51,287 nucleotides of DNA from a virus, in the IMG/VR virus record IMGVR_UViG_3300034071_002527, positions 1 to 51,287 of that record; one strand, written 5' to 3'. Within the stretch, counting starts at the first letter, position 1. Each line of letters begins with the position of its first letter. The notes under the pieces were generated by a model. The model worked only from the letters and a program-made list of their open reading frames with translations, made no database searches and was not told the origin of the DNA. The translations under genes were made by a program, and so were the position numbers. Positions 1-51,287 of this stretch are shown here, piece by piece.

Positions 1-1
1 T

Positions 2-139
2 ACCTACGATGATTGTCCAGAGATACGAAAACTCTTTAATTTTGCCCATATTATCGAGTGGAATCTTCAGTATGGCATGAATAATTATAAACAAGGAGCG
101 GCGGCATCTGGTAGGGAATTAATGATAAAAAATTATTAG
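2..139 (+). CDS. 3' end of an unrecognised protein (partial)
   Basis: An open frame enters from the left edge and gives 45 codons before TAG at 137-139. The visible C-terminus is mixed polar/aromatic and ends in MIKNY. I do not recognise the family. It converges on the FGE-fold gene. Because that gene looks like a retroelement target, this could be the end of an accessory gene of the same cassette, but nothing in the fragment proves it. Confidence 0.4.
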   Translation, partial: TYDDCPEIRKLFNFAHIIEWNLQYGMNNYKQGAAASGRELMIKNY

Positions 140-228
140 TGCGATACCGAAGGTACTGAGTAGGAGTAAGCTAATCTTATAGGTTGGGTTGAAGATTGTT
201 ACCCAATCTACTAAATCCTGTTTAAAAG

Positions 229-270
229 AGGCTGATAAGTGATAACTAATTACTGATTACTGATACTAGG
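229..270. repeat. Short degenerate GATAACT/GATTACT tandem repeats
   Basis: The stretch reads as loosely repeated 7-mers (TGATAACT, ATTACTG, ATTACTG). A related GTTAACT pair plus TGATAAC lies at 1072-1092, so such repeats flank the FGE-fold gene on both sides. Similar short tandem repeats are common between genes of filamentous cyanobacteria. No function is visible. Confidence 0.4.
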
Positions 271-295
271 TCTAACCTACCATTCGTGGCCGCCC

Positions 296-1045
296 TCAAC
301 AGACAACCCGAAAACCATTAACGTTGTAACGTAAGTCGCGCTGGTTGTTTCTATCTCTACTCGCAGAGCGACAGTAATTGGGAAAGCTGTCCCAAGAACC
401 GCCCCGGAGAACCTTTGGCGTGTAAAAGTTGATCGCCCGCTTTTCTTCTTCGGAAAGCTCCTGCCAAAAGCGTCCCCGCAGGGACTTTGGGATGTAAGCT
501 TCGTTGAGCTTACATTTTGGGTCGCTAATCCAAGCACTCCCATCAGTGAGTGCGCCTTGATAATTAGGGTGATAATCGTCCTGACACCATTCCCAGACGT
601 TTCCGAGCATATCGTAGAGTCCGAAGGCATTAGGGGGAAACTGTCCCACGGGAGTCGTTTGTTGTCGATATTCTCCCTTCGCTTCCCCTGCGTAGGTATT
701 ACTGGCATCGTAGTTGGACAATTCCCCGGTAATGGTTTCCCCAAAGTAAAACGGGGTGGTGGTTCCAGCACGACAAGCATATTCCCATTCCGCTTCCGTC
801 GGTAGGCGATAGGTTTTCCCGGTTATTTGACTCAATTTTTGGCAAAAGGCTTGAGCATCATTCCAACTAACCTTTTCTACCGGATTTTGGGGATTGTTTT
901 GAAACAGAGAGGGATTGTTTCCCATTACCGCTTCATATTGTGCCTGAGTCACCGGATATTTCCCAAAATTAAAATTTGCATTGGGAATCTGAACTAAGTC
1001 AATTGAATTTAGACAAGCAGGTAGGGTTAGAGTATCGTTAGTCAT
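296..1045 (-). CDS. FGE-sulfatase (formylglycine-generating enzyme fold) protein, possible DGR target
   Basis: The 249-residue protein has the hallmarks of the FGE/SUMF1 C-type-lectin fold: FGKYPVTQAQYEAVMG near the N-terminus, RLPTEAEWEYACRAG around residues 80-94, GLYDMLGNVWEWCQDDY around 140-156, then VLRGGSWDSFPNYCRSASR and a terminal FRVVC. The last ~35 residues (RGGSW...RDRNNQR...NVNGFRVVC) resemble variable regions of diversity-generating retroelement targets, where Asn codons of the template are diversified. A GC-rich stretch follows the stop. The start has a good AGGAG site. An insertion of ~35 residues precedes the RGGSW block. No template repeat or reverse transcriptase lies in the window, so the DGR role is inference; the fold assignment is firm. 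Confidence 0.85.
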   Translation of the reverse strand: MTNDTLTLPACLNSIDLVQIPNANFNFGKYPVTQAQYEAVMGNNPSLFQNNPQNPVEKVSWNDAQAFCQKLSQITGKTYRLPTEAEWEYACRAGTTTPFYFGETITGELSNYDASNTYAGEAKGEYRQQTTPVGQFPPNAFGLYDMLGNVWEWCQDDYHPNYQGALTDGSAWISDPKCKLNEAYIPKSLRGRFWQELSEEEKRAINFYTPKVLRGGSWDSFPNYCRSASRDRNNQRDLRYNVNGFRVVC

Positions 1046-1120
1046 GATTTTCTCCTGTTAATTTTTTGCTGTTAACTGTTAACTGATAACCCTGTCGCTT
1101 TAGGGCAGAGTTAGTGACGG

Positions 1121-1495
1121 TTATTTGTACAGTAGTATTTTTCTAGTTTTAGCTTCTTTGATTAGCCGATTACAAACATCATGCGAAGTATGTCCATCCC
1201 ATTCAGGAGCTTTGGGAACCCATACAGAATTTGGAATTAAATCTGCAAATTTTATAGGTAAATGATAGGTAATCATTCCGCTATTCAATTTACAACCCGT
1301 AATAAACCATCCTTCCCACACAGTCTCGTCGCTGTGACAATAAGAGGCAAAGGACTTGTCTGGAAGTAATCCAATGAGTTGAATAAATAAAAGACTTCGA
1401 TGGTCATAGATTTCCTCAAAAGTGTGGTATCCATCTGAAACCTTGCGACTCTCGCAAGGGATAAAGTTATCGTTGACTGTAATTCCTTCTGTCAT
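1121..1495 (-). CDS. Phage protein with WDGH motif
   Basis: The 124-residue protein contains YHTFEEIYDHRSLLFIQL, a W-x-G-W-F-I-x-G segment, ITYHLPIKFADL, and a terminal APEWDGHTSHDVCNRLI. This layout matches small phage proteins named after the WDGH motif; their biochemical role is unknown to me. It is the last gene of a minus-strand operon, starting 2 nt after the previous stop, and the GGAGG within the last codons of the previous gene serves as its ribosome binding site. Confidence 0.7.
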   Translation of the reverse strand: MTEGITVNDNFIPCESRKVSDGYHTFEEIYDHRSLLFIQLIGLLPDKSFASYCHSDETVWEGWFITGCKLNSGMITYHLPIKFADLIPNSVWVPKAPEWDGHTSHDVCNRLIKEAKTRKILLYK

Positions 1496-1497
1496 GG

Positions 1498-1944
1498 TTA
1501 TTTGCCTCCTAGTCCGTCATGTTTTTGTGCTTTAATGAAGGAATCGATTGTGTCGATTGCTTTGATTATAACAGATAAATCTGTAGTAGTGTGCAAAGAA
1601 AGATTTTTTTCAGACCATTGGTAAATGGCTTTTACCTGCTTTTGTAGGCGGAGGGTGCGGGAAAAGTTTTCGTATAGCTTTTGAATCGCCTCAGTGACTA
1701 AAACAGCATCGACACCACCATAAGAACCCCTAAAATGATAGAAAGCAATGCCGTCTTCATAATAAGGAGTTCGGTCAAGGGTAAACACGACATCTTTGAG
1801 TCTTTTGCTATTGACACAGACAGCACGACAGCGTTTAGCAGATACAAGGTCAATATTGAATATTCTAAAATATTCGTCCATATTTGATGTATCAGCAAAA
1901 CCAATACTTGCAACTTTATCACCAATATTTAATACTTTAGACAT
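1498..1944 (-). CDS. Hypothetical phage protein, 148 aa
   Basis: No family is recognised. I chose ATG 1944 because GGAGGG lies at the right distance upstream; a longer frame back to 2013 would run through the neighbouring gene and lacks such a site. The product starts MSKVLNIGDKVASIGF, is mixed alpha/beta in composition, and has a helical, Lys-rich second half. It overlaps the end of the upstream gene by 8 bp, so translational coupling is likely. Confidence 0.6.
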   Translation of the reverse strand: MSKVLNIGDKVASIGFADTSNMDEYFRIFNIDLVSAKRCRAVCVNSKRLKDVVFTLDRTPYYEDGIAFYHFRGSYGGVDAVLVTEAIQKLYENFSRTLRLQKQVKAIYQWSEKNLSLHTTTDLSVIIKAIDTIDSFIKAQKHDGLGGK

Positions 1945-2482
1945 TGAAACCCTCCAAAATTTGATTAAATGTTTGAACTTCCAAAAGTGTAAGTTCAGTT
2001 TCAGAAAAAACAAGGTCTTTAGATTTAAAAAAACCGTCTAAAGTTTCAGATAGCCGATTTAAAATCTCAAAAGTTTTTAAACCTTGCTGAAGATTATCAA
2101 GGCTTAAAGAGTTAACTTCGCTACTTAAACCGGTAATATATCGTCTGATTTTGAGGTTTAAGACTGATTGAAGGTATTCTTTTTTAGAGACTTCATCCCA
2201 TAGCCACAGATAGTCAAAGCTAGAAGGGAAAGCAGGGTGAGGTTGTCCTCTCCAATTAGCTAGAAATCTGGATTCATGAGAGACTAAGGCACGATAAACT
2301 GTGTATTTAGACGATTGTTTGTAGTCATTCATGTCAAAAGGTTTGTAGTCATTCATGTCAAAAGGTTGAATATGGGCAAGTTTAGGGGTAACTGAGTGAA
2401 CTACGAAAACATAAGGGAAGGTGTCAACACAGTATAACCTGCGTTCTAGACCAAATAATTTATCACCGGTTTTTAATTGCAT
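1937..2482 (-). CDS. Hypothetical phage protein, 181 aa, first gene of a minus-strand operon
   Basis: The start is placed at ATG 2482 (MQLKTGDKLFGLERRLYCVDTF). The longer frame from 2581 would place a near-consensus promoter (2528-2556) inside the coding region. The protein begins with a small beta-rich domain, contains the octapeptide PFDMNDYK twice in tandem, and ends with a predicted helical region rich in Leu and Glu. Family unknown. Downstream genes at 1498-1944 and 1121-1495 follow with overlap or 2-nt spacing. Confidence 0.6.
   Translation of the reverse strand: MQLKTGDKLFGLERRLYCVDTFPYVFVVHSVTPKLAHIQPFDMNDYKPFDMNDYKQSSKYTVYRALVSHESRFLANWRGQPHPAFPSSFDYLWLWDEVSKKEYLQSVLNLKIRRYITGLSSEVNSLSLDNLQQGLKTFEILNRLSETLDGFFKSKDLVFSETELTLLEVQTFNQILEGFNV
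2318..2365 (-). repeat. 24-bp perfect tandem duplication inside a coding region
   Basis: Two identical 24-bp units lie side by side (2318-2341 and 2342-2365) and add one extra PFDMNDYK octapeptide in frame. Perfect identity suggests a recent slippage or recombination event. Confidence 0.9.
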
Positions 2483-2527
2483 GAGAATATAGAATAGTAG
2501 GTGTGGCTGTTGAACTTGATTGAAACA

Positions 2528-2556
2528 AATATAGCAAATTTTGCAAGACTTGTCAA
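2528..2556 (-). promoter_or_regulatory. Sigma-70-type promoter, minus strand
   Basis: On the minus strand this reads TTGACA, a 17-bp spacer and TATATT. It lies about 45 bp upstream of ATG 2482 and should drive the three-gene operon 2482 to 1121. Confidence 0.8.
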
Positions 2557-2574
2557 GGGGTATTTTGAAAAAAT

Positions 2575-2580
2575 CGCTCA
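2575..2580 (+). promoter_or_regulatory. CGCYCA leader motif upstream of the scaffold gene
   Basis: CGCTCA sits 50 nt before ATG 2631 and runs into a small CTCAA-(4-5 nt)-TTGAG inverted repeat. It is one of thirteen leader copies in the window. Confidence 0.55.
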
Positions 2581-2630
2581 AAATATTTGAGTAATCTAAA
2601 ATTAAGCTAAAATTAAGCTAAAAATAAAAT

Positions 2631-3251
2631 ATGACGTTAGAAGAATTAAAGGCATTATTGGAAGAGTCTCAAGCCTCGCTATTAAAGCAAGTCCAGACCA
2701 GTTTACAGGGAGTGAAAGGGGAAATTCTCCAAGAAGTGGACAAGAAAAATTCTGGGACAGTCAGTAGTCTAATAAAAAGTTTAAAACCTAAAGAAGAAAA
2801 AGTGCCAGTTCAGGAAGAAGAAAAAGCAACAGTTCAGGAAGAAGAAAAAACTAAATTAAGTTTAAAAGCATTGGAAAGACAAATTGCAGATTTTAAAGCG
2901 CAGTTAGAAGACAAAGACAAGAAATTACTTCTAAAAGAATTGGACGGCAATCTATTAAGTGCTTTGAATGGTAAAAAAGTTTTAAATAGTGCGATTGCTT
3001 TGAAGGTTTTTAAGTTAGAGAATGAGGGCAATTTGCAACAAGAAGACGGTGTATGGTATGTCAAGAGCGGAGAATCTGTAGTTTCGTTGGATACGGCTGT
3101 AGATAAGTTTTTAGAAACCGATTTCGGAAAAACCCTAGTACCTCCTACATCGAAAGCAAGAGGTAGTGGTTTAAAGCCTCAAAACACAACGGTAGCCCCC
3201 AAAGAAGATAGTAAAAAGAATATCCTTGATGAATTGTTTTTAGAGGACTAA
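2631..3251 (+). CDS. Probable capsid scaffolding protein
   Basis: The 206-residue, highly charged protein has a predicted N-terminal coiled coil (MTLEELKALLEESQASLLKQ), a Lys/Glu linker with the tandem unit VQEEEK, a second helix around residues 82-105, then a small mixed domain and a basic tail. Composition, size and position directly upstream of the major capsid gene match siphophage scaffold proteins. No protease domain is visible, so the scaffold may be released intact or cleaved by a protein elsewhere. The assignment comes from context and composition, not from a diagnostic motif. Confidence 0.6.
   Translation: MTLEELKALLEESQASLLKQVQTSLQGVKGEILQEVDKKNSGTVSSLIKSLKPKEEKVPVQEEEKATVQEEEKTKLSLKALERQIADFKAQLEDKDKKLLLKELDGNLLSALNGKKVLNSAIALKVFKLENEGNLQQEDGVWYVKSGESVVSLDTAVDKFLETDFGKTLVPPTSKARGSGLKPQNTTVAPKEDSKKNILDELFLED
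2806..2853 (+). repeat. 24-bp tandem repeat in the scaffold gene
   Basis: Two near-identical 24-bp units encode consecutive VQEEEK-type segments in the charged linker. Confidence 0.8.
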
Positions 3252-3259
3252 TCAAATCT

Positions 3260-3544
3260 TTAATAGATAGTCAAACAATGAAGAGCAAGCACAAATTTAA
3301 TCAAGTTTGCTTGTTCTTTAATGTTTAAGCTACGGTTTTTTAATTTTTCAAAATCAAAAACTACCCCTTCTACCATGTGGGAAAGAATCAAAGGAAAATC
3401 AAAAATAAAAACATCGGGATTGTCAGAATCAAAGGGATGAAGGTCAATCCAATAGTCCCAACTGGTGTCAGAAGTGGTAGAAATTTCTAAATGAAGATGG
3501 ATAGAATCGGAATGTTTATTGAACTCAAAATTTTTGACAATCAT
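3260..3544 (-). CDS. Hypothetical minus-strand insert between scaffold and capsid genes, 94 aa
   Basis: The product starts MIVKNFEFNKHSDSIHLHLE and contains alternating beta-type segments, then a Leu-rich helix at the C-terminus. No family is recognised. It lies against the direction of the surrounding structural genes and has its own promoter, so it behaves like a moron (an independently transcribed insert). The ribosome binding site is weak. Confidence 0.55.
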   Translation of the reverse strand: MIVKNFEFNKHSDSIHLHLEISTTSDTSWDYWIDLHPFDSDNPDVFIFDFPLILSHMVEGVVFDFEKLKNRSLNIKEQANLIKFVLALHCLTIY

Positions 3545-3567
3545 TGGAAATCTCGGCTGTTTTTTCT

Positions 3568-3597
3568 ATGATAGCACAAATTATAGAAATTTTTCAA
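3568..3597 (-). promoter_or_regulatory. Promoter for the 3260-3544 insert, minus strand
   Basis: On the minus strand TTGAAA is followed after 18 bp by TATCAT, preceded by TGTGC (extended -10 type). It lies 24 bp upstream of the ATG. Confidence 0.6.
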
Positions 3598-3601
3598 AAA
3601 A

Positions 3602-3630
3602 GTCGCCCAATTCTAAAATTAGAGTGCGAC
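3602..3630 (+). promoter_or_regulatory. CGCYCA motif in a hairpin upstream of the capsid gene
   Basis: CGCCCA at 3604-3609 is part of a stem GTCGC...GCGAC whose loop contains the palindrome CTAAAATTAG. It lies in the capsid gene leader, 98 nt before ATG 3708, the longest motif-to-start distance in the window. Confidence 0.5.
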
Positions 3631-3707
3631 TACAGGCCTATTTAACTTGTAGATACCGTTGTACCGGATAAAGTGCAAAAGAAAAATCTACAACAAACAC
3701 AAAGAAA

Positions 3708-4754
3708 ATGGCAAAGTTAAATTTGGCTGTACTCAATAACGTTTTTTCAGAGTTATTGACTCAAGAAATTAATCGTAGTGCAACGTTTTTAGGATTATTA
3801 AGCAAGTTTCCCGAACGCAAATCTAACATCCAATGGGGTGTAGGAATGGGAGGTACTACCGCAACTGGAGTAGCGATTACTGGTTCTGCACCTGCGGCTT
3901 CAATGGATGCAACGTTACCGGCGCAATTACCTATTAGTGCGGCAAGTGTTCAATCAACTTTTACCTTAAATCTGAAGGAAATCGAAGAGTCTAAAGAACA
4001 AGTGAGCAATGAGGAATTGCGTAATTTGTTGGAAGCCCAAATGCGAAACGCAGTTGAAGAAATTGCGACTACCCTGAACAAAAAACTGTATGATGGTTCT
4101 GGAGCTATTGCAGATGGGGGTTTAATTGGGTTATCAATTGCCGCTTCTGGACAAGACTACGCTGGTATTTCCAGTGCAACTTATCCGTTATGGAATGTCT
4201 CTGAAGTAGATGCGTGGGATGCTAGTGCAACGGGTACGGATAAGCGACAAGCCTTAAAAACTGATTTTTTGTTAGAGCTAGACCGTAAAATCCGTTATCG
4301 ACCTGGTGCGTATGACCTTATCTTGACGACTCCTAAAGTGGTAGAGCAGTACAAAAAAGTTTTTGAAACTAATCGTAGCTATCAAATCATGACTTTTGAA
4401 GGTCAGCGTGTACCTTTAATTGACTTAGGATTTAATGTGGCGGGGTACATGGGTCGCCCCATTATCGATGACGTATTCTGTTCTCGGACTCGGACTGCCG
4501 CAGAATCGGCTATCACTACTGCGGTAGGAACTGCGGTAGATGAAGGTGTAATGTATTTTCTGAAAAAAGACGATTTACGCTTCTATTCTACTCCTGTAGT
4601 CGGTGCTTTTTCTGCCAATGGGGTATATACCTTAATGCGTCAGTTAGCCCAAACTTCCTTGTATGTTGATAACTTTGTAGTTGGTTGTATTCCTCAATTA
4701 CAGTTGACTACTCGTAAGAATGTAGGGGTTATTAAAAACATTAAGGTAGGCTAG
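3708..4754 (+). CDS. Major capsid protein
   Basis: The 348-residue protein has the size and layout of an HK97-fold capsid subunit: an N-terminal arm (LAVLNNVFSELLTQEINRS), a long predicted helix (EELRNLLEAQMRNAVEEIATTLNKKLYDG, residues ~104-132) as in the spine helix, a central A-domain with DLILTTPKVVEQYKK, GYMGRPIIDDVFC, and a C-terminal beta segment rich in Thr and Val. No N-terminal prodomain is evident. It lies after the scaffold gene and is followed by a strong terminator, as expected for a highly expressed late gene. Confidence 0.85.
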   Translation: MAKLNLAVLNNVFSELLTQEINRSATFLGLLSKFPERKSNIQWGVGMGGTTATGVAITGSAPAASMDATLPAQLPISAASVQSTFTLNLKEIEESKEQVSNEELRNLLEAQMRNAVEEIATTLNKKLYDGSGAIADGGLIGLSIAASGQDYAGISSATYPLWNVSEVDAWDASATGTDKRQALKTDFLLELDRKIRYRPGAYDLILTTPKVVEQYKKVFETNRSYQIMTFEGQRVPLIDLGFNVAGYMGRPIIDDVFCSRTRTAAESAITTAVGTAVDEGVMYFLKKDDLRFYSTPVVGAFSANGVYTLMRQLAQTSLYVDNFVVGCIPQLQLTTRKNVGVIKNIKVG

Positions 4755-4777
4755 ATTTAACTCTAATTCCAAAAATT

Positions 4778-4806
4778 AAAGCAGGACTGTATGCCTGCTT
4801 TTTTTT
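4778..4806 (+). terminator. Rho-independent terminator after the capsid gene
   Basis: A stem AAGCAGG...CCTGCTT is followed by an uninterrupted T run. It ends just before the convergent gene at 4810. Confidence 0.9.
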
Positions 4807-4809
4807 GTT

Positions 4810-5088
4810 TTAATCTACATCAAAATCGTCAGGGTCAAAACGAAAAGTGTCGACTAATGATTCAGTCAAATCTTGCACATCCTTTAGAAATTCAATTTCT
4901 AACATATTTAAAAGTTTTAAATTATTAGAGATGCGTGTTTTGAGTATCTCAAGAGCATGACGTTTCAAGATAAGTCTTTCATTCTTGAATAAAGAATCAG
5001 AAATTTTTAATTCTGCATCAACTTCCAACATTTTTTTATCCAAGAAATTCTTTATTTTAGTTAAGCCTTGTGAACTATTTAAAGTCAT
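4810..5088 (-). CDS. Small helical protein, paralog of its upstream neighbour
   Basis: The 92-residue protein is predicted to be almost wholly helical. Over ~60 residues it aligns with the product of 5075-5284: (T/S)LN...L.(K/R)IK.FLD.K..E(V/I)D.EL..., then (F)KN/KQ...L...R and I..N(L/I)K.L. It has an acidic C-terminal extension (DPDDFDVD) that the partner lacks. It overlaps the partner by 14 bp and has AAGGA upstream. Function unknown. Confidence 0.6.
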   Translation of the reverse strand: MTLNSSQGLTKIKNFLDKKMLEVDAELKISDSLFKNERLILKRHALEILKTRISNNLKLLNMLEIEFLKDVQDLTESLVDTFRFDPDDFDVD

Positions 5089-5284
5089 AATTTTTTCCTT
5101 TTTCTAGCCTTTTTATATTATGAAGTATGCTTGTTTTGAAGCTTTGAAGAATCTTTCTCTGAATTAACAAGCTATTCTGTTTAAATTGACCATTATTCTC
5201 GGTCAATTCGGTATCTATTTCTTGAATTTTTTCATCAAGAAAGTCTTTTATTCTGTTTAAGCTTTTTAGTTTATTAAGAGACAA
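5075..5284 (-). CDS. Small helical protein, paralog, TTG start
   Basis: The 69-residue product is helical and charged. No in-frame ATG exists at the right place; TTG at 5284 is chosen because it aligns with the initiator Met of the paralog (SLNKLKSLNRIKDFLDEK against TLNSSQGLTKIKNFLDKK). AGAGGAAA lies upstream. The gene is the first of a two-gene minus-strand unit with a near-consensus promoter. The pair looks like a tandem gene duplication. Confidence 0.55.
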   Translation of the reverse strand: MSLNKLKSLNRIKDFLDEKIQEIDTELTENNGQFKQNSLLIQRKILQSFKTSILHNIKRLEKGKNYDFK

Positions 5285-5316
5285 AGGGAGATTTCCTCTT
5301 TCTAGTAGTTATTCCC

Positions 5317-5345
5317 ATTTTAACAAACCTTTTAATGTTTGTCAA
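5317..5345 (-). promoter_or_regulatory. Sigma-70-type promoter, minus strand
   Basis: TTGACA, 17-bp spacer, TAAAAT on the minus strand, about 33 bp from the TTG start at 5284. Confidence 0.8.
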
Positions 5346-5352
5346 GGAGTTA

Positions 5353-5358
5353 CGCTCA
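5353..5358 (+). promoter_or_regulatory. CGCYCA leader motif upstream of 5389
   Basis: CGCTCA lies 30 nt before ATG 5389 and only 7 bp from the -35 of the opposing minus-strand promoter, so the two signals are nearly back to back. Confidence 0.5.
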
Positions 5359-5388
5359 AAAAACAGATAGAGTTAGTTAATTAAAAAA

Positions 5389-5751
5389 ATGTTATTTAGT
5401 CCCGAAGAAGTATCGAGAATTAGATTAGTGTTAGGATACGAAGAGTTTCCCAAATACGAACAAGAATTAAATATTGCGCTTGAAAAAATTAAAGACGGAC
5501 TCAGATATGATAGAGTGATTGCACTTGTTGATAAAATAGAGGAAATTGATGGAAAAATTCAAGAATATGTAGAAAGACTTTATGTTGTAGAAGTTGAAGG
5601 TATTAAATTGCAATATCAAAATATCATAGATGGGTTAAAAAAAGAAGGGACGAGACGATTAAAAGAATTAGCCCACCAAACGGCATTAGATGTCCGATAT
5701 AATCCTTTTAAAGGCGGTGGGCAGGGATTTTCCTTTGTCAGTTTTCCTTGA
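5389..5751 (+). CDS. Hypothetical protein of the head/tail region, 120 aa
   Basis: The protein begins MLFSPEEVSRIRLVLGY, is mostly helical in its first 90 residues (LVDKIEEIDGKIQEYVERL), and ends in a Gly/Phe-rich tail (GGGQGFSFVSFP). Position after the capsid gene and the late-type leader suggest a structural or head-completion role. No family motif is recognised. Confidence 0.5.
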   Translation: MLFSPEEVSRIRLVLGYEEFPKYEQELNIALEKIKDGLRYDRVIALVDKIEEIDGKIQEYVERLYVVEVEGIKLQYQNIIDGLKKEGTRRLKELAHQTALDVRYNPFKGGGQGFSFVSFP

Positions 5752-5759
5752 ACTTAGAA

Positions 5760-6704
5760 TTACAAAATTTTAAATTGTTTACTCAAGGAATCAGAAATGG
5801 AAGAATAGCCTAAAGAGGGGAAAGAAGAAACCTCTTTAATTTGTTTAGGGTTAAGATATGGAATATTATCCATAGACGAATCGCCAGATTCACCTTCAAA
5901 CAATTTACGAACTGGAATCCAACCAAGAAAGTTACCAAAAAAGGCAAGCTGATTAGAAGCTATCGCACAGTGTTCAAGTGCAGACCAATGACCGCTTTTA
6001 ACTAAACGGAGAAAAAGTTTAACATCGGCGGTAACGTTTGAATTACCAGTGTGGTTTAAGTACGAAACTCTAGCACATCTAGCACTAGAGATGGCAAATA
6101 ATACCAAAAAGTTGTCTTTGTATTTTTCTTTTTCTTCAGGGTGGACATAGGGAAGATGAAGAAAAACATCGTCGGAAGTAATTTCTAAATCTGGAAACTC
6201 AGTAATAGCTTTTTTCATTAATAAGGCTATTTCTCGAATTTCAGGTTGAGCGTCGATATTAGTCCGTAGATTGAAAAAGTTTTCCCATTGAGTACCAGTA
6301 ATAACAACATCTACTAATTGGAAAGGCTCGGTTAAGCGATTGACAATTTCTTTATGTACACCTAGTCGATGCAATAGATTACCGTAAATTCGCTGAGAAT
6401 GCAAAGATAAAAACCAAATCAAGTTAGCCAATTGGTGCTTGAAGCCCTGTAATGGTACACCAGACTGCATCCCTTTTTGGTTAGTACCCCAAGAGAGGGG
6501 GTAATAAGGGTTAGCAAGAAGTTTTGCGTCTTTTTTAGCAATTGGAACAGCACGATTAGATTCTGTATTAGAAGACAAAATGCGATGTTTGTTCAATTGA
6601 GCCAAAACAAAACGTGGCATGGTGATTTGAAAAGTGGTGATAGCCGATTTTGTACGGTGATTGAAAGTTTGAGCTATTACCAAGGCTTTAAGAGTAGTAG
6701 GCAT
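5760..6704 (-). CDS. thyX: ThyX-type flavin-dependent thymidylate synthase
   Basis: ThyX methylates dUMP to dTMP using methylene-tetrahydrofolate and FAD/NADPH. The signature is at residues 39-51, KHRILSSNTESNR, close to RHRxxSxNExSxR, with K for the first R and T for the first E. Further family features are FFNLRTNIDAQPEIREIA (residues ~143-160), RCARVSYLNH (~209-218) and SALEHCA (~239-245). At 314 residues it is longer than the commonest ~220-250-residue bacterial forms, mainly through a central segment and a C-terminal extension. It lies 7 nt downstream of the sigma factor gene, in one operon with it, and supports phage DNA synthesis. Confidence 0.85.
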   Translation of the reverse strand: MPTTLKALVIAQTFNHRTKSAITTFQITMPRFVLAQLNKHRILSSNTESNRAVPIAKKDAKLLANPYYPLSWGTNQKGMQSGVPLQGFKHQLANLIWFLSLHSQRIYGNLLHRLGVHKEIVNRLTEPFQLVDVVITGTQWENFFNLRTNIDAQPEIREIALLMKKAITEFPDLEITSDDVFLHLPYVHPEEKEKYKDNFLVLFAISSARCARVSYLNHTGNSNVTADVKLFLRLVKSGHWSALEHCAIASNQLAFFGNFLGWIPVRKLFEGESGDSSMDNIPYLNPKQIKEVSSFPSLGYSSISDSLSKQFKIL

Positions 6705-6711
6705 GGAAAAA

Positions 6712-7221
6712 TTAGGGGTGAAATCCTGCTAAGGTTAATTTATGTTTTATTATGTTAACATGATTTTTCAGTTTTTGCAAGGATATTTTCAGTTCGGAGC
6801 AAATTAGTGCATAAGAACTATTCCTCGACCATCGCAAAGCAACAATCTGTTTTTCTACGGGTGTTAAGGATTCTAAGAAACTAGCCAAAATTAGCCTGTG
6901 TTCTTCGGAATCAGTAGAAAAGGTGGAAAACTTCAGAGAATTAGAAAGAAAATATTGCTGAGTCTGACGGTGTTTTAACCGATTAAATTTACATCGCAAA
7001 TCAAGCCAACAGTGGGTGGTTAGGGAACCTTTAGAGGGGTTCCAAGTTTTCAATTTTTTCAAAACGACAAGAATACCTTCTTGCATATAATCTTCACCAG
7101 ATACATCACAGTCAGACATAGCACGTTTAATGGCTTGCAATTGTGATTGAATCAGACTCAAAGTTTGATTGCTATAAAAAGCTTTGATTTGTTGTTGAGG
7201 GGTTAAATTTAGGTGTTGCAT
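6712..7221 (-). CDS. Phage-encoded sigma-70-family RNA polymerase factor
   Basis: The 169-residue protein has the two-domain layout of small sigma factors. A region-2-like part at residues ~43-84 contains DYMQEGILVVLKKLKTWNPS followed by FNRLKHR. A region-4-like helix-turn-helix at ~120-163 reads LTPVEKQIVALRWSRNSSY...LKISLQKLKNHVNIIKHKL. No region 1.1 or 3 is evident, as in ECF or phage late sigma factors. Such a protein binds host core polymerase and redirects it. It is first in an operon with thyX and has its own host-type promoter, which suits an early or middle gene. Its target sites are unknown; the CGCYCA motif is the obvious candidate. Confidence 0.75.
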   Translation of the reverse strand: MQHLNLTPQQQIKAFYSNQTLSLIQSQLQAIKRAMSDCDVSGEDYMQEGILVVLKKLKTWNPSKGSLTTHCWLDLRCKFNRLKHRQTQQYFLSNSLKFSTFSTDSEEHRLILASFLESLTPVEKQIVALRWSRNSSYALICSELKISLQKLKNHVNIIKHKLTLAGFHP

Positions 7222-7254
7222 GATAGGGTAAGTTAGAATAGGTAGTGTGAACTA

Positions 7255-7283
7255 ATTATATCACAAGATTTGAACTTAAGCAA
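7255..7283 (-). promoter_or_regulatory. Promoter of the sigma factor-thyX operon, minus strand
   Basis: TTGCTT, 17-bp spacer, TATAAT with TGA just before it (extended -10) on the minus strand, 34 bp upstream of ATG 7221. Confidence 0.7.
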
Positions 7284-7315
7284 CGTTTATAAACAAAGAT
7301 GTACTAAGAAAGCAA

Positions 7316-7321
7316 CGCCCA
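7316..7321 (+). promoter_or_regulatory. CGCYCA leader motif upstream of the tape measure gene
   Basis: CGCCCA preceded by AAGCAA, 42 nt before ATG 7364. The same AAGCAA-CGCYCA arrangement recurs at 27317-27327. Confidence 0.55.
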
Positions 7322-7363
7322 TCTTTTGAATAGAGGCAAAAAAAAAATAAAGATAAAAAAAAA

Positions 7364-10300
7364 ATGAATCAAGATACTTACAATGTCAGTTCTTTAATGG
7401 TGTCAATAGGCTTAAATACAAAGCCTGCGGAGAATACATTGTTAAAATTTGAAAATATGCTAGAAGGTTCAGCGAATCGTATAGCATTTATGTTCAATGA
7501 GCGAGTATCGTCGATGTTGGGTGATGCTTTTGGAAAATTAGGGAGAGAGGGAGGGGATGCACTAGGAGGGAAAATAGATAAAACAATCAGTGGGATGGTT
7601 GTAAATTTTAAACAATTGGATAAAGCTTCAAGTGATGCGTTAAAAAACATGAAAACTGCGGCACTTGAAGCAAATGCTGAGTTAGCAAATAGTTCTAAAG
7701 AAACATTAGGGGCTATGCGTCAAACGATGCAAACTTTAGAAGCAGAAAAAAAATTAGCATTAGAAAACGCTAAACAAGCGGCAAAACAACAAGCGGAAAC
7801 AATAGCACAAAACTTAATCAACAATGCTAGTACAGGTAATACGAGAGAAGCGGCATTGTTAGCAAATAAAACAAGAGAAATAGCTAAAACATTTGATGCA
7901 CTGAATCTAAATCAAATAGATTCTTCACTTCAAAATTTACAAAAACAGGCATTACTATTAGGAGTTAATGGTCAAAATGCCGCAGACAGCTTTAAAGAAT
8001 TAAGAAGCACAATAGTTCAAGCGGGAGTGGAATTAGAAAAGACCCTTAATGGACAATTAAAAAATCTGCAATTAAGTAATAGTATAGCTGATAAGAATTT
8101 AGAAGAAGCAGGAAATAAATTTAGAAATCAGATAGAAAAAGCTTATGAAAAAGCAGGAAAAATTCTAGAAACACAAGGGGTGGAAGGAACTAAAGAGGCA
8201 TTAGCAGTAATGTCGAAAGGAGTAGAGGAATCCATTAAAAGTTATGAAAAACAAATAGAGAGAACAGCCAATAGTCTAGCACAACAAGCAAAAAAATTAC
8301 AATTATTAGGGGCTAATAATGATGAAGCAGATAGACTGTTTGGATTAGCCCAGAACGTAAGAGAACAAGCAACACAAACAATACAAGGAATAAGAGAAAC
8401 AACAGAAAAAGCCAGTGAACAGATTGAAAAAGAGATGTATCAAGCTGGTGGTAAAGCGGCTAAAGGATTTAGTGGAGGATTTGGGTCGGCTCTAGGTGGT
8501 GCATTAGGTGGTGCGGCATTAGGAGTATTGGGAACTGCTGTTGGGTCAATCGTGGGCGAAGCAATCTCCAATTCTTTAATGTTTGCGTTAAATAGTCGTA
8601 TGGAAATCATCAAAGGGACTATTGGGGGATTTATGTCCACAACAGTCAAGGGGATGATGGATTATGGTGAAGAAGAAAGAAGATTGAATATGGCGACGTT
8701 TGTGACGGGGCGTAAGTCTGGTTTCGGGCAAGATAGCCCTGAATTTCGCCAAAATTTTGAAGGGGCGCAAAAAGCTATTACAGTGGCGGGAACAGACTAT
8801 TCGTATAGTAGAATAGAAACTGCCGAATTAGTGCAAGAAATGGTAAAAGCTGGTTTAGATTTAAAAGATATAGTAGGGGGAGCAACGAGAGAGGAGATTA
8901 AAAGAGGGATACTATATCAAGGTATGGGTTTAGGAGAAGCTATGGGGCTACCTGGTAACGAGTTAAAAGAGGTAGCTATCTTATTAAAACAAATAATGAC
9001 TTCTTTTCCTGGTACAAGTCCTTCGACGGCTGTAAGAGAATTAGCGGCATTAGGGTTATCGACCCCTGCGGAATTTCGTAGATTTAAATTTGCTACACAA
9101 GATTCACTATCTGCGGCATCTGTGGCGGGAATCCCATTAAGAGACGTAATGCAAGGTTACGCCACGATGTTTAATATGTCCACGCCTGAAGTTGCTGGTA
9201 CTTTGTTAAAAAATCTGTACAATGGATTAAATAACCCGAATCAAACAAATAGACAACTTTATGGAACTTTTTCAAAATATTTTGACGGGGATTTAGCTAG
9301 TTCATTGAGAGAACCCGGTGACTTTAACGCTAAATTAGCTTATTTAGATACCGTAGCTGAAACCATCATTAAAAGAGGCGAAGCAAGTCAAGTTGCGGGA
9401 ATGGGTAACTTAAATGCCAAATATTACGAGACTTTAAACTTACAAGGTCAAGCCAATCTGAGAAGTCAACTGGTCGGAGCCTTGATGGGTGGAGGGGATA
9501 CTTTCACAATTGGTTATCGAAATTTGACATTACAAGGAAGGGAAGGGTTACAAAAGCAAAAAGAAGAATTTGAGAAATTCAATCAAAAAAATCCTGACGG
9601 TACAGGGTTGATGGAAGATTTTGTAAAAATGAGACAATCAGGTTTAAAAGGTGCTTTAGACCTTGTGGAATCATCGATTGAAAACATCACAACTTTGTTT
9701 GGTAGTAAATTAGCACCAGGGTTTACCCAATTTGTTTTATTCATGAGACAAGCGGCAGATGCTTTAACTGATAATGTTGAAAAGTTTGCTGGGCCGATTG
9801 AAAGAATGTCTGAGAGAATTGGTAAGGCTTTTGGTAATTTAGGTGGCAATAAGTTACTAGACCAATTTGTAGATGGAATTATTCAAACTGCTGGTAACTT
9901 GGGCAAAATGTTTGAAAGTTGGCTAGATAGAGGTTTAAATTTTCTCGAAACTGGTGACAATGTAACCAATATGTTTGAAAATTTAAATAACTTATTGGCT
10001 GATTTTGTGGGCGGGTTAGAAGGACTCTTTCAAGTGCTGAAAGGTCTAATTCCTTTAATAAATGAATCAGGAGGGGGACTGAGAGTATTAGGTGTTGATG
10101 CTGAAGTAAGAAGTGAAGCAGAAGCATTAAAAACTAGAGGTGAAATAGGAGGTACAAGTGAAAGAGTCTTTAATTATGCAGTAGAAACAGGAAAAATTGG
10201 AAATTTAACAGTTAAAGACCCAAAGGCTATTCAGAAAGTGTCGGAGATGGAAGCCGCACAACTAGAAGCCGCAATTCAAGCTAATGGTGTAAACAGATTT

Positions 10301-13300
10301 GCTATTAAAACTGGTAGAGAAAGATTATCAAAAAATGGTTGGAATACAGATACAAGAGCAGAAACCTTTAAGGACTTAGAAGGGGCTAGTCAAGAAGAAA
10401 GATTGTCCGTAATACAACAAGGGTTTAGAAAAGTACAGGGGCTAGATAAGACAGATTATTTTATATCTGGAGGTACTGGTAAAGACCAAAGTTTGGTCTT
10501 AAAATTGAAAGATACCGGTAATCTATCATATAAATTTGAACAAGTAGATGTTAAAGAAAGTTCGGATGATGCAAAAAATTTAGGAGCTATTTTAGCCCCA
10601 AGAGCAAGAAAACCAGTTCCCACAGTAGACCCAACTGCCGCAGGTTTAGGTTCATTTTTACCCCAGAAGCAGATGGAGACACTGACATCCACCTACAAGG
10701 ATTTGGAGAGTAGAAAGAAAGCCATTAATGAGGCTCAAGATTTAAGAGCTAAAGAATTATTTGGAGCAACAGCTATTTTTAATGAAGACACAGCTAGAGT
10801 AACAGATATTGATAAAAACGCACTTACTGCTAGTGCTTTAATGGGAAATAGAGAAAGATTAAATGCGTTAATAAGAACGGCATCTGGTAAAGAAGGTGCA
10901 AATGCCGCTCAAGCTTTGGCTCAAACAGCCAAAGAAAACGAAGATATAAAAAATATACAAGCATTAGTAAATTTGTCTACAGGTGCTGTTAAGGGTACAA
11001 AAGGGGAAGCTCCATTATTAACTCAACAACAACTTGTAGCCACATTAGATAGAACTGAAAAGGGTGGGGATATAGCAAGAATTGCTAATGAATATACCCA
11101 ATTTACCATTAATGAGTTAGAACAAGCCGCTAAGCAAAAGGGAAAACTCAAGCCAGCTTGGGATAGAATAAAGAAACAATTAGAAAGTGGGGAGATAGTT
11201 GGCGATTTTACCTCTTTCTTAGAGCAATTTGTCAATAAACAGTTAGAAATTGTAAACAATAAAAATACATCTGAAACTGATAGATTGACGATAAATGAAA
11301 ATTTAAGAGCCATAACTCAAGGGGGTCAAATTGACCAACCTAAAAAATTAGATAAAAAAAGTGCGGTAGCTGAAGGTGTAACTGTTGATTTAGATAAATA
11401 CCGTAAACTGATTGATGATACTCATAAAACAAGAATAGAACAAGAAAATCAGATTTTGCAGTTACGTCAAAAAGGTTTTGAGCTTGAGAGACAGTCTTAC
11501 ACTTTAGCGACTGCCTATAAAGGACAAGTCAATAGTAATTTAGAAGCCTTTTTTGGGATTTTAGCACAAGCAGAAAACACCTTATTGAGTAATAGAACAA
11601 GATTACAAGGAATTGACCAATATTTTACTGATAACAAAAATAATTTAACAACCAAATATAAAGATGTTAATCCTCAAATTGGAGGGGGCATTCAAGAAAA
11701 TTATGGTGGGACTGGTCAACCAGTTTTTGTTCCTAAAGGTTCACCAAATAAAGAGGTAAATGCTTTATCTGGTGAGATTATTAAACAGCAAGTAGACGAT
11801 ATAAACCTTAAGAACCAAGAAAAAGCTGAGATTCTTAAGCAAAGTGGGCTAGTTCAAGAAAATTTAACGTTACAGGTTAAAAATGCAATAGCATCAGGCA
11901 TACAACAAGCAACAGGAACCCTTTCTAGTTTAGGAAACACGCTAGGGGCAAGTTCTCCAGCATTGAATCAAGCAAATCAAATTTTTGATGCTGTAAAGAC
12001 ACAAGGACTTCAATTAGCCCAACAGGTGCAAACTTTAAAAGTTATTCAAGCTATTAGTCCTGGAGAATTTACGCAACAAGACGCTAAGGCTTTGGGAGGA
12101 TTAGAAAAAATCTTTAATTCTATTCCTAAATTGATGAAAGAAGCTTTACAGGATGTGGTTAACTCAATGGTTCGGGAGTTAAACGGATTTTTTCAAAATT
12201 TATCTGAGAATGCTACACGAAGAGCAGAAGAAGCAGTAGGATTGCTAGGCATTGGTGGTTCTGTCACTAAATTATTAAGTTTAGCTAATGATGTAAGTTC
12301 TAGTATCTTTAAAAACAAAGAAGAACAATTAGGATTGCAACAAGAAACTTCTGGAATCCGAAGACAGGTAGGACTTAATAAGGCATTAGGGCAATATTTT
12401 CCAGATGAGTTTTTCAGTCAAAAAGTTGCCTTTGGTGAAGCTTCAATTCGTGTTAATCAGGCAAAAATTGAAGGGTTAAAATTAGATGCTCAAAATATTT
12501 TAGATATGTCTAGAATAAAAGCTAATTTAACCTTTTTTGAAAGTTTCTTAGAGATATTCAAAGAAACAAGAGAATTGGGACGAGGATTTTCCCAAGTAGC
12601 CGATGATATTTTAGATTTTGAAAAGAAACAAGAAGGCTATGGCAAAAGTGTTGCTGATTTAGAGTTAAGAATCAAGCTAATGACTTCTCAATTATCTACT
12701 GTGACAGAAGTGTTTGGGGAATTATCCTTAGTAAGTAAAGACAACCTAGAACAATCCAAATTATACTTAGAACAACAAAGGAAAGCATTAGAAATGCTTT
12801 TGGAGATTGAAAGAAAGTATAGAGTGGAAAAAGCGACTGATGACTTTAATAAGTCAGTAGGGAATAACGCAAGTGGTTACGGTCAAGCGCAAATCGAGGC
12901 TAATAATGCTCGTATAGAAATCCTAAAAATGGGTCAAAGCAGAAATAGTAGAAGGGCTGGTGCTGAATTAGAGCTTAAAAATGCCCAAATAGAATATGAA
13001 AAAAGCATATTAAGTGCCACATCAAATGCTAATTCTAGAAGATTAGAAGAACAAAAAGCTAAAGAAGCTTTAGAACAAAGAGCGTTATCGGGAGCTTTCA
13101 CGACTACTGAAGGACAACAAGAAGCGGCTTTAAGATACGCAGAAATTCAATCAAAAATAGTAGGTATTGACACAGAGTTAGCCAATGCTAAAAATGTAGC
13201 GTACAATAAATTAAAAGTGGCAATGGAAAAATCTGCCACTGAATTAGATGATTTGTATAGAATCAACTCTCAAATCGCAGAAGTCGTTGACGGTGCTTTT

Positions 13301-15199
13301 ACAGGACTCTATGATATATTAACGGATTCCAGTAAAACTTTTGAGCAAAAAATGAAATCGTTTTCAGATAATTTACTTAAAGAATTAGGTAGAATTGGAT
13401 GGAATTATCTGAAAGATTTTATGATAGCCCCTTTTAAGGATGCGTTAACTAAAAGGGATGACAAAGGTATTAAAGACGCTGTAAGCCCTAACTACTCACA
13501 ATTAAAAGGTTTAGAATTTGGGAAACCAGCAATGGAAAACCCTGAAAACAGCATTAACCGAGAAAAGATTTTTGCTGAAATTATGGCTTTAGACGCTAAA
13601 CAACAAGAGAATCTAAAAGAACTTAATGCTAGAATGCGTACTAGCATTTTGGAAGTTGCTAAGATTGAAGACGCTGGTAAATCCGCAGAAAGCTTATTCA
13701 AAAAATTTAGCGAAACCCTTAATGCAAACGTAGGCGATGGGGAATTAGCTAAACTTATAGCCGTCAACTCAGCTAATGGGGAACAAGGTATGGCTATCAA
13801 TATAGGTGTTCAGACTTCAATACAAGAAAAAATTAAAAACACCTTATTAACCTCTAGGGATATTTTAATTGATGTTCGAGACGGCATAATTAATTTGTCT
13901 AATGAAATAAAGAGACTATCTAATGATTCGTCAAAAGATAAAGATAAAAATAAATCTAAAGCTAAAACAGATAACACAGATAATTCTGTAGCACAGGGGA
14001 AAAAGCCAGAGACGACAGCTATGCCTAATGGTCAAGAATCTACGCCTGTGTGTGTTCCTGTTTGTGACGGACATGATAAAAATACGCCTGCTATCCCTAA
14101 AAATCCTGATACTCCTACAACGCCTCTTACCCCGTCCCCTATCCAAGCCCCTGCCTCTATCAAAACCCCCACAAGTCATACAGTGAAAGAGCAACTGGAT
14201 ATGTATCCAGAGAATCATCAGTTGCGAGACATGATAAGACAGCAAAGGGAAACAGAGTATTTACAGATGGAAAAAGATTTAAAAAATGGTACATACCAAG
14301 GTTCAACATCAAGTTTCTTTAAGCCACAAGAAGCTATAGTTGCTTCGGGTATATCAGACTTGGGTATAGATTTAGGTTTTAGTAAGCCTAATTATAGTTT
14401 AGGGTTTGGTCAGAATTTGAATCTTCAAAATATGACAGAATTTTCATCATCCCCTTTAGGATTAAAATCTGACTTTAATCTGGGTAGTCCTTTTACTTTT
14501 GGGGCAACTCCTCAATTCCAAATGCCTATGAATATTTTAGAAACTTTGACACAAGCCACAGGAGCCGGTAGTGGTGGGGGCTTTTTCAACCAATTGTTAG
14601 GAGGTATGGGGGGTGTTTTCAGCCAATTGTTAGGAGGTATGGGTGGGGTAGAAGGTATGTTAGGATTGTTATTGACTTCTTTACCTTTCATAACTTCATT
14701 ATTTGGTGGTAATCGAAGACCAAAAAGATATAATTCTGGAGGTTTAGTGAGAGGGTTTGGTAACTCAGATACTATACCAGCAATGTTAACACCGGGAGAG
14801 GGTGTTATTACAAATAAAGGAATGTCCTATCTTGGAGGCGAAGGTAAGCTAAATGCTTTAAATGCTGGTTCTTTACAATTAGCTGACATACAATACCCTC
14901 AAAATTTAGGTTTGGACGATATACCATCTAGTGAAAGATTTAGAGGTAAAAGTGCTATGTTACCTGAACCCAAATCTGAGTCTGAAAAAGCTATTTCAGA
15001 GTTTACGGGTCAAAGCGAGGGACTTAGTTTACCTAAAATAGAGTTAAACTATTCAGCCACTGCCTTTAATGGGCAAAACTTTGTGACTGAAGAAGTATTT
15101 AAACAAGCTATTGAACAAACAGTAGAAACAGCTAAAAACTCAGTTTATGAGGCAATTCGTTATTCACCAGCCGCTAGAAGAAAACTAGGAATAAACTAA
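7364..15199 (+). CDS. Tail tape measure protein, 2611 aa
   Basis: The very long protein sets tail length and is usually ejected ahead of DNA. It is Ala/Gln/Glu-rich and predicted helical/coiled over most of its length. A Gly/Ala-rich hydrophobic stretch lies at residues ~365-410. A Pro/Thr-rich linker lies at ~2230-2275, followed by a Gly-rich repeat (QLLGGMGGV twice, ~2410-2430). The C-terminal signature NSGGLVRGFGNSDTIPAMLTPGEG at ~2458-2481 is typical of tape measure proteins. No lytic domain is recognised. By the usual ~0.15 nm per residue, a tail near 390 nm is implied. The stop overlaps the next start (TAATG). Confidence 0.92.
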   Translation: MNQDTYNVSSLMVSIGLNTKPAENTLLKFENMLEGSANRIAFMFNERVSSMLGDAFGKLGREGGDALGGKIDKTISGMVVNFKQLDKASSDALKNMKTAALEANAELANSSKETLGAMRQTMQTLEAEKKLALENAKQAAKQQAETIAQNLINNASTGNTREAALLANKTREIAKTFDALNLNQIDSSLQNLQKQALLLGVNGQNAADSFKELRSTIVQAGVELEKTLNGQLKNLQLSNSIADKNLEEAGNKFRNQIEKAYEKAGKILETQGVEGTKEALAVMSKGVEESIKSYEKQIERTANSLAQQAKKLQLLGANNDEADRLFGLAQNVREQATQTIQGIRETTEKASEQIEKEMYQAGGKAAKGFSGGFGSALGGALGGAALGVLGTAVGSIVGEAISNSLMFALNSRMEIIKGTIGGFMSTTVKGMMDYGEEERRLNMATFVTGRKSGFGQDSPEFRQNFEGAQKAITVAGTDYSYSRIETAELVQEMVKAGLDLKDIVGGATREEIKRGILYQGMGLGEAMGLPGNELKEVAILLKQIMTSFPGTSPSTAVRELAALGLSTPAEFRRFKFATQDSLSAASVAGIPLRDVMQGYATMFNMSTPEVAGTLLKNLYNGLNNPNQTNRQLYGTFSKYFDGDLASSLREPGDFNAKLAYLDTVAETIIKRGEASQVAGMGNLNAKYYETLNLQGQANLRSQLVGALMGGGDTFTIGYRNLTLQGREGLQKQKEEFEKFNQKNPDGTGLMEDFVKMRQSGLKGALDLVESSIENITTLFGSKLAPGFTQFVLFMRQAADALTDNVEKFAGPIERMSERIGKAFGNLGGNKLLDQFVDGIIQTAGNLGKMFESWLDRGLNFLETGDNVTNMFENLNNLLADFVGGLEGLFQVLKGLIPLINESGGGLRVLGVDAEVRSEAEALKTRGEIGGTSERVFNYAVETGKIGNLTVKDPKAIQKVSEMEAAQLEAAIQANGVNRFAIKTGRERLSKNGWNTDTRAETFKDLEGASQEERLSVIQQGFRKVQGLDKTDYFISGGTGKDQSLVLKLKDTGNLSYKFEQVDVKESSDDAKNLGAILAPRARKPVPTVDPTAAGLGSFLPQKQMETLTSTYKDLESRKKAINEAQDLRAKELFGATAIFNEDTARVTDIDKNALTASALMGNRERLNALIRTASGKEGANAAQALAQTAKENEDIKNIQALVNLSTGAVKGTKGEAPLLTQQQLVATLDRTEKGGDIARIANEYTQFTINELEQAAKQKGKLKPAWDRIKKQLESGEIVGDFTSFLEQFVNKQLEIVNNKNTSETDRLTINENLRAITQGGQIDQPKKLDKKSAVAEGVTVDLDKYRKLIDDTHKTRIEQENQILQLRQKGFELERQSYTLATAYKGQVNSNLEAFFGILAQAENTLLSNRTRLQGIDQYFTDNKNNLTTKYKDVNPQIGGGIQENYGGTGQPVFVPKGSPNKEVNALSGEIIKQQVDDINLKNQEKAEILKQSGLVQENLTLQVKNAIASGIQQATGTLSSLGNTLGASSPALNQANQIFDAVKTQGLQLAQQVQTLKVIQAISPGEFTQQDAKALGGLEKIFNSIPKLMKEALQDVVNSMVRELNGFFQNLSENATRRAEEAVGLLGIGGSVTKLLSLANDVSSSIFKNKEEQLGLQQETSGIRRQVGLNKALGQYFPDEFFSQKVAFGEASIRVNQAKIEGLKLDAQNILDMSRIKANLTFFESFLEIFKETRELGRGFSQVADDILDFEKKQEGYGKSVADLELRIKLMTSQLSTVTEVFGELSLVSKDNLEQSKLYLEQQRKALEMLLEIERKYRVEKATDDFNKSVGNNASGYGQAQIEANNARIEILKMGQSRNSRRAGAELELKNAQIEYEKSILSATSNANSRRLEEQKAKEALEQRALSGAFTTTEGQQEAALRYAEIQSKIVGIDTELANAKNVAYNKLKVAMEKSATELDDLYRINSQIAEVVDGAFTGLYDILTDSSKTFEQKMKSFSDNLLKELGRIGWNYLKDFMIAPFKDALTKRDDKGIKDAVSPNYSQLKGLEFGKPAMENPENSINREKIFAEIMALDAKQQENLKELNARMRTSILEVAKIEDAGKSAESLFKKFSETLNANVGDGELAKLIAVNSANGEQGMAINIGVQTSIQEKIKNTLLTSRDILIDVRDGIINLSNEIKRLSNDSSKDKDKNKSKAKTDNTDNSVAQGKKPETTAMPNGQESTPVCVPVCDGHDKNTPAIPKNPDTPTTPLTPSPIQAPASIKTPTSHTVKEQLDMYPENHQLRDMIRQQRETEYLQMEKDLKNGTYQGSTSSFFKPQEAIVASGISDLGIDLGFSKPNYSLGFGQNLNLQNMTEFSSSPLGLKSDFNLGSPFTFGATPQFQMPMNILETLTQATGAGSGGGFFNQLLGGMGGVFSQLLGGMGGVEGMLGLLLTSLPFITSLFGGNRRPKRYNSGGLVRGFGNSDTIPAMLTPGEGVITNKGMSYLGGEGKLNALNAGSLQLADIQYPQNLGLDDIPSSERFRGKSAMLPEPKSESEKAISEFTGQSEGLSLPKIELNYSATAFNGQNFVTEEVFKQAIEQTVETAKNSVYEAIRYSPAARRKLGIN
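14590..14655 (+). repeat. 33-bp tandem repeat in the tape measure gene
   Basis: Two near-identical 33-bp units encode the 11-residue repeat containing QLLGGMGGV. Confidence 0.75.
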
Positions 15200-17583
15200 T
15201 GACTAATATTTTTCCTGAAATTCTTGCTCCTAATTTTTTCCACATCGATAAGTTACCAGATTATGGTTTAAAACTCTTTGAGAATGAATTAGGACGGGAA
15301 ATTCGCAGATATACTGAAGACACGGGTTACAAAACTGAGTTAAAAATACAATATAACGGGCTTAGAAGTGCGGAGGTTAAAGCTTTAACGGCATTTTATC
15401 TCCAAGTTAAGGGAACATTTGATAAGTTTACTTTGCCAATAAATTTTTATCGCAGTCCTTCTAGTATTACAAATTCTTTAACTGCTTTATCTGATACGAC
15501 CGAATGGCGATTTATGAATCCGCCTATGATTCAGACAGTTATTAGCGATATTTACACTGTAGAGATAAGATTATTATCACTAAAGGATTCGTTAAATCCT
15601 GATAGTTCTAAAATTATAGGTTTTGTAGATAGTGTAAATGTAGATTTTATTTTACCCTCTATATTGATTCAACAAAAACAAGTTACGGAATTAGTTCCTA
15701 TAGCTTTAGAATTTATCATATCCTCAATAGATTTAAGCCAAAGTGTAACTGTCAATTCTATAGGCTTAACGTTAGAAACTTCAGAACTAACTTTTACCAC
15801 TTCTACTTCTGGTTCTGTAGTTCCTATAGCTTTAGAATTTATCATATCCTCAATAGATTTAAGCCAAAGTGTAACTGTCAATTCTATAGACTTAACGTTA
15901 GAAACTTCAGAACTAACTTTTACCACTTCTACTTCTGTGGATAGTCGCTCAATCCAAAGTTTAAGCCTTTCTTTTGTGGCTTCACAAACAGGCTTTGGAA
16001 TATTAAACATAAACAGTTTTGAACAAATGCCCAGTATTATTGTTTCAGGAACATTCACAAGTTTAGCACGTTATATACACTTAGTTAATACAGCTTCTGG
16101 TGTGGCATCCACAACATTGCCTTCAGATGCTCTTGATGATACAACTATTATTTATTCTGATTACGCTGGAACTTCTACTAGCTCACCTACAGGTTTTGGT
16201 TTAAATGCGTTTACTTTAAATGCACCAGTAGGGCAAACAATACAAGGTCAAAGCAGTAGAGTGTTAAATGTTGAAAACACTTCTATTCAAGTAATTAAAA
16301 AAGGAAATAGATGGACAATTGTTGGAACAGAATTGGCCACTGGAAATCCTAGTGGTGGTGGGGATGGTGGTGGGACTAATGGAATTATCCCTTTGGAACT
16401 AATGCAAGGAACCTTAAATGTTCAATTGTCTTATGTAAGTAATGCTGACCAAAATGATTTGTTTTACTATTTAGGAACAAATGAGGGTGCAACTGCCTGG
16501 TCTAACCCGACGACTAACGGTAGAGTTATAGCCACTTCTTCAACGGGAGTAGGTACTGGTGATGTTAATTCTTTAACTAATAGAAATTATAATAATAATG
16601 AAAACCAACAATGGACAAGTACACCTACTAGGACTATTGTTTATGATTTAGGTAGACCCGCCTTCAGTTCTGATTCAATAAACATATTATGTCAAAGAAA
16701 TGAAGGAAATCAAACGTTAACCTTAGCGTATAGTAATGACAACACCAATTGGACAACTGTTACAACGGGACAAACAGTAGGCGGAAATTATTTAAATAGT
16801 TGGACAAGAGTTACATATCCTAAGACAGTACACGCTAGATATTGGCGAGTTACCTTAATATCGTCTAATGTTGGTTTTGCATCTTGGGCTGAAGTTATGT
16901 TGTATGGGGAATGGATACCAACAAGTCTGACTATCCTATTCTTAAATCCTAGTTGGAAAGGTAAATTAGCTTACAATTTATTGTATTCTAATAATTTTAA
17001 TTTGACAATACCTGATACTACTACTGACTTTCCGGTGGGTTGGTTTTGTTATGTGAGAAATGATACACAAAATGGAACTATTACTATTACCCCTCAAAAC
17101 AGTAATGTAGTTTTAGCATCACCTAATGGGCTAACTTTAACTAAAGATGACCTTTATTTATTAATACATAACGGGTCTAAATCTTGGTTTATCCAAAAAT
17201 TAACCAACACAATAAATACTGTTGGAACGGGATTAACTTTAAATTCAAGCAAAGGATTAAGCAACTCTTTTACCTCAGATTCAATAGATAGACTAATAGA
17301 AACCCCAGTTAATAAAACTTATACGTTAGTAAGTGTTGCTAAATTTGGCTTTACAATTGAAAATATTTCAATATCCACAACTTCTGGAACTTGTACAGCC
17401 GCACTACAGATAAACGGTGTAAATGTTGGAGGATTGAATAACATCAGTGTCACTAGCACTAATCAAAACATAAGCTCTACATCGGCTAAAACCGTAGTGG
17501 TGTCAGGAAGGGTAACACTGGTTATAACGTCAAATAGTAGTGCATCAGATTTAATATTTAGCATTGGAATTTTAAGGACTTGA
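15199..17583 (+). CDS. Tail protein: gpM-like domain fused to repeats and a discoidin-like adhesin
   Basis: Residues 1-~128 form a lambda gpM-like minor tail module (LPDYGLKLFENELGREIRRY ... TEWRFMNP ... YTVEIRLLSL), shared with three other genes here. Residues 166-249 are two nearly identical 42-residue repeats. A beta-rich part follows, then at ~405-573 a segment resembling an F5/8 type C (discoidin) domain (LTLAYSNDNTNWTTV, then ARYWRVTLISSNVGFASWAEV). The rest is beta-rich and Ser/Thr-rich. The architecture suggests a tail-tip or fibre protein that binds surface glycans; that role is inferred. It is translationally coupled to the tape measure gene. Confidence 0.7.
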   Translation: MTNIFPEILAPNFFHIDKLPDYGLKLFENELGREIRRYTEDTGYKTELKIQYNGLRSAEVKALTAFYLQVKGTFDKFTLPINFYRSPSSITNSLTALSDTTEWRFMNPPMIQTVISDIYTVEIRLLSLKDSLNPDSSKIIGFVDSVNVDFILPSILIQQKQVTELVPIALEFIISSIDLSQSVTVNSIGLTLETSELTFTTSTSGSVVPIALEFIISSIDLSQSVTVNSIDLTLETSELTFTTSTSVDSRSIQSLSLSFVASQTGFGILNINSFEQMPSIIVSGTFTSLARYIHLVNTASGVASTTLPSDALDDTTIIYSDYAGTSTSSPTGFGLNAFTLNAPVGQTIQGQSSRVLNVENTSIQVIKKGNRWTIVGTELATGNPSGGGDGGGTNGIIPLELMQGTLNVQLSYVSNADQNDLFYYLGTNEGATAWSNPTTNGRVIATSSTGVGTGDVNSLTNRNYNNNENQQWTSTPTRTIVYDLGRPAFSSDSINILCQRNEGNQTLTLAYSNDNTNWTTVTTGQTVGGNYLNSWTRVTYPKTVHARYWRVTLISSNVGFASWAEVMLYGEWIPTSLTILFLNPSWKGKLAYNLLYSNNFNLTIPDTTTDFPVGWFCYVRNDTQNGTITITPQNSNVVLASPNGLTLTKDDLYLLIHNGSKSWFIQKLTNTINTVGTGLTLNSSKGLSNSFTSDSIDRLIETPVNKTYTLVSVAKFGFTIENISISTTSGTCTAALQINGVNVGGLNNISVTSTNQNISSTSAKTVVVSGRVTLVITSNSSASDLIFSIGILRT
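15694..15945 (+). repeat. 126-bp direct tandem duplication in a tail gene
   Basis: Units 15694-15819 and 15820-15945 are the same length. Up to the last few bases they differ at one position I can see (GGC against GAC, Gly to Asp). Each encodes 42 residues starting VPIALEFIISS. The near identity points to a recent in-frame duplication. Confidence 0.92.
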
Positions 17584-17587
17584 AAAA

Positions 17588-17593
17588 CGCTCA
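17588..17593 (+). promoter_or_regulatory. CGCYCA leader motif upstream of 17636
   Basis: CGCTCA starts 4 nt after the stop of the previous gene and 42 nt before ATG 17636. A small CTCA-AAC-TGAG-type inverted repeat overlaps it. It breaks an otherwise coupled run of tail genes. Confidence 0.5.
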
Positions 17594-17635
17594 AACTGAG
17601 AATAACCATCCTTCAACTTTACCTAATTTTGTTTT

Positions 17636-18064
17636 ATGCCCTCATTTGTTTTTAATTCTGCAAAAATCGGAATATTAAATGCCACAATAGATTTAGACAG
17701 TGATACATATTATGCTTGTTTAGTGACTTCTATACCTGCCGCAACTGTAACCGTTCGCACAGGGTTAGCGGAAGCTTCAGGGGGAACTTATGCGCCACAG
17801 TTATTGTCTGGAACAACTTTAAACGCTCCTACGACTGCCACAGTCAGATGGACGTTTACCAATCCTATTTGGAATAATTTAACGACTGGTACATCCACAC
17901 CCTTGTTAGGATTGGTAATTTGTAAAAGAGTTGGTAGTAGTTTCGCTACATCCGACCCTGTGTTTGCCTTTTTAGAATTTAATAATAGTTTTACCCCTAG
18001 TGGCGTAACTTTTCAAGTAGATATACCCGTTAATACTGGTGTACTAACTGCAACTTTTAGCTAG
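17636..18064 (+). CDS. Phage virion-associated protein, 142 aa
   Basis: The N-terminus, FVFNSAKIGILNATIDLDSDTYYACLV, matches a common pattern in small phage structural proteins (a short lead, then an ID-L-DTD-y-v-L segment). The rest is beta-rich with many Thr, Val and Ser. It probably sits at the tail tip or on the virion surface. The precise function is unknown. Confidence 0.5.
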   Translation: MPSFVFNSAKIGILNATIDLDSDTYYACLVTSIPAATVTVRTGLAEASGGTYAPQLLSGTTLNAPTTATVRWTFTNPIWNNLTTGTSTPLLGLVICKRVGSSFATSDPVFAFLEFNNSFTPSGVTFQVDIPVNTGVLTATFS

Positions 18065-18073
18065 GTCTAGATT

Positions 18074-18466
18074 ATGTCAGGATTTACGTTCCCAACAATT
18101 ATCCCAAATTCAATTGACAACTTTGAGCTTCCAGATTTCGGAGTAAAGATTTTTGAAAATGATGACGGGTCTGAAACAAGACGTTTTGTTCATCAACAAG
18201 GCAACCATACTAAAATTATGCTGAAATATCAAGGGAGAACGGAAACAGAAGTCGCAACTATTATTAATTTTTGGGGACAAGTTAGAGGGTTAGAGAAAGC
18301 TTTTACCTTACCACCCGGCATTAATAGACACCCAACGGACTACAAGAATAGTATTGATTTGTTGGGTGATACTACATTATGGCGATTTGCTTCGGCTATA
18401 AAATTTATCACTGTTTATACGAAGATTTATAATTTCGATGTCTCCTTAATATCGGTAATTAGCTAA
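18074..18466 (+). CDS. gpM-like minor tail protein, stand-alone copy
   Basis: At 130 residues it consists of the gpM-like module alone: FELPDFGVKIFENDDGSETRRF, LKYQGRTETEVATIINFW, FTLPPGINRHPTDYKNSI, TTLWRFASAIKF, and a final beta strand. In lambda, M lies between the tape measure (H) and L; the same H-M-L order is seen here. The stop overlaps the next start (TAATG). Confidence 0.65.
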   Translation: MSGFTFPTIIPNSIDNFELPDFGVKIFENDDGSETRRFVHQQGNHTKIMLKYQGRTETEVATIINFWGQVRGLEKAFTLPPGINRHPTDYKNSIDLLGDTTLWRFASAIKFITVYTKIYNFDVSLISVIS

Positions 18467-18954
18467 TGTCGAGTTTAGCCCCACATTTAAATCCACAGCA
18501 TTTTTACGGAAGATTAATTTTCTTAAAACTTCCTACTAATGAAGTTTACAGGTTCCAAAATTTTCAAATTGCACCTTATAGTTTTGAAGGTTCAGATTAT
18601 ATTTATTTACCTTTTGTTTTGACAACTTTTGTTGAAGATTTAGAAATTTCCTCAACTTCTATGTCGTTAAAATTAGCAAATACTGAAGCTTTAAGGGCTA
18701 TATTAAAGGAAAAAGAATTGAGAGGGAGTTTAATGAAAGTACATACTGTGTTTCCAGATGACGAAGACGCTATTTATGAAACGCAAAACACTAGAATTTC
18801 CTCGTATGTTTTACAAAAAGGAGCAGTAGTTTTTACCTGTCGCTCTCCAGTAGATGCTGTTTTTAATCAAATTCCTTCTAAAGTGTTTGAACCTGACATA
18901 TTCCCAGAGTTACCGTATGTAAATAGTGTTAAAACTAATTATAGACCACTTTGA
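18466..18954 (+). CDS. gpL-like minor tail protein
   Basis: The 162-residue protein follows a gpM-like and precedes a gpK-like gene, the lambda M-L-K order. Its middle (YLPFVLTTFVEDLEISSTSMSLKLAN ... LMKVHTVFPDDEDAI) has the strand pattern of the hub-forming L/DUF1833-type proteins. The Cys cluster of lambda gpL is not seen: only one Cys, in FTCRSPVDAVF. The stop codon lies inside the IS200/IS605-like end sequence, so the original C-terminus may have been altered. Confidence 0.55.
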   Translation: MSSLAPHLNPQHFYGRLIFLKLPTNEVYRFQNFQIAPYSFEGSDYIYLPFVLTTFVEDLEISSTSMSLKLANTEALRAILKEKELRGSLMKVHTVFPDDEDAIYETQNTRISSYVLQKGAVVFTCRSPVDAVFNQIPSKVFEPDIFPELPYVNSVKTNYRPL

Positions 18955-18987
18955 CATCCTCACCGCCTTAAACGGACGGCGATTCCC
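18951..18987. mobile_element. Remnant of an IS200/IS605-type element end
   Basis: The sequence starts TTGACATCCTCACCGCC, has a short loop, then CGGCG and ATTCCC. This is the layout of the imperfect-hairpin right end of IS200/IS605 (tnpB) elements common in cyanobacteria (TTGACATCCTC-hairpin-GATTCC). It fills the only spacer of ~50 bp in an otherwise overlapping tail operon, between the L- and K-like genes. No transposase is present; it is either a scar or a small palindrome-associated derivative. Confidence 0.5.
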
Positions 18988-19004
18988 AAACCTCATAGGC
19001 CGTT

Positions 19005-19454
19005 ATGATAATTACAACAGAGATAGAACCATCGATTTTTGATTTTAAGGATATTCCTTATCTTTGGGGCGGTAAATCCCCTAAAGAGGGGTTAGATTGT
19101 TTTGGTTTAGTGAATTATGTCTATTATAAACATAAAGGAAAAAAATTTTTAGGTTTTGATTGGGTATATAAAAAATACAATGCTGATTCAGAACTCCCAA
19201 ATTCCGAATTAGAAAGAATAAGTGTTGATTTATTAGGGGATGGAAAACAAATAAACGAACCCTTAGATATGCTTCTTATAAACTGGCATGGAAAATACGG
19301 ATTAGGAATAATTGTACCCCATTTAAACGTTAATTATGTGGTATATACGGGTAGCGGTGGTAGTTCTAGAAGTACATTTAGACCTTTAAAGAGAATGAAC
19401 CCGCTCATTGTTAAAACTTGGAATATTTGGGAAAAAACAGACAGGGTAGCGTAG
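19005..19454 (+). CDS. NlpC/P60-family tail assembly protein (gpK-like)
   Basis: PYLWGGKSPKEGLDCFGLVNYVYY at residues ~18-41 is the NlpC/P60 cysteine-peptidase motif with the catalytic Cys in DCFG. The His partner is likely in MLLINWHGKYGLGIIVPHLN (~88-107). In lambda-type tails gpK carries this domain. It is thought to act in tail-tip assembly or to cleave peptidoglycan peptides. The gene is followed after 1 nt by the J-like gene. Confidence 0.75.
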   Translation: MIITTEIEPSIFDFKDIPYLWGGKSPKEGLDCFGLVNYVYYKHKGKKFLGFDWVYKKYNADSELPNSELERISVDLLGDGKQINEPLDMLLINWHGKYGLGIIVPHLNVNYVVYTGSGGSSRSTFRPLKRMNPLIVKTWNIWEKTDRVA

Positions 19455-19455
19455 A

Positions 19456-21051
19456 ATGTTAAAAACTCCTGAACAAAACTTTCAAGACTTTTTCTTTCAG
19501 GTTTGCCTAAAAGAGGATAGAAGATTAGCTGATGTCCCCTTAACTGAAAGTACGGATAAATTTGTTATACAAAATGGAAAATTAGAAGGAGGAATTGGTC
19601 TAGGAATCGTTGGGGGAATTGTTGGTTTTGCTTTAGGTGGTGTACCTGTTATTTTGACAGGAATTACAATGGGATTTGCACTTGGTTCTTCTTTGTTTGG
19701 TGGTAATAGTGGAAAAAAACCTAAAAAACCTAAAGCTCCTACTTTTTCTTTTGACGGAATGTCTGGTGATAGTATTGCAACTCAAGGAACAGCAATTCCT
19801 ATTATTTATACTTCTATTTTAAAAAACCCTTTAGGAGGCGTAAGAACTGGTGGTAAGTTAATTGCTTGTAGAGTTGAAAACAGGGGGGATTCTGGAAATT
19901 TATATGCAGTTGTGGCTTTGAGTTTAGGGGAAATAGGGAACATTGATGATTCTAAATTGTTAATAGATAATCAATCTATTGACAGATATTATGAAGAAGA
20001 TTTAGATTTTCAATACTTGTCAGGAACTCCTACTTTTTACAATAATCAAGGTCAAAACAGTTTAACAACAGAATTTAACTTTTTTGGTCAATGTATTTCT
20101 CCAAATTCCTATAATCTTTTAGGAACTTCAAAAAGAGCGCAAGCTAAAAACTCAGTTTTAGCTTCTACAACAAGGTCAATCATTGGTAGTTGGGGAGTGA
20201 CAAATTGTTATATATCGTCTAGTGATAGTTCTGGAAAAACCTTTACTAAAAATGCTGGTTCTAGTGATATTGCCGTAGCTGATTCCTTTGCCGTTACAAA
20301 CGAAATCACGGGGGACGGAGGCGGAACTATTTCATGGCAAGTCTTTGATTCTGCTCCTAAGATTGTAGGTTTTGGTACAAGAGGAAGTAATAACATTACT
20401 TTTGGAATTAGAACTGAATCCGTTTATAATCCTGAAACTGGAATTACAACATATCCTCTATCTATTATTGCCGATGGTAGCACCGTCAACTCTAGTGTTT
20501 GGACTATCAATGATACTTTTCAAGTTGAGTTAGGTTTTTCAGGTACTAATAAAGTCATACGATATAAAAGGAATAATGAATTAATTTTAGCTGTTTCGAG
20601 CGTAAATTGGAGTGGTATACCAGCCAAAGTTGTTATTCAAGGTATGAACACAAGTGTTAGGGTTAACTCGGTGTCCAGCGTATATTTTCCCACTGGGGAA
20701 TTTGGAGTAGATGTGGTTTCATCAAATACAGATACCGCAACATTAGTCGTTTATGAGGACGAAAAAGATTCGATTGAAAATTGGAGTCGGTTTACCCCTG
20801 CGGAAATTTATGAGGTTAACAATGGTGGAACAAACAATCGTTTTAGAGTGACTAAAAAAAGAGATTCAGACAGGACTATAACCATTAAACCGTCTGTAAC
20901 TATTACGGAGGATGATGACATATTTGCTATATGGGAAGCTTTTTATGAAACAAGTAAAAAGGTAAACAAAATAGTAATTAACTTTGAAGGGGTCTTATTT
21001 TCCAGACGTAAGCCGACCGAAGATGAAACAGAAAAAACAGGTGCAAAGTAG
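19456..21051 (+). CDS. Tail tip protein, N-terminal part (gpI/gpJ-like)
   Basis: The 531-residue protein has a polar start, two Gly-rich hydrophobic segments (residues ~45-80, as in lambda gpI and J-adjacent proteins), a KKPKKPKAP linker, then a conserved start of the central tail-tip protein (IATQGTAIPIIY ... GGVRTGGKLIACRV, ~105-145). A beta-sandwich insertion (~240-410) looks like a carbohydrate-binding domain. The C-terminal part resumes the J-like fold (TITIKPSVTITEDDDIFAIW ... VNKIVINFEGVLFSRR) and stops inside it. The next gene carries on that domain in the -1 frame. Either the tip protein is naturally split or the two parts are joined by slippage. Confidence 0.65.
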   Translation: MLKTPEQNFQDFFFQVCLKEDRRLADVPLTESTDKFVIQNGKLEGGIGLGIVGGIVGFALGGVPVILTGITMGFALGSSLFGGNSGKKPKKPKAPTFSFDGMSGDSIATQGTAIPIIYTSILKNPLGGVRTGGKLIACRVENRGDSGNLYAVVALSLGEIGNIDDSKLLIDNQSIDRYYEEDLDFQYLSGTPTFYNNQGQNSLTTEFNFFGQCISPNSYNLLGTSKRAQAKNSVLASTTRSIIGSWGVTNCYISSSDSSGKTFTKNAGSSDIAVADSFAVTNEITGDGGGTISWQVFDSAPKIVGFGTRGSNNITFGIRTESVYNPETGITTYPLSIIADGSTVNSSVWTINDTFQVELGFSGTNKVIRYKRNNELILAVSSVNWSGIPAKVVIQGMNTSVRVNSVSSVYFPTGEFGVDVVSSNTDTATLVVYEDEKDSIENWSRFTPAEIYEVNNGGTNNRFRVTKKRDSDRTITIKPSVTITEDDDIFAIWEAFYETSKKVNKIVINFEGVLFSRRKPTEDETEKTGAK

Positions 21052-21063
21052 AGGATAAAGGAA
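21030..21063 (+). other. Junction of the split J-like gene: A6 slip site and internal restart
   Basis: An A6 run (21032-21037, context GAAAAAAC) occurs 12 bp before the stop at 21049-21051. A -1 shift there leads without a stop into the frame of 21063. A good restart signal (GAGGATAAAGG before ATG 21063) also exists, so separate translation is possible. A sequencing indel in the run is a third option. Confidence 0.4.
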
Positions 21064-22916
21064 TGGGTGGTAAAAATTACGCAGATTTAGAAAATTTTCA
21101 AGATATTTATCCTTATGGGGTATGTTTTGATGTTTTTATACAACCCTTGACAGATAATGATGGCTACCCTATTCCTTATTCTGAAAACAATTGGGTTTTT
21201 CTAAAACGGATATTTATTCGTGAAAAATCTGAAAACGCTAAACAATTTAGAATAGAGATAGAAAATCTTAAATATGGTCGGTATTATGTCAAATTAAAAC
21301 CTTTCTCAACATCTCCTGAATCTACTTCAGATACTCTGAAATTAGATTGTAGTGGTGAAGATAGTGTTATTTCTACTTCAGCCAATATTAACGGAAATAT
21401 CGTGCGTTTAAAAGGGGAATTTTCAGGACAACCAACTCATAAATTGATGAGAGATTCTATAAATTATGATGAGTTCAAAAGAATAGTCTCATCTGAAAGT
21501 GGCGCACCACTTAGAATAACTACTATATCAGAAGTTGTAAATCCTGATACTATCTCAAAGCCTAGTAACTATGCTGGTGTGGCTGTTGTTGGAGTTAGAG
21601 TGAAAGCTTCTGACAGAGTTTCTACAGCCCCCGAAATGTCTTTTTTTGTTAGTGAAGGAAGAAAAATTAGAAACTTATTACATTATGGGGTACAACAAGC
21701 AACTACTACTCAAAGCACCATTATTGACACAACTATTGATTATTCTACAATAAACGAAATAGGGAATGGGACAACTAAAGTTAGAAATCTAGACACTAAA
21801 TTAGAAGGTACAGTGACAGGTATATCTAATAATAGACCTGTTACGACTATACCCTTTAGCCCTAAAGACCGTTTTATTATCTATAATTATGAGGCATCTA
21901 ATTATTTTCCAGATATTTATGTTGATTGGCTAATTAACCCAGAAGGTGGGTTGGGGGCAGTTATTGATGGCGATAATGATATTGATTATGATTCGATTGT
22001 TAAAGCGCGTAGATTCGTTAAAGAAAATGAATTTTATTGGGATGGTGTTTTATCGGAGGTGGAAAATTTTTCAGCTAAAGTAACAAAAGATGCTAGTCTT
22101 TCTCTTTTATATCCTTTTAGTCCTAATGGTTTATTTGGACTTACTACAGAAGATGAAGATAGATTACCAATCGCAGTTTTCAATGCTTCTAACATTTTAA
22201 AAGATTCGTTTGAAGAAAGTGTCTTACCGTGGCAAGAATCACAAATTAATCAAGTTGTTGTGGTCTTTACAGATGGTACTGATAATCAAAAACCTTTAAC
22301 GGCAGTAGTAGCTCGAACTGATGTGTTAGTAGCTAAACAAGTTAAATTAAATTCTATCACAATTGAGGCTCCTAGTATTTCTAATCCTGAACAAGCCAAA
22401 AAGGTAGCTGGTGTAACTCTTAATTCAAAGAGATACCAAGATAAAATAGTCAAGTTTAAGACTGCTACTCAAGGACTTTTTTTAGCACCAGGTGAAGCAA
22501 TTCTAGTTCAGCATACGGCTACCGAATATGATTATGACATTTCTGGATATGTTACAGAAGTTGGAGTTTATGATATAGCAACTCAAACCCAAAGAATTTT
22601 GCTATCTAGACAACCCTCTAATTTAATTACATCTGACTATAAAGCTACCATTCAACTTCAGGAAACCAATACGGTACTAGAGAACTTAACTTTTACATTA
22701 GTTCTGGAGAATGGTTTTTACTATTTGGACATTGAAAATTTACCTTCACCCATTTCCTTGTATGACCCTGTAGTTATTGGTAGAGCCGTTATTGAAGATA
22801 AAGTTTACAGGATTCAAAATCTTGCAATCTCTGAAAATGGTGAAATATCTATAAGTGCTGTTTTATGGTCTAACAAATTATTTGATTTTTCTGACCTCGA
22901 CTTTCAATTTCAATGA
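21063..22916 (+). CDS. Tail tip protein, C-terminal part (gpJ-like)
   Basis: The 617-residue product starts in the middle of the domain begun by the preceding gene: CFDVFIQPLTDN, WVFLKRIFIREK and GRYYVKLKPFSTSPESTSDT correspond to the lambda J stretch that includes the R-x-R-R-x-T-P-D-S motif. YPDIYVDWLINPEGGLGAVI (W-L-x-P-x-G-G/M-G) and WDGVLSEVENF are further J-family landmarks. The C-terminal third is beta-rich. The stop overlaps the next start (ATGA). The protein should form the central hub that contacts the host. Confidence 0.7.
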   Translation: MGGKNYADLENFQDIYPYGVCFDVFIQPLTDNDGYPIPYSENNWVFLKRIFIREKSENAKQFRIEIENLKYGRYYVKLKPFSTSPESTSDTLKLDCSGEDSVISTSANINGNIVRLKGEFSGQPTHKLMRDSINYDEFKRIVSSESGAPLRITTISEVVNPDTISKPSNYAGVAVVGVRVKASDRVSTAPEMSFFVSEGRKIRNLLHYGVQQATTTQSTIIDTTIDYSTINEIGNGTTKVRNLDTKLEGTVTGISNNRPVTTIPFSPKDRFIIYNYEASNYFPDIYVDWLINPEGGLGAVIDGDNDIDYDSIVKARRFVKENEFYWDGVLSEVENFSAKVTKDASLSLLYPFSPNGLFGLTTEDEDRLPIAVFNASNILKDSFEESVLPWQESQINQVVVVFTDGTDNQKPLTAVVARTDVLVAKQVKLNSITIEAPSISNPEQAKKVAGVTLNSKRYQDKIVKFKTATQGLFLAPGEAILVQHTATEYDYDISGYVTEVGVYDIATQTQRILLSRQPSNLITSDYKATIQLQETNTVLENLTFTLVLENGFYYLDIENLPSPISLYDPVVIGRAVIEDKVYRIQNLAISENGEISISAVLWSNKLFDFSDLDFQFQ

Positions 22917-23338
22917 TATATCCTAATTTGGTTCCAGATTTCATGAGGGAGCTAGAGCTTCCTACTTATGCTTCATCTATTACTGAGTTTCCAGATGGGG
23001 CGGAAATTCGCTTATCTTTGACCAATAATGGTACAGGTACTAAAATTAAATTAGAGTATGTTAATCGTACTGCTGAGGATGTTTTAGAAATTGTTGGCTT
23101 TTATAATAGTGCTAAAGGTACTTTTAAGGGGTTTTTGGTTCCTATTTCGGTCTGGAGACATCCTTTATCACTTAAAAATGCTTTAGAATCTCTTACAAAA
23201 GGGGTTATTTGGAGATTTGCTGACAAAGTAGAAATAACTACAGTTAAACAAAACGTTTATAATTTTACTGTGAATTTACTTACTACCAGTACGATTGTAG
23301 TTTCGTCTCCTAATCCTTATCCTGACGAAATTTTATGA
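22913..23338 (+). CDS. gpM-like minor tail protein, third copy
   Basis: The 141 residues carry the same module as 18074-18466: ELELPTYASSITEFPDGAEI, IKLEYVNRTAEDVLEIVGFY, FLVPISVWRHPLSLKNAL, VIWRFADKVEITTVKQNVYN. It is coupled by 4-bp ATGA overlaps to both neighbours. Its place after the J-like gene rather than before L is atypical and suggests that copies have become tip or fibre adaptors. Confidence 0.6.
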   Translation: MIYPNLVPDFMRELELPTYASSITEFPDGAEIRLSLTNNGTGTKIKLEYVNRTAEDVLEIVGFYNSAKGTFKGFLVPISVWRHPLSLKNALESLTKGVIWRFADKVEITTVKQNVYNFTVNLLTTSTIVVSSPNPYPDEIL

Positions 23339-24636
23339 GTTTTCCTAATTTTAAGCCTACAAAAATTGAATACATTGAGTTATCTGATTTTGGTAGTATA
23401 ATTACTGAAGACCAAGAAGGAATAGAACGTCGAACAAATGCTTTTACTCAAGGTAGAAGTGCAAAAGTGTCAGCCAAATTTGAAGGTTTAAATAGCACAC
23501 AAGTTTTAGAGTTTATATACTTTTATAAAAACTTAAATGTTACTGGACGGGGATTTAGCATTCCAGAATCTTTTAAGACAAATCAGTTTATTTTTTATGA
23601 AAGTGTTATTAAATCTTTTGGGCAAGTCATTTTATATTTTGAAAAACGTCCGAGTATAGAAACTGAGTTTTCTGATATTTATTCTGTAACTCTTTACATG
23701 ATTGCTTCCATAGCAACTATATCAGCCCCTGAAAGGATTTCTGTGCTTTTACAAACAGAAGTTATAATAAGTGCTAGTTCTTCGACCTCATTTGTTCAAT
23801 GGTCACAAATTTCAGGAAACCCTGTTACTTTTTCTAACCCTAACGATTTAGTTACTAACGTTATTTCTCAAGGGGGAGTTTTTAATTCTACAGGTGGTAA
23901 AATATTTTTTAAAGTAGCTCTTTTAGATAATCCCGATGTATTTACTACAATAGAAATTGTGCCTGCCCCTTCAAGTTTTGATGTTTTGAAAGGAATTAGT
24001 GCTTATTCATATTTTACTGAGTTTTCTTCTCCACAAAAAGTTTTAGCACCTCTAATTTATGATTTACCTTATTCTTTAACTGCCTCTTATAAAAAAAATT
24101 TAGATATTAACACTGTGTATTTTAGATGGAATCCCCCGTCTGAAACTTTTGGATTAGTTAACTATAAAATTGAAACTTATAACAATGGGTGGATTAACTT
24201 AGGTTCTACGGTCTTAAATAAGTTTAATGTCCCTGCTAAAACCCCTTTTAGAATAATTTCTTGTTATACTTTAGATAATAATAATTTTGAAATCCCTTCA
24301 GATTTATTTTATATTGACCCGCAGTTTCACTTAGAGAGTTATGGCTATGCTCCTAGTGAATTTAAAAATCTTAGAGTTTCTAGCACTTTCTCTGAAACAT
24401 TTGCAGACAATGCTACCCAGTTACCTTTTTCAACTGTACAAACAAATTGGTCTACGGCTTCTTCTGTTCTCGTAACTGACCTACCATTCCTATCCTCTAA
24501 TTTAAATGCTTATCAACTAATCCCAAATAATTTTCTGAACCGTGAACGATTAAGTTCTTTTGACGCTCAATTAAATATCGTAGGACAATTGTTGTCTGTA
24601 ACAGACTTAGATTTAGGCGGAGTAGTAATCGGTTAA
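23335..24636 (+). CDS. gpM-like module fused to an Ig-like fibre domain
   Basis: Residues 1-~125 are a fourth gpM-like module (YIELSDFGSIITEDQEGIERR ... IETEFSDIYSVTLYMIAS), though its W-R-F block has drifted (ILYFEKRP). Residues ~130-210 form an Ig/PKD-like segment (VQWSQISGNPVTFSNPND). The rest is beta-rich with aromatic residues. It probably belongs to the receptor-contacting tail-tip complex. The stop overlaps the next start (TAATG). Confidence 0.5.
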   Translation: MSFPNFKPTKIEYIELSDFGSIITEDQEGIERRTNAFTQGRSAKVSAKFEGLNSTQVLEFIYFYKNLNVTGRGFSIPESFKTNQFIFYESVIKSFGQVILYFEKRPSIETEFSDIYSVTLYMIASIATISAPERISVLLQTEVIISASSSTSFVQWSQISGNPVTFSNPNDLVTNVISQGGVFNSTGGKIFFKVALLDNPDVFTTIEIVPAPSSFDVLKGISAYSYFTEFSSPQKVLAPLIYDLPYSLTASYKKNLDINTVYFRWNPPSETFGLVNYKIETYNNGWINLGSTVLNKFNVPAKTPFRIISCYTLDNNNFEIPSDLFYIDPQFHLESYGYAPSEFKNLRVSSTFSETFADNATQLPFSTVQTNWSTASSVLVTDLPFLSSNLNAYQLIPNNFLNRERLSSFDAQLNIVGQLLSVTDLDLGGVVIG

Positions 24637-27038
24637 TGTTTAAACCTATAGGGCAAGTCACTCTTTTGATAACGGATGAGAAAACAGGACAATCACGTTC
24701 TATTACAGAATATAACACTTTTACACAAAGAGGTTATCAAACTGCTTTAAATTTCTCTTTTGGTAGTCTTAACCTACAGTTCTCACCTTTTGCGAGAGCA
24801 GAGAGATTATATATATCTTCTTCTACACAGACCCCAGATAGATATGTTACAACTGTCAGTGGTTTAATTGCACGCTGTGCGCCTCCGGGTGATGCTACAA
24901 TGGTGTCATGGGTCGAGGCTACTGATGAATCACCCATGTACGGTGAATTACGAGGACGGTTAGTTCCTACAGGGGCTTCCAGAACTTTCCGTACTGTTGT
25001 GGTTGGTGAGAATGCACCAGATGAAAATGCGGTAGGTACTACCTATCTTTCAACTTCTGCTTACGCTTATGTTCGTTTTGAAAATAACGTCACACAAGGT
25101 GCTTTTGAAACTATTGACATTTTTTACAGGGTCTATTTTGTTAATAATGTTGGCTTAGGATTGCCTAAAGGTGGTGATTTAATACGAAATATTGGTAGAG
25201 TTCTTTTTGGATTAGCTGATAAGATTATGTCTACAGATTTTTACAATAATGAAGCGAGTCCTCGTCAAACCCCTAGTTTAACTTTTTTACCTAACCCAAT
25301 TAATTATAATTTTTGGGTGTCAGATATTTCTACAAATATCTCGTCAAGACCTATAGGCACAAATAAGGGGCTATCTATTAATAGAGACGTTTCACGACTG
25401 TTATCGAATTTAGAGTTTAAATTGGGTGGTAATTCAGTAGGATTAGATGCTTTTACAGGTAGAGTTATAAACACATTAGCTGTTGGTAACTTGGATTTCA
25501 CTGGATTAACGGCTGTTGCAATTCAATTAGTGAATCTCTCTCGCAATCCTATTCAAACTTCTTGGGGTAAAAAAAATAATGCCGTGTCTGCTTTTTATGA
25601 TGCTACATGGTCAGCTAATGGTTCAGGAAAAATGATACCTTCAGGTTCATGGACTGGCTATTATCCAGATATGTATAGAATACGAATTGTAGATTCTGGA
25701 AATATTGGAGTTGCTACTTATCGTTTAGAACGTCAACGTTTTACACATTATAGCGGTAATTCTTGGTCGCAAACACCAGATGTAATTCCCTTTTTAGGTT
25801 ATGGGTATTCTAGGGTTCCTTTTACTCATTCTCACGGACATCAAAATCATCTTAACTACAAAGTTTTTAATGATAGAACATTAATACGTTGGGATTCTAC
25901 AGGAGTCACAATGATTGACATTTTAAATGGAGTTTACAAAAATTTTGATGTCAATAATGATACTACTGTTTCTAATGCTAATCTTCCTGTTACCAATATT
26001 AAACAGTTAGAAATATTTAACGGAAAAATTTATGTGGCTTGTTCTGACTCAGGATTGTGGGAAATTAACCCAGCAGGGGGTACTAATTCTATTATTAGAC
26101 TGGTAACTACACCGGTTTATGCTGTGGCTTCTGCTTTTAATCAAACAGCCTTAGACCTATTTATTGTTACTAATAACGGAATTACAAATTTATCCTCTAA
26201 CTGGTCAACTTTTTTTAACCCCTCTAATGCTAATATTACATCTATGGGTTGGGCTAATGTTTTCGCATTAGTAGGTTGTACTTCTTCTAATAGACCAAAT
26301 GCTGAATTTGTTATTCATTTGCGTAATGGTAGCAATTTTGCATTAGTTTGGTGGTCTAGGTCTATTGGGAATAGTAGTGCAAATTCTGTTACGTTCAATT
26401 CCTTTATCACAGATGGTATTATACCTACAGAAAAAGCTGTTCAAGTTTCTACTTTTGGAGATTTTTGGATTTTCCATGTTGTTAGTAATCATTCTTTTTG
26501 TGCTAATTCTTTTGGTTCTCAGGCTACACTAAATAGTAATTTTACCCCTGCTAACGGGGACGTGAGAAATGTCAGACGTATTGGGTTTTTTGATGAAAAT
26601 AATTTTTATTATGCCAGACAATGGCTTAAAAATGGGGTGGATAATCTTTTTCTTTCTGTAAGAAATAATTCTGATGTTGAGGTTAAAAGTGTTAGTATAT
26701 TACCTCAAGTGCTTTCTGATACCTTATTGTATTTAGGCAGAAATCTTTTTTTTGTTGGGGGAGCTATTGGTGTTTGTTCTCTTGAGTGGGAATCTTGGGG
26801 TTGGAATGGTTCTGCTTGGGTTAAAGACCATAGTGGCGTTAAAACAACCCACGCCGATTCTCAACCTATTCTTGATGGTCTATCAATTAAATTTCAAAAT
26901 GGTCAAACTGGTGTTTCTTTTCAATCTCTGGACTTTTATACACTCCCTGTTTGTTATGGTGTTTTAGGAGATAATGCCCGTTATATAGAACACTATGTTA
27001 CTTTTTCAGCTTCTGAAATTTCTCAAGGAAGTCTTTAA
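24636..27038 (+). CDS. Large tail fibre-like protein, 800 aa
   Basis: A predicted beta-rich protein, high in Asn, Ser, Phe and Trp. The N-terminal ~170 residues (GQVTLLITDEKTGQSRSITE ... TIDIFYRVYFVNN) look like a virion-attachment domain. Residues ~440-640 contain repeated segments such as LEIFNGKIYVACSDSGLWEI and LDLFIVTNNGITNL that resemble beta-propeller blades. A conserved phage-fibre chaperone or catalytic site is not seen. Function as a fibre is inferred from context. Confidence 0.5.
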   Translation: MFKPIGQVTLLITDEKTGQSRSITEYNTFTQRGYQTALNFSFGSLNLQFSPFARAERLYISSSTQTPDRYVTTVSGLIARCAPPGDATMVSWVEATDESPMYGELRGRLVPTGASRTFRTVVVGENAPDENAVGTTYLSTSAYAYVRFENNVTQGAFETIDIFYRVYFVNNVGLGLPKGGDLIRNIGRVLFGLADKIMSTDFYNNEASPRQTPSLTFLPNPINYNFWVSDISTNISSRPIGTNKGLSINRDVSRLLSNLEFKLGGNSVGLDAFTGRVINTLAVGNLDFTGLTAVAIQLVNLSRNPIQTSWGKKNNAVSAFYDATWSANGSGKMIPSGSWTGYYPDMYRIRIVDSGNIGVATYRLERQRFTHYSGNSWSQTPDVIPFLGYGYSRVPFTHSHGHQNHLNYKVFNDRTLIRWDSTGVTMIDILNGVYKNFDVNNDTTVSNANLPVTNIKQLEIFNGKIYVACSDSGLWEINPAGGTNSIIRLVTTPVYAVASAFNQTALDLFIVTNNGITNLSSNWSTFFNPSNANITSMGWANVFALVGCTSSNRPNAEFVIHLRNGSNFALVWWSRSIGNSSANSVTFNSFITDGIIPTEKAVQVSTFGDFWIFHVVSNHSFCANSFGSQATLNSNFTPANGDVRNVRRIGFFDENNFYYARQWLKNGVDNLFLSVRNNSDVEVKSVSILPQVLSDTLLYLGRNLFFVGGAIGVCSLEWESWGWNGSAWVKDHSGVKTTHADSQPILDGLSIKFQNGQTGVSFQSLDFYTLPVCYGVLGDNARYIEHYVTFSASEISQGSL

Positions 27039-27313
27039 TGTCTATTTTAATCCCTGATTTTCTAGTCGTACCTTTTCCTTTAGCTTCTTCAAAATCAGGT
27101 TTTGAAGAAATTATTGGTGCTGACTTAAATTATCTTAAATTAAGCATCAATAATGAATTAATACCTCCAGAACGTATTTTGTTTAATGGAGCATCTCCAC
27201 CTGTTGGGGGTTTCATTTCAATCAATCGAACTCTTGGCACAATGATTTTTCACGCTTCCGATGTTGGAAAATTTGTTTCTGGAACTTATCATTTACGAAG
27301 ACGAGTGAACTAA
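27038..27313 (+). CDS. Small protein at the end of the fibre cluster, 91 aa
   Basis: Starts MSILIPDFLVVPFPLASS; contains FNGASPPVGGFISINRTLGTMIF and ends with the basic HLRRRVN. It is coupled to the fibre gene (TAATG). It could be a fibre cap, chaperone or virion protein; no family is recognised. Confidence 0.45.
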   Translation: MSILIPDFLVVPFPLASSKSGFEEIIGADLNYLKLSINNELIPPERILFNGASPPVGGFISINRTLGTMIFHASDVGKFVSGTYHLRRRVN

Positions 27314-27321
27314 AAAAGCAA

Positions 27322-27327
27322 CGCTCA
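27322..27327 (+). promoter_or_regulatory. CGCYCA leader motif upstream of 27357
   Basis: AAGCAACGCTCAAAAT, 29 nt before ATG 27357; the flanks match the tape measure leader at 7311-7321. Confidence 0.55.
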
Positions 27328-27356
27328 AAATAAGGTTAATACACCCATTTTTCCTT

Positions 27357-27785
27357 ATGAGTTTAAATTTATCTGACTTAGGATTACAGGAGGTAGTTAG
27401 GGAAATTGTGAACACATTAAATGCGGGGTATGTTCACATTGTTCGTCCTTCTAACATTGCCTCTAATCCTTTTAACACACCTAATCTAAACCCTCCCTTG
27501 TTGGTAAATAGTTATCCTATAATCTCTTTTGAAGATGGTACTTTTCACGAGAGACTTCAATTTAGTTCAAATTCTGGAGGAATTTTCAGGTTTAAAATGG
27601 CTATACCCCAAGCTGAAATTCTAATGGGTGACTATGCTTTTATTGATTGGTCGGAAAACACCAGAATTGTATCAGCAGTCGTTAAGAACGTTAAATACAA
27701 TTTATCTGCTTTATCTACCGTTGTGGTTAATGCAAATGAAGGGGTTCCGTATAGTTGGTCTGATGTTCAAACTTTGTTACCATAG
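27357..27785 (+). CDS. Hypothetical connector or tail-associated protein, 142 aa
   Basis: A helical N-terminus (LSDLGLQEVVREIVNTLN) is followed by beta segments (FRFKMAIPQAEILMGDYAFIDW). It starts a three-gene block placed just before the tail tube gene, where head-tail connector and tail-completion genes are usual. No diagnostic motif. Confidence 0.45.
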   Translation: MSLNLSDLGLQEVVREIVNTLNAGYVHIVRPSNIASNPFNTPNLNPPLLVNSYPIISFEDGTFHERLQFSSNSGGIFRFKMAIPQAEILMGDYAFIDWSENTRIVSAVVKNVKYNLSALSTVVVNANEGVPYSWSDVQTLLP

Positions 27786-27795
27786 GAATAATTTT

Positions 27796-28023
27796 ATGCC
27801 TGTCAATCGTAACCACGCTGAATTAGCTAGATTTAAACAAGACAATTACATTTCTTTGTTTAATAAAGTTGACTTTCTTACTCAACAGATTAAGAATGCT
27901 GAAGTTACCCAAGAAGAAAACGAAGTTAAGGTAATTATTAAAAAAGATATAACAGAGGAATTACTTAACCCTGAATTAAGACCTTATGTTGACAAACTTT
28001 CTCAAGAGCTTCGGAGGGTTTAA
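27796..28023 (+). CDS. Small helical hypothetical protein, 75 aa
   Basis: The start ATG 27796 has AGGAATAA upstream and begins after the previous stop. A longer frame from 27628 would overlap the previous gene widely and is not preferred. The product is helical and charged (HAELARFKQDN ... LRPYVDKLSQELRRV). Coupled to the next gene by TAATG. Confidence 0.5.
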   Translation: MPVNRNHAELARFKQDNYISLFNKVDFLTQQIKNAEVTQEENEVKVIIKKDITEELLNPELRPYVDKLSQELRRV

Positions 28024-28439
28024 TGTTAAGTGTATCTAAATTAGAATCAGCATTATTTACTCTCTTAACTGAATTTTTTGTAGATAGTGACATAACTTTT
28101 TCAGCTAATTACCCAAAAACAAAGAATGAGTTATATAATGGAAAAACGATTATTACTTTTTCTGCTATATCTGATGACATTGAGGGTTCCATTATTTCTA
28201 GAGATATTATTCATCCTTTAGTTTCTTTTTTAGTTTTTAATGCTAATTATGCTAAAAACCGTCAAATTCAAGAATCTTTGATTGAATATTTGCAGTCTTT
28301 AAATCCTTTTAAACTTATTATGCTAAATCAAGAGTCTAATCATAGCTACTTAGCTCGTCGCATCCCTCTTATATTTGATAAATCCCTTGAAATTTTTATT
28401 AGTGGCATTGATTATCGATTTCACATCCGAAATGTCTAA
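28023..28439 (+). CDS. Possible tail terminator / tail-completion protein, 138 aa
   Basis: An alpha/beta pattern (LESALFTLLTEFFVDSDITFS ... RQIQESLIEYLQSLNPFKLIM ... EIFISGIDYRFHI) of the length usual for tail terminators, directly upstream of the tail tube gene as in many siphophages. Assigned by position and secondary-structure pattern only. Confidence 0.4.
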   Translation: MLSVSKLESALFTLLTEFFVDSDITFSANYPKTKNELYNGKTIITFSAISDDIEGSIISRDIIHPLVSFLVFNANYAKNRQIQESLIEYLQSLNPFKLIMLNQESNHSYLARRIPLIFDKSLEIFISGIDYRFHIRNV

Positions 28440-28442
28440 AAT

Positions 28443-28448
28443 CGCTCA
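28443..28448 (+). promoter_or_regulatory. CGCYCA leader motif upstream of the tail tube gene
   Basis: CGCTCA starts 3 nt after the previous stop and lies 47 nt before ATG 28496. Confidence 0.5.
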
Positions 28449-28495
28449 TTACCATAATTAAGTCTGCTAGTAAAAAAAAAGGATAAATTAAAACA

Positions 28496-29134
28496 ATGGC
28501 AAAACGTTCCGGACCATCTCTAATTGAAATTGGTACTGGTGGGAATAAAATCACTATCACCAATGACCAACAAATGAATGATGCCACGCTGAGGATTGAA
28601 AGGGATGAGTTTACCCTTAAAGACCAAAGTTCCTCTAAACCGGTTGGCTATATTAAAACGGGTATTGAAGGTAAATTGGAAATCTCTATCTCAGACATTT
28701 CTGCTCAACAAATTGCTCTTCTTTTTGGTGTCCCTCTCCAATCCGACACTGATACGGTTAATACCGTTAACTACACTATGCGAAAAGTAGTAGTTACAGA
28801 CCAAGCAGGCACTGAGATTACTGGTCAAAAAGTTGTATTAAAACCTTATCCCCTTCTTACTGACCCCGGTACTGTTGCCCCCACTACTACCACTTATAAC
28901 GGTAAGATTTATGGTACTGTGCAATTAGCCGAAGATGCTTTTGATGCTGATGTAGCCGCCTATAAAGCTTGGGTTAATAACTGGGTAACTTTTCCTAACG
29001 GTGCATTGACTTCTATCAATGGTACTAACTTGGCTTTTGGGTTACAAACTCAACAAGAACTCAAAGTGACTCTCACATCTTTACCTGATAGCTCTGGTGT
29101 TCGGATTATTTTTGGTGATGAAACTGTAGCTTAA
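28496..29134 (+). CDS. Major tail tube protein
   Basis: The 212-residue protein is beta-rich, with a start typical of tube subunits (SLIEIGTGGNKITITNDQQ), alternating strands (GYIKTGIEGKLEISISDIS), and a segment that may be a surface insertion (residues ~125-165). A GGATAAA site precedes the start, and a strong terminator follows, as for an abundant virion protein. The neighbours (terminator-like gene before, assembly chaperone after) fit. Confidence 0.65.
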   Translation: MAKRSGPSLIEIGTGGNKITITNDQQMNDATLRIERDEFTLKDQSSSKPVGYIKTGIEGKLEISISDISAQQIALLFGVPLQSDTDTVNTVNYTMRKVVVTDQAGTEITGQKVVLKPYPLLTDPGTVAPTTTTYNGKIYGTVQLAEDAFDADVAAYKAWVNNWVTFPNGALTSINGTNLAFGLQTQQELKVTLTSLPDSSGVRIIFGDETVA

Positions 29135-29152
29135 CTCAAATTTTGAAATTAA

Positions 29153-29199
29153 AAAAGCCTCTCCCCTATACATTTAGGGGAGGGGGGGGATTTTTTTTA
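29153..29199. terminator. Bidirectional terminator between convergent genes
   Basis: A-run, stem CTCCCCT...AGGGGAG, then a T8 run on the plus strand; the A-run gives a T-run on the minus strand. It separates the tail tube gene from 29197-29478. Confidence 0.85.
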
Positions 29200-29478
29200 G
29201 CTCTCTGTAAAAGAAAACTCTAAATTTTTCAATTTTTTGATTTTTTTTTCAGCAGATTTAAGGGCAGAAGCTTTTCGTTTTTCAAAATTTGCTTTTGCTT
29301 CTTCAACGGTAAAAAAGGCTGACTTTCCTAGAGTATACGCAGTGTTCAGGCCAAACTGATTTTTTCCCCTTGCGAAACGTCCACACTCTGAAATTTCGGC
29401 ATCAGTTAAATAAACCCCTGATGTTAGGGCGTACTCGGTGACATAGACTTTTAGCAGTTTGGGCTGTGGATTATTCAT
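29197..29478 (-). CDS. Small phage protein with C-terminal coiled coil, 93 aa
   Basis: The start LLKVYVTEYALTSGVYLTDAEI resembles a family of small phage proteins beginning with a V-x-K/E-Y-A-L-T-x-G-I motif. The C-terminal half is a Lys/Ala-rich helix (FTVEEAKANFEKRKASALKS). Role unknown. Encoded against the structural genes with its own promoter, like the other minus-strand islands. Confidence 0.55.
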   Translation of the reverse strand: MNNPQPKLLKVYVTEYALTSGVYLTDAEISECGRFARGKNQFGLNTAYTLGKSAFFTVEEAKANFEKRKASALKSAEKKIKKLKNLEFSFTES

Positions 29479-29512
29479 TGTAAATTTTTGGGGGGGTTAA
29501 TTAGCTGTTCCC

Positions 29513-29541
29513 AGCTTAACAAAAAATTTCCCCTCTGTCAA
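29513..29541 (-). promoter_or_regulatory. Probable promoter for 29197-29478, minus strand
   Basis: TTGACA with a 17-bp spacer to a weak TAAGCT on the minus strand, 34 bp upstream of the ATG. The -35 adjoins the left arm of the large inverted-repeat element. Confidence 0.5.
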
Positions 29542-29887
29542 CACTCACAAACTGTACTACTTAGCCCAAAATCAATAAAACTCAACCATATCAAAGGTTT
29601 TAACAATTTAGACTTTTAAAAATACCATTTAAAAATCAATAAAACCCAGTCATAGTAAGGCTTTGACCCGTTTGTACTATGTAGTAGGGGGGATAACTTT
29701 ATTTTTTTTTATCTCTTGCCCCTTTAATCATCACATTTAGATACTAAAAAAACATATACCTCAACGAGTCAAAACTGTTTTTTGCTTTGACAGGGTTGGG
29801 TTTAGACTTTTTCGTTTATCAGCCTTTCCTTGCACTTAGAGCGGGTCGTAATACTTTTACCATTAAACGATTTTGTGATGGTCTAGA

Positions 29888-29919
29888 GGGTAAAAAATGG
29901 GTAAATGGGGAAATGTGGG
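29888..29919 (+). other. Four-run G tract (G-quadruplex-like)
   Basis: Four runs of three or four G are separated by 8, 5 and 6 bases. It lies inside the core of the inverted-repeat element, next to the AT-rich tract. A second G-rich block is at 30088-30110 (G4, G4, G3, G2). Confidence 0.5.
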
Positions 29920-29920
29920 C

Positions 29921-29952
29921 TAAATATTTAAAATATATATTTAATTTTTTGG
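29921..29952. other. AT-only tract in the core of the inverted-repeat element
   Basis: TAAATATTTAAAATATATAT and following bases up to 29950 contain no G or C. An easily melted stretch of this kind is typical of, but not specific to, replication origins. Confidence 0.5.
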
Positions 29953-30021
29953 TAGGTTGATTTGTAAATACCCTAGAATTAAAGCACTCTAGTATCCTAT
30001 CCCTCACTCTATTTTTTTTTC

Positions 30022-30040
30022 GCTATGTATATAGCATAGC
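30022..30040. repeat. Short palindrome GCTATG-N7-CATAGC
   Basis: A perfect 6-bp inverted repeat follows a T10 run inside the core of the large element. It could be a protein-binding site. Confidence 0.5.
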
Positions 30041-30378
30041 ATGGGAATAAACAAAATGTCAAGAGGTAGTGGAAAAATATTTTTTTAGGGGTAGGGGTAA
30101 GGGAGAAAGGCAAAAGCATGAGAGTTTTTTAATGCGATGATTAAAGAGGTGGGGGATAAAAAAAAATAAAGTTATCCCCCCTACTACATAGTACAAACAA
30201 GTCTAAGCCATACTAAGACTGGGTTTTATTGATTTTAAACTGGGGTTTTTTAAATTCAAAAACGCTAAAACCTTTGATATAATTGAGTTTTATTGGTTTT
30301 AGGCTAAGTAGTACAATCAATTTATCAACTGTTCAAAAAGTCATTTAATTTAGAGATTCTAAACTCCAAGGGAAAGTT

Positions 30379-30384
30379 CGCTCA
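30379..30384 (+). promoter_or_regulatory. CGCYCA leader motif upstream of the chaperone gene
   Basis: TTCGCTCAAATT, 40 nt before ATG 30425; the first such motif after the large inverted-repeat element. Confidence 0.55.
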
Positions 30385-30424
30385 AATTATGATTGACATT
30401 TCCACTTAAAGATTTGATTTAATT

Positions 30425-30907
30425 ATGCCCGAAACTTTGCCTAAGACTTCTATAATTGCCCAATTTTTAGATGAAGGGGAACCATTAGGTACTTTAATGC
30501 TAGATGGGACAGAATATAAAATCACAGCCCCTGAAGATTTATCTGAAGCCGAATATATTGAATATTTTCAAGCTAGAGCAGAAGCTATGGATGTTTTGGT
30601 TAGTGTTTACGGTGTTGAAAATGAAGATGGAGAACTAATACTTGAAAAAAGTGTAGGTGCTTCAGATTCAGTAAAAAAAGCTAAATTAGAAGCTTTAATG
30701 TATAAACCTGCCCGTCGAATGGTTGAAGCATTATTAGGAGTACCGGCTGGGACATTTAAACGAAAAAGAAGTAAAACAGTGATGTCATTATACAATCATT
30801 GTCAACAACTTTTAGAAAAAAAACAAACTGTCGAACCAGTCATCAAAACACAAAGTGCTGAGGAAGATTTAGAAGTCCCTTTGGATGGGAGAATCGAGCA
30901 AGAGTAG
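30425..30907 (+). CDS. Tail assembly chaperone, zero-frame product (gpG-like)
   Basis: The 160-residue acidic protein has a short beta part (LGTLMLDGTEYKITAPEDL) and a helical remainder. Length, position between the tail tube and the terminase block, and a slippery site just before its stop fit siphophage gpG-type chaperones, which bind the tape measure and tube subunits during tail assembly. Unlike the usual arrangement, the tape measure gene is far upstream (7364). The stop TAG overlaps GTG of the next frame. Confidence 0.65.
   Translation: MPETLPKTSIIAQFLDEGEPLGTLMLDGTEYKITAPEDLSEAEYIEYFQARAEAMDVLVSVYGVENEDGELILEKSVGASDSVKKAKLEALMYKPARRMVEALLGVPAGTFKRKRSKTVMSLYNHCQQLLEKKQTVEPVIKTQSAEEDLEVPLDGRIEQE
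30877..30883 (+). promoter_or_regulatory. Programmed -1 frameshift heptamer CCCTTTG
   Basis: The heptamer fits X_XXY_YYZ in the zero frame (gtC CCT TTG). After a -1 slip the reading continues CCC TTT GGA TGG without a stop into the 30907-31218 frame. It lies ~20 nt before the zero-frame stop. This mirrors the G/GT arrangement of lambda-like tails. Confidence 0.65.
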
Positions 30908-31218
30908 TGAGATATGTTAACACTCTTATCGATTGTCTACCAATATTTTATAGTTTTGGTATTTCTAGATTAGAACTTTTAAAAATGCGCCATTGGGAAG
31001 TTCTAGAAATCATATCAGGACACTATAAACATCGTGCTAGATTAGTGCTTGATTTGACCGATGCTGTAACTTTAGGGGCTGGATGGGGTGATGCAGAATC
31101 TAAAGAACAAATGCAACGTAATTTAGTGGATAAAGCTGGATTCCCTCGTCGTAAAACGAAAGTACCTAAAAAGTTCACAGGAAAATCTTGGACTTCTGAT
31201 TTGATGACTGCGATTTAA
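30907..31218 (+). CDS. Tail assembly chaperone -1 extension (T part of a GT fusion)
   Basis: The frame (from GTG 30907, open back to the slip site at 30877) encodes YVNTLIDCLPIFYSFGISRL and MRHWEVLEIISGHY, then a basic C-terminus (FPRRKTKVPKKF). Such helical, tail-chaperone extensions are normally made only as a fusion. The fused product would be about 264 residues. No ribosome binding site precedes GTG 30907, which supports expression by frameshift. Confidence 0.6.
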   Translation: MRYVNTLIDCLPIFYSFGISRLELLKMRHWEVLEIISGHYKHRARLVLDLTDAVTLGAGWGDAESKEQMQRNLVDKAGFPRRKTKVPKKFTGKSWTSDLMTAI

Positions 31219-31258
31219 CCTTGAAAACAAATAGCCAAATTAAGTAACTAAAAATGGA

Positions 31259-31801
31259 ATGTCTAAACTAATTAAATTAACAAATCCTGAAGAAGTTCCT
31301 GAGTTAATAAAAGAGGCTATTTGTTATTATAGGGGTTGTTATCCTCAATATTCAGATGCTGAAATAGCCAGACGAGTTAATAAAAATCTTGATTGCATTA
31401 CTATAGACGAAAAACTTGTTTTAAATGTTTTACAATTAGAGCCAGACCGTCTTTTTAAACATAAATTTGGAGGAGCGGAATCTGTAAAATTAGGGGTACT
31501 TTTAGGGGAACTAAAATTTTCCACGTTACACTCTAGAGTCAAATTTTTAACCGATATAATGATAATGGGTAAAGAAGGATATGAAGAACAAAAAGCTACT
31601 AACAGAGGTGATATTGTTACTTTGACAGCTAAAAACCTCAATGCCTCATTAGAAGCACATAAACAATTAGGAATGATTCTCGAAAAAGTTGATTCTCTGA
31701 CAGAACGGGAAGAAGAAGTCTTTTTAGAAGTTGATGTTTACCCACAATTTTTACCTACTATGAACCTTGCTTCTAATGATGAAGACGATGTTTTGAACTG
31801 A
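31259..31801 (+). CDS. Putative terminase small subunit
   Basis: The 180-residue protein contains a helix-turn-helix-like part, YSDAEIARRVNKNLDCITIDEKLVLNVL (residues ~30-57), followed by a helical region and an acidic C-terminus. Small terminase subunits combine such a DNA-binding start with an oligomerisation helix, and this gene is the best candidate upstream of the large subunit. No direct family motif is recognised, so this is a positional call. Confidence 0.4.
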   Translation: MSKLIKLTNPEEVPELIKEAICYYRGCYPQYSDAEIARRVNKNLDCITIDEKLVLNVLQLEPDRLFKHKFGGAESVKLGVLLGELKFSTLHSRVKFLTDIMIMGKEGYEEQKATNRGDIVTLTAKNLNASLEAHKQLGMILEKVDSLTEREEEVFLEVDVYPQFLPTMNLASNDEDDVLN

Positions 31802-31850
31802 AACACTCCTCACCCATTTCAAGATTAATCCTTTATTTAAAACCTACCAA

Positions 31851-32489
31851 ATGGTCAACATTGCAAAAGGTCTTAAACCCAAGAACCGCTCACAAGCAAA
31901 ATTCTTACAATCCATTCGAGAGAATACCATCACTTTAGGAATTGGTGAAGCAGGGACAGGAAAAACGTTATTAGCCTTGTATGCGGCTATTTTAGCTATA
32001 AATAATCCGGAATCTCCTATTGATTCTATTCTTTATGTCAGACCATTTGTTAATGAACCAGATGAACAAGATATTGGGGCTTTACCTGGTGAATACGGGG
32101 AAAAAATTGATTTTTTAGGACTTCCTCTTTGGACTAATTTATCTGAAATTTGTTCCCCTGATGAGCTTAGAAAGTTTAAAACTAGATTAGAAATTTCACA
32201 TATTGGAAAACTTAAAGGTGCATCATTATCTAACACATTTATTATTTTTGATGAAGCAGAAGATGCGACTCAAAGACTTTTTAATTGTGTAATCACGAGA
32301 ATCTCTCACGGGTCAAAACTTGTTATTATTGGCGACCCATCCCAAAGTAGTCTGGATTGTGGAGGCTTTTTTCATGTTGCGGCACATAGATTATTAGATA
32401 CTCCAGATGTAGGGATTGTTTGGTTTCCTAAAGGTTCCTGTGTGAGACATCCTATAATTCCTCATGTATTAAGTGCTTTGGCATCTTAA
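31851..32489 (+). CDS. phoH: PhoH-family P-loop ATPase
   Basis: Walker A GEAGTGKT (residues ~32-39), Walker B FIIFDEAED (~129-137) and the sensor segment VIIGDPSQSS (~158-167) define the PhoH family, related to SF1 helicases. NRSQAKFLQSI at the N-terminus is also typical. PhoH is widespread in cyanophages; its substrate is not settled, and RNA-related roles are proposed. It sits between the putative small and the large terminase genes. Confidence 0.85.
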   Translation: MVNIAKGLKPKNRSQAKFLQSIRENTITLGIGEAGTGKTLLALYAAILAINNPESPIDSILYVRPFVNEPDEQDIGALPGEYGEKIDFLGLPLWTNLSEICSPDELRKFKTRLEISHIGKLKGASLSNTFIIFDEAEDATQRLFNCVITRISHGSKLVIIGDPSQSSLDCGGFFHVAAHRLLDTPDVGIVWFPKGSCVRHPIIPHVLSALAS

Positions 32490-32491
32490 TC

Positions 32492-32522
32492 AAAAAAAAA
32501 GCTTGCCAACAAAAGTTGGCAA
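32492..32522 (-). terminator. Rho-independent terminator for the MazG gene, minus strand
   Basis: On the minus strand the stem TTGCCAAC-TTTT-GTTGGCAA is followed by GC and a T9 run. On the plus strand no T run follows, so it works mainly for 32559-33191. Confidence 0.85.
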
Positions 32523-32558
32523 CAGTTTACCTAAATTTTGGGTTAAAATTGAAAAACC

Positions 32559-33191
32559 TTAACGGAAATCACCGTCTCCCTGGATAGTACCCGCATTTTT
32601 GCGATTTGTCAACTTATTAGTGTTACCATCCATGACAGTTTTCAAATCACTATTCAAGTCATAGGCTAGTTCGTCTATTGTCAAGAACATAAGGATTAGG
32701 TAGGATTCACAAAAAACCTGTAAAAGAGTCAAGTCTTGATAATTAGAGTCACCACGAGCATATTTTTTGATAAGCCCTGCTAATGTTCCCGACGCAAAAT
32801 TAAGAGTCATATAAGTCGTGAAAAAATCTGATTCTTCAAGACTTTTATTAACTTCCGACTCTAGATAATATTGAGCATTAACTATAAAACTTTTGACAGA
32901 GCGATAACCAAGGTGAATACACAAACGAGTCACATAGTAAAGCATATCGCCTAGCTCTAAAAGCAACTTGGTTCGTTCTATGTCTAAAACACTTTCTTCG
33001 ACCCCTAGCTCACCGTCTTGATGACCAATAAGCAAGGCAAAAGAGTCGTTAGCAAATTCGTTGATTTCACTAATCAAACCGAGAGTAACGTATTCCAGTG
33101 ATTTTTCTGAAGGATATACGACGGTAGTGCTTGTGAACTCCCAGTAAGAAGTTAGTGCATTAACAAAGTCTTTGTCGAGGGATTGACGCAT
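32559..33191 (-). CDS. mazG: MazG-like nucleoside triphosphate pyrophosphohydrolase
   Basis: The 210-residue helical protein has the MazG-type pattern: YVTLGLISEINEFAND (E-x-x-E) at residues ~34-49 and LLLELGDMLYYVTRLC (E-x-x-D) at ~76-91. It ends VMDGNTNKLTNRKNAGTIQG then DGDFR, matching the N-x-x-K-L-x-x-R-K-x-x-G-x-I-x-G-x-G-D-x-R tail of phage MazG proteins. It would hydrolyse dNTPs or ppGpp-like nucleotides in the infected cell. It is a minus-strand island with its own promoter and terminator, inserted between PhoH and TerL. Confidence 0.8.
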   Translation of the reverse strand: MRQSLDKDFVNALTSYWEFTSTTVVYPSEKSLEYVTLGLISEINEFANDSFALLIGHQDGELGVEESVLDIERTKLLLELGDMLYYVTRLCIHLGYRSVKSFIVNAQYYLESEVNKSLEESDFFTTYMTLNFASGTLAGLIKKYARGDSNYQDLTLLQVFCESYLILMFLTIDELAYDLNSDLKTVMDGNTNKLTNRKNAGTIQGDGDFR

Positions 33192-33222
33192 AATTTAATC
33201 TTAGCTAATACCAGTTATATAG

Positions 33223-33251
33223 ATAATAGCACTTCTAAACTAGATTGTCAA
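33223..33251 (-). promoter_or_regulatory. Sigma-70 promoter for the MazG gene, minus strand
   Basis: TTGACA, 17-bp spacer and TATTAT preceded by GTGC on the minus strand, 31 bp upstream of ATG 33191. Confidence 0.85.
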
Positions 33252-33299
33252 GGGGTTTTTGCAAATCTGTGTTAAGACGCTTAAAGTTAAGGAAATTTT

Positions 33300-33305
33300 C
33301 GCCCA
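33300..33305 (+). promoter_or_regulatory. CGCYCA leader motif upstream of TerL
   Basis: TTCGCCCATTTT, 43 nt before ATG 33349. Confidence 0.55.
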
Positions 33306-33348
33306 TTTTTTTGATGAGAGTTTCGACAAACTTTGAATAGGGTTTTGG

Positions 33349-36204
33349 ATGTTAAAAAAGGATAAAACATTAAAGTTATATTTGCACCCAGGTCAACAAA
33401 CAGTATTTGTCAGTCCTAAAAGATTTAAAGTATTAGTCAGTTCCCGAAGATACGGTAAATCGAGACTCATGTTGACAATGATTATTGATAAGGCACTTAA
33501 CTATAAAGGGGCGTATGATAAAGCATCACCGCCTGTCGTTTTATTAGGAATGCCATCTTTAAAACAAGCCAAACAAATTCATTGGAATCCTTTAGTAAAA
33601 TTATTAGAAGGGCATCCTGGAATAGAGAGAATTTACAAATCTGAATGTCGAATTTCATTTAAAGGAAACAAACCAGATATAATTTTAAGGGGTTTAAATG
33701 AGGACAATGGGGACAATTGTAGGGGGCTAAAAATTTATTTCGCAGGATTAGATGAAATGCAAGACGTTAAACCTATAGCATGGATGGAAGTTATTATGCC
33801 AGCATTAATTGATACAAAAGGGTCATGCGCTTTATTGACAGGTTGTGTGGCTCCTAACACCTTTGTCTTACCTAGACAAGGCATGACAGAAATTGTTGAA
33901 TTTAATCAGGATAGTTGTGCAAAAGAGTATCAACCGCTAAAAGATGTTGAACTTTATGGACTCAATAATGAATTTCATAAGGCAGATTCTTTTTTTAATA
34001 ATGGATATACCGAGACAAAAATCATCACATCTTCTTTTGGATTCACTTTAGAAGCTTCTTTAAACCATCCTATTTTGACAAAAAATGGCTGGAAAAAAAT
34101 GGAAGAACTGAAAGAGGGGGACACTGTGGCTATAGCACATGGTATGGACATTTGGGGTACTAAAGACCCTATAGATGGTTTCAAAATCAAAAGACAATAT
34201 GTTCCTAAAACAAAAGGTTGGCTACAACCTAATCAAGGCATGACCAAAGATTTTGCCTATTTTCTTGGTCTATGGTTATCCCAAGGAACCCACAAAAAAC
34301 AAAATGGTAAGTATTACATTAGCGTAAAAACTACTACTCAACAAGTGAGAGAGTTTCTAGAAAGTGGTAAGATTTTAGGGGCTATGTTTAAACAAGATGT
34401 AGGAAATGTTTGGTCGTATGTAGATAGCGATTTAGTAGAGTTACTAAAGCATATTGGGATGTCTACTGTGAGTCGGAGAAGAAGAACCTTACCATTATGG
34501 TTGTTTCAAGGGCGTAAATCTTGGGCTATCTCTTTTATTCAAGGGTATATGGACATTGCTGGTTCGATTGGTACTACAGGTAACAGAGTAGCAAAAATTA
34601 TTCATTTCACTTGTAATAAAACATTAGCTCAACAATTTCAATTGTTACTTTCTAACTTAGGAGTAATTGCAAAAGTTTTTTTATTACCACATGACCCAGA
34701 AATGGCACAATTAGAACTAACTGGTTCACATTTTGATACTTATTGTCAATTAATTGGTTTTGGGTCTGATAACAAAAAAACAAGTAGCCTAGGAGTACAA
34801 AAGTTAAACCCTCCAGATGAACCGTTTAATTCTAATGACTATTTTTGGGACACTATAGAATCAATTAGTGACTCTGAAAATCAGACTTACGATTTTACAG
34901 TACCTAACACAAATTCTTTCTGGAGTAACGGGTTTATTAGCCATAATACACCTAAAGGTTATGGAACTTTTTTTCACAGTTTGTACGAAAATGGGGATAA
35001 ATACAAAGATTGGGAATCTTTCCATCGTACAATTTATGACAACCCCTTTATTCCTCGTGAAGAAATTGAACGTATAAAAGAATCTTTACCAGAAAAAGTA
35101 TTTAGACAAGAATGTTTGGCTTCTTGGGAAAATTTTGATGGTCAAATTTTTTCTGCCTTATCTACTGACAATATTATTTCTGATGAGAATTTACCTACTT
35201 ACTTTGAACAAGTATATTTAGGTGTTGACTGGGGAGATGTCAATCCTGCTTTAGTTGTGGTGGGTAAAATGGGTAACACTTACTTTATTATTGATTTTTG
35301 GGAAAATCCTAACCCTAATACTGCCATTGAACAACGAGTTCACAACGACAAAGCTCTTCAGTTTGTGAGTGAACACAATGTGAGCCGTTCATTTGCTGAC
35401 CCTTCACAACCCGGTCGAATTTTAACTATGAGAAAGTCTGGGATTCCTAAACTTATGGGGGGTTATAACCGTGTTAGTGAAGGCAATGGTATTGTAAACA
35501 CTTTACTTTATCAAAAACGCTTAATGATCGCCGAATCTTGCAGAAGGGTTTATGAAGATATGGGAGCATATCATCGGACATCTAAAGAAGGATTTATTAG
35601 AGAAGAAGTCGCTGAATCTCAACAAGACCATCTTTGTTTTGTGGCTGGCACACAGGTTTTAACAGAAACAGGATGGCAAAATATAGAAAGCCTGAAAGTT
35701 AAAAACAAAGTGTGGTCTTCTAATGGATTAAAAAATATTACTTTCACTGGTTCCCGATTGGCAGAAACGATAGAAGTTAAAGATTACAATTCTTCTGCTA
35801 TTGTGCGCTGTACTCCAGACCACCCCTTTTACACGAATAATGGTTTGATAAGTGCCGAGAACCTTAGTGTTATGAACCATTTAAACCATCTTGACCAATC
35901 TCAATGGGGGTCACTTATAGGAATTTCTAAAATAACAGATACTCTATGGTCAAGCCCAGCCCTAGAATGTGTAGGTAATTTCTCAATAAACCGAGTATAT
36001 AACATAGAAGTCGAGGAGTCACACAATTACTTCATCAAAATTGGCTCAAACGCAGTCTTAGTCAGTAATTGCGATGCTTTAAGATATGTGTTAGCAACTT
36101 TAGAACATAAAAACATCGAAAACATTATCCCAGAGGGTTCAGTCATTACTACACCAGAAAGACCCGTTACAAAGTCTAACTCTTTATTTGCGGGCTTAAT
36201 TTAA
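33349..36204 (+). CDS. terL: Terminase large subunit interrupted by two inteins
   Basis: The 951-residue precursor contains ~438 residues of TerL, the normal size, plus inteins at residues 166-533 and 763-907. The ATPase has Walker A SSRRYGKS (residues ~30-37) and Walker B YFAGLDEMQ (~129-137). The split motif III reads ALLTG/TPKGYG across intein 1. The nuclease domain includes YLGVDWGDVNPA and a C-terminal DHL/CDALRY split by intein 2. Both inteins interrupt motifs essential for packaging, so TerL can act only after two splicing events. TerL translocates DNA into the prohead through the portal and cuts it. Confidence 0.92.
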   Translation: MLKKDKTLKLYLHPGQQTVFVSPKRFKVLVSSRRYGKSRLMLTMIIDKALNYKGAYDKASPPVVLLGMPSLKQAKQIHWNPLVKLLEGHPGIERIYKSECRISFKGNKPDIILRGLNEDNGDNCRGLKIYFAGLDEMQDVKPIAWMEVIMPALIDTKGSCALLTGCVAPNTFVLPRQGMTEIVEFNQDSCAKEYQPLKDVELYGLNNEFHKADSFFNNGYTETKIITSSFGFTLEASLNHPILTKNGWKKMEELKEGDTVAIAHGMDIWGTKDPIDGFKIKRQYVPKTKGWLQPNQGMTKDFAYFLGLWLSQGTHKKQNGKYYISVKTTTQQVREFLESGKILGAMFKQDVGNVWSYVDSDLVELLKHIGMSTVSRRRRTLPLWLFQGRKSWAISFIQGYMDIAGSIGTTGNRVAKIIHFTCNKTLAQQFQLLLSNLGVIAKVFLLPHDPEMAQLELTGSHFDTYCQLIGFGSDNKKTSSLGVQKLNPPDEPFNSNDYFWDTIESISDSENQTYDFTVPNTNSFWSNGFISHNTPKGYGTFFHSLYENGDKYKDWESFHRTIYDNPFIPREEIERIKESLPEKVFRQECLASWENFDGQIFSALSTDNIISDENLPTYFEQVYLGVDWGDVNPALVVVGKMGNTYFIIDFWENPNPNTAIEQRVHNDKALQFVSEHNVSRSFADPSQPGRILTMRKSGIPKLMGGYNRVSEGNGIVNTLLYQKRLMIAESCRRVYEDMGAYHRTSKEGFIREEVAESQQDHLCFVAGTQVLTETGWQNIESLKVKNKVWSSNGLKNITFTGSRLAETIEVKDYNSSAIVRCTPDHPFYTNNGLISAENLSVMNHLNHLDQSQWGSLIGISKITDTLWSSPALECVGNFSINRVYNIEVEESHNYFIKIGSNAVLVSNCDALRYVLATLEHKNIENIIPEGSVITTPERPVTKSNSLFAGLI
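33844..34947 (+). other. Intein 1 (368 aa) with degenerate LAGLIDADG endonuclease
   Basis: Block A begins at Cys166 (CVAPNTFVLPRQGM). Block B is around SLNHPILTKNGW. Block G ends FISHN, with +1 Thr of the extein (TPKG). Between them are two LAGLIDADG-like helices: LGLWLSQGT, where the usual D is Q, and GYMDIAGSI, where the usual catalytic D is A. Splicing residues (Cys1, block-B His, His-Asn, +1 Thr) are intact; the endonuclease is probably inactive. Confidence 0.88.
35635..36069 (+). other. Intein 2 (145 aa), mini-intein
   Basis: It starts at Cys763 (CFVAGTQVLTETGWQNIESL), has block B VRCTPDHPFYTNNG, block F VYNIEVEESHNYFI and ends VLVSN before +1 Cys. There is no room for an endonuclease. 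The penultimate residue is Ser instead of the common His. The insertion lies at the conserved C-terminal DALRY nuclease motif. Confidence 0.88.
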
Positions 36205-36216
36205 TCAAAGTGGGTA

Positions 36217-36247
36217 CGCCCAACACTTTAGTAGCGTTGGGTTTTTT
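36217..36247 (+). promoter_or_regulatory. CGCYCA motif followed by a terminator-like hairpin before the portal start
   Basis: CGCCCA at 36217-36222 overlaps the 5' arm of CCCAAC...GTTGGG followed by T6; ATG 36249 comes directly after. The structure could end TerL transcription, or shape the start of a portal transcript. Confidence 0.6.
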
Positions 36248-36248
36248 A

Positions 36249-38138
36249 ATGGAATATCCAAAAAAAGTAGCATTTGAAATTTTAGAATCTGTCCATCCTG
36301 AAGTTGAACAAAATCAGGAACTTTTTAATATGACTGACGACTTGTTAGGCGGCGGGCAAAGATTAAAAGATAATTTAGAAAAATATTTAATTAAAAAACC
36401 CGATGAAGATGCTGAAATTTACAAATACCGTAAAAGACTCTTCACTTATGTTCCTATTTTAGGGCAATGTTTAGCTCAATTATTGAATAGGATGACTGCC
36501 TCTAATCATACTATTAATGGTTTTTCAGAAAGCCCTAAACACAAAGAATTTTGGTTTGAATTTAGAGAATCTGTTAACGGTAATCATCAAAAAGAAAAAG
36601 CTTTTATTAAAGATGTTTTCTTAAAACTTTTAAAATATGGAAAAGTATACGCAGTAATAGAAAAAGATTATTCAGACATTTTACCGAATAATAAAAAAGA
36701 AGAAGAAGAATTAGGTTTAATGCCTTATATTGCGTTGTATGACCCTCGTTCTGTTATTCACTATCAAGAACTTGATGGAAAGCTAAAATGGATAAAAATT
36801 AGAGAATTAGAAACCAATTATAGCCCTGTAGGTGAAACGCAATATTTTCTGAAATGGACATTTATCGATGATACTTTTATTACTAGCTATCGTTGCCCAA
36901 TGATTTATAGTAATACAGGAAAACTTGAACCAGATGTCGAATCGGAGTTTAATTCAAGTTCTTATATGATTCCTTTATCTAAACAAGTTGCTCATGAAAG
37001 AGGCACTATTCCTGTTGTAAAAATTCAAATTTCTGAAAATCTTTGGGTCACTAAAGAAGCTATATTTTTAGTTTTGGAACATATTAGGGTTCATAATAAT
37101 TTGACATATACCGCAAATGTTGCTGGTCAAATTCAAAGATTATTTACTCCTATGTCAGAATCCGCAGATAAAATGGTAGACTTGGAAGAAGCCAGAGGTC
37201 AAACAGGAAACCATCGAGTATTAATTGGACAAGGATTTACTTTTAATGAAACTACAGGTACTGCTATTAATACCATTGCTGGCTATCTAGGAAAACTAGA
37301 AAGTAGAATTAAAGATTTAATTTTTTCTAATGGTATTTCTGCTGGTGATGATAGACCAATGCAAGAATCTGGCGTAGCTAAAAGTATGGACTTTATTAGT
37401 CAAGAACAAGCTCTTGCCGCTTACGGTGAACAATTATTGTTTTTTCTTGAAGAATGTTATAAATTAGTTGCTTTAACTCAGGGTTTTAGTAAAGAGGAAA
37501 TTTCTCAAATTTCAGTTTCTGGTCTTAATGAATTTGTTTTAGATACTGTTGACACAAAAGTAAATAGAATTTCCCTTTTAGAGGCTTTAGACACTCCTAT
37601 TTCCAAAACTGCTATGCGCCTAGTGGTTGAAGACCTACAACGAGCTTTAACCCCTAACGCTTCAATTCTTGAACAAGAAATTATTCATAACGAAACGTTA
37701 CAAGACTTCTCAAAAGTCGACCATCCTGAACTTGGTTTAGAAGAACTTACGTCTTTAGTCTTAAACCAAATCGTTTCTGTTTCTACTGCTCAAGGATTAT
37801 TAGGCTTTGACCCATCAGTAGAATGGGACAGAATTAAAGAACAAATGCTTGAAATGCAAGCTATTCAAAACCCTGAAGGTAAAAACTCACCTACAACTGA
37901 TTCTGAAGAAACTGAAAAAACTGTTGACCCTATTGAAACTGTGGTAAATCTAGCTAATGCTTTAGCTACTCTTTCTAATAATAAAACTGAAGATATTCTT
38001 GCTTCTGTTAAATTTAATGAAGATATTTCACCTGACGAAGCAAAACCAATAATTATGATATTAGCTAAAGAATTAGGTAAATTAATTGACGCTACGCCAG
38101 AAGAAGTTTTAGAGGGTGTTGGTTATGAGGCGGAATAG
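36249..38138 (+). CDS. Portal protein
   Basis: The 629-residue protein starts at ATG 36249, after the hairpin (MEYPKKVAFEILESVHPEVE); a GTG 13 codons upstream would include the hairpin. Features of portals are YKYRKRLFTYVPILGQCLAQLLNRM, KDVFLKLLKYGKVYAVIEKDY, YIALYDPRSVIHYQ, and a long helical stretch SRIKDLIFSNGISAGDDRPM QESGVAKSMD as in SPP1 gp6/DUF4055-type portals. The C-terminal ~100 residues are an acidic extension. It lies between TerL and a large head-associated gene, with which it overlaps by 14 bp. Confidence 0.8.
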   Translation: MEYPKKVAFEILESVHPEVEQNQELFNMTDDLLGGGQRLKDNLEKYLIKKPDEDAEIYKYRKRLFTYVPILGQCLAQLLNRMTASNHTINGFSESPKHKEFWFEFRESVNGNHQKEKAFIKDVFLKLLKYGKVYAVIEKDYSDILPNNKKEEEELGLMPYIALYDPRSVIHYQELDGKLKWIKIRELETNYSPVGETQYFLKWTFIDDTFITSYRCPMIYSNTGKLEPDVESEFNSSSYMIPLSKQVAHERGTIPVVKIQISENLWVTKEAIFLVLEHIRVHNNLTYTANVAGQIQRLFTPMSESADKMVDLEEARGQTGNHRVLIGQGFTFNETTGTAINTIAGYLGKLESRIKDLIFSNGISAGDDRPMQESGVAKSMDFISQEQALAAYGEQLLFFLEECYKLVALTQGFSKEEISQISVSGLNEFVLDTVDTKVNRISLLEALDTPISKTAMRLVVEDLQRALTPNASILEQEIIHNETLQDFSKVDHPELGLEELTSLVLNQIVSVSTAQGLLGFDPSVEWDRIKEQMLEMQAIQNPEGKNSPTTDSEETEKTVDPIETVVNLANALATLSNNKTEDILASVKFNEDISPDEAKPIIMILAKELGKLIDATPEEVLEGVGYEAE

Positions 38139-40656
38139 AAAGGCTAAAGGCTTAAAAATAAATACCAAAGCCAAAATTAAAGGGTCAATTGCTTATCGCA
38201 CAAAAGCTTTTGGTAAGTTTAACGTATACAGAATCTTTAAAGAATCTGATGTTAAAAGAGATGCTAGTGGGAAATTTACATTTGAGGGAGCCGTAAGTAA
38301 AGCTTATGGTAAATTTAATCGTCAACAAAGAAAGGAAAAGATAGCTAATGATAAAAAATCTCAACTTAAAAATAAAAATCAGGAGTCTCAATCTAATCTT
38401 ATAAATCAGGATTCCAAAAGTGCAAAAAATAATCTACCTAAATCAAAATTGATTCGCATATCTTTTGCTAAAAAGATTAAGCCTCTTTTAGAAAAAATTG
38501 AAGAAATAGTTAATCAAAAAAGTAAACCCTTAAGTTCCAAAGGTACAGCTTTACCTAAAGATTCTAGAGGTAAAATAAAACAAGCCGGTATTATGCTAAA
38601 ATCGGGTGAGCGAAACTTTTCTGTTATGCTAAACAACCTTAAAGAATTTAGAAATGCTTTTGGAGAATTTTCAACAAAACAAATTTTATTGTCTTATAAT
38701 ATTAGTCTGCTTACGGCTGAAAATAGAAAAAAACTCTTAGATGAATATCAAAGATTTCTGAATTTTAAGGCTCCTGAACTTTTTGCTGACGGTCAAGTTT
38801 ACAATTCTTTAAAGGATATCAGAGCGGCTTTAGTTAAACAAAACGACGTTGACGCATTAAACAAAGAATTTTTTGAGAGTCGGTTAGTTGCTTCTTTTTT
38901 AAGTTCTACGACTTGGGCAAAATTAAGCACTGTTCCAGAATATAAAGTTAATGAACTATTTAAAGATATTAAATCTATCTATGATTCTGCAAATTCAAAG
39001 CGAAAAGACTTTAAAGCCGCAAAAGAAGCTGGTACATATAAGGTCGAAAAAGTTGCTGACAAAGAGCAAATAGCACAGTTCCTGAAATCAGCTATTGACT
39101 CCATTAACATTCAAAAAAAAGAACTTATACGAAATGCTTTAATAGCTAACGAATCCGCAAAAGTACCCAAATCTGATAAAGAATTAATAAAAGAAATAGA
39201 AACAGAAACAAAACTATTAATTAAGTATGTTACAAAACTTGGTAGAAATGCTGAAGTCGTAGGTGATAGAACTATTCTTAGTAATAAACTCCAAATTAAT
39301 GATACGTTTTTAAGAAAATTACCAATTTTAGAATTAATGCAATTACAGGAACAATTACTTTTTGAGATTGGTAAAGATGTTGATAAGGCAAAAATTCAAC
39401 TTTTTCTTTTTAACTTGGAAAAAGATGATATTTATAAAGTCCCTATTACTAAAATTAAACAGGGGTATCAACTCCACCATGTAAACCAATTTGCATCTTT
39501 TGATGTTAATGGTAATCCCTATTTTGCCATTGAAAAAGCTTATGGTAGTAATAGTAAAGATTCACTTAAAGCTATTTCCGAAGAAGATTTGTTAGGTTTA
39601 ACCGTAATCTATGATGAAAGTGGTAATATATCTCATTTTTCTAGAGATTATTTCTCGGAAAAAGGCGCAAAATTAAAAGGTTCTGTTTTTTTTAAAGATT
39701 TACCATTAAGTTATTATCGTAATAATTGGGAGTTAATTGTAGACAAAACCGACAACACTATCATTGGGTTTAAAAATCCTGAATCTGGAGAAACTGTTTC
39801 TTGGGACAAAGCTATTTCTGAAATGAACCACTCGCCTAAGTTATATCTGGATTTACCCATTGCTTATCATGAGAAGTCTAGAGTCAACAGTTTATATGGT
39901 TTATTACATCCTGTCGAAAATTACACCATAAAACCTGATAATGAGATACAAAAATCTCAACTATCAAACCTTTCTGAATTAGCTTCTAAATTAAACGTCT
40001 CTAAAAAACTTCAGACAGAATTAGAAGAAGGACTCAAAACAGGAAAGTTAAAAGCCGGTAAAGGTCAAGTAGAGTCTGAAAGACATGATGAGGTTCGTGA
40101 TAAATTATACTTGTATCGTCGTATTGAACTTTATGAACAAGTTGAAAAAGCAGTAATGTCTCTACTTGAAGAAATACCCACAACAAGAGAAAAAGCTATT
40201 ATCTCTAATTCCGCTAAGTATAATTACTACAAAAATGGAATCAGACCTTCTTATGTCAATAATTTGACTAAGTTAGAGGAAAGATTAGCTTTTTTAACCC
40301 AGTCTGCGGCTTCAATAAATGATTTGTTACCTTCAGACCAAAATTCTTCCCAAAGTGAGGCTATTAAAAATCTTCAAGAAAAAATAAAGAACACAAAAAA
40401 CGTTATTAAAGAAATTGATAAGTTGACTAATTCCATAATCAATCAAGGACTTAACGCTGACTATATTAGAAATCACACACCAAGCCAATTCTTTGACTCT
40501 GCTATAAAAAATCCTAGAATTTGGGGACTTCCTGCTAATGCTACCCCCAAAATGGTGATGAATGCTATAATGAATGGACTTAATGGCTCGACTCTAACAG
40601 ACAACTTTCCTAATTTAGACGACCAGTTAAAACCTTTGCCTAAAACGGATAACTAA
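38125..40656 (+). CDS. Large head-associated protein of unknown type, 843 aa
   Basis: The start ATG 38125 has AGAGGG upstream and lies inside the end of the portal gene; GTG 38116 or TTG 38119 are alternatives. The N-terminus is very basic, then VKRDASGKFTFEGAVSKAYGK resembles the D-x-x-G-K/R-F segments of head morphogenesis proteins. The remainder is Lys-rich and helical, with a beta-rich part around residues 445-585 (GYQLHHVNQFASFDVNGNPYF). Its place after the portal suggests a minor capsid/MuF-like or ejected protein, but no known domain is recognised. Confidence 0.45.
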   Translation: MRRNRKAKGLKINTKAKIKGSIAYRTKAFGKFNVYRIFKESDVKRDASGKFTFEGAVSKAYGKFNRQQRKEKIANDKKSQLKNKNQESQSNLINQDSKSAKNNLPKSKLIRISFAKKIKPLLEKIEEIVNQKSKPLSSKGTALPKDSRGKIKQAGIMLKSGERNFSVMLNNLKEFRNAFGEFSTKQILLSYNISLLTAENRKKLLDEYQRFLNFKAPELFADGQVYNSLKDIRAALVKQNDVDALNKEFFESRLVASFLSSTTWAKLSTVPEYKVNELFKDIKSIYDSANSKRKDFKAAKEAGTYKVEKVADKEQIAQFLKSAIDSINIQKKELIRNALIANESAKVPKSDKELIKEIETETKLLIKYVTKLGRNAEVVGDRTILSNKLQINDTFLRKLPILELMQLQEQLLFEIGKDVDKAKIQLFLFNLEKDDIYKVPITKIKQGYQLHHVNQFASFDVNGNPYFAIEKAYGSNSKDSLKAISEEDLLGLTVIYDESGNISHFSRDYFSEKGAKLKGSVFFKDLPLSYYRNNWELIVDKTDNTIIGFKNPESGETVSWDKAISEMNHSPKLYLDLPIAYHEKSRVNSLYGLLHPVENYTIKPDNEIQKSQLSNLSELASKLNVSKKLQTELEEGLKTGKLKAGKGQVESERHDEVRDKLYLYRRIELYEQVEKAVMSLLEEIPTTREKAIISNSAKYNYYKNGIRPSYVNNLTKLEERLAFLTQSAASINDLLPSDQNSSQSEAIKNLQEKIKNTKNVIKEIDKLTNSIINQGLNADYIRNHTPSQFFDSAIKNPRIWGLPANATPKMVMNAIMNGLNGSTLTDNFPNLDDQLKPLPKTDN

Positions 40657-40678
40657 TTCGCTCAATCTTTTAGCGAAT
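40656..40678 (+). promoter_or_regulatory. Hairpin with CGCYCA motif before tRNA-Trp
   Basis: ATTCGCT...AGCGAAT is a perfect 7-bp stem containing CGCTCA (40659-40664). An opposite-strand copy (TGGGCG) follows at 40678-40683, overlapping the tRNA start. No T run follows, so a terminator is unlikely. Confidence 0.55.
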
Positions 40679-40680
40679 GG

Positions 40681-40753
40681 GCGTTCTTAGTTCAGTTGGT
40701 AGAACGCAGGTCTCCAAAACCTGATGTCGGGGGTTCAAGTCCTCCAGGGCGCG
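40681..40753 (+). tRNA. trnW: tRNA-Trp (CCA)
   Basis: The 73-nt gene folds as a cloverleaf: acceptor GCGTTCT/AGGGCGC with G-U pairs and discriminator G, D stem GTTC/GAAC, anticodon stem CAGGT/ACCTG with loop CTCCAAA (anticodon CCA), and T stem GGGGG/CCTCC. CCA is not encoded. The sequence is of the chloroplast/cyanobacterial type. It lies 24 bp after the head-associated gene, as the only tRNA in the window. Confidence 0.93.
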
Positions 40754-40787
40754 TTTGGTAATCACCAAGCCGATTATTGCAAAAGAC

Positions 40788-41222
40788 ATGAATAACAATA
40801 TCGATTTAACCATCTACTCTCCTTATAATGCCTCATTAATGTTGGCTGTTGATAATCTTTCTGAAGATTTTTGGCTTAATGTGAATGAATACTCCGACAA
40901 TAAAAATTATTCCTTTTTTGGGTATGCTTTTGGGGGTGGTTCTGCTAAAGATATTCTTAATCCTGATAAGTGGATTTTGATTAAAGATACTGATTTGCTC
41001 TCTATACGCCCTTCTGAAAATCCTAACGCCACTCCTGATTCTGTCTACGAATGGGATGTCTATAACGGCTTAGTTATTGGTTTGAAAGATGACCAATTTG
41101 AATTATTTGATTATTACAAAATTCCTTTTATTCATCCTGATATTTTATATGCTAATTATTATTTTTGGATTAACCTTCAGGACAAAATATTTTTTAGACA
41201 GGTGAACTCAACAGACCCTTAA
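40788..41222 (+). CDS. Hypothetical protein downstream of tRNA-Trp, 144 aa
   Basis: ATG 40788 (MNNNIDLTIYSPYNASLML) is preferred; an in-frame TTG at 40755 would begin 2 nt after the tRNA 3' end. The protein is acidic and aromatic (EDFWLNVNEYSDNKNYSFFGY, then YYKIPFIHPDIL). No family recognised. No convincing ribosome binding site is visible. Confidence 0.5.
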   Translation: MNNNIDLTIYSPYNASLMLAVDNLSEDFWLNVNEYSDNKNYSFFGYAFGGGSAKDILNPDKWILIKDTDLLSIRPSENPNATPDSVYEWDVYNGLVIGLKDDQFELFDYYKIPFIHPDILYANYYFWINLQDKIFFRQVNSTDP

Positions 41223-41265
41223 AGCCTTAACTTATCCAGTTGTGTCCTAATCAGAAAAAAGGTTG

Positions 41266-41358
41266 TTGACAAATTTAAACTAATCGGTTATAATAAAATC
41301 GTAACTCCTTATTACTTAAGCCCTCTACTTGACCCTCTACCAAACTAGAGGGCTTTTT
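41266..41358 (+). ncRNA. Promoter-terminator pair: possible ~58-nt small RNA or attenuator
   Basis: TTGACA (41266-41271), 17 bp, TATAAT (41289-41294) is a perfect sigma-70 promoter. About 25-50 nt further on is an intrinsic terminator ending in T5 at 41354-41358. Its 3' arm AGAGGGC can pair with either of two upstream CCCTCTA copies (41321-41327 and 41333-41339), giving two mutually exclusive hairpins. There is no open reading frame. The transcript would be about 58 nt if it ends there. Confidence 0.6.
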
Positions 41359-41359
41359 C

Positions 41360-41400
41360 TTGACCTAGGCGATAAGTTTTTCTTATATGTCGTATAAGAA
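41360..41400 (+). promoter_or_regulatory. Weak promoter overlapped by an operator-like inverted repeat
   Basis: TTGACC is followed after 17 bp by TTATAT. An 8-bp perfect inverted repeat TTCTTATA-N5-TATAAGAA (41380-41400) covers the -10. This arrangement suits a repressor site controlling 41448-42011. Confidence 0.45.
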
Positions 41401-41447
41401 TTAATAATCCTAAACCAGTTGTATCTTTCAACCACATCTGCTAAAAT

Positions 41448-42011
41448 ATGTCTAATAGTCAATCAACAAAATTCTCTAATCTACCCACGGAGTCATTAAA
41501 AAACATGGCTATTCATTTTCAAGATAAACTACCTGTGGTAATCTCAATTGGTGAGGGTGTAGCGGAAAACACCTTTAGTTTTATTCAGCCATCTCACCTA
41601 CACTCAATTAAAATTGTCAATTTTTCCATATCGGATTTAAAAGACAGAATAACGCAGTCGCTATCTAATCAAGATTGGAACGAGGTTGATTGGGCAAAAT
41701 TTTGGGTTAAAGAATTTTCGAGAGTTTTAGGATATAATCAGGAAAATTATCAACTAAATAAACTGGATGAATACCTTAAACAAAAAAACTCGAAGATTAT
41801 AATTTTAATTGATGGACTAGAAAATATTTTTTCTGATTTAGCCCATGATAACTTTCAACAAACAGCTTTAAAAGCATTAATCGATAATTTGCCGAATAAA
41901 TTAACAGAAATTAAGCAATCTAATCTAGGATTGATTGTCTTTCTCCACAGAGATTCCCTGAGAAAAGCAATTAAGCAAAACTCAGGACAATTTGAAAGCT
42001 TATATCAGTGA
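41448..42011 (+). CDS. P-loop ATPase fragment of host type
   Basis: The 187-residue protein has KIIILIDGLENIFSDL (a Walker-B-like strand and Asp, residues ~113-128) and LGLIVFLHRDSLRKAIKQNS (~163-182), similar to segments of larger cyanobacterial ATPase/ParA-like proteins. The expected Walker A is absent: VVISIGEGVAEN lies where it might have been. It ends after SLYQ, where related proteins continue. It may be a captured and trimmed host gene. It is flanked by an operator-like site and a terminator. Confidence 0.45.
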   Translation: MSNSQSTKFSNLPTESLKNMAIHFQDKLPVVISIGEGVAENTFSFIQPSHLHSIKIVNFSISDLKDRITQSLSNQDWNEVDWAKFWVKEFSRVLGYNQENYQLNKLDEYLKQKNSKIIILIDGLENIFSDLAHDNFQQTALKALIDNLPNKLTEIKQSNLGLIVFLHRDSLRKAIKQNSGQFESLYQ

Positions 42012-42062
42012 TTACCCCTTTTAGTGTAGGGTGTTAATCATAGTAGCCACTGAATTAGCTTT

Positions 42063-42091
42063 AAGTCACCTTGCTTTGGTGATTTTTTTTT
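42063..42091 (+). terminator. Rho-independent terminator
   Basis: TCACC-TTGCTTT-GGTGA followed by T8-9, downstream of 41448-42011. Confidence 0.88.
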
Positions 42092-42131
42092 AACTCAGAC
42101 ATATATTAAATAACTTTACCGGTCTTTAATT

Positions 42132-43037
42132 ATGTCTGACATTTCAAATGCCCCTTTAATGGTGGTAGATTTTCGAGTTGCTGTATATCAAATTTATTCT
42201 GAATATCAATTTATCAAAGCAAACTGCCCCCCTGAGACTGTGAAATCATGGTTAAAAGCGGCATGGGCTTTAAAATTAAACAGGGGCTATACAGGATTAC
42301 CTTATTTTCCGCATACTGTTGTGGTAGTCGACGACAGTTCACCCTATTGGAGAAACGATTATTTAAGAGAACGAGGATTTCCCGAATATAAAGGAGGAAG
42401 ACCCACTAAAACAGATGAATGGTATGATGTCAATCAAGCTGGTATTGACTACATTCACGCACCTAACTCCCCCTTGCATTACCTTAAATTTGAAAGATTT
42501 GAAGCAGATGATATAGCTTCGGCACTTGTCCGCACAAGTCCTAAACGTTTAATCTTTCTTCACACTATTGACTCGGATTGGATGGGATTAGTCAAGGATG
42601 GTTGTCTCAATGCGAATTTTTCCTTAGACGAGGCAATTAAGGAACCATGGGTGGATACCACTGTTCAATGGGTCAGCATGGGTAAATGGACACCTCGTTT
42701 TAGAAATGTGGAAGGAGTAATCGCTCACACACTCAAAAGGGAAAAAACCCAAATTGCTAACCCTACCCAAGTCTGGGATATTAAGGCTGAAAAGGGTGAT
42801 AAATCTGACAATTTGTCAAAAGGTAGCCCTGTGGAGGTGATTAATCTGTTAAATCCACCACCTCAATACGATTTGCTCAATATAGCCCAATTTAAAACCC
42901 AAATAGTGCAAGTAGCAAATGCTGGGACACCTAACTCAAGTGTAAAGCATATCCAAAAAGCTCATCAATGGTTTTTGACTGCTGGACACCGTGTACCATT
43001 CTGGGGCTACTATGAATTTGTTCCAGACTTTTTGTAA
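42132..43037 (+). CDS. 5'-3' exonuclease / FEN-like nuclease
   Basis: The 301-residue protein follows the PIN-like/FEN layout: MVVDFRVAVYQIYSEYQF at the start, VVVVDDSSPYWRNDYLRERG and FPEYKGGRP (residues ~62-95), FERFEADDIASALV (~120-133) with acidic metal ligands, LHTIDSDWMGLV (~143-154), and EKGDKSDNLS (~219-228) as in the D-x-x-D-N-I/L motif near the helix-hairpin-helix. It would remove RNA primers or flaps in phage replication. The C-terminal HhH part is short. Confidence 0.75.
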   Translation: MSDISNAPLMVVDFRVAVYQIYSEYQFIKANCPPETVKSWLKAAWALKLNRGYTGLPYFPHTVVVVDDSSPYWRNDYLRERGFPEYKGGRPTKTDEWYDVNQAGIDYIHAPNSPLHYLKFERFEADDIASALVRTSPKRLIFLHTIDSDWMGLVKDGCLNANFSLDEAIKEPWVDTTVQWVSMGKWTPRFRNVEGVIAHTLKREKTQIANPTQVWDIKAEKGDKSDNLSKGSPVEVINLLNPPPQYDLLNIAQFKTQIVQVANAGTPNSSVKHIQKAHQWFLTAGHRVPFWGYYEFVPDFL

Positions 43038-43054
43038 AATCTTTGAAAAAGGGG

Positions 43055-43083
43055 TTGACAACTCGTAAAAAACCAGCTAGTAT
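43055..43083 (+). promoter_or_regulatory. Probable promoter upstream of 43229
   Basis: TTGACA, 17-bp spacer, TAGTAT. It implies a leader of ~140 nt. Confidence 0.5.
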
Positions 43084-43136
43084 AGGAAATATAGACAACG
43101 CGACTAGGTTCTAGCTTAAACACAGTGCCTCTACCC

Positions 43137-43177
43137 CGCTCACGTCTAAGATGCTAGTTTTGCTGATTCTAGCAAAA
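43137..43177 (+). promoter_or_regulatory. CGCYCA motif and hairpin in the 43229 leader
   Basis: CGCTCA at 43137-43142 is followed by a perfect 7-bp hairpin TTTTGCT-N6-AGCAAAA (43158-43177). This is the only motif copy next to a host-type promoter and the most divergent in flanks. Confidence 0.4.
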
Positions 43178-43228
43178 ATCAAAAATCAGACCTCAAAATC
43201 AACCAAACTCTCTCAAAACCTACTAATT

Positions 43229-44206
43229 ATGTCCTACAACTCTGTCGTAAGTTATGATAAACTTGAAGCCCTTCTCTCCTCGAAAAATTGGGATAAATCC
43301 TACGTCAACATTCCAAACTCGTCAATCGGAACTCTTCTTAAGTCCCAATTTAAATACATTTTCGAGTCCGTCGGAGAGACCTTTTCCGATAACGAATCAG
43401 TATTAACCGTACAAGCAGATAACGGGAACTTAAAACGCTTATTCAGCCCTACTGTTTACCATGTATCCAACGATAAGCTTCGTGAATCTGCCTACGCTAA
43501 AGCAAATCCTAGCTTATTTGAATGTGATAGCACCCCTGTTTCAGACGAAGACAAAACCAAAGCAAAAACTCCTGAAGCCATCAAAGCTTATGAAGATTTA
43601 TTGCTGAAAGGGCGGAATGTCGCCGTCCGTATGGGAGCTAAACTTTTTGTTCCTTTATTAGCTTTTAAAGCCATAGAAGGTTGCGATATTGCTTTAGACA
43701 ACGGTGACATAGAGATTACCTTGCCAGAAACAGAACAGTTTCCTGAAGGTCTTACTGTAAAATTCAATGTTCGTTACTCTGAATCTGACCTAGAGAAGCG
43801 GAAATCTCAAGAAGCATCTTTTAAACGGGCGTTTTCACGGTATCTCAAAAACTCCGAAAACAACTTAGGTGCTTTTCTATGTGAACCCCCTACCGGTGGT
43901 GGTAGTGGTATTCCTCTCCGTGATATGGACGAAAATTCTGTTCATACCGTAATCGGTTATGAATTTAAAGAGTCGGAAAATGGAGGTTTTTACATCCTTT
44001 CGTTAGACTCTGGTATTTCTGTCATGAGCAACAAAGCTTTAGCTACTACCTTGCGTGGAAACCCTATCATTTCTCTTGACAAACCCTGTACTCTACGAAT
44101 TGCTGACAAGAAAAAAATGACTAATGGCAACATAAAGGTAAATGCCGCTCTTTTAATTCCTGTGGAAAACTATCCTAATGATGATGGTTTCAACCTAGAC
44201 TGGTAG
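43229..44206 (+). CDS. Hypothetical protein, possible DNA-metabolism role, 325 aa
   Basis: ATG 43229 (MSYNSVVSYDKLEALLSS) is chosen; an ATG at 43151 would put the leader hairpin in the coding region. The protein is mixed alpha/beta (LLKGRNVAVRMGAKLFVPLL, then EITLPETEQFPEGLTVKFN), with a C-terminal beta part ending in an acidic, aromatic tail (NDDGFNLDW). An acidic tail is typical of single-stranded-DNA-binding proteins, and the neighbours are a nuclease and a helicase, but no OB-fold motif is clear. Function unassigned. Confidence 0.5.
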   Translation: MSYNSVVSYDKLEALLSSKNWDKSYVNIPNSSIGTLLKSQFKYIFESVGETFSDNESVLTVQADNGNLKRLFSPTVYHVSNDKLRESAYAKANPSLFECDSTPVSDEDKTKAKTPEAIKAYEDLLLKGRNVAVRMGAKLFVPLLAFKAIEGCDIALDNGDIEITLPETEQFPEGLTVKFNVRYSESDLEKRKSQEASFKRAFSRYLKNSENNLGAFLCEPPTGGGSGIPLRDMDENSVHTVIGYEFKESENGGFYILSLDSGISVMSNKALATTLRGNPIISLDKPCTLRIADKKKMTNGNIKVNAALLIPVENYPNDDGFNLDW

Positions 44207-44281
44207 TCCGATTCTAGGGGTGGATTTAGTCTCTGCCCCTCCTTGTCCCCTTTTTAAACCCTTACCCCCCTTGTTTTTTCT

Positions 44282-44503
44282 ATGCCTAATAACTTTGATT
44301 TTTCTCAATACGATGGAGAACTCGAAAATGAGTGTACTTTATTGACTCGAAAAATCCTCGATACTCGTCGTCGCATTCAAAAAACTTTAGACTGTAACGA
44401 GTATCGTTTGGCTTCTCGCACCATTTTATTAGACGCAGTTAACCATCTAAACTTGCTTCTAAAGGACATATTTGACACCTACGACGAATTTACTAACGAG
44501 TAG
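44282..44503 (+). CDS. Small helical protein, 73 aa
   Basis: Acidic and helical (YDGELENECTLLTRKILDTR, then LLDAVNHLNLLLKDIFDTYD). It starts directly after a C/T-rich leader with no clear ribosome binding site. Codon use is like its neighbours. Family unknown. Confidence 0.5.
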   Translation: MPNNFDFSQYDGELENECTLLTRKILDTRRRIQKTLDCNEYRLASRTILLDAVNHLNLLLKDIFDTYDEFTNE

Positions 44504-44523
44504 GTATAGTTTCCTGCTTATAA

Positions 44524-44563
44524 CGCTCAAACCCAAGATTAGGTCATAATATCTTGGGTTTTT
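44524..44563 (+). promoter_or_regulatory. CGCYCA motif plus terminator-like hairpin before the endolysin gene
   Basis: CGCTCA (44524-44529) is followed at once by a 10-bp perfect stem AACCCAAGAT...ATCTTGGGTT and T3, with ATG at 44566. The layout repeats that before the portal gene. Confidence 0.65.
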
Positions 44564-44565
44564 AA

Positions 44566-45399
44566 ATGCTATCTACCATTAGCAAGCCGCTTACTTTTAA
44601 TCAACTACAATCAAATTCTGAAATTCTAGCAGAATTGCAAACTTTACTCAAAGAAAAAGGATTTTATCATTTAAAAATTGACGGAGTTTGGGGTCAAGGA
44701 ACTGAAACTGCTATTGAGTCTGTCGCTAAATTATTAAACCTTAATAATTTTGATAAAAAATTAATTGGTAAAACTTTTATAAGTAAATTAACAAGTTACA
44801 ATCCTGAAAAAGATACTGAAACTGAATTGGATGTTAGCCCAATCACAGAAGCTGACATTTTAGCATTATCCCAATCTTTAGTCCTTGAATTAGCAACCAT
44901 TAAAGCAGTTATAGACGTAGAATCTTCTGGTTCTTGGCTACAAAAAGATGGGAAACCTATTATTCGCTTTGAATCTCATATATTTAGTAGCCTAACTAAT
45001 CAATTATACGATAAAGATTATCCTAAGATTTCCAGCAAAAAATACAATCCAAGTCTAAATTTATCTTCTTCCGAAAAAGAATATTCCAGATTAGAGATTG
45101 CTAGAGGTTTAAATGAAACAGCCGCTTTGAAATCTGCTTCTTATGGGGCTTTTCAGATTATGGGCTTTAATCATGCTCTTGTTGGATTTAAAAACGTACA
45201 AGATTTTTATGAAGCTATGTTCAGCCCTAAAGAGCAATTAAAAGCTTTTGGTCAATTTCTAATCAAAAACTCATTAGTTAAAACTTTAAGAATTAAAGAT
45301 TGGAAAGGGTTTGCTTATTCCTATAATGGGTCTAGTTACCATTTGCATAAACCCCCCTATGACGTTCGTTTAGCAAATGCTTATCAAAAATTTAAATAA
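44566..45399 (+). CDS. Endolysin: peptidoglycan-binding domain plus N-acetylmuramidase
   Basis: Residues ~15-70 form a PG_binding_1 domain (ILAELQTLLKEKGFYHLKID GVWGQGTETAIES). Residues ~90-277 match the N-acetylmuramidase family (DUF3380): IKAVIDVESSGSWLQ with the probable catalytic Glu, RFESHIFSSLT, SASYGAFQIMGFNHALVGF, then KDWKGFAYSYNGSSY and YDVRLANAYQKF. It would degrade host murein at lysis. No signal peptide is seen, so a holin or spanin elsewhere is probably needed; none is recognised here. Confidence 0.85.
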   Translation: MLSTISKPLTFNQLQSNSEILAELQTLLKEKGFYHLKIDGVWGQGTETAIESVAKLLNLNNFDKKLIGKTFISKLTSYNPEKDTETELDVSPITEADILALSQSLVLELATIKAVIDVESSGSWLQKDGKPIIRFESHIFSSLTNQLYDKDYPKISSKKYNPSLNLSSSEKEYSRLEIARGLNETAALKSASYGAFQIMGFNHALVGFKNVQDFYEAMFSPKEQLKAFGQFLIKNSLVKTLRIKDWKGFAYSYNGSSYHLHKPPYDVRLANAYQKFK

Positions 45400-45400
45400 C

Positions 45401-45429
45401 TTGACAAAATTAGTGCTACGGGCTATGAT
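45401..45429 (+). promoter_or_regulatory. Sigma-70 promoter for the helicase gene
   Basis: TTGACA, 17-bp spacer, TATGAT with GGGC before the -10; about 32 bp upstream of ATG 45462, with AAGGAG between. Confidence 0.85.
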
Positions 45430-45461
45430 GGCTAACGTATCTAGTTAAGGAGTTTGTTTCC

Positions 45462-47420
45462 ATGCCCAGAAAAAAAGCATCCTCTAACAAAGTGGACAAA
45501 TTTAGCCACCCAGAGTATAATAGCCAAAATAGCTTAAAAGATGTCGAAGATATCGAAGATACAGAAGATTTAGGGGATAACTATCTTAGTGACTATGATA
45601 AATATGCGGAAGGTATTCGGGTATTAAGTTCTTTGGGATATACTTTCATTCCCCATTCTAACCCTGACTGTGTTGGACACAGGGTTTATGTCGATACGCC
45701 TTTCACCCTGATTTCTAAAGATGGTAAAACAATTACCGATGTTAACCCGCCAAAAAATTTCAAATGGCGTAAAAGAATTAGCCTTGGTGATGATTTACCT
45801 TTATTGTCTAATGCTTATTGTGATATTCGTTCTCAATGTGGTAAATCAGTTGGTGATTTTTGGAAACCTATGGTAGAGTTAGGTGGTGATAAACGAAAAG
45901 CCATTTTTAATCTTGCGTCCCTTTTTCTTGATGCTGAAAAGTTTAATTCCCGTCAAAAGTCTGATAACTTAATCAGTCTTACAGGAGGCGATGGTGGTTT
46001 ATATGTTGTCCCCCAAAAGTCTTGGTTTGACTCGCGTTTTGATTCCATTTCTATTGACGACCTTTTATACCTTTTTCCCTCTGCTGAATCTAAAATGCTT
46101 CAGTTCATCATTGGGCGGATTTTTGTGGGGCGTGGAGGTACAAAATCCGTTGAGGGTATTGTCGTTGAACATAAAGCCCGTTATATGGGTATAATTACTG
46201 GCGAACCTCGTTTAGGCAAATCAACCTTTTTAGACGCTATATCCGAAGCTATTCAATCTTTAGGCTTTGAAACTACTACCATTTCTGAGTCTAGCGGTCG
46301 TTTTGGTTGGGCTGAAATTGCCAGCAGTCATTTTACGTTTATCGATGACTTAACCAAAGAAACCCAACGTCGTATTATTTCTTCTGGCAAAATTAAACAG
46401 ATTGTTTCTAACAATGTTCTCAAAACTGAAAATAAGGGTGAAAGTGCTGTTAACACCCAATCCCAGACCGTAATTATTGCTAGTAGCAATTCTTTCAATC
46501 TTCGTGATTTCTATAACGCTGACTCTGGTATTCAAGACAGAATCAAAATCTTAGAAATTAAAACTAAGGCTGAACTTTGTAAAGACAAATCTTTACCCTA
46601 TCAGGTTGACGAAACTTGTCCTTTTAACCTTCATCGACATTGGCAATTTATTGCTGATAAGTACAATGTTTCTTATGAGTCTCTCATTTATTGGTTGATT
46701 TACCTTTGTGTTCAAGAATTTTTGTCTGTTGTGGGCTATACTGAGGAAATTCCTCTTTTTCAACCTGAAAAATTTCCAGATATTGATGAAGAGACTTATA
46801 AACATCTTCTGCGCTCTATAGCTCCTACTTTGAAAAAGACTAAGCCTTGTTCTCTTTATAAGACTGTCGAAGACTTAGAACGCAATTTCCGAATCCAAAC
46901 TATGACTAATTCTACTCAAGCTTTAGTTTACTTTTGGCGGTTTTGTCTCATTCTTTTCACTTATAACGTCGAAAAGAAACCATCTTTACCCCCTCCCGTT
47001 TTTGACGTTAATTTTCTTATTCACTTTTTAAAGGCACATCAAGCTTTTTATTCCCCTGAATTTGAACCCTTACGCACTTTTCTAGAGGCTGATTATCACT
47101 CTAATAACTCTCCTAAATGGCATCCTTATTCTATGTTTTTAGAGGTTAACGGCACTTGTATCTCTCAAGCTATTTTGAAATGTCTTGAGGCTGAAAATCT
47201 TTATTACCCTCCCGCTAAAATGGTAGAAATTAGTTTAAACTTTTTTACTTCTTCTAAAGGGTTTGAACTTCGTAAAGATTTACCTATCATTATGGAATCT
47301 TATTCCTTAGCTTCTGCTCATGACCCCTTTTTTGTTGACTTAACTTCTCATCTTTTTTATGAACAACCAGCCCTCTTTGAATTAGTTCAAAAGGCTAAAA
47401 GACAAGTCCAATCTCGATAG
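45462..47420 (+). CDS. SF3-type replicative helicase / primase-helicase
   Basis: The 652-residue protein has Walker A GEPRLGKST (residues ~247-255), Walker B FTFIDDL (~292-298), and the SF3 motif C IIASSN (~338-343) followed by an Arg-containing segment (GIQDRIKILEI). This matches D5/P4-type phage and plasmid helicases that unwind the fork after loading at an origin. The N-terminal ~230 residues lack a clear primase motif. The C-terminal part is helical. The start has an ideal AAGGAG site. It is followed after 14 nt by the next gene. Confidence 0.8.
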   Translation: MPRKKASSNKVDKFSHPEYNSQNSLKDVEDIEDTEDLGDNYLSDYDKYAEGIRVLSSLGYTFIPHSNPDCVGHRVYVDTPFTLISKDGKTITDVNPPKNFKWRKRISLGDDLPLLSNAYCDIRSQCGKSVGDFWKPMVELGGDKRKAIFNLASLFLDAEKFNSRQKSDNLISLTGGDGGLYVVPQKSWFDSRFDSISIDDLLYLFPSAESKMLQFIIGRIFVGRGGTKSVEGIVVEHKARYMGIITGEPRLGKSTFLDAISEAIQSLGFETTTISESSGRFGWAEIASSHFTFIDDLTKETQRRIISSGKIKQIVSNNVLKTENKGESAVNTQSQTVIIASSNSFNLRDFYNADSGIQDRIKILEIKTKAELCKDKSLPYQVDETCPFNLHRHWQFIADKYNVSYESLIYWLIYLCVQEFLSVVGYTEEIPLFQPEKFPDIDEETYKHLLRSIAPTLKKTKPCSLYKTVEDLERNFRIQTMTNSTQALVYFWRFCLILFTYNVEKKPSLPPPVFDVNFLIHFLKAHQAFYSPEFEPLRTFLEADYHSNNSPKWHPYSMFLEVNGTCISQAILKCLEAENLYYPPAKMVEISLNFFTSSKGFELRKDLPIIMESYSLASAHDPFFVDLTSHLFYEQPALFELVQKAKRQVQSR

Positions 47421-47434
47421 GTAAGGAGGTTTTT

Positions 47435-48466
47435 ATGCGACCCAGAGGCTATGGTAAAAAAGTCACAGCTAAATCTTTTATGTTGCGAGATTTTGATAAC
47501 TTGTCCCTTTCTGCTATTCAATCAGAAATTACCGACAAATCCTCTTTCATTAAAGTTCATAAAGAATTTGAACTTTTTGTCTTAACCAATGTCCTTCCCG
47601 TTGGTTATACTTGCTCTCATCATCTCCAAATCTACAATCTTTTAAAATCCCTTCTTCCTCTCTTCAATCCTCCCAAATCTAACGCTACTTCTGCTCAAGG
47701 TCTTAATAAAGCTATTCTCCTCGCTTTGGGTAGTACCTTGACCAGTCTCAAAAACCTTCCTTTTTCTGATAAGGCTCCCAATTCTTCTCCTAAATCTGAA
47801 ACAATGGCTTTATCCCTGAAATTAGTCTCCCAACTTGACTATTCTCTTAAATACTCTATCTTTTTTCTGAATCAATACGACTCTTGTTATCAGGTTACTC
47901 AGTCTTTTGATTTGCTCTCTTATTCCCCCTTTTGGAAACTTTTCAACTCTGAACCTTCTCTCTCTCGTTCTGCCTATCTTGACCATTCTTTATCTCTTTG
48001 GTCTTCACTTTCTCTTTTTTATCTCCAATGTTTCAACTCTGTTATTTCTTTTTCTCAGTCAAAATTTAATCTTCCTTGCCCTCTCGAAGGTTTATTTTCT
48101 CATTTTGCACACAATCTCAATCAGGGTAATTCTCTCTCCTGTTTGATTGACGCTTGGCAAGCCCATTTGAATCAGGTTTCCCAAACTTCCTTTTTCTATA
48201 AGACTCCTAATCTTAACAAATGGTCTTCTTATCTTGAAACTGACTCTTGGGGTTCCTATTTTTATGATGGACATAACATTTCGGATTTGCTATCTGAAGC
48301 TTTTCCTTGGTTCATCAACAAATCCTATGCCCCTAGTGCTATTGTTTCCCTAAAATCCGCTCGTACTCAAAAATATCTCCGGGAATGGGTTCACTCAAAA
48401 TCTTTTTCAACTTTGTCTTTACCCAATTTTGAACCCTGTCCCCATCTTTCTGGCTTGATTTCTTGA
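47435..48466 (+). CDS. Hypothetical protein in the replication operon, 343 aa
   Basis: Starts MRPRGYGKKVTAKSFMLRDF with a strong TAAGGAGG site. It is rich in Ser, Leu, Phe and Tyr, mostly helical, and has no membrane segment long enough to be sure of. The C/T-rich coding strand and high Ser/Phe content differ from the late structural genes. The gene ends just before the RNA ligase promoter. Family unknown; operon position suggests a replication-linked role. Confidence 0.5.
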   Translation: MRPRGYGKKVTAKSFMLRDFDNLSLSAIQSEITDKSSFIKVHKEFELFVLTNVLPVGYTCSHHLQIYNLLKSLLPLFNPPKSNATSAQGLNKAILLALGSTLTSLKNLPFSDKAPNSSPKSETMALSLKLVSQLDYSLKYSIFFLNQYDSCYQVTQSFDLLSYSPFWKLFNSEPSLSRSAYLDHSLSLWSSLSLFYLQCFNSVISFSQSKFNLPCPLEGLFSHFAHNLNQGNSLSCLIDAWQAHLNQVSQTSFFYKTPNLNKWSSYLETDSWGSYFYDGHNISDLLSEAFPWFINKSYAPSAIVSLKSARTQKYLREWVHSKSFSTLSLPNFEPCPHLSGLIS

Positions 48467-48472
48467 CCTTTT

Positions 48473-48501
48473 CCGTCAACCGTGCTATGATTAAACTAAT
48501 A
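48473..48501 (+). promoter_or_regulatory. Sigma-70 promoter for the RNA ligase gene
   Basis: TTGACC, 17-bp spacer, TATGAT preceded by GTGC (extended -10). It lies 28 bp before ATG 48530. Confidence 0.8.
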
Positions 48502-48529
48502 AATTTGGAGTCCACCCCATAAAAAACTT

Positions 48530-49549
48530 ATGGAACGTAAACTTGCAACCTTAGAAGTCATAAAAGACCTTCAACCTATTCCCGGTGCTGACAATATTGA
48601 AGCGGCTACTGTCCGTGGTTGGAAAGTCGTAGTCAAAAAGGGTGTATTTGAAATTGGTAGCCTTTGTGTTTTTTTTGAAATTGATTCTTTTCTACCTGAA
48701 CTTCCAGAATTTGAGTTTTTGCGGAAGTCTTGTTTCGCAACCTTAAACACTGGTGAAACAGGTTTTCGTATCAGAACCATTAAGCTGAAAAAACAATTAA
48801 GTCAGGGTCTAGCTTTGCCTTTATCTCACTTTTTCTTGACTTCTGATACCTTTACAATTGGTACAGACCTTACTATTTTCTTAGGTGTCAAAAAATGGGA
48901 ACACGATGTCTCTGCTTCTCTAGGTGGTGACACATTAGGCTCTTTTCCCTCTTTTGTCCCTAAAACTAACGAAGAACGCATTCAAAATTTGAGTGAACTA
49001 TACCCATTACTTTGTCAAAAATCTTTCAATGTTACCGAAAAACTAGACGGCACTAGCTTTACTGCTTTCTATTACAACGATACTTTTGGTGTCTGCTCTC
49101 GAAACCTGGAATTAAAGGAATCCTCTAGCAACATTTATTGGCAAATTTTTCACCAGTATAAAATTGGTGACTTCCTAAAATCTTTACCCTTCCCATCCGC
49201 TATTCAAGGCGAAATTGTTGGGGGTAAAATTCAAGGCAATCCTTACAAACTTCCAAACTCTCGGCTTTATGTTTTCAATTTGATTAACCTAGACAATCAA
49301 AAAAGATTAGACATTTTTTCCCCTTCTAATCTCTCCCTCTTGTCCAATGCTGGACTTGATACAGTTCCTCTACTATTTCGTGACTTTTCTCTACCTTCTT
49401 CCCTTGATACTTTAATCGCTTTTTCCTCTGGTCACTCCTTTGTTAATCCTAATACTACTCGTGAGGGTCTGGTTCTCAGAAATTTTGAAAATTCCTACAC
49501 CAGTTTTAAAGTTATCAGCAACAATTTCTTGCTAAAACAAAAAGATTGA
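48530..49549 (+). CDS. RNA ligase (Rnl5/DRB0094-like)
   Basis: An N-terminal OB-like domain (ATLEVIKDLQPIPGADNIEAATVRGW...) precedes the nucleotidyltransferase core, the domain order of the DraRnl family. The adenylated Lys171 lies in EKLDGTS (motif I). Motif III/IIIa covers AIQGEIVGGKIQGN (~222-235), motif IV is REGLVLR (~311-317) and motif V SFKVIS (~326-331). Such enzymes seal RNA breaks, for example tRNA cleaved by host defence nucleases. Only one phage tRNA is visible in the window. The ribosome binding site is weak: GGAG is 20 nt from the ATG. Confidence 0.85.
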   Translation: MERKLATLEVIKDLQPIPGADNIEAATVRGWKVVVKKGVFEIGSLCVFFEIDSFLPELPEFEFLRKSCFATLNTGETGFRIRTIKLKKQLSQGLALPLSHFFLTSDTFTIGTDLTIFLGVKKWEHDVSASLGGDTLGSFPSFVPKTNEERIQNLSELYPLLCQKSFNVTEKLDGTSFTAFYYNDTFGVCSRNLELKESSSNIYWQIFHQYKIGDFLKSLPFPSAIQGEIVGGKIQGNPYKLPNSRLYVFNLINLDNQKRLDIFSPSNLSLLSNAGLDTVPLLFRDFSLPSSLDTLIAFSSGHSFVNPNTTREGLVLRNFENSYTSFKVISNNFLLKQKD

Positions 49550-49572
49550 ACATAGGATAGTTGATTTAAGCT

Positions 49573-49605
49573 AGTCTTCCTAAAATTTAAGAAGACTTTT
49601 TTTTT
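49573..49605 (+). terminator. Rho-independent terminator after the RNA ligase gene
   Basis: AGTCTTC...GAAGACT followed by T9. Confidence 0.9.
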
Positions 49606-49734
49606 GTCTTCTTTATGCTGGGGTAGCAGTGGGTGCGAACTGGGGGAGTAGATACTTGGACGATTGGTGACATTGACCAGTTTGTCTCGCAAAATCAAAT
49701 TGATGTAACTCTTGATGTCCGTGACAAGACAGGG

Positions 49735-49763
49735 TTGACATCTTTTTTTCTTTGTGCTATACT
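49735..49763 (+). promoter_or_regulatory. Sigma-70 promoter for the KilA-N gene
   Basis: TTGACA, 17-bp spacer, TATACT with GTGC before the -10. Confidence 0.85.
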
Positions 49764-49800
49764 AAAAATGCCCAAATAAATAAATGTGCGTGTAAACTCT

Positions 49801-50112
49801 ATGCCTCAATCTTCCTTTTTAGAATCCTACCCTAATGCTGGTGGGATTCGTATTGAAAATCGTGATGGTGTGATTTGGGTTAGCCTAACCGATATTGGTC
49901 GTGCGTGCGGAAATTTTTTTTGGGAATGGAAAGAACTGGAATCCACAAAAAAGTTCCTGAACAGCTTAGGGTATGATAGGGGATTCAAACTCTTTGAAAC
50001 TATACAAGGAGGTGCAACTTTAAAACGGGGTACTTGGGCTATTGAAGAAGTAGCCATTGAGTTTGCTGAATGGTGTTATCTTAGCTTATACTCTAGAGCC
50101 AAAGGAAATTGA
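49801..50112 (+). CDS. KilA-N domain protein
   Basis: The ~103-residue protein contains VIWVSLTDIGRACGNFFWEW, a central basic segment, and TWAIEEVAIEFAEWCYLSLYSR, which match the KilA-N DNA-binding domain of phage antirepressors and regulators. Only this domain is present; the usual C-terminal partner domain is missing. GTG 49786 is a possible earlier start (five more residues). It has its own promoter, so an early regulatory role is likely. Confidence 0.7.
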   Translation: MPQSSFLESYPNAGGIRIENRDGVIWVSLTDIGRACGNFFWEWKELESTKKFLNSLGYDRGFKLFETIQGGATLKRGTWAIEEVAIEFAEWCYLSLYSRAKGN

Positions 50113-50303
50113 GTATATCTAATACTATTGTACCATTTCAATTCTATACTCAACAAAATCCGAGTCCAAGGGTAACTCAAAATTATAGAGGTAAGCACTT
50201 GATTGAGATACAAACCAAGCTTTGCCTAGCATGGTTTATAGCTCGTGACACTGTACCTCATACGACTGCACACCGCTATAGTAATAATCAAGGTAATATA
50301 AAA

Positions 50304-51050
50304 ATGGCTAAAAGTGGTCTGATTGTATTTGATTTAGATGATACTTTGCTAAATACCAGCAATGTTTATTGGCTTGCAAGAAAGCTTTTTGTGGAAAAAT
50401 TATCTGAAGAATTACAAATTAACGAAGATAAATTAATTGAAGAATTTGAAAAAATCGACCATCTTCAAATGCAAAAACTAAAGCATTCTCCTTATCGTTA
50501 TACTCGGAGTATGATAGAAACTTATAAATCTGTTTCTCATAAGATAAATCATCAAATATCCGAGGAAACTTTAAAAGCTATTAAAGATTTTGGACGTTTA
50601 ATTTTAAAAAATATACCAAATACTATTAAGGGGGCTAAAGAAATTCTTGATTGGTCATCTCAAAACTATTCTCTTGCATTATTGACAAGAGGTGAAAATT
50701 CATTTCAAAAAAAGAAGTTACACAAAAATAAACTGTATAAATACTTTGATTTTATAAGAGTTGTACCTCTCAAAAATGCTGAAGTTTTAAAAAAATTTAT
50801 CCAAGATATAGGCTTTGATTGTCAAGATGTTTGGGTTATTGGAGATTCACTAAAATCAGATGTTAATCCAGGCATTGAAATTGGAGCAAAGTGTATCTTG
50901 TACGGCTATCATCATCCACATTATCATTGGATACAAGATTGTGAAAGTGTTGCATTAGGGTCTTTTTACAAAGTTGATAATTTATCAGATATTAGACAAA
51001 TTCTTGAGTCAGATTATAATTCTAATTCCGAATCGAGGTCGATGACTTGA
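50304..51050 (+). CDS. HAD-superfamily hydrolase
   Basis: The start is set at ATG 50304 (MAKSGLIVFDLDDTLLN), which has AAGG upstream and begins at HAD motif I (DLDDT, nucleophile Asp). The upstream in-frame extension to 50109 is not conserved in look and is left out; 50113-50303 holds no clear gene. Motif II is LALLTRGE (~132-139) and motif III VWVIGDSLKSDVNPG (~190-204) with GDSxxSD. The 248 residues suit a phosphatase of small phosphorylated compounds or nucleotides. The substrate cannot be read from sequence. Confidence 0.78.
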   Translation: MAKSGLIVFDLDDTLLNTSNVYWLARKLFVEKLSEELQINEDKLIEEFEKIDHLQMQKLKHSPYRYTRSMIETYKSVSHKINHQISEETLKAIKDFGRLILKNIPNTIKGAKEILDWSSQNYSLALLTRGENSFQKKKLHKNKLYKYFDFIRVVPLKNAEVLKKFIQDIGFDCQDVWVIGDSLKSDVNPGIEIGAKCILYGYHHPHYHWIQDCESVALGSFYKVDNLSDIRQILESDYNSNSESRSMT

Positions 51051-51070
51051 AAAAATCCGATTTTTTCTTG

Positions 51071-51079
51071 TGCTATACT
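51071..51079 (+). promoter_or_regulatory. Extended -10 promoter upstream of the last gene
   Basis: TGCTATACT, identical in its TTGTGCTATACT context to the KilA-N promoter. No -35 lies at 17 bp; TTGAAA is 21 bp away. Confidence 0.5.
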
Positions 51080-51112
51080 AGATTTATCACCTAAATTTAT
51101 AGGTAATAAATT

Positions 51113-51287
51113 ATGACAGATAGTACGATTCAATTATTTCTCTTTGAGTCTCTGGAAATCCGTTTTATCAATGGCAAACCAGTGGCAAATGATGTCGTGT
51201 ATGTTTTGGGTTATGCCGACCCGTCTAAGACTATTTCTACCAAAGTTTCTCCCAAAAATAAAAGTCTTACCAGAATGGTAACAGTTG
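51113..51287 (+). CDS. Bro-N/antirepressor-type protein, 5' part (partial)
   Basis: The 58 visible residues start MTDSTIQLFLFESLEIRFIN and continue GKPVANDVVYVLGYADPSKT, matching the Bro-N domain of phage antirepressors (L-F-E-x-x-E-I-R ... G-x-P-V-x-x-D-V ... L-G-Y-A-D-P). The gene runs off the window. With the KilA-N gene it makes a regulatory pair at this end. Confidence 0.75.
   Translation, partial: MTDSTIQLFLFESLEIRFINGKPVANDVVYVLGYADPSKTISTKVSPKNKSLTRMVTV

Follow-up and report, generated by a model that had tools for sequence, protein, structure and literature searches.

Analysis of a 51,287-base virus record from IMG/VR (the window, i.e., the whole stretch of DNA analyzed) revealed the hexamer CGCYCA upstream of scaffold, capsid, tail, TerL, portal and endolysin genes and of a tRNA gene. 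A sequence-only reading of the window had placed CGCTCA or CGCCCA in thirteen leaders, and all 13 coordinates were verified on the plus strand. The Microcystis siphophage Mic1 (MN013189, 92.6 kb) is 93 to 95% identical to the window. Besides these, two more records of full or nearly full length and several shorter ones were found, and the set sorts into two clades. Clade A consists of the window, Mic1 and G001, and clade B consists of G002 to G006 (41% GC; nucleotide identity of about 73% to clade A where alignable). Between the clades, protein identity is 81% for the major capsid protein (MCP) and about 43% for a phage-encoded sigma factor. Scans of IMG/VR with profiles of the MCP, the sigma factor and the tail tube, and two GTDB scans, recovered only these two clades. 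A DNA pattern scan for a further clade returned 91 stretches, which is by estimate about chance level outside Mic1-type phages.

CGCYCA cores and their enrichment in late leaders

The cores, together with one variant, are located as follows.

2575..2580, + strand: CGCTCA core of the scaffold unit (gp42 homologue), 50 nt 5' of the ATG, downstream of an opposite-strand gene; kept in clade B
3604..3609, + strand: CGCCCA core of the major capsid unit (gp40), 98 nt 5' of the ATG
5353..5358, + strand: CGCTCA core of the gp38 unit, 30 nt 5' of the ATG; CGCCCA in G001; kept in clade B
7316..7321, + strand: CGCCCA core of the tape measure unit (gp35), 42 nt 5' of the ATG, divergent from the sigma gene, in a leader lacking a host-type promoter
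17588..17593, + strand: CGCTCA core of the tail operon (gp33 to gp24), 42 nt 5' of the ATG; kept in clade B
27322..27327, + strand: CGCTCA core of the gp23 connector unit, 29 nt 5' of the ATG; kept in clade B
28443..28448, + strand: CGCTCA core of the tail tube gene (gp20), 47 nt 5' of the ATG; kept in clade B
30379..30384, + strand: CGCTCA core of the gp94 unit, 40 nt 5' of the ATG; kept in clade B
31811..31816, + strand: CACCCA variant before PhoH (gp97, late L1 in Mic1), 34 nt 5' of the ATG; aligned to CGCCCA in Mic1 and G001
33300..33305, + strand: CGCCCA core of TerL (gp1, late L1 in Mic1), 43 nt 5' of the ATG, downstream of the opposite-strand MazG gene
36217..36222, + strand: CGCCCA core of the portal gene (gp2), 26 nt 5' of the ATG; kept in clade B
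40659..40664, + strand: CGCTCA core before tRNA-Trp, 16 nt 5' of the tRNA; not in Mic1 or G001
43137..43142, + strand: CGCTCA core of the gp7 unit, 86 nt 5' of the ATG at 43229; CGCCCA in Mic1 and G001
44524..44529, + strand: CGCTCA core of the endolysin gene (gp9, late L1 in Mic1), 36 nt 5' of the ATG; kept in clade B

The whole window contains 26 copies of CGCYCA on both strands, compared with 12.8 expected. The 12 coding copies, six on each strand, correspond to chance level. The 4.2 kb of non-coding DNA holds 13 sense copies and one antisense copy, and the sense count compares with 0.46 expected from dinucleotide shuffles (maximum of 4 in 2000). When up to one degenerate position is allowed, there are 40,960 hexamer patterns, and CGCYCA ranks first among them in the non-coding DNA of the window (Poisson p = 2e-15). 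The distance from core to start codon, which had been described as mostly 26 to 50 nt, falls in this range in 10 of the 13 leaders, the exceptions being MCP, gp7 and tRNA-Trp. Most leaders in the wider set have 24 to 53 nt between core and start. An apparent antisense excess in leaders was rejected because divergent leaders had been counted twice.

All eight Mic1-type genomes carry the motif, with 12 to 24 sense leader copies each against 0.4 to 0.8 expected; in the seven relatives of the window the enrichment has p values of 4e-14 to 1e-26. Enrichment in both the window and the relatives rules out chance or composition as the source of CGCYCA. No enrichment was found in about 50 kb each of Leptolyngbya phage Lbo402-yong5, Anabaena phage A-1(L) and Microcystis phage Ma-LMM01, the last two of which were examined over part of the genome. 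Lbo402-yong5 shares portal and MCP homology with the Mic1-type phages, and A-1(L) shares the portal. The motif is thus absent from control phages that lack the Mic1-type sigma factor, a Microcystis phage included, and an element of the host common to cyanophages is ruled out.

Comparison of the two clades revealed the motif in the clade B orthologue for 13 of 16 clade A motif leaders, versus 5 of 49 leaders without a motif (Fisher p = 2e-7). The core-to-start distances are similar across clades (scaffold, 39 to 52 nt; tape measure, 39 to 47 nt; gp38, 30 to 31 nt; MCP, 98 to 104 nt in all relatives). Aligned clade A cores vary at the C/T position alone, with three T-to-C changes, and the 25 nt upstream are 82% identical. 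Two alignment entries, the Mic1 TerL leader and the window-only tRNA site, are not motif changes; the Mic1 TerL core, misplaced at the origin of the record, is intact at 92579. Conserved "motifs" before gp25, gp29 and gp83 lie inside the coding sequence of the upstream gene (Ala-Gln codons in the case of gp25) and were left out.

The timing of the motif-bearing units was assessed with the gene classes named in the main text of the Mic1 RNA-seq paper (PMC11237433). Five of the 12 named late genes (gp1, gp9, gp16, gp42 and gp97) have the motif in their own leader, compared with none of the 41 early or middle genes (Fisher p = 3e-4). The late gene gp14 is located downstream of gp16 in the gp16 operon, and late gp30 to gp32 lie inside the operon headed by motif-bearing gp33. 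The leader of late gp80 has a CACTCA variant in clade A and CGCCCA 109 nt upstream in clade B, and the leaders of late gp13 and gp81 have no motif. In the early block (gp49 to gp73), which includes 12 kb of non-coding DNA, no sense copy precedes any early gene and one antisense copy was found. Exactly two genes of this block, gp67 and gp61, were left out of the early class (PMC11237433). CGCTCA is present upstream of gp67, where a small reading frame that lacks annotation follows 34 nt later, and gp61 has the CACYCA variant in both clades (CACTCA in clade A, GACAATACACCCA in clade B).

Core anatomy and contrast with host-type promoters

Alignment of independent sites revealed CGCYCA, an A at +6, a pyrimidine at +9 and a T at +15 (T or A in clade B). 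Upstream of the core there is A-richness and, in part of clade B, GACAATAA, and nothing else; the A-rich upstream sequence proposed earlier is thus present, but as a weak preference. The core is strict because single-base variants are barely enriched: CACYCA alone is in slight excess (about 2-fold, in clade A), and no other variant is in excess. It is stricter than most sigma sites.

The genes for primase, RNA ligase, KilA-N and MazG and the minus-strand genes have TTGACA-17-TATnnT-like promoters, which end 22 to 38 nt before the start, and no motif. Four of these promoters serve as the contrast class.

45401..45429, + strand: host-type promoter of the primase gene (TTGACA-17-TATGAT); gp10, middle (M1) in Mic1
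48463..48491, + strand: host-type promoter of the RNA ligase gene; gp12, middle (M1)
49735..49763, + strand: host-type promoter of the KilA-N gene
33223..33251, - strand: host-type promoter of MazG; gp98, middle (M2)

The sequence-only reading had called such genes early-type. Their host promoters and lack of the motif were borne out, but RNA ligase gp12, gp10 and MazG are middle genes in Mic1 (PMC11237433), and the gene that had been called a helicase is the primase gp10.

The claim that almost all motif leaders lack a host-type promoter held, since their TTGACA/TATAAT scores are no better than those of shuffled DNA. Among the 48 independent leaders, no TAnnnT, TTGACA or -35 element was found at a fixed offset, and a search for a host -10 or -35 element at fixed or flexible spacing found none. 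Likewise, neither a TATAAT-like -10 element at a fixed distance, as for host sigma-70, nor an ECF-type -35 element 16 to 17 bp upstream of a -10 element was present in the motif leaders. A recurring upstream TGTCAAGG was rejected as the reverse complement of TTGACA belonging to divergent promoters. Six of the 13 window units are positioned directly downstream of an opposite-strand gene and have no other recognizable promoter, so these units need a promoter of their own.

A promoter function for CGCYCA appears well supported, and enrichment, presence in relatives and late-gene association in Mic1 favor the reading as a late promoter. The core probably lies in the -10 region, at about -13 to -8, with no -35 element and with weak preferences extending to +17. 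From the core-to-start distances, the isolated units and the endolysin leader, transcription would start about 7 to 10 nt after the core.

The weak purine/T preferences 12 to 17 nt after the core start could also mark a weak host-like -10 element, with CGCYCA serving as a -35 or activator box. This assignment is very unlikely. TAnnnT is not enriched at any offset, and a start about 30 nt downstream would put several 5' ends in the Shine-Dalgarno sequence or the start codon, as the core-to-start distances go down to 24 nt. In the clade B genome G005, one leader carries AGGAGG between the core and a start codon 24 nt away, with the Shine-Dalgarno-like match 15 nt on. A start 30 nt downstream would not fit into this spacing, and the core is too close to act as a -35 element.

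Candidate readers of the core

Profile matches, an AlphaFold model and Foldseek identified a small sigma factor, as the earlier reading had anticipated, and it was found in nine of nine records.

6712..7221, - strand: sigma factor gp36, 169 aa, regions 2 and 4
7255..7283, - strand: host-type promoter of the sigma gene (TTGCTT-17-TATAAT, TG-extended)

The gp36 protein is 163 to 169 aa long across genomes; sigma regions 2 and 4 are present, whereas 1.1 and 3 are missing. Pfam matches to Sigma70_r2 (residues 27 to 70, E = 5e-4) and Sigma70_r4 (residues 116 to 149, E = 4e-3) are below the curated cut-offs, as are the matches to TIGR02937 (E = 2e-7 and 1e-8 in the two clades). A PDB profile match to sigma-H (3mzy) has E = 2e-6. 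In the AlphaFold model (mean pLDDT of 72; about 87 in region 2), Foldseek returned sigma and ECF structures first, weakly (E of about 0.04). Identity between clades is 58 to 66% in region 2 and 38% in region 4; stronger conservation of region 2 would fit a constraint that the clades share on a -10 element only.

In clade B the sigma gene has a TTGACA/TATACT promoter, and gp36 is middle-expressed (M2) in Mic1 (PMC11237433). With a host-type promoter and middle expression of gp36, late transcription would follow gp36 synthesis. The arrangement has two features of a phage sigma late class, namely the element before late but not early or middle units and the sigma made before the late genes.

Searches of the complete or long genomes detected neither a second sigma factor nor a polymerase of the single-subunit or multisubunit type. 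Scans of Mic1, G001 and G005 gave no RNA_pol (PF00940) or Rpb1 match, with T7 as a positive control, so the phage-encoded single-subunit RNA polymerase of T7-type promoters was not detected. Because gp36 is present in every genome and no other sigma or polymerase was found, reading of CGCYCA by gp36 is the simplest inference, drawn from one phage family. We consider it likely that CGCYCA, in the -10 position, forms the core of a late promoter specific to these phages, to which the two-domain, ECF-like sigma gp36 would direct the host RNA polymerase.

A DNA promoter element could instead be read by an unrecognized phage RNA polymerase, or by an activator acting with the host enzyme. The very strict core and the lack of a -35 element resemble the sites of single-subunit polymerases or activators, and no function is known for about 63% of the reading frames of Mic1 (PMC11237433). 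Given the negative polymerase scans, and given that an activator box used with a host sigma requires a host -10 element at a fixed distance, where none exists, a reader other than gp36 is improbable.

The endolysin leader and possible action at the RNA level

Two copies of the core adjoin hairpins.

36218..36242, + strand: terminator-like hairpin over the portal core, 7-bp stem and T run; clade A only
44529..44561, + strand: hairpin of the endolysin leader, 11-bp stem whose 5' arm abuts the core

The clade B endolysin leader has a 12-bp stem of other sequence in the same place. Both hairpins begin at the core end and are followed by a T run; at five positions of the stem the clades have different bases, and pairing is kept in each. 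Computed folding indicated that an RNA starting at core +12 or later cannot form the hairpin; the folding energy changes from -16 to -3 kcal/mol between the full and the shortened leader in the window and from -20 to -3 kcal/mol in G005. Read-through transcripts would carry the hairpin, which may lead to termination or a blocked start codon, whereas motif-started transcripts without the 5' arm would allow endolysin translation. We propose that motif-started transcripts escape the hairpin and that lysis is therefore confined to late infection. In gene e of T4, folding of the long early transcripts prevents translation of lysozyme, and late transcripts lack the 5' strand (PMC3014915). The T4 late promoter lies in the 5' strand of this inhibitory leader hairpin (PMC3014915), and the endolysin leader here resembles gene e in that the core lies at the 5' foot of the hairpin.

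The hairpins at the portal and endolysin copies would also suit a signal acting in RNA, for antitermination, processing, stability or translation in late leaders. CGCYCA is always sense and near start codons, and tolerance of C or T fits G-U pairing at one position. No common leader fold was found, however, since only part of the leaders have the core in a paired state, and of the possible C-to-T changes in the core just this one is tolerated, the others showing no enrichment. The motif also precedes a tRNA gene, an RNA signal would leave the six units after opposite-strand genes without a promoter, and transcripts starting just past the core would escape the endolysin hairpin. These results weaken an RNA-level role, which we regard as quite unlikely.

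Comparison with known systems and significance

A phage sigma with a single-block late promoter is of a known kind, as with gp55 of T4 and with phiEco32 and 7-11. T4 late promoters (TATAAATA, sigma gp55) and the CGCYCA promoter proposed here share a short, strict, single block in the -10 region before late genes, a small phage sigma and the lack of a -35 element, as no upstream element at a fixed position was found across the 48 leaders. The T4 sequence TATAAATA was not found at -13 to -6, where the core is CGCYCA. Unlike in T4, the core is rich in G+C and includes a C/T position, region 4 is recognizable in the sigma gp36, and the phage is a siphophage of a freshwater cyanobacterium. In phiEco32 and 7-11, a phage sigma likewise serves a single phage-specific motif before structural genes (tAATGTATA), but that motif is unrelated, A+T-rich and used for middle genes too (PMC4331800).

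The gp36 protein resembles ECF (group 4) sigmas, with regions 2 and 4 only and ECF-type best profiles (TIGR02937). C/G-containing -10 elements occur for ECF sigmas, and a sigma with region 4 is usually expected to read a -35 element. In contrast to ECF promoters, there is no conserved -35 element at 16 to 17 bp, and gp36 scores below curated cut-offs. Compared with known phage-sigma late promoters, the novelty is the unusually strict, G+C-rich core. There is a small chance that the phages use an undescribed apparatus, either a two-domain sigma acting on a strict G+C-rich -10 element alone despite its region 4 or an unrecognized polymerase. If so, late operons, a tRNA gene and an endolysin switch like that of T4 gene e would all depend on one hexamer.

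Ma-LMM01, like Mic1, infects Microcystis and has early, middle and late gene classes. Its promoters, the subject of the one published promoter analysis of a Microcystis phage, were reported to be host-type only, with SigA-like signals in every class and without any motif specific to the phage (PMC5780444). The paper on the Mic1 transcriptome is silent on promoters (PMC11237433), and a full-text literature search turned up no description of CGCTCA as a phage promoter. As far as the literature found goes, no Microcystis phage has so far been assigned a late promoter of its own, and CGCYCA would be the first. Public Mic1 RNA-seq reads (SRR27490991-SRR27491041; PMC11237433) make the predicted 5' ends and the lytic timing testable.

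A role would be gained for gp36, which so far has only been annotated, and the strict core permits the annotation of late units in metagenomic relatives. To judge from the endolysin leader, the means by which T4 gene e avoids premature lysis may also have evolved, around another promoter, in a phage family that is seemingly unrelated. The proposed promoter would explain the timing of assembly and lysis in viruses of bloom-forming Microcystis.

Host-type promoters

The host-type promoters of the window form a second, uniform promoter class and were located at the following positions:

45401-45429, plus strand, primase
48463-48491, plus strand, RNA ligase
49735-49763, plus strand, KilA-N
33223-33251, minus strand, MazG

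These promoters have in common a TTGACA-like -35 element and a TG-extended -10 element (GTGCTATNNT), and they end 22 to 38 nt upstream of the start. The genes behind them, where classified in Mic1, are middle genes.

Leaders and insertions associated with CGCYCA

The major capsid protein leader (window 3604-3708) is approximately 100 nt long in all relatives. A stretch 3' of the motif is conserved (GAGTGCGACTAC/GAGGCGAACTAC), and this leader may contain a further element besides the motif.

The clade A portal leader carries a terminator-like hairpin that overlaps the motif and is without counterpart in clade B:

36218-36242 (window), terminator-like hairpin

An RNA starting at the portal motif would lack the 5' arm of this hairpin. 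In the G001 portal leader (L032, 41300-41680), the motif is present twice, as one CGCTCA and one CGCCCA, flanking a small inserted reading frame.

Within the Mic1 early block, 5' of gp67, a CGCTCA is followed after 34 nt by an unannotated small reading frame (L002):

65582-65650 (Mic1 record), lysine-rich reading frame, MKKKSCGKKIKKVTPKPVKPNK

A cassette of CGCTCA and tRNA-Trp (window 40657-40754) lies between gp3 and gp4, which overlap each other in Mic1. This tRNA is absent from Mic1 and G001; other relatives have a tRNA-Met at another place.

Orientation of the structural module

The following segments were compared:

29134-33349, window
23974-24612 and 89000-92627, Mic1

TerL and the structural module share a strand in the window and G001 and lie on opposite strands in Mic1 and clade B. 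This strand difference is an inversion of the structural module relative to TerL, for which non-coding repeats possibly provided the route.

Follow-up and report, generated by a model that had tools for sequence, protein, structure and literature searches.

A dispersed inverted-repeat module in Microcystis phage genomes with features of a replication-origin or regulatory element

Introduction

What occupies the one large gene-free gap in a phage genome that is otherwise filled with genes? The DNA analysed here, the window, is a 51,287-bp IMG/VR record from a relative of Microcystis phage Mic1 (MN013189); their TerL regions are 96% identical. Reading its list of open reading frames by eye bore out the earlier remark that the gap at 29479-30424 is the sole large one. 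A first-pass annotation had placed an inverted-repeat element in this gap and considered a replication origin, a packaging site or a non-autonomous mobile element. Our analysis indicated that the element is one copy, at a locus that we call A, of a DNA module of ~770 bases. The module is found at four or five fixed places per circular genome in Microcystis viruses. It resembles neither a gene nor a transposon; its appearance is that of an element for replication start or control.

Architecture of the inverted-repeat element

Computation recovered the inverted repeat. Its arms are 193 nt each, 85% complementary and separated by 377 nt. The left arm is located at 29553-29745 on the plus strand and the right arm at 30123-30315 on the minus strand, and both read inward. 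The extent proposed earlier, 29554-30314, holds for the element but not for its bounds, which are one base wider at either end. The left arm contains an outer box, two iteron-like units, an inner box, a G-run and a T-run. From the outside in, the arm order is a CTGTACTAC box, an iteron-like unit, a second unit 64 nt further on, a GTACTATGTAGTA box, a G-run, TAACTTTA and the T-run. The outer box TGTACTAC is located at 29553-29560, with a mirror copy at 30308-30315, and its columns in the arm alignment are mostly at least 97% conserved.

Each arm carries two AAAATCAATAAAAC-type units, as had been claimed, and their spacing is 64 nt. In the left arm these are found at 29568-29595, with the AAAATCAATAAAAC core at 29568-29581, and at 29632-29659. 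In the right arm, on the minus strand, the inner unit is located at 30223-30236, and the outer unit at 30287-30300 has one substitution. One of the four units carries CCAATAAAAC. The inner block, described earlier as about 40 identical bp, measures 44 nt, from GTTTGTACTATGTAGTAGGGGGG to the T-run. It is located at 29670-29713 and its identical reverse complement at 30155-30198. Mononucleotide shuffling of the 1.5-kb region, repeated 500 times, produced exact inverted words of at most 15, compared to 44 in the real sequence.

A tract with four runs of G, also noted before, is present in the window (29888-29919, plus strand), but there are no such GGG runs in copies A and B of Mic1. A G-quadruplex reading was therefore abandoned. 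A 62-aa minus-strand ORF inside the gap is absent from the cores of relatives, which differ by indels, and no conserved coding ORF was found within the element among the copies compared. Searching the element against Rfam gave nothing above threshold and two chance-level matches. A scan of the arms found no intrinsic terminators.

Distribution of the module in Mic1 and its relatives

A search of a phage collection with the window element returned Mic1 as the sole match. Mic1 contains full copies at loci A (88.9 kb) and B (22.0 kb), the latter having a third arm. At C (72.3-73.5 kb) a core is flanked by two arms on either side, D (53.9-55.5 kb) is a diverged copy whose core is longer, and site E (19.6 kb) is a solo arm. 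All of A, B, C and D are present in the 96.8-kb record G003, in which D spans the record ends (96.3-1.4 kb). The record G010 contains A, B and a full E. Loci A-D are thus common to Mic1 and G003 as arm-core-arm elements, with arms sometimes doubled.

Among the 29 records behind the first loci, 10 match at E <= 0.001; short fragments and more distant phages make up the remaining 19. In a profile census covering 18 records, several of them near-identical, 66 arms were found in 16 records and none in the distant G025 and G018. In all 25 elements for which both sides are present, near-identical records included, the arms point inward. Scans of viral contigs with arm, iteron and core motifs found arrays in Mic1-like contigs only, and lone iteron matches in other viral contigs look like chance. 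Literature searches turned up no account of these repeats, and the repeat list in the available text of the Mic1 genome paper omits them (PMC7156551).

Identity between arms is 0.838 within the same genome, 0.820 at the same locus in other genomes and 0.810 when neither is shared; the corresponding values for cores are 0.848, 0.833 and 0.800. Concerted evolution of the arms was considered and set aside. The effect is weak, and we place no weight on these differences.

A conserved promoter and a GC-free tract in the core

The GC-free AT tract pointed out in the first-pass annotation is located at 29921-29950. It is 30 bp long, the sole GC-free run of at least 25 bp in the window, and a candidate DNA-unwinding element. 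Beside it is a conserved dyad, CCTAG..CTAGG (29967-29997, minus strand), with one compensated pair across 13 cores. The short palindrome claimed earlier, GCTATGTATATAGC, is found at 30022-30035, where it overlaps the -10 side of a promoter and may be operator-like. This conserved sigma-70-like promoter, TTGACA-N18-TATGCT, occupies 30033-30062 on the minus strand and reads leftward.

Each hexamer, TTGACA and TATGCT, is present in 12 of 13 non-redundant A/B/C/E cores at a spacing of 18 nt. The exception is the B core of G011, with a single change in each hexamer. Mean pairwise identity among the cores is 0.937 in the AT tract, 0.930 in the promoter and 0.891 in the dyad, compared to 0.563 and 0.544 in variable stretches beside the promoter and AT tract. 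The consensus RNA fold of the cores is better than 100 of 100 column shuffles. Since a clear two-sided change is found at one pair only and the best fold pairs promoter bases, we restrict the claim of RNA structure to the small dyad. At locus D, the same order (AT tract, GATAGGTT, CCTAGGG, TTGACA-N17-TATGAT) was recognized by eye, with weak profile support. The sequence GTGGAAAA at 30069-30076 adjoins the core promoter and is retained in A/B/C/E cores. We take it to resemble one strand of a cyanobacterial DnaA box.

Strand skew and duplex stability

Cumulative GC skew in Mic1 is lowest at 52.6 kb and highest at 9.5 kb. The change-point is at 52.6 kb (support 52.5-53.0) for all bases, ~1.3 kb outside D, and at 54.0 kb (support 52.6-54.6) for third codon positions plus intergenic DNA, inside D. 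Skew of intergenic DNA only peaks at 54.0 kb with very wide support. In G003, the detrended skew minimum is at 0.97 kb, inside D, and the change-point at 1.0 kb (support 0.4-1.4). Plus-strand third-position skew in Mic1 is +0.070 for plus genes and +0.200 for minus genes on one side, and -0.213 and -0.106, respectively, on the other. Both gene strands agree on each side, which indicates that the replichore side, not the gene strand, sets the sign. The skew sign also changes across D in the fragment records G029, G032, G033 and G034, the first three of which are near-identical.

Because the skew changes sign at D in both Mic1 and G003, D is likely a bidirectional origin. No genome-scale switch was found at A, B or C, and A shows only a local 2-kb one. 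The earlier proposal of an origin is thus partly supported. The module is found at the skew switch in D of Mic1 and G003, and its AT tract is among the least stable duplexes of Mic1. Since the genome-wide skew does not switch at A, the window copy could be no more than a secondary origin, or else a copy with a regulatory role.

Among the least stable 40-bp duplexes of Mic1, those in B, A, C and D rank 1, 2, 3 and 5, respectively. These ranks were equalled by 43 of 20,000 draws of random noncoding blocks. A low-stability candidate unwinding tract is thus found in Mic1, and the evidence is weaker at D of G003 and in the window. In G003, 21 regions are less stable than the D tract at 40 bp. Six other regions of the window are less stable than its own AT tract at 40 bp, and two at 60 bp. 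These rankings count against the origin reading, as does the all-bases minimum of Mic1 outside D.

In the distant G025, which does not have the family, the skew switches at 29.6-33.6 kb. This region contains a noncoding gap in which a 65-bp inverted repeat encloses one of the dispersed promoter units of G025 (L096:12932-13913, corresponding to G025 32932-33913). The G025 unit, TTGACA-N17-TATACT with the operator-like palindrome TGGGGTTAACCC, is unrelated to the module in sequence, and copies are found at 10.1, 17.9, 33.3, 41.2, 42.6, 45.9, 47.2-47.5 and 83.7 kb.

Several further sites were observed. A parS-like palindrome in Mic1 (L054:8828-8850) is located near the skew maximum, the inferred terminus, and a looser parS-like match at window position 42066 adjoins an ORF of the ParA region. 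At the left end of the window, positions 1-226 and 765-1051 match Mic1 at 17.8-18.1 kb and then at 51 kb; this is another rearrangement or a contig-end effect near the expected D.

A working model and a transcriptional alternative

We tentatively favor, at a little under even likelihood, a model in which the arm-core-arm elements form a dispersed, phage-specific, cis-acting family that serves as a replication-origin or regulatory module resembling baculovirus homologous regions (hrs), with D as the main origin and A as a secondary or regulatory copy. A phage protein would bind the arms at their iteron-like units and boxes. This bound protein and transcription that starts at the core promoter would together help to open the GC-free tract just downstream, and DNA synthesis could then start at the opened tract. 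The diverged copy D would act as the main bidirectional origin. Copies A, B and C would be secondary origins, or copies that share the protein binding D and that drive or insulate nearby middle genes. We infer protein binding, unwinding and firing at A.

A candidate SF3-type initiator is encoded at window positions 45462-47420, a primase homologue of Mic1 gp10. Mic1 gp10 has a DUF5906 match and weak RNA_helicase/VapE (SF3-type) matches. A PDB sequence search with the window homologue found no relative, and one with a 180-aa ORF gave nothing informative. No initiator-iteron pair was identified for the module.

Transcription by itself would be enough to explain a conserved promoter that faces a gene. 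The module could be a transcription-control cassette without any role in replication, in which the core promoter drives middle genes and the arms are operators, enhancers or insulators. Its targets would be the 93-aa gene family at A and B and the leftward replication operon in Mic1. In the window, the core promoter is followed first by a gene for a 93-aa protein (phrog_22725; 29197-29478, minus strand), with homologues gp18 and gp19 in Mic1. At A and B, the strong conserved promoter is directed at this co-oriented 93-aa gene or at gp93. The available text of an RNA-seq study assigns Mic1 gp18, gp19, gp89 and gp85-86 to the middle class (PMC11237433), in line with such a role. In the distant clade, in addition, the dispersed promoter units are plain and lack arms of this kind. 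However, the core promoters at C and D in Mic1 run antisense into the ends of rightward genes, conservation of the core extends ~100 nt beyond the start, through the dyad and AT tract, and D is located at the skew switch. We regard purely transcriptional control as possible but doubtful.

Partition and mobility

N15 has dispersed centromeres. By analogy, the copies might be a family of partition sites bound by a phage ParB-like protein, and the near-palindromic boxes repeated in the arms would suit this role. Mic1 carries annotated ParA and ParB genes and was proposed to be a plasmid-like prophage, according to the accessible part of its genome paper (PMC7156551). However, the annotated ParB has no Pfam match and a marginal PHROG match, the ParA matches are marginal, and the parS-like palindrome given in the same portion of that paper is located elsewhere, at 8.8 kb (PMC7156551). 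A centromere would also leave the AT tract and promoter unaccounted for, and we consider it improbable.

The first-pass annotation had raised a non-autonomous mobile element and noted that dispersed copies with target duplications in host genomes would argue against an origin. Such copies were searched for and not found. The exact arm motif has 0 matches across an 84,980-species genome collection. The window copy gave one 26-nt match, at chance level, in four Microcystis genomes, and the Mic1 copy gave none in 12 Microcystis genomes in a search without a positive control. A plasmid search found no copy of the element. At 17 copies, no target-site duplication was found beyond chance, judged against 2000 random site pairs.

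Several copies with inverted ends and the doubled arms would fit a MITE-like element that spread in this phage lineage. So would the optional site E, which is complete in G010, represented by a solo arm in Mic1 and unoccupied in G003, in a comparison without a clean empty site. In Mic1, the solo arm (L054:19510-19820) is located between direct ~30-bp copies of part of a gene that is Bro-like by eye, and this suggests that it arose by recombination rather than insertion. Some limited movement of the element is possible, given site E and the solo arm. Nevertheless, the lack of duplications, the four loci common to Mic1 and G003, the absence from the searched hosts and plasmids and a conserved promoter, which would be unusual in such elements, all argue against transposition, and we judge a mobile element to be rather improbable.

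An inversion between loci A and B

The left flank of the element in the window corresponds to the gp18 side of Mic1 B, and its right flank to the gp94 side of Mic1 A. The right-hand neighbor is a 160-aa ORF (30425-30907, plus strand) homologous to gp94, with no family match. The same arrangement is found in G001, G003, G008, G009, G010 and G011. The gp17 and gp93 flanks meet at B in G003, G010 and G011. Since the flank pairings at A and B are swapped relative to these three genomes, the sequence comparison indicates that Mic1 is distinguished from window-type genomes by an inversion of ~26 kb with both ends inside element copies A and B. A quarter of the genome thus seems to have been turned round by these two copies. 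An arm signature, TTGGTC[TG]GAAATC, accompanies the gp93 flank in each of the four records that have it, Mic1 included, which fits a crossover inside the element. One isomer is seen in Mic1 and the other in window-type records; the Mic1 genome was assembled from Illumina data into 12 contigs, which were put in order with PCR and Sanger sequencing, and its order at 770-bp repeats is therefore provisional. In G012, an arm and part of the 93-aa gene are located directly beyond gp4 (L142, 1-215), a further rearrangement at a contig end.

A and B are mutually inverted in all four genomes with both (Mic1, G003, G010 and G011), and in Mic1 and G003 each is ~32-37 kb from D. Recombination between them during replication might convert theta into double rolling-circle replication, with the inversion as its footprint. 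A crossover behind one fork would reverse that fork, with A and B nearly even about the origin, and the products would be the head-to-tail concatemers needed for headful packaging. By analogy with known systems this is conceivable, and we give it little credence. The partially available account of the yeast 2-micron and double rolling-circle systems likewise describes inverted repeats in a circular genome with one segment inverted (PMC3147054). In the phage, no site-specific recombinase was seen.

The same geometry would suit a polar fork barrier or recombination pair, in which the inverted A and B, at similar distances on either side of the inferred terminus, would stall forks or restart them. 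In Mic1 and G003, the promoters at A, B and C are all directed towards D. However, C is located in the middle of a replichore, each element is itself symmetric in its arms, and E in G010 has the opposite orientation. We regard a barrier as very improbable.

A packaging site is scarcely credible: the element is ~3 kb upstream of terL, and Mic1 TerL falls in a P22-like headful cluster in the available text (PMC7156551), but the module occurs 4-5 times per genome, with one copy at the inferred origin, and neighboring ORFs have no small-terminase homology. The ORF 1 kb downstream that had been put forward as a small terminase has no family match. A TerL-like ORF with intein/HINT domains is located at 33349-36204 in the window; such domains are likewise reported for Mic1 TerL in the accessible text (PMC7156551).

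Comparison with known systems and implications

The origin or regulatory module that we favor shares design features with several systems. In phage origins of the T4 oriF type, which are transcript-primed, a promoter is followed by a low-stability tract. The module core is similar in this respect, but it is flanked by inverted 190-nt arms and present in 4-5 copies. Iteron plasmid origins have spaced direct repeats beside an AT-rich tract, as does the module. Unlike in these origins, the module units are 64 nt apart and inside inverted arms, and a Rep protein was not found. To our knowledge, most phages have one or few origins and no long repeats. Mycobacteriophage MPME elements, as far as the available account goes, are also small elements repeated in phage genomes; the module differs in having no insertion footprint, shared loci and a conserved promoter.

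The favored parallel in design is the baculovirus hrs. In the portions of the literature available, these are palindromic, AT-rich repeats that recur around a large circular dsDNA genome, and a role as both origins and enhancers is proposed for them (PMC6669502, PMC2834656). An hr-like family should have multiple copies and AT-rich palindromic repeats; the former are seen at A-D in Mic1 and G003, and the latter in the arms. The skew switch at D and the duplex stability speak only indirectly for replication in cis. The hrs of these insect viruses are ~30-bp imperfect palindromes, whereas the phage module has long arms flanking a promoter and AT core. The likeness is in design only, and no sequence kinship is expected.

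If the model is correct, the module would be a bacterial-virus counterpart to baculovirus hrs. This freshwater phage lineage would then combine a mitochondrial-type DNA polymerase, a repeated origin-like module and an inversion between two of its copies. Origin use, copy-number control and genome isomerisation could then all be tested in one system. The analysis also supplies candidate origins, D and the noncoding gap of G025, and the module is a marker repeat for spotting Microcystis phages in metagenomes.
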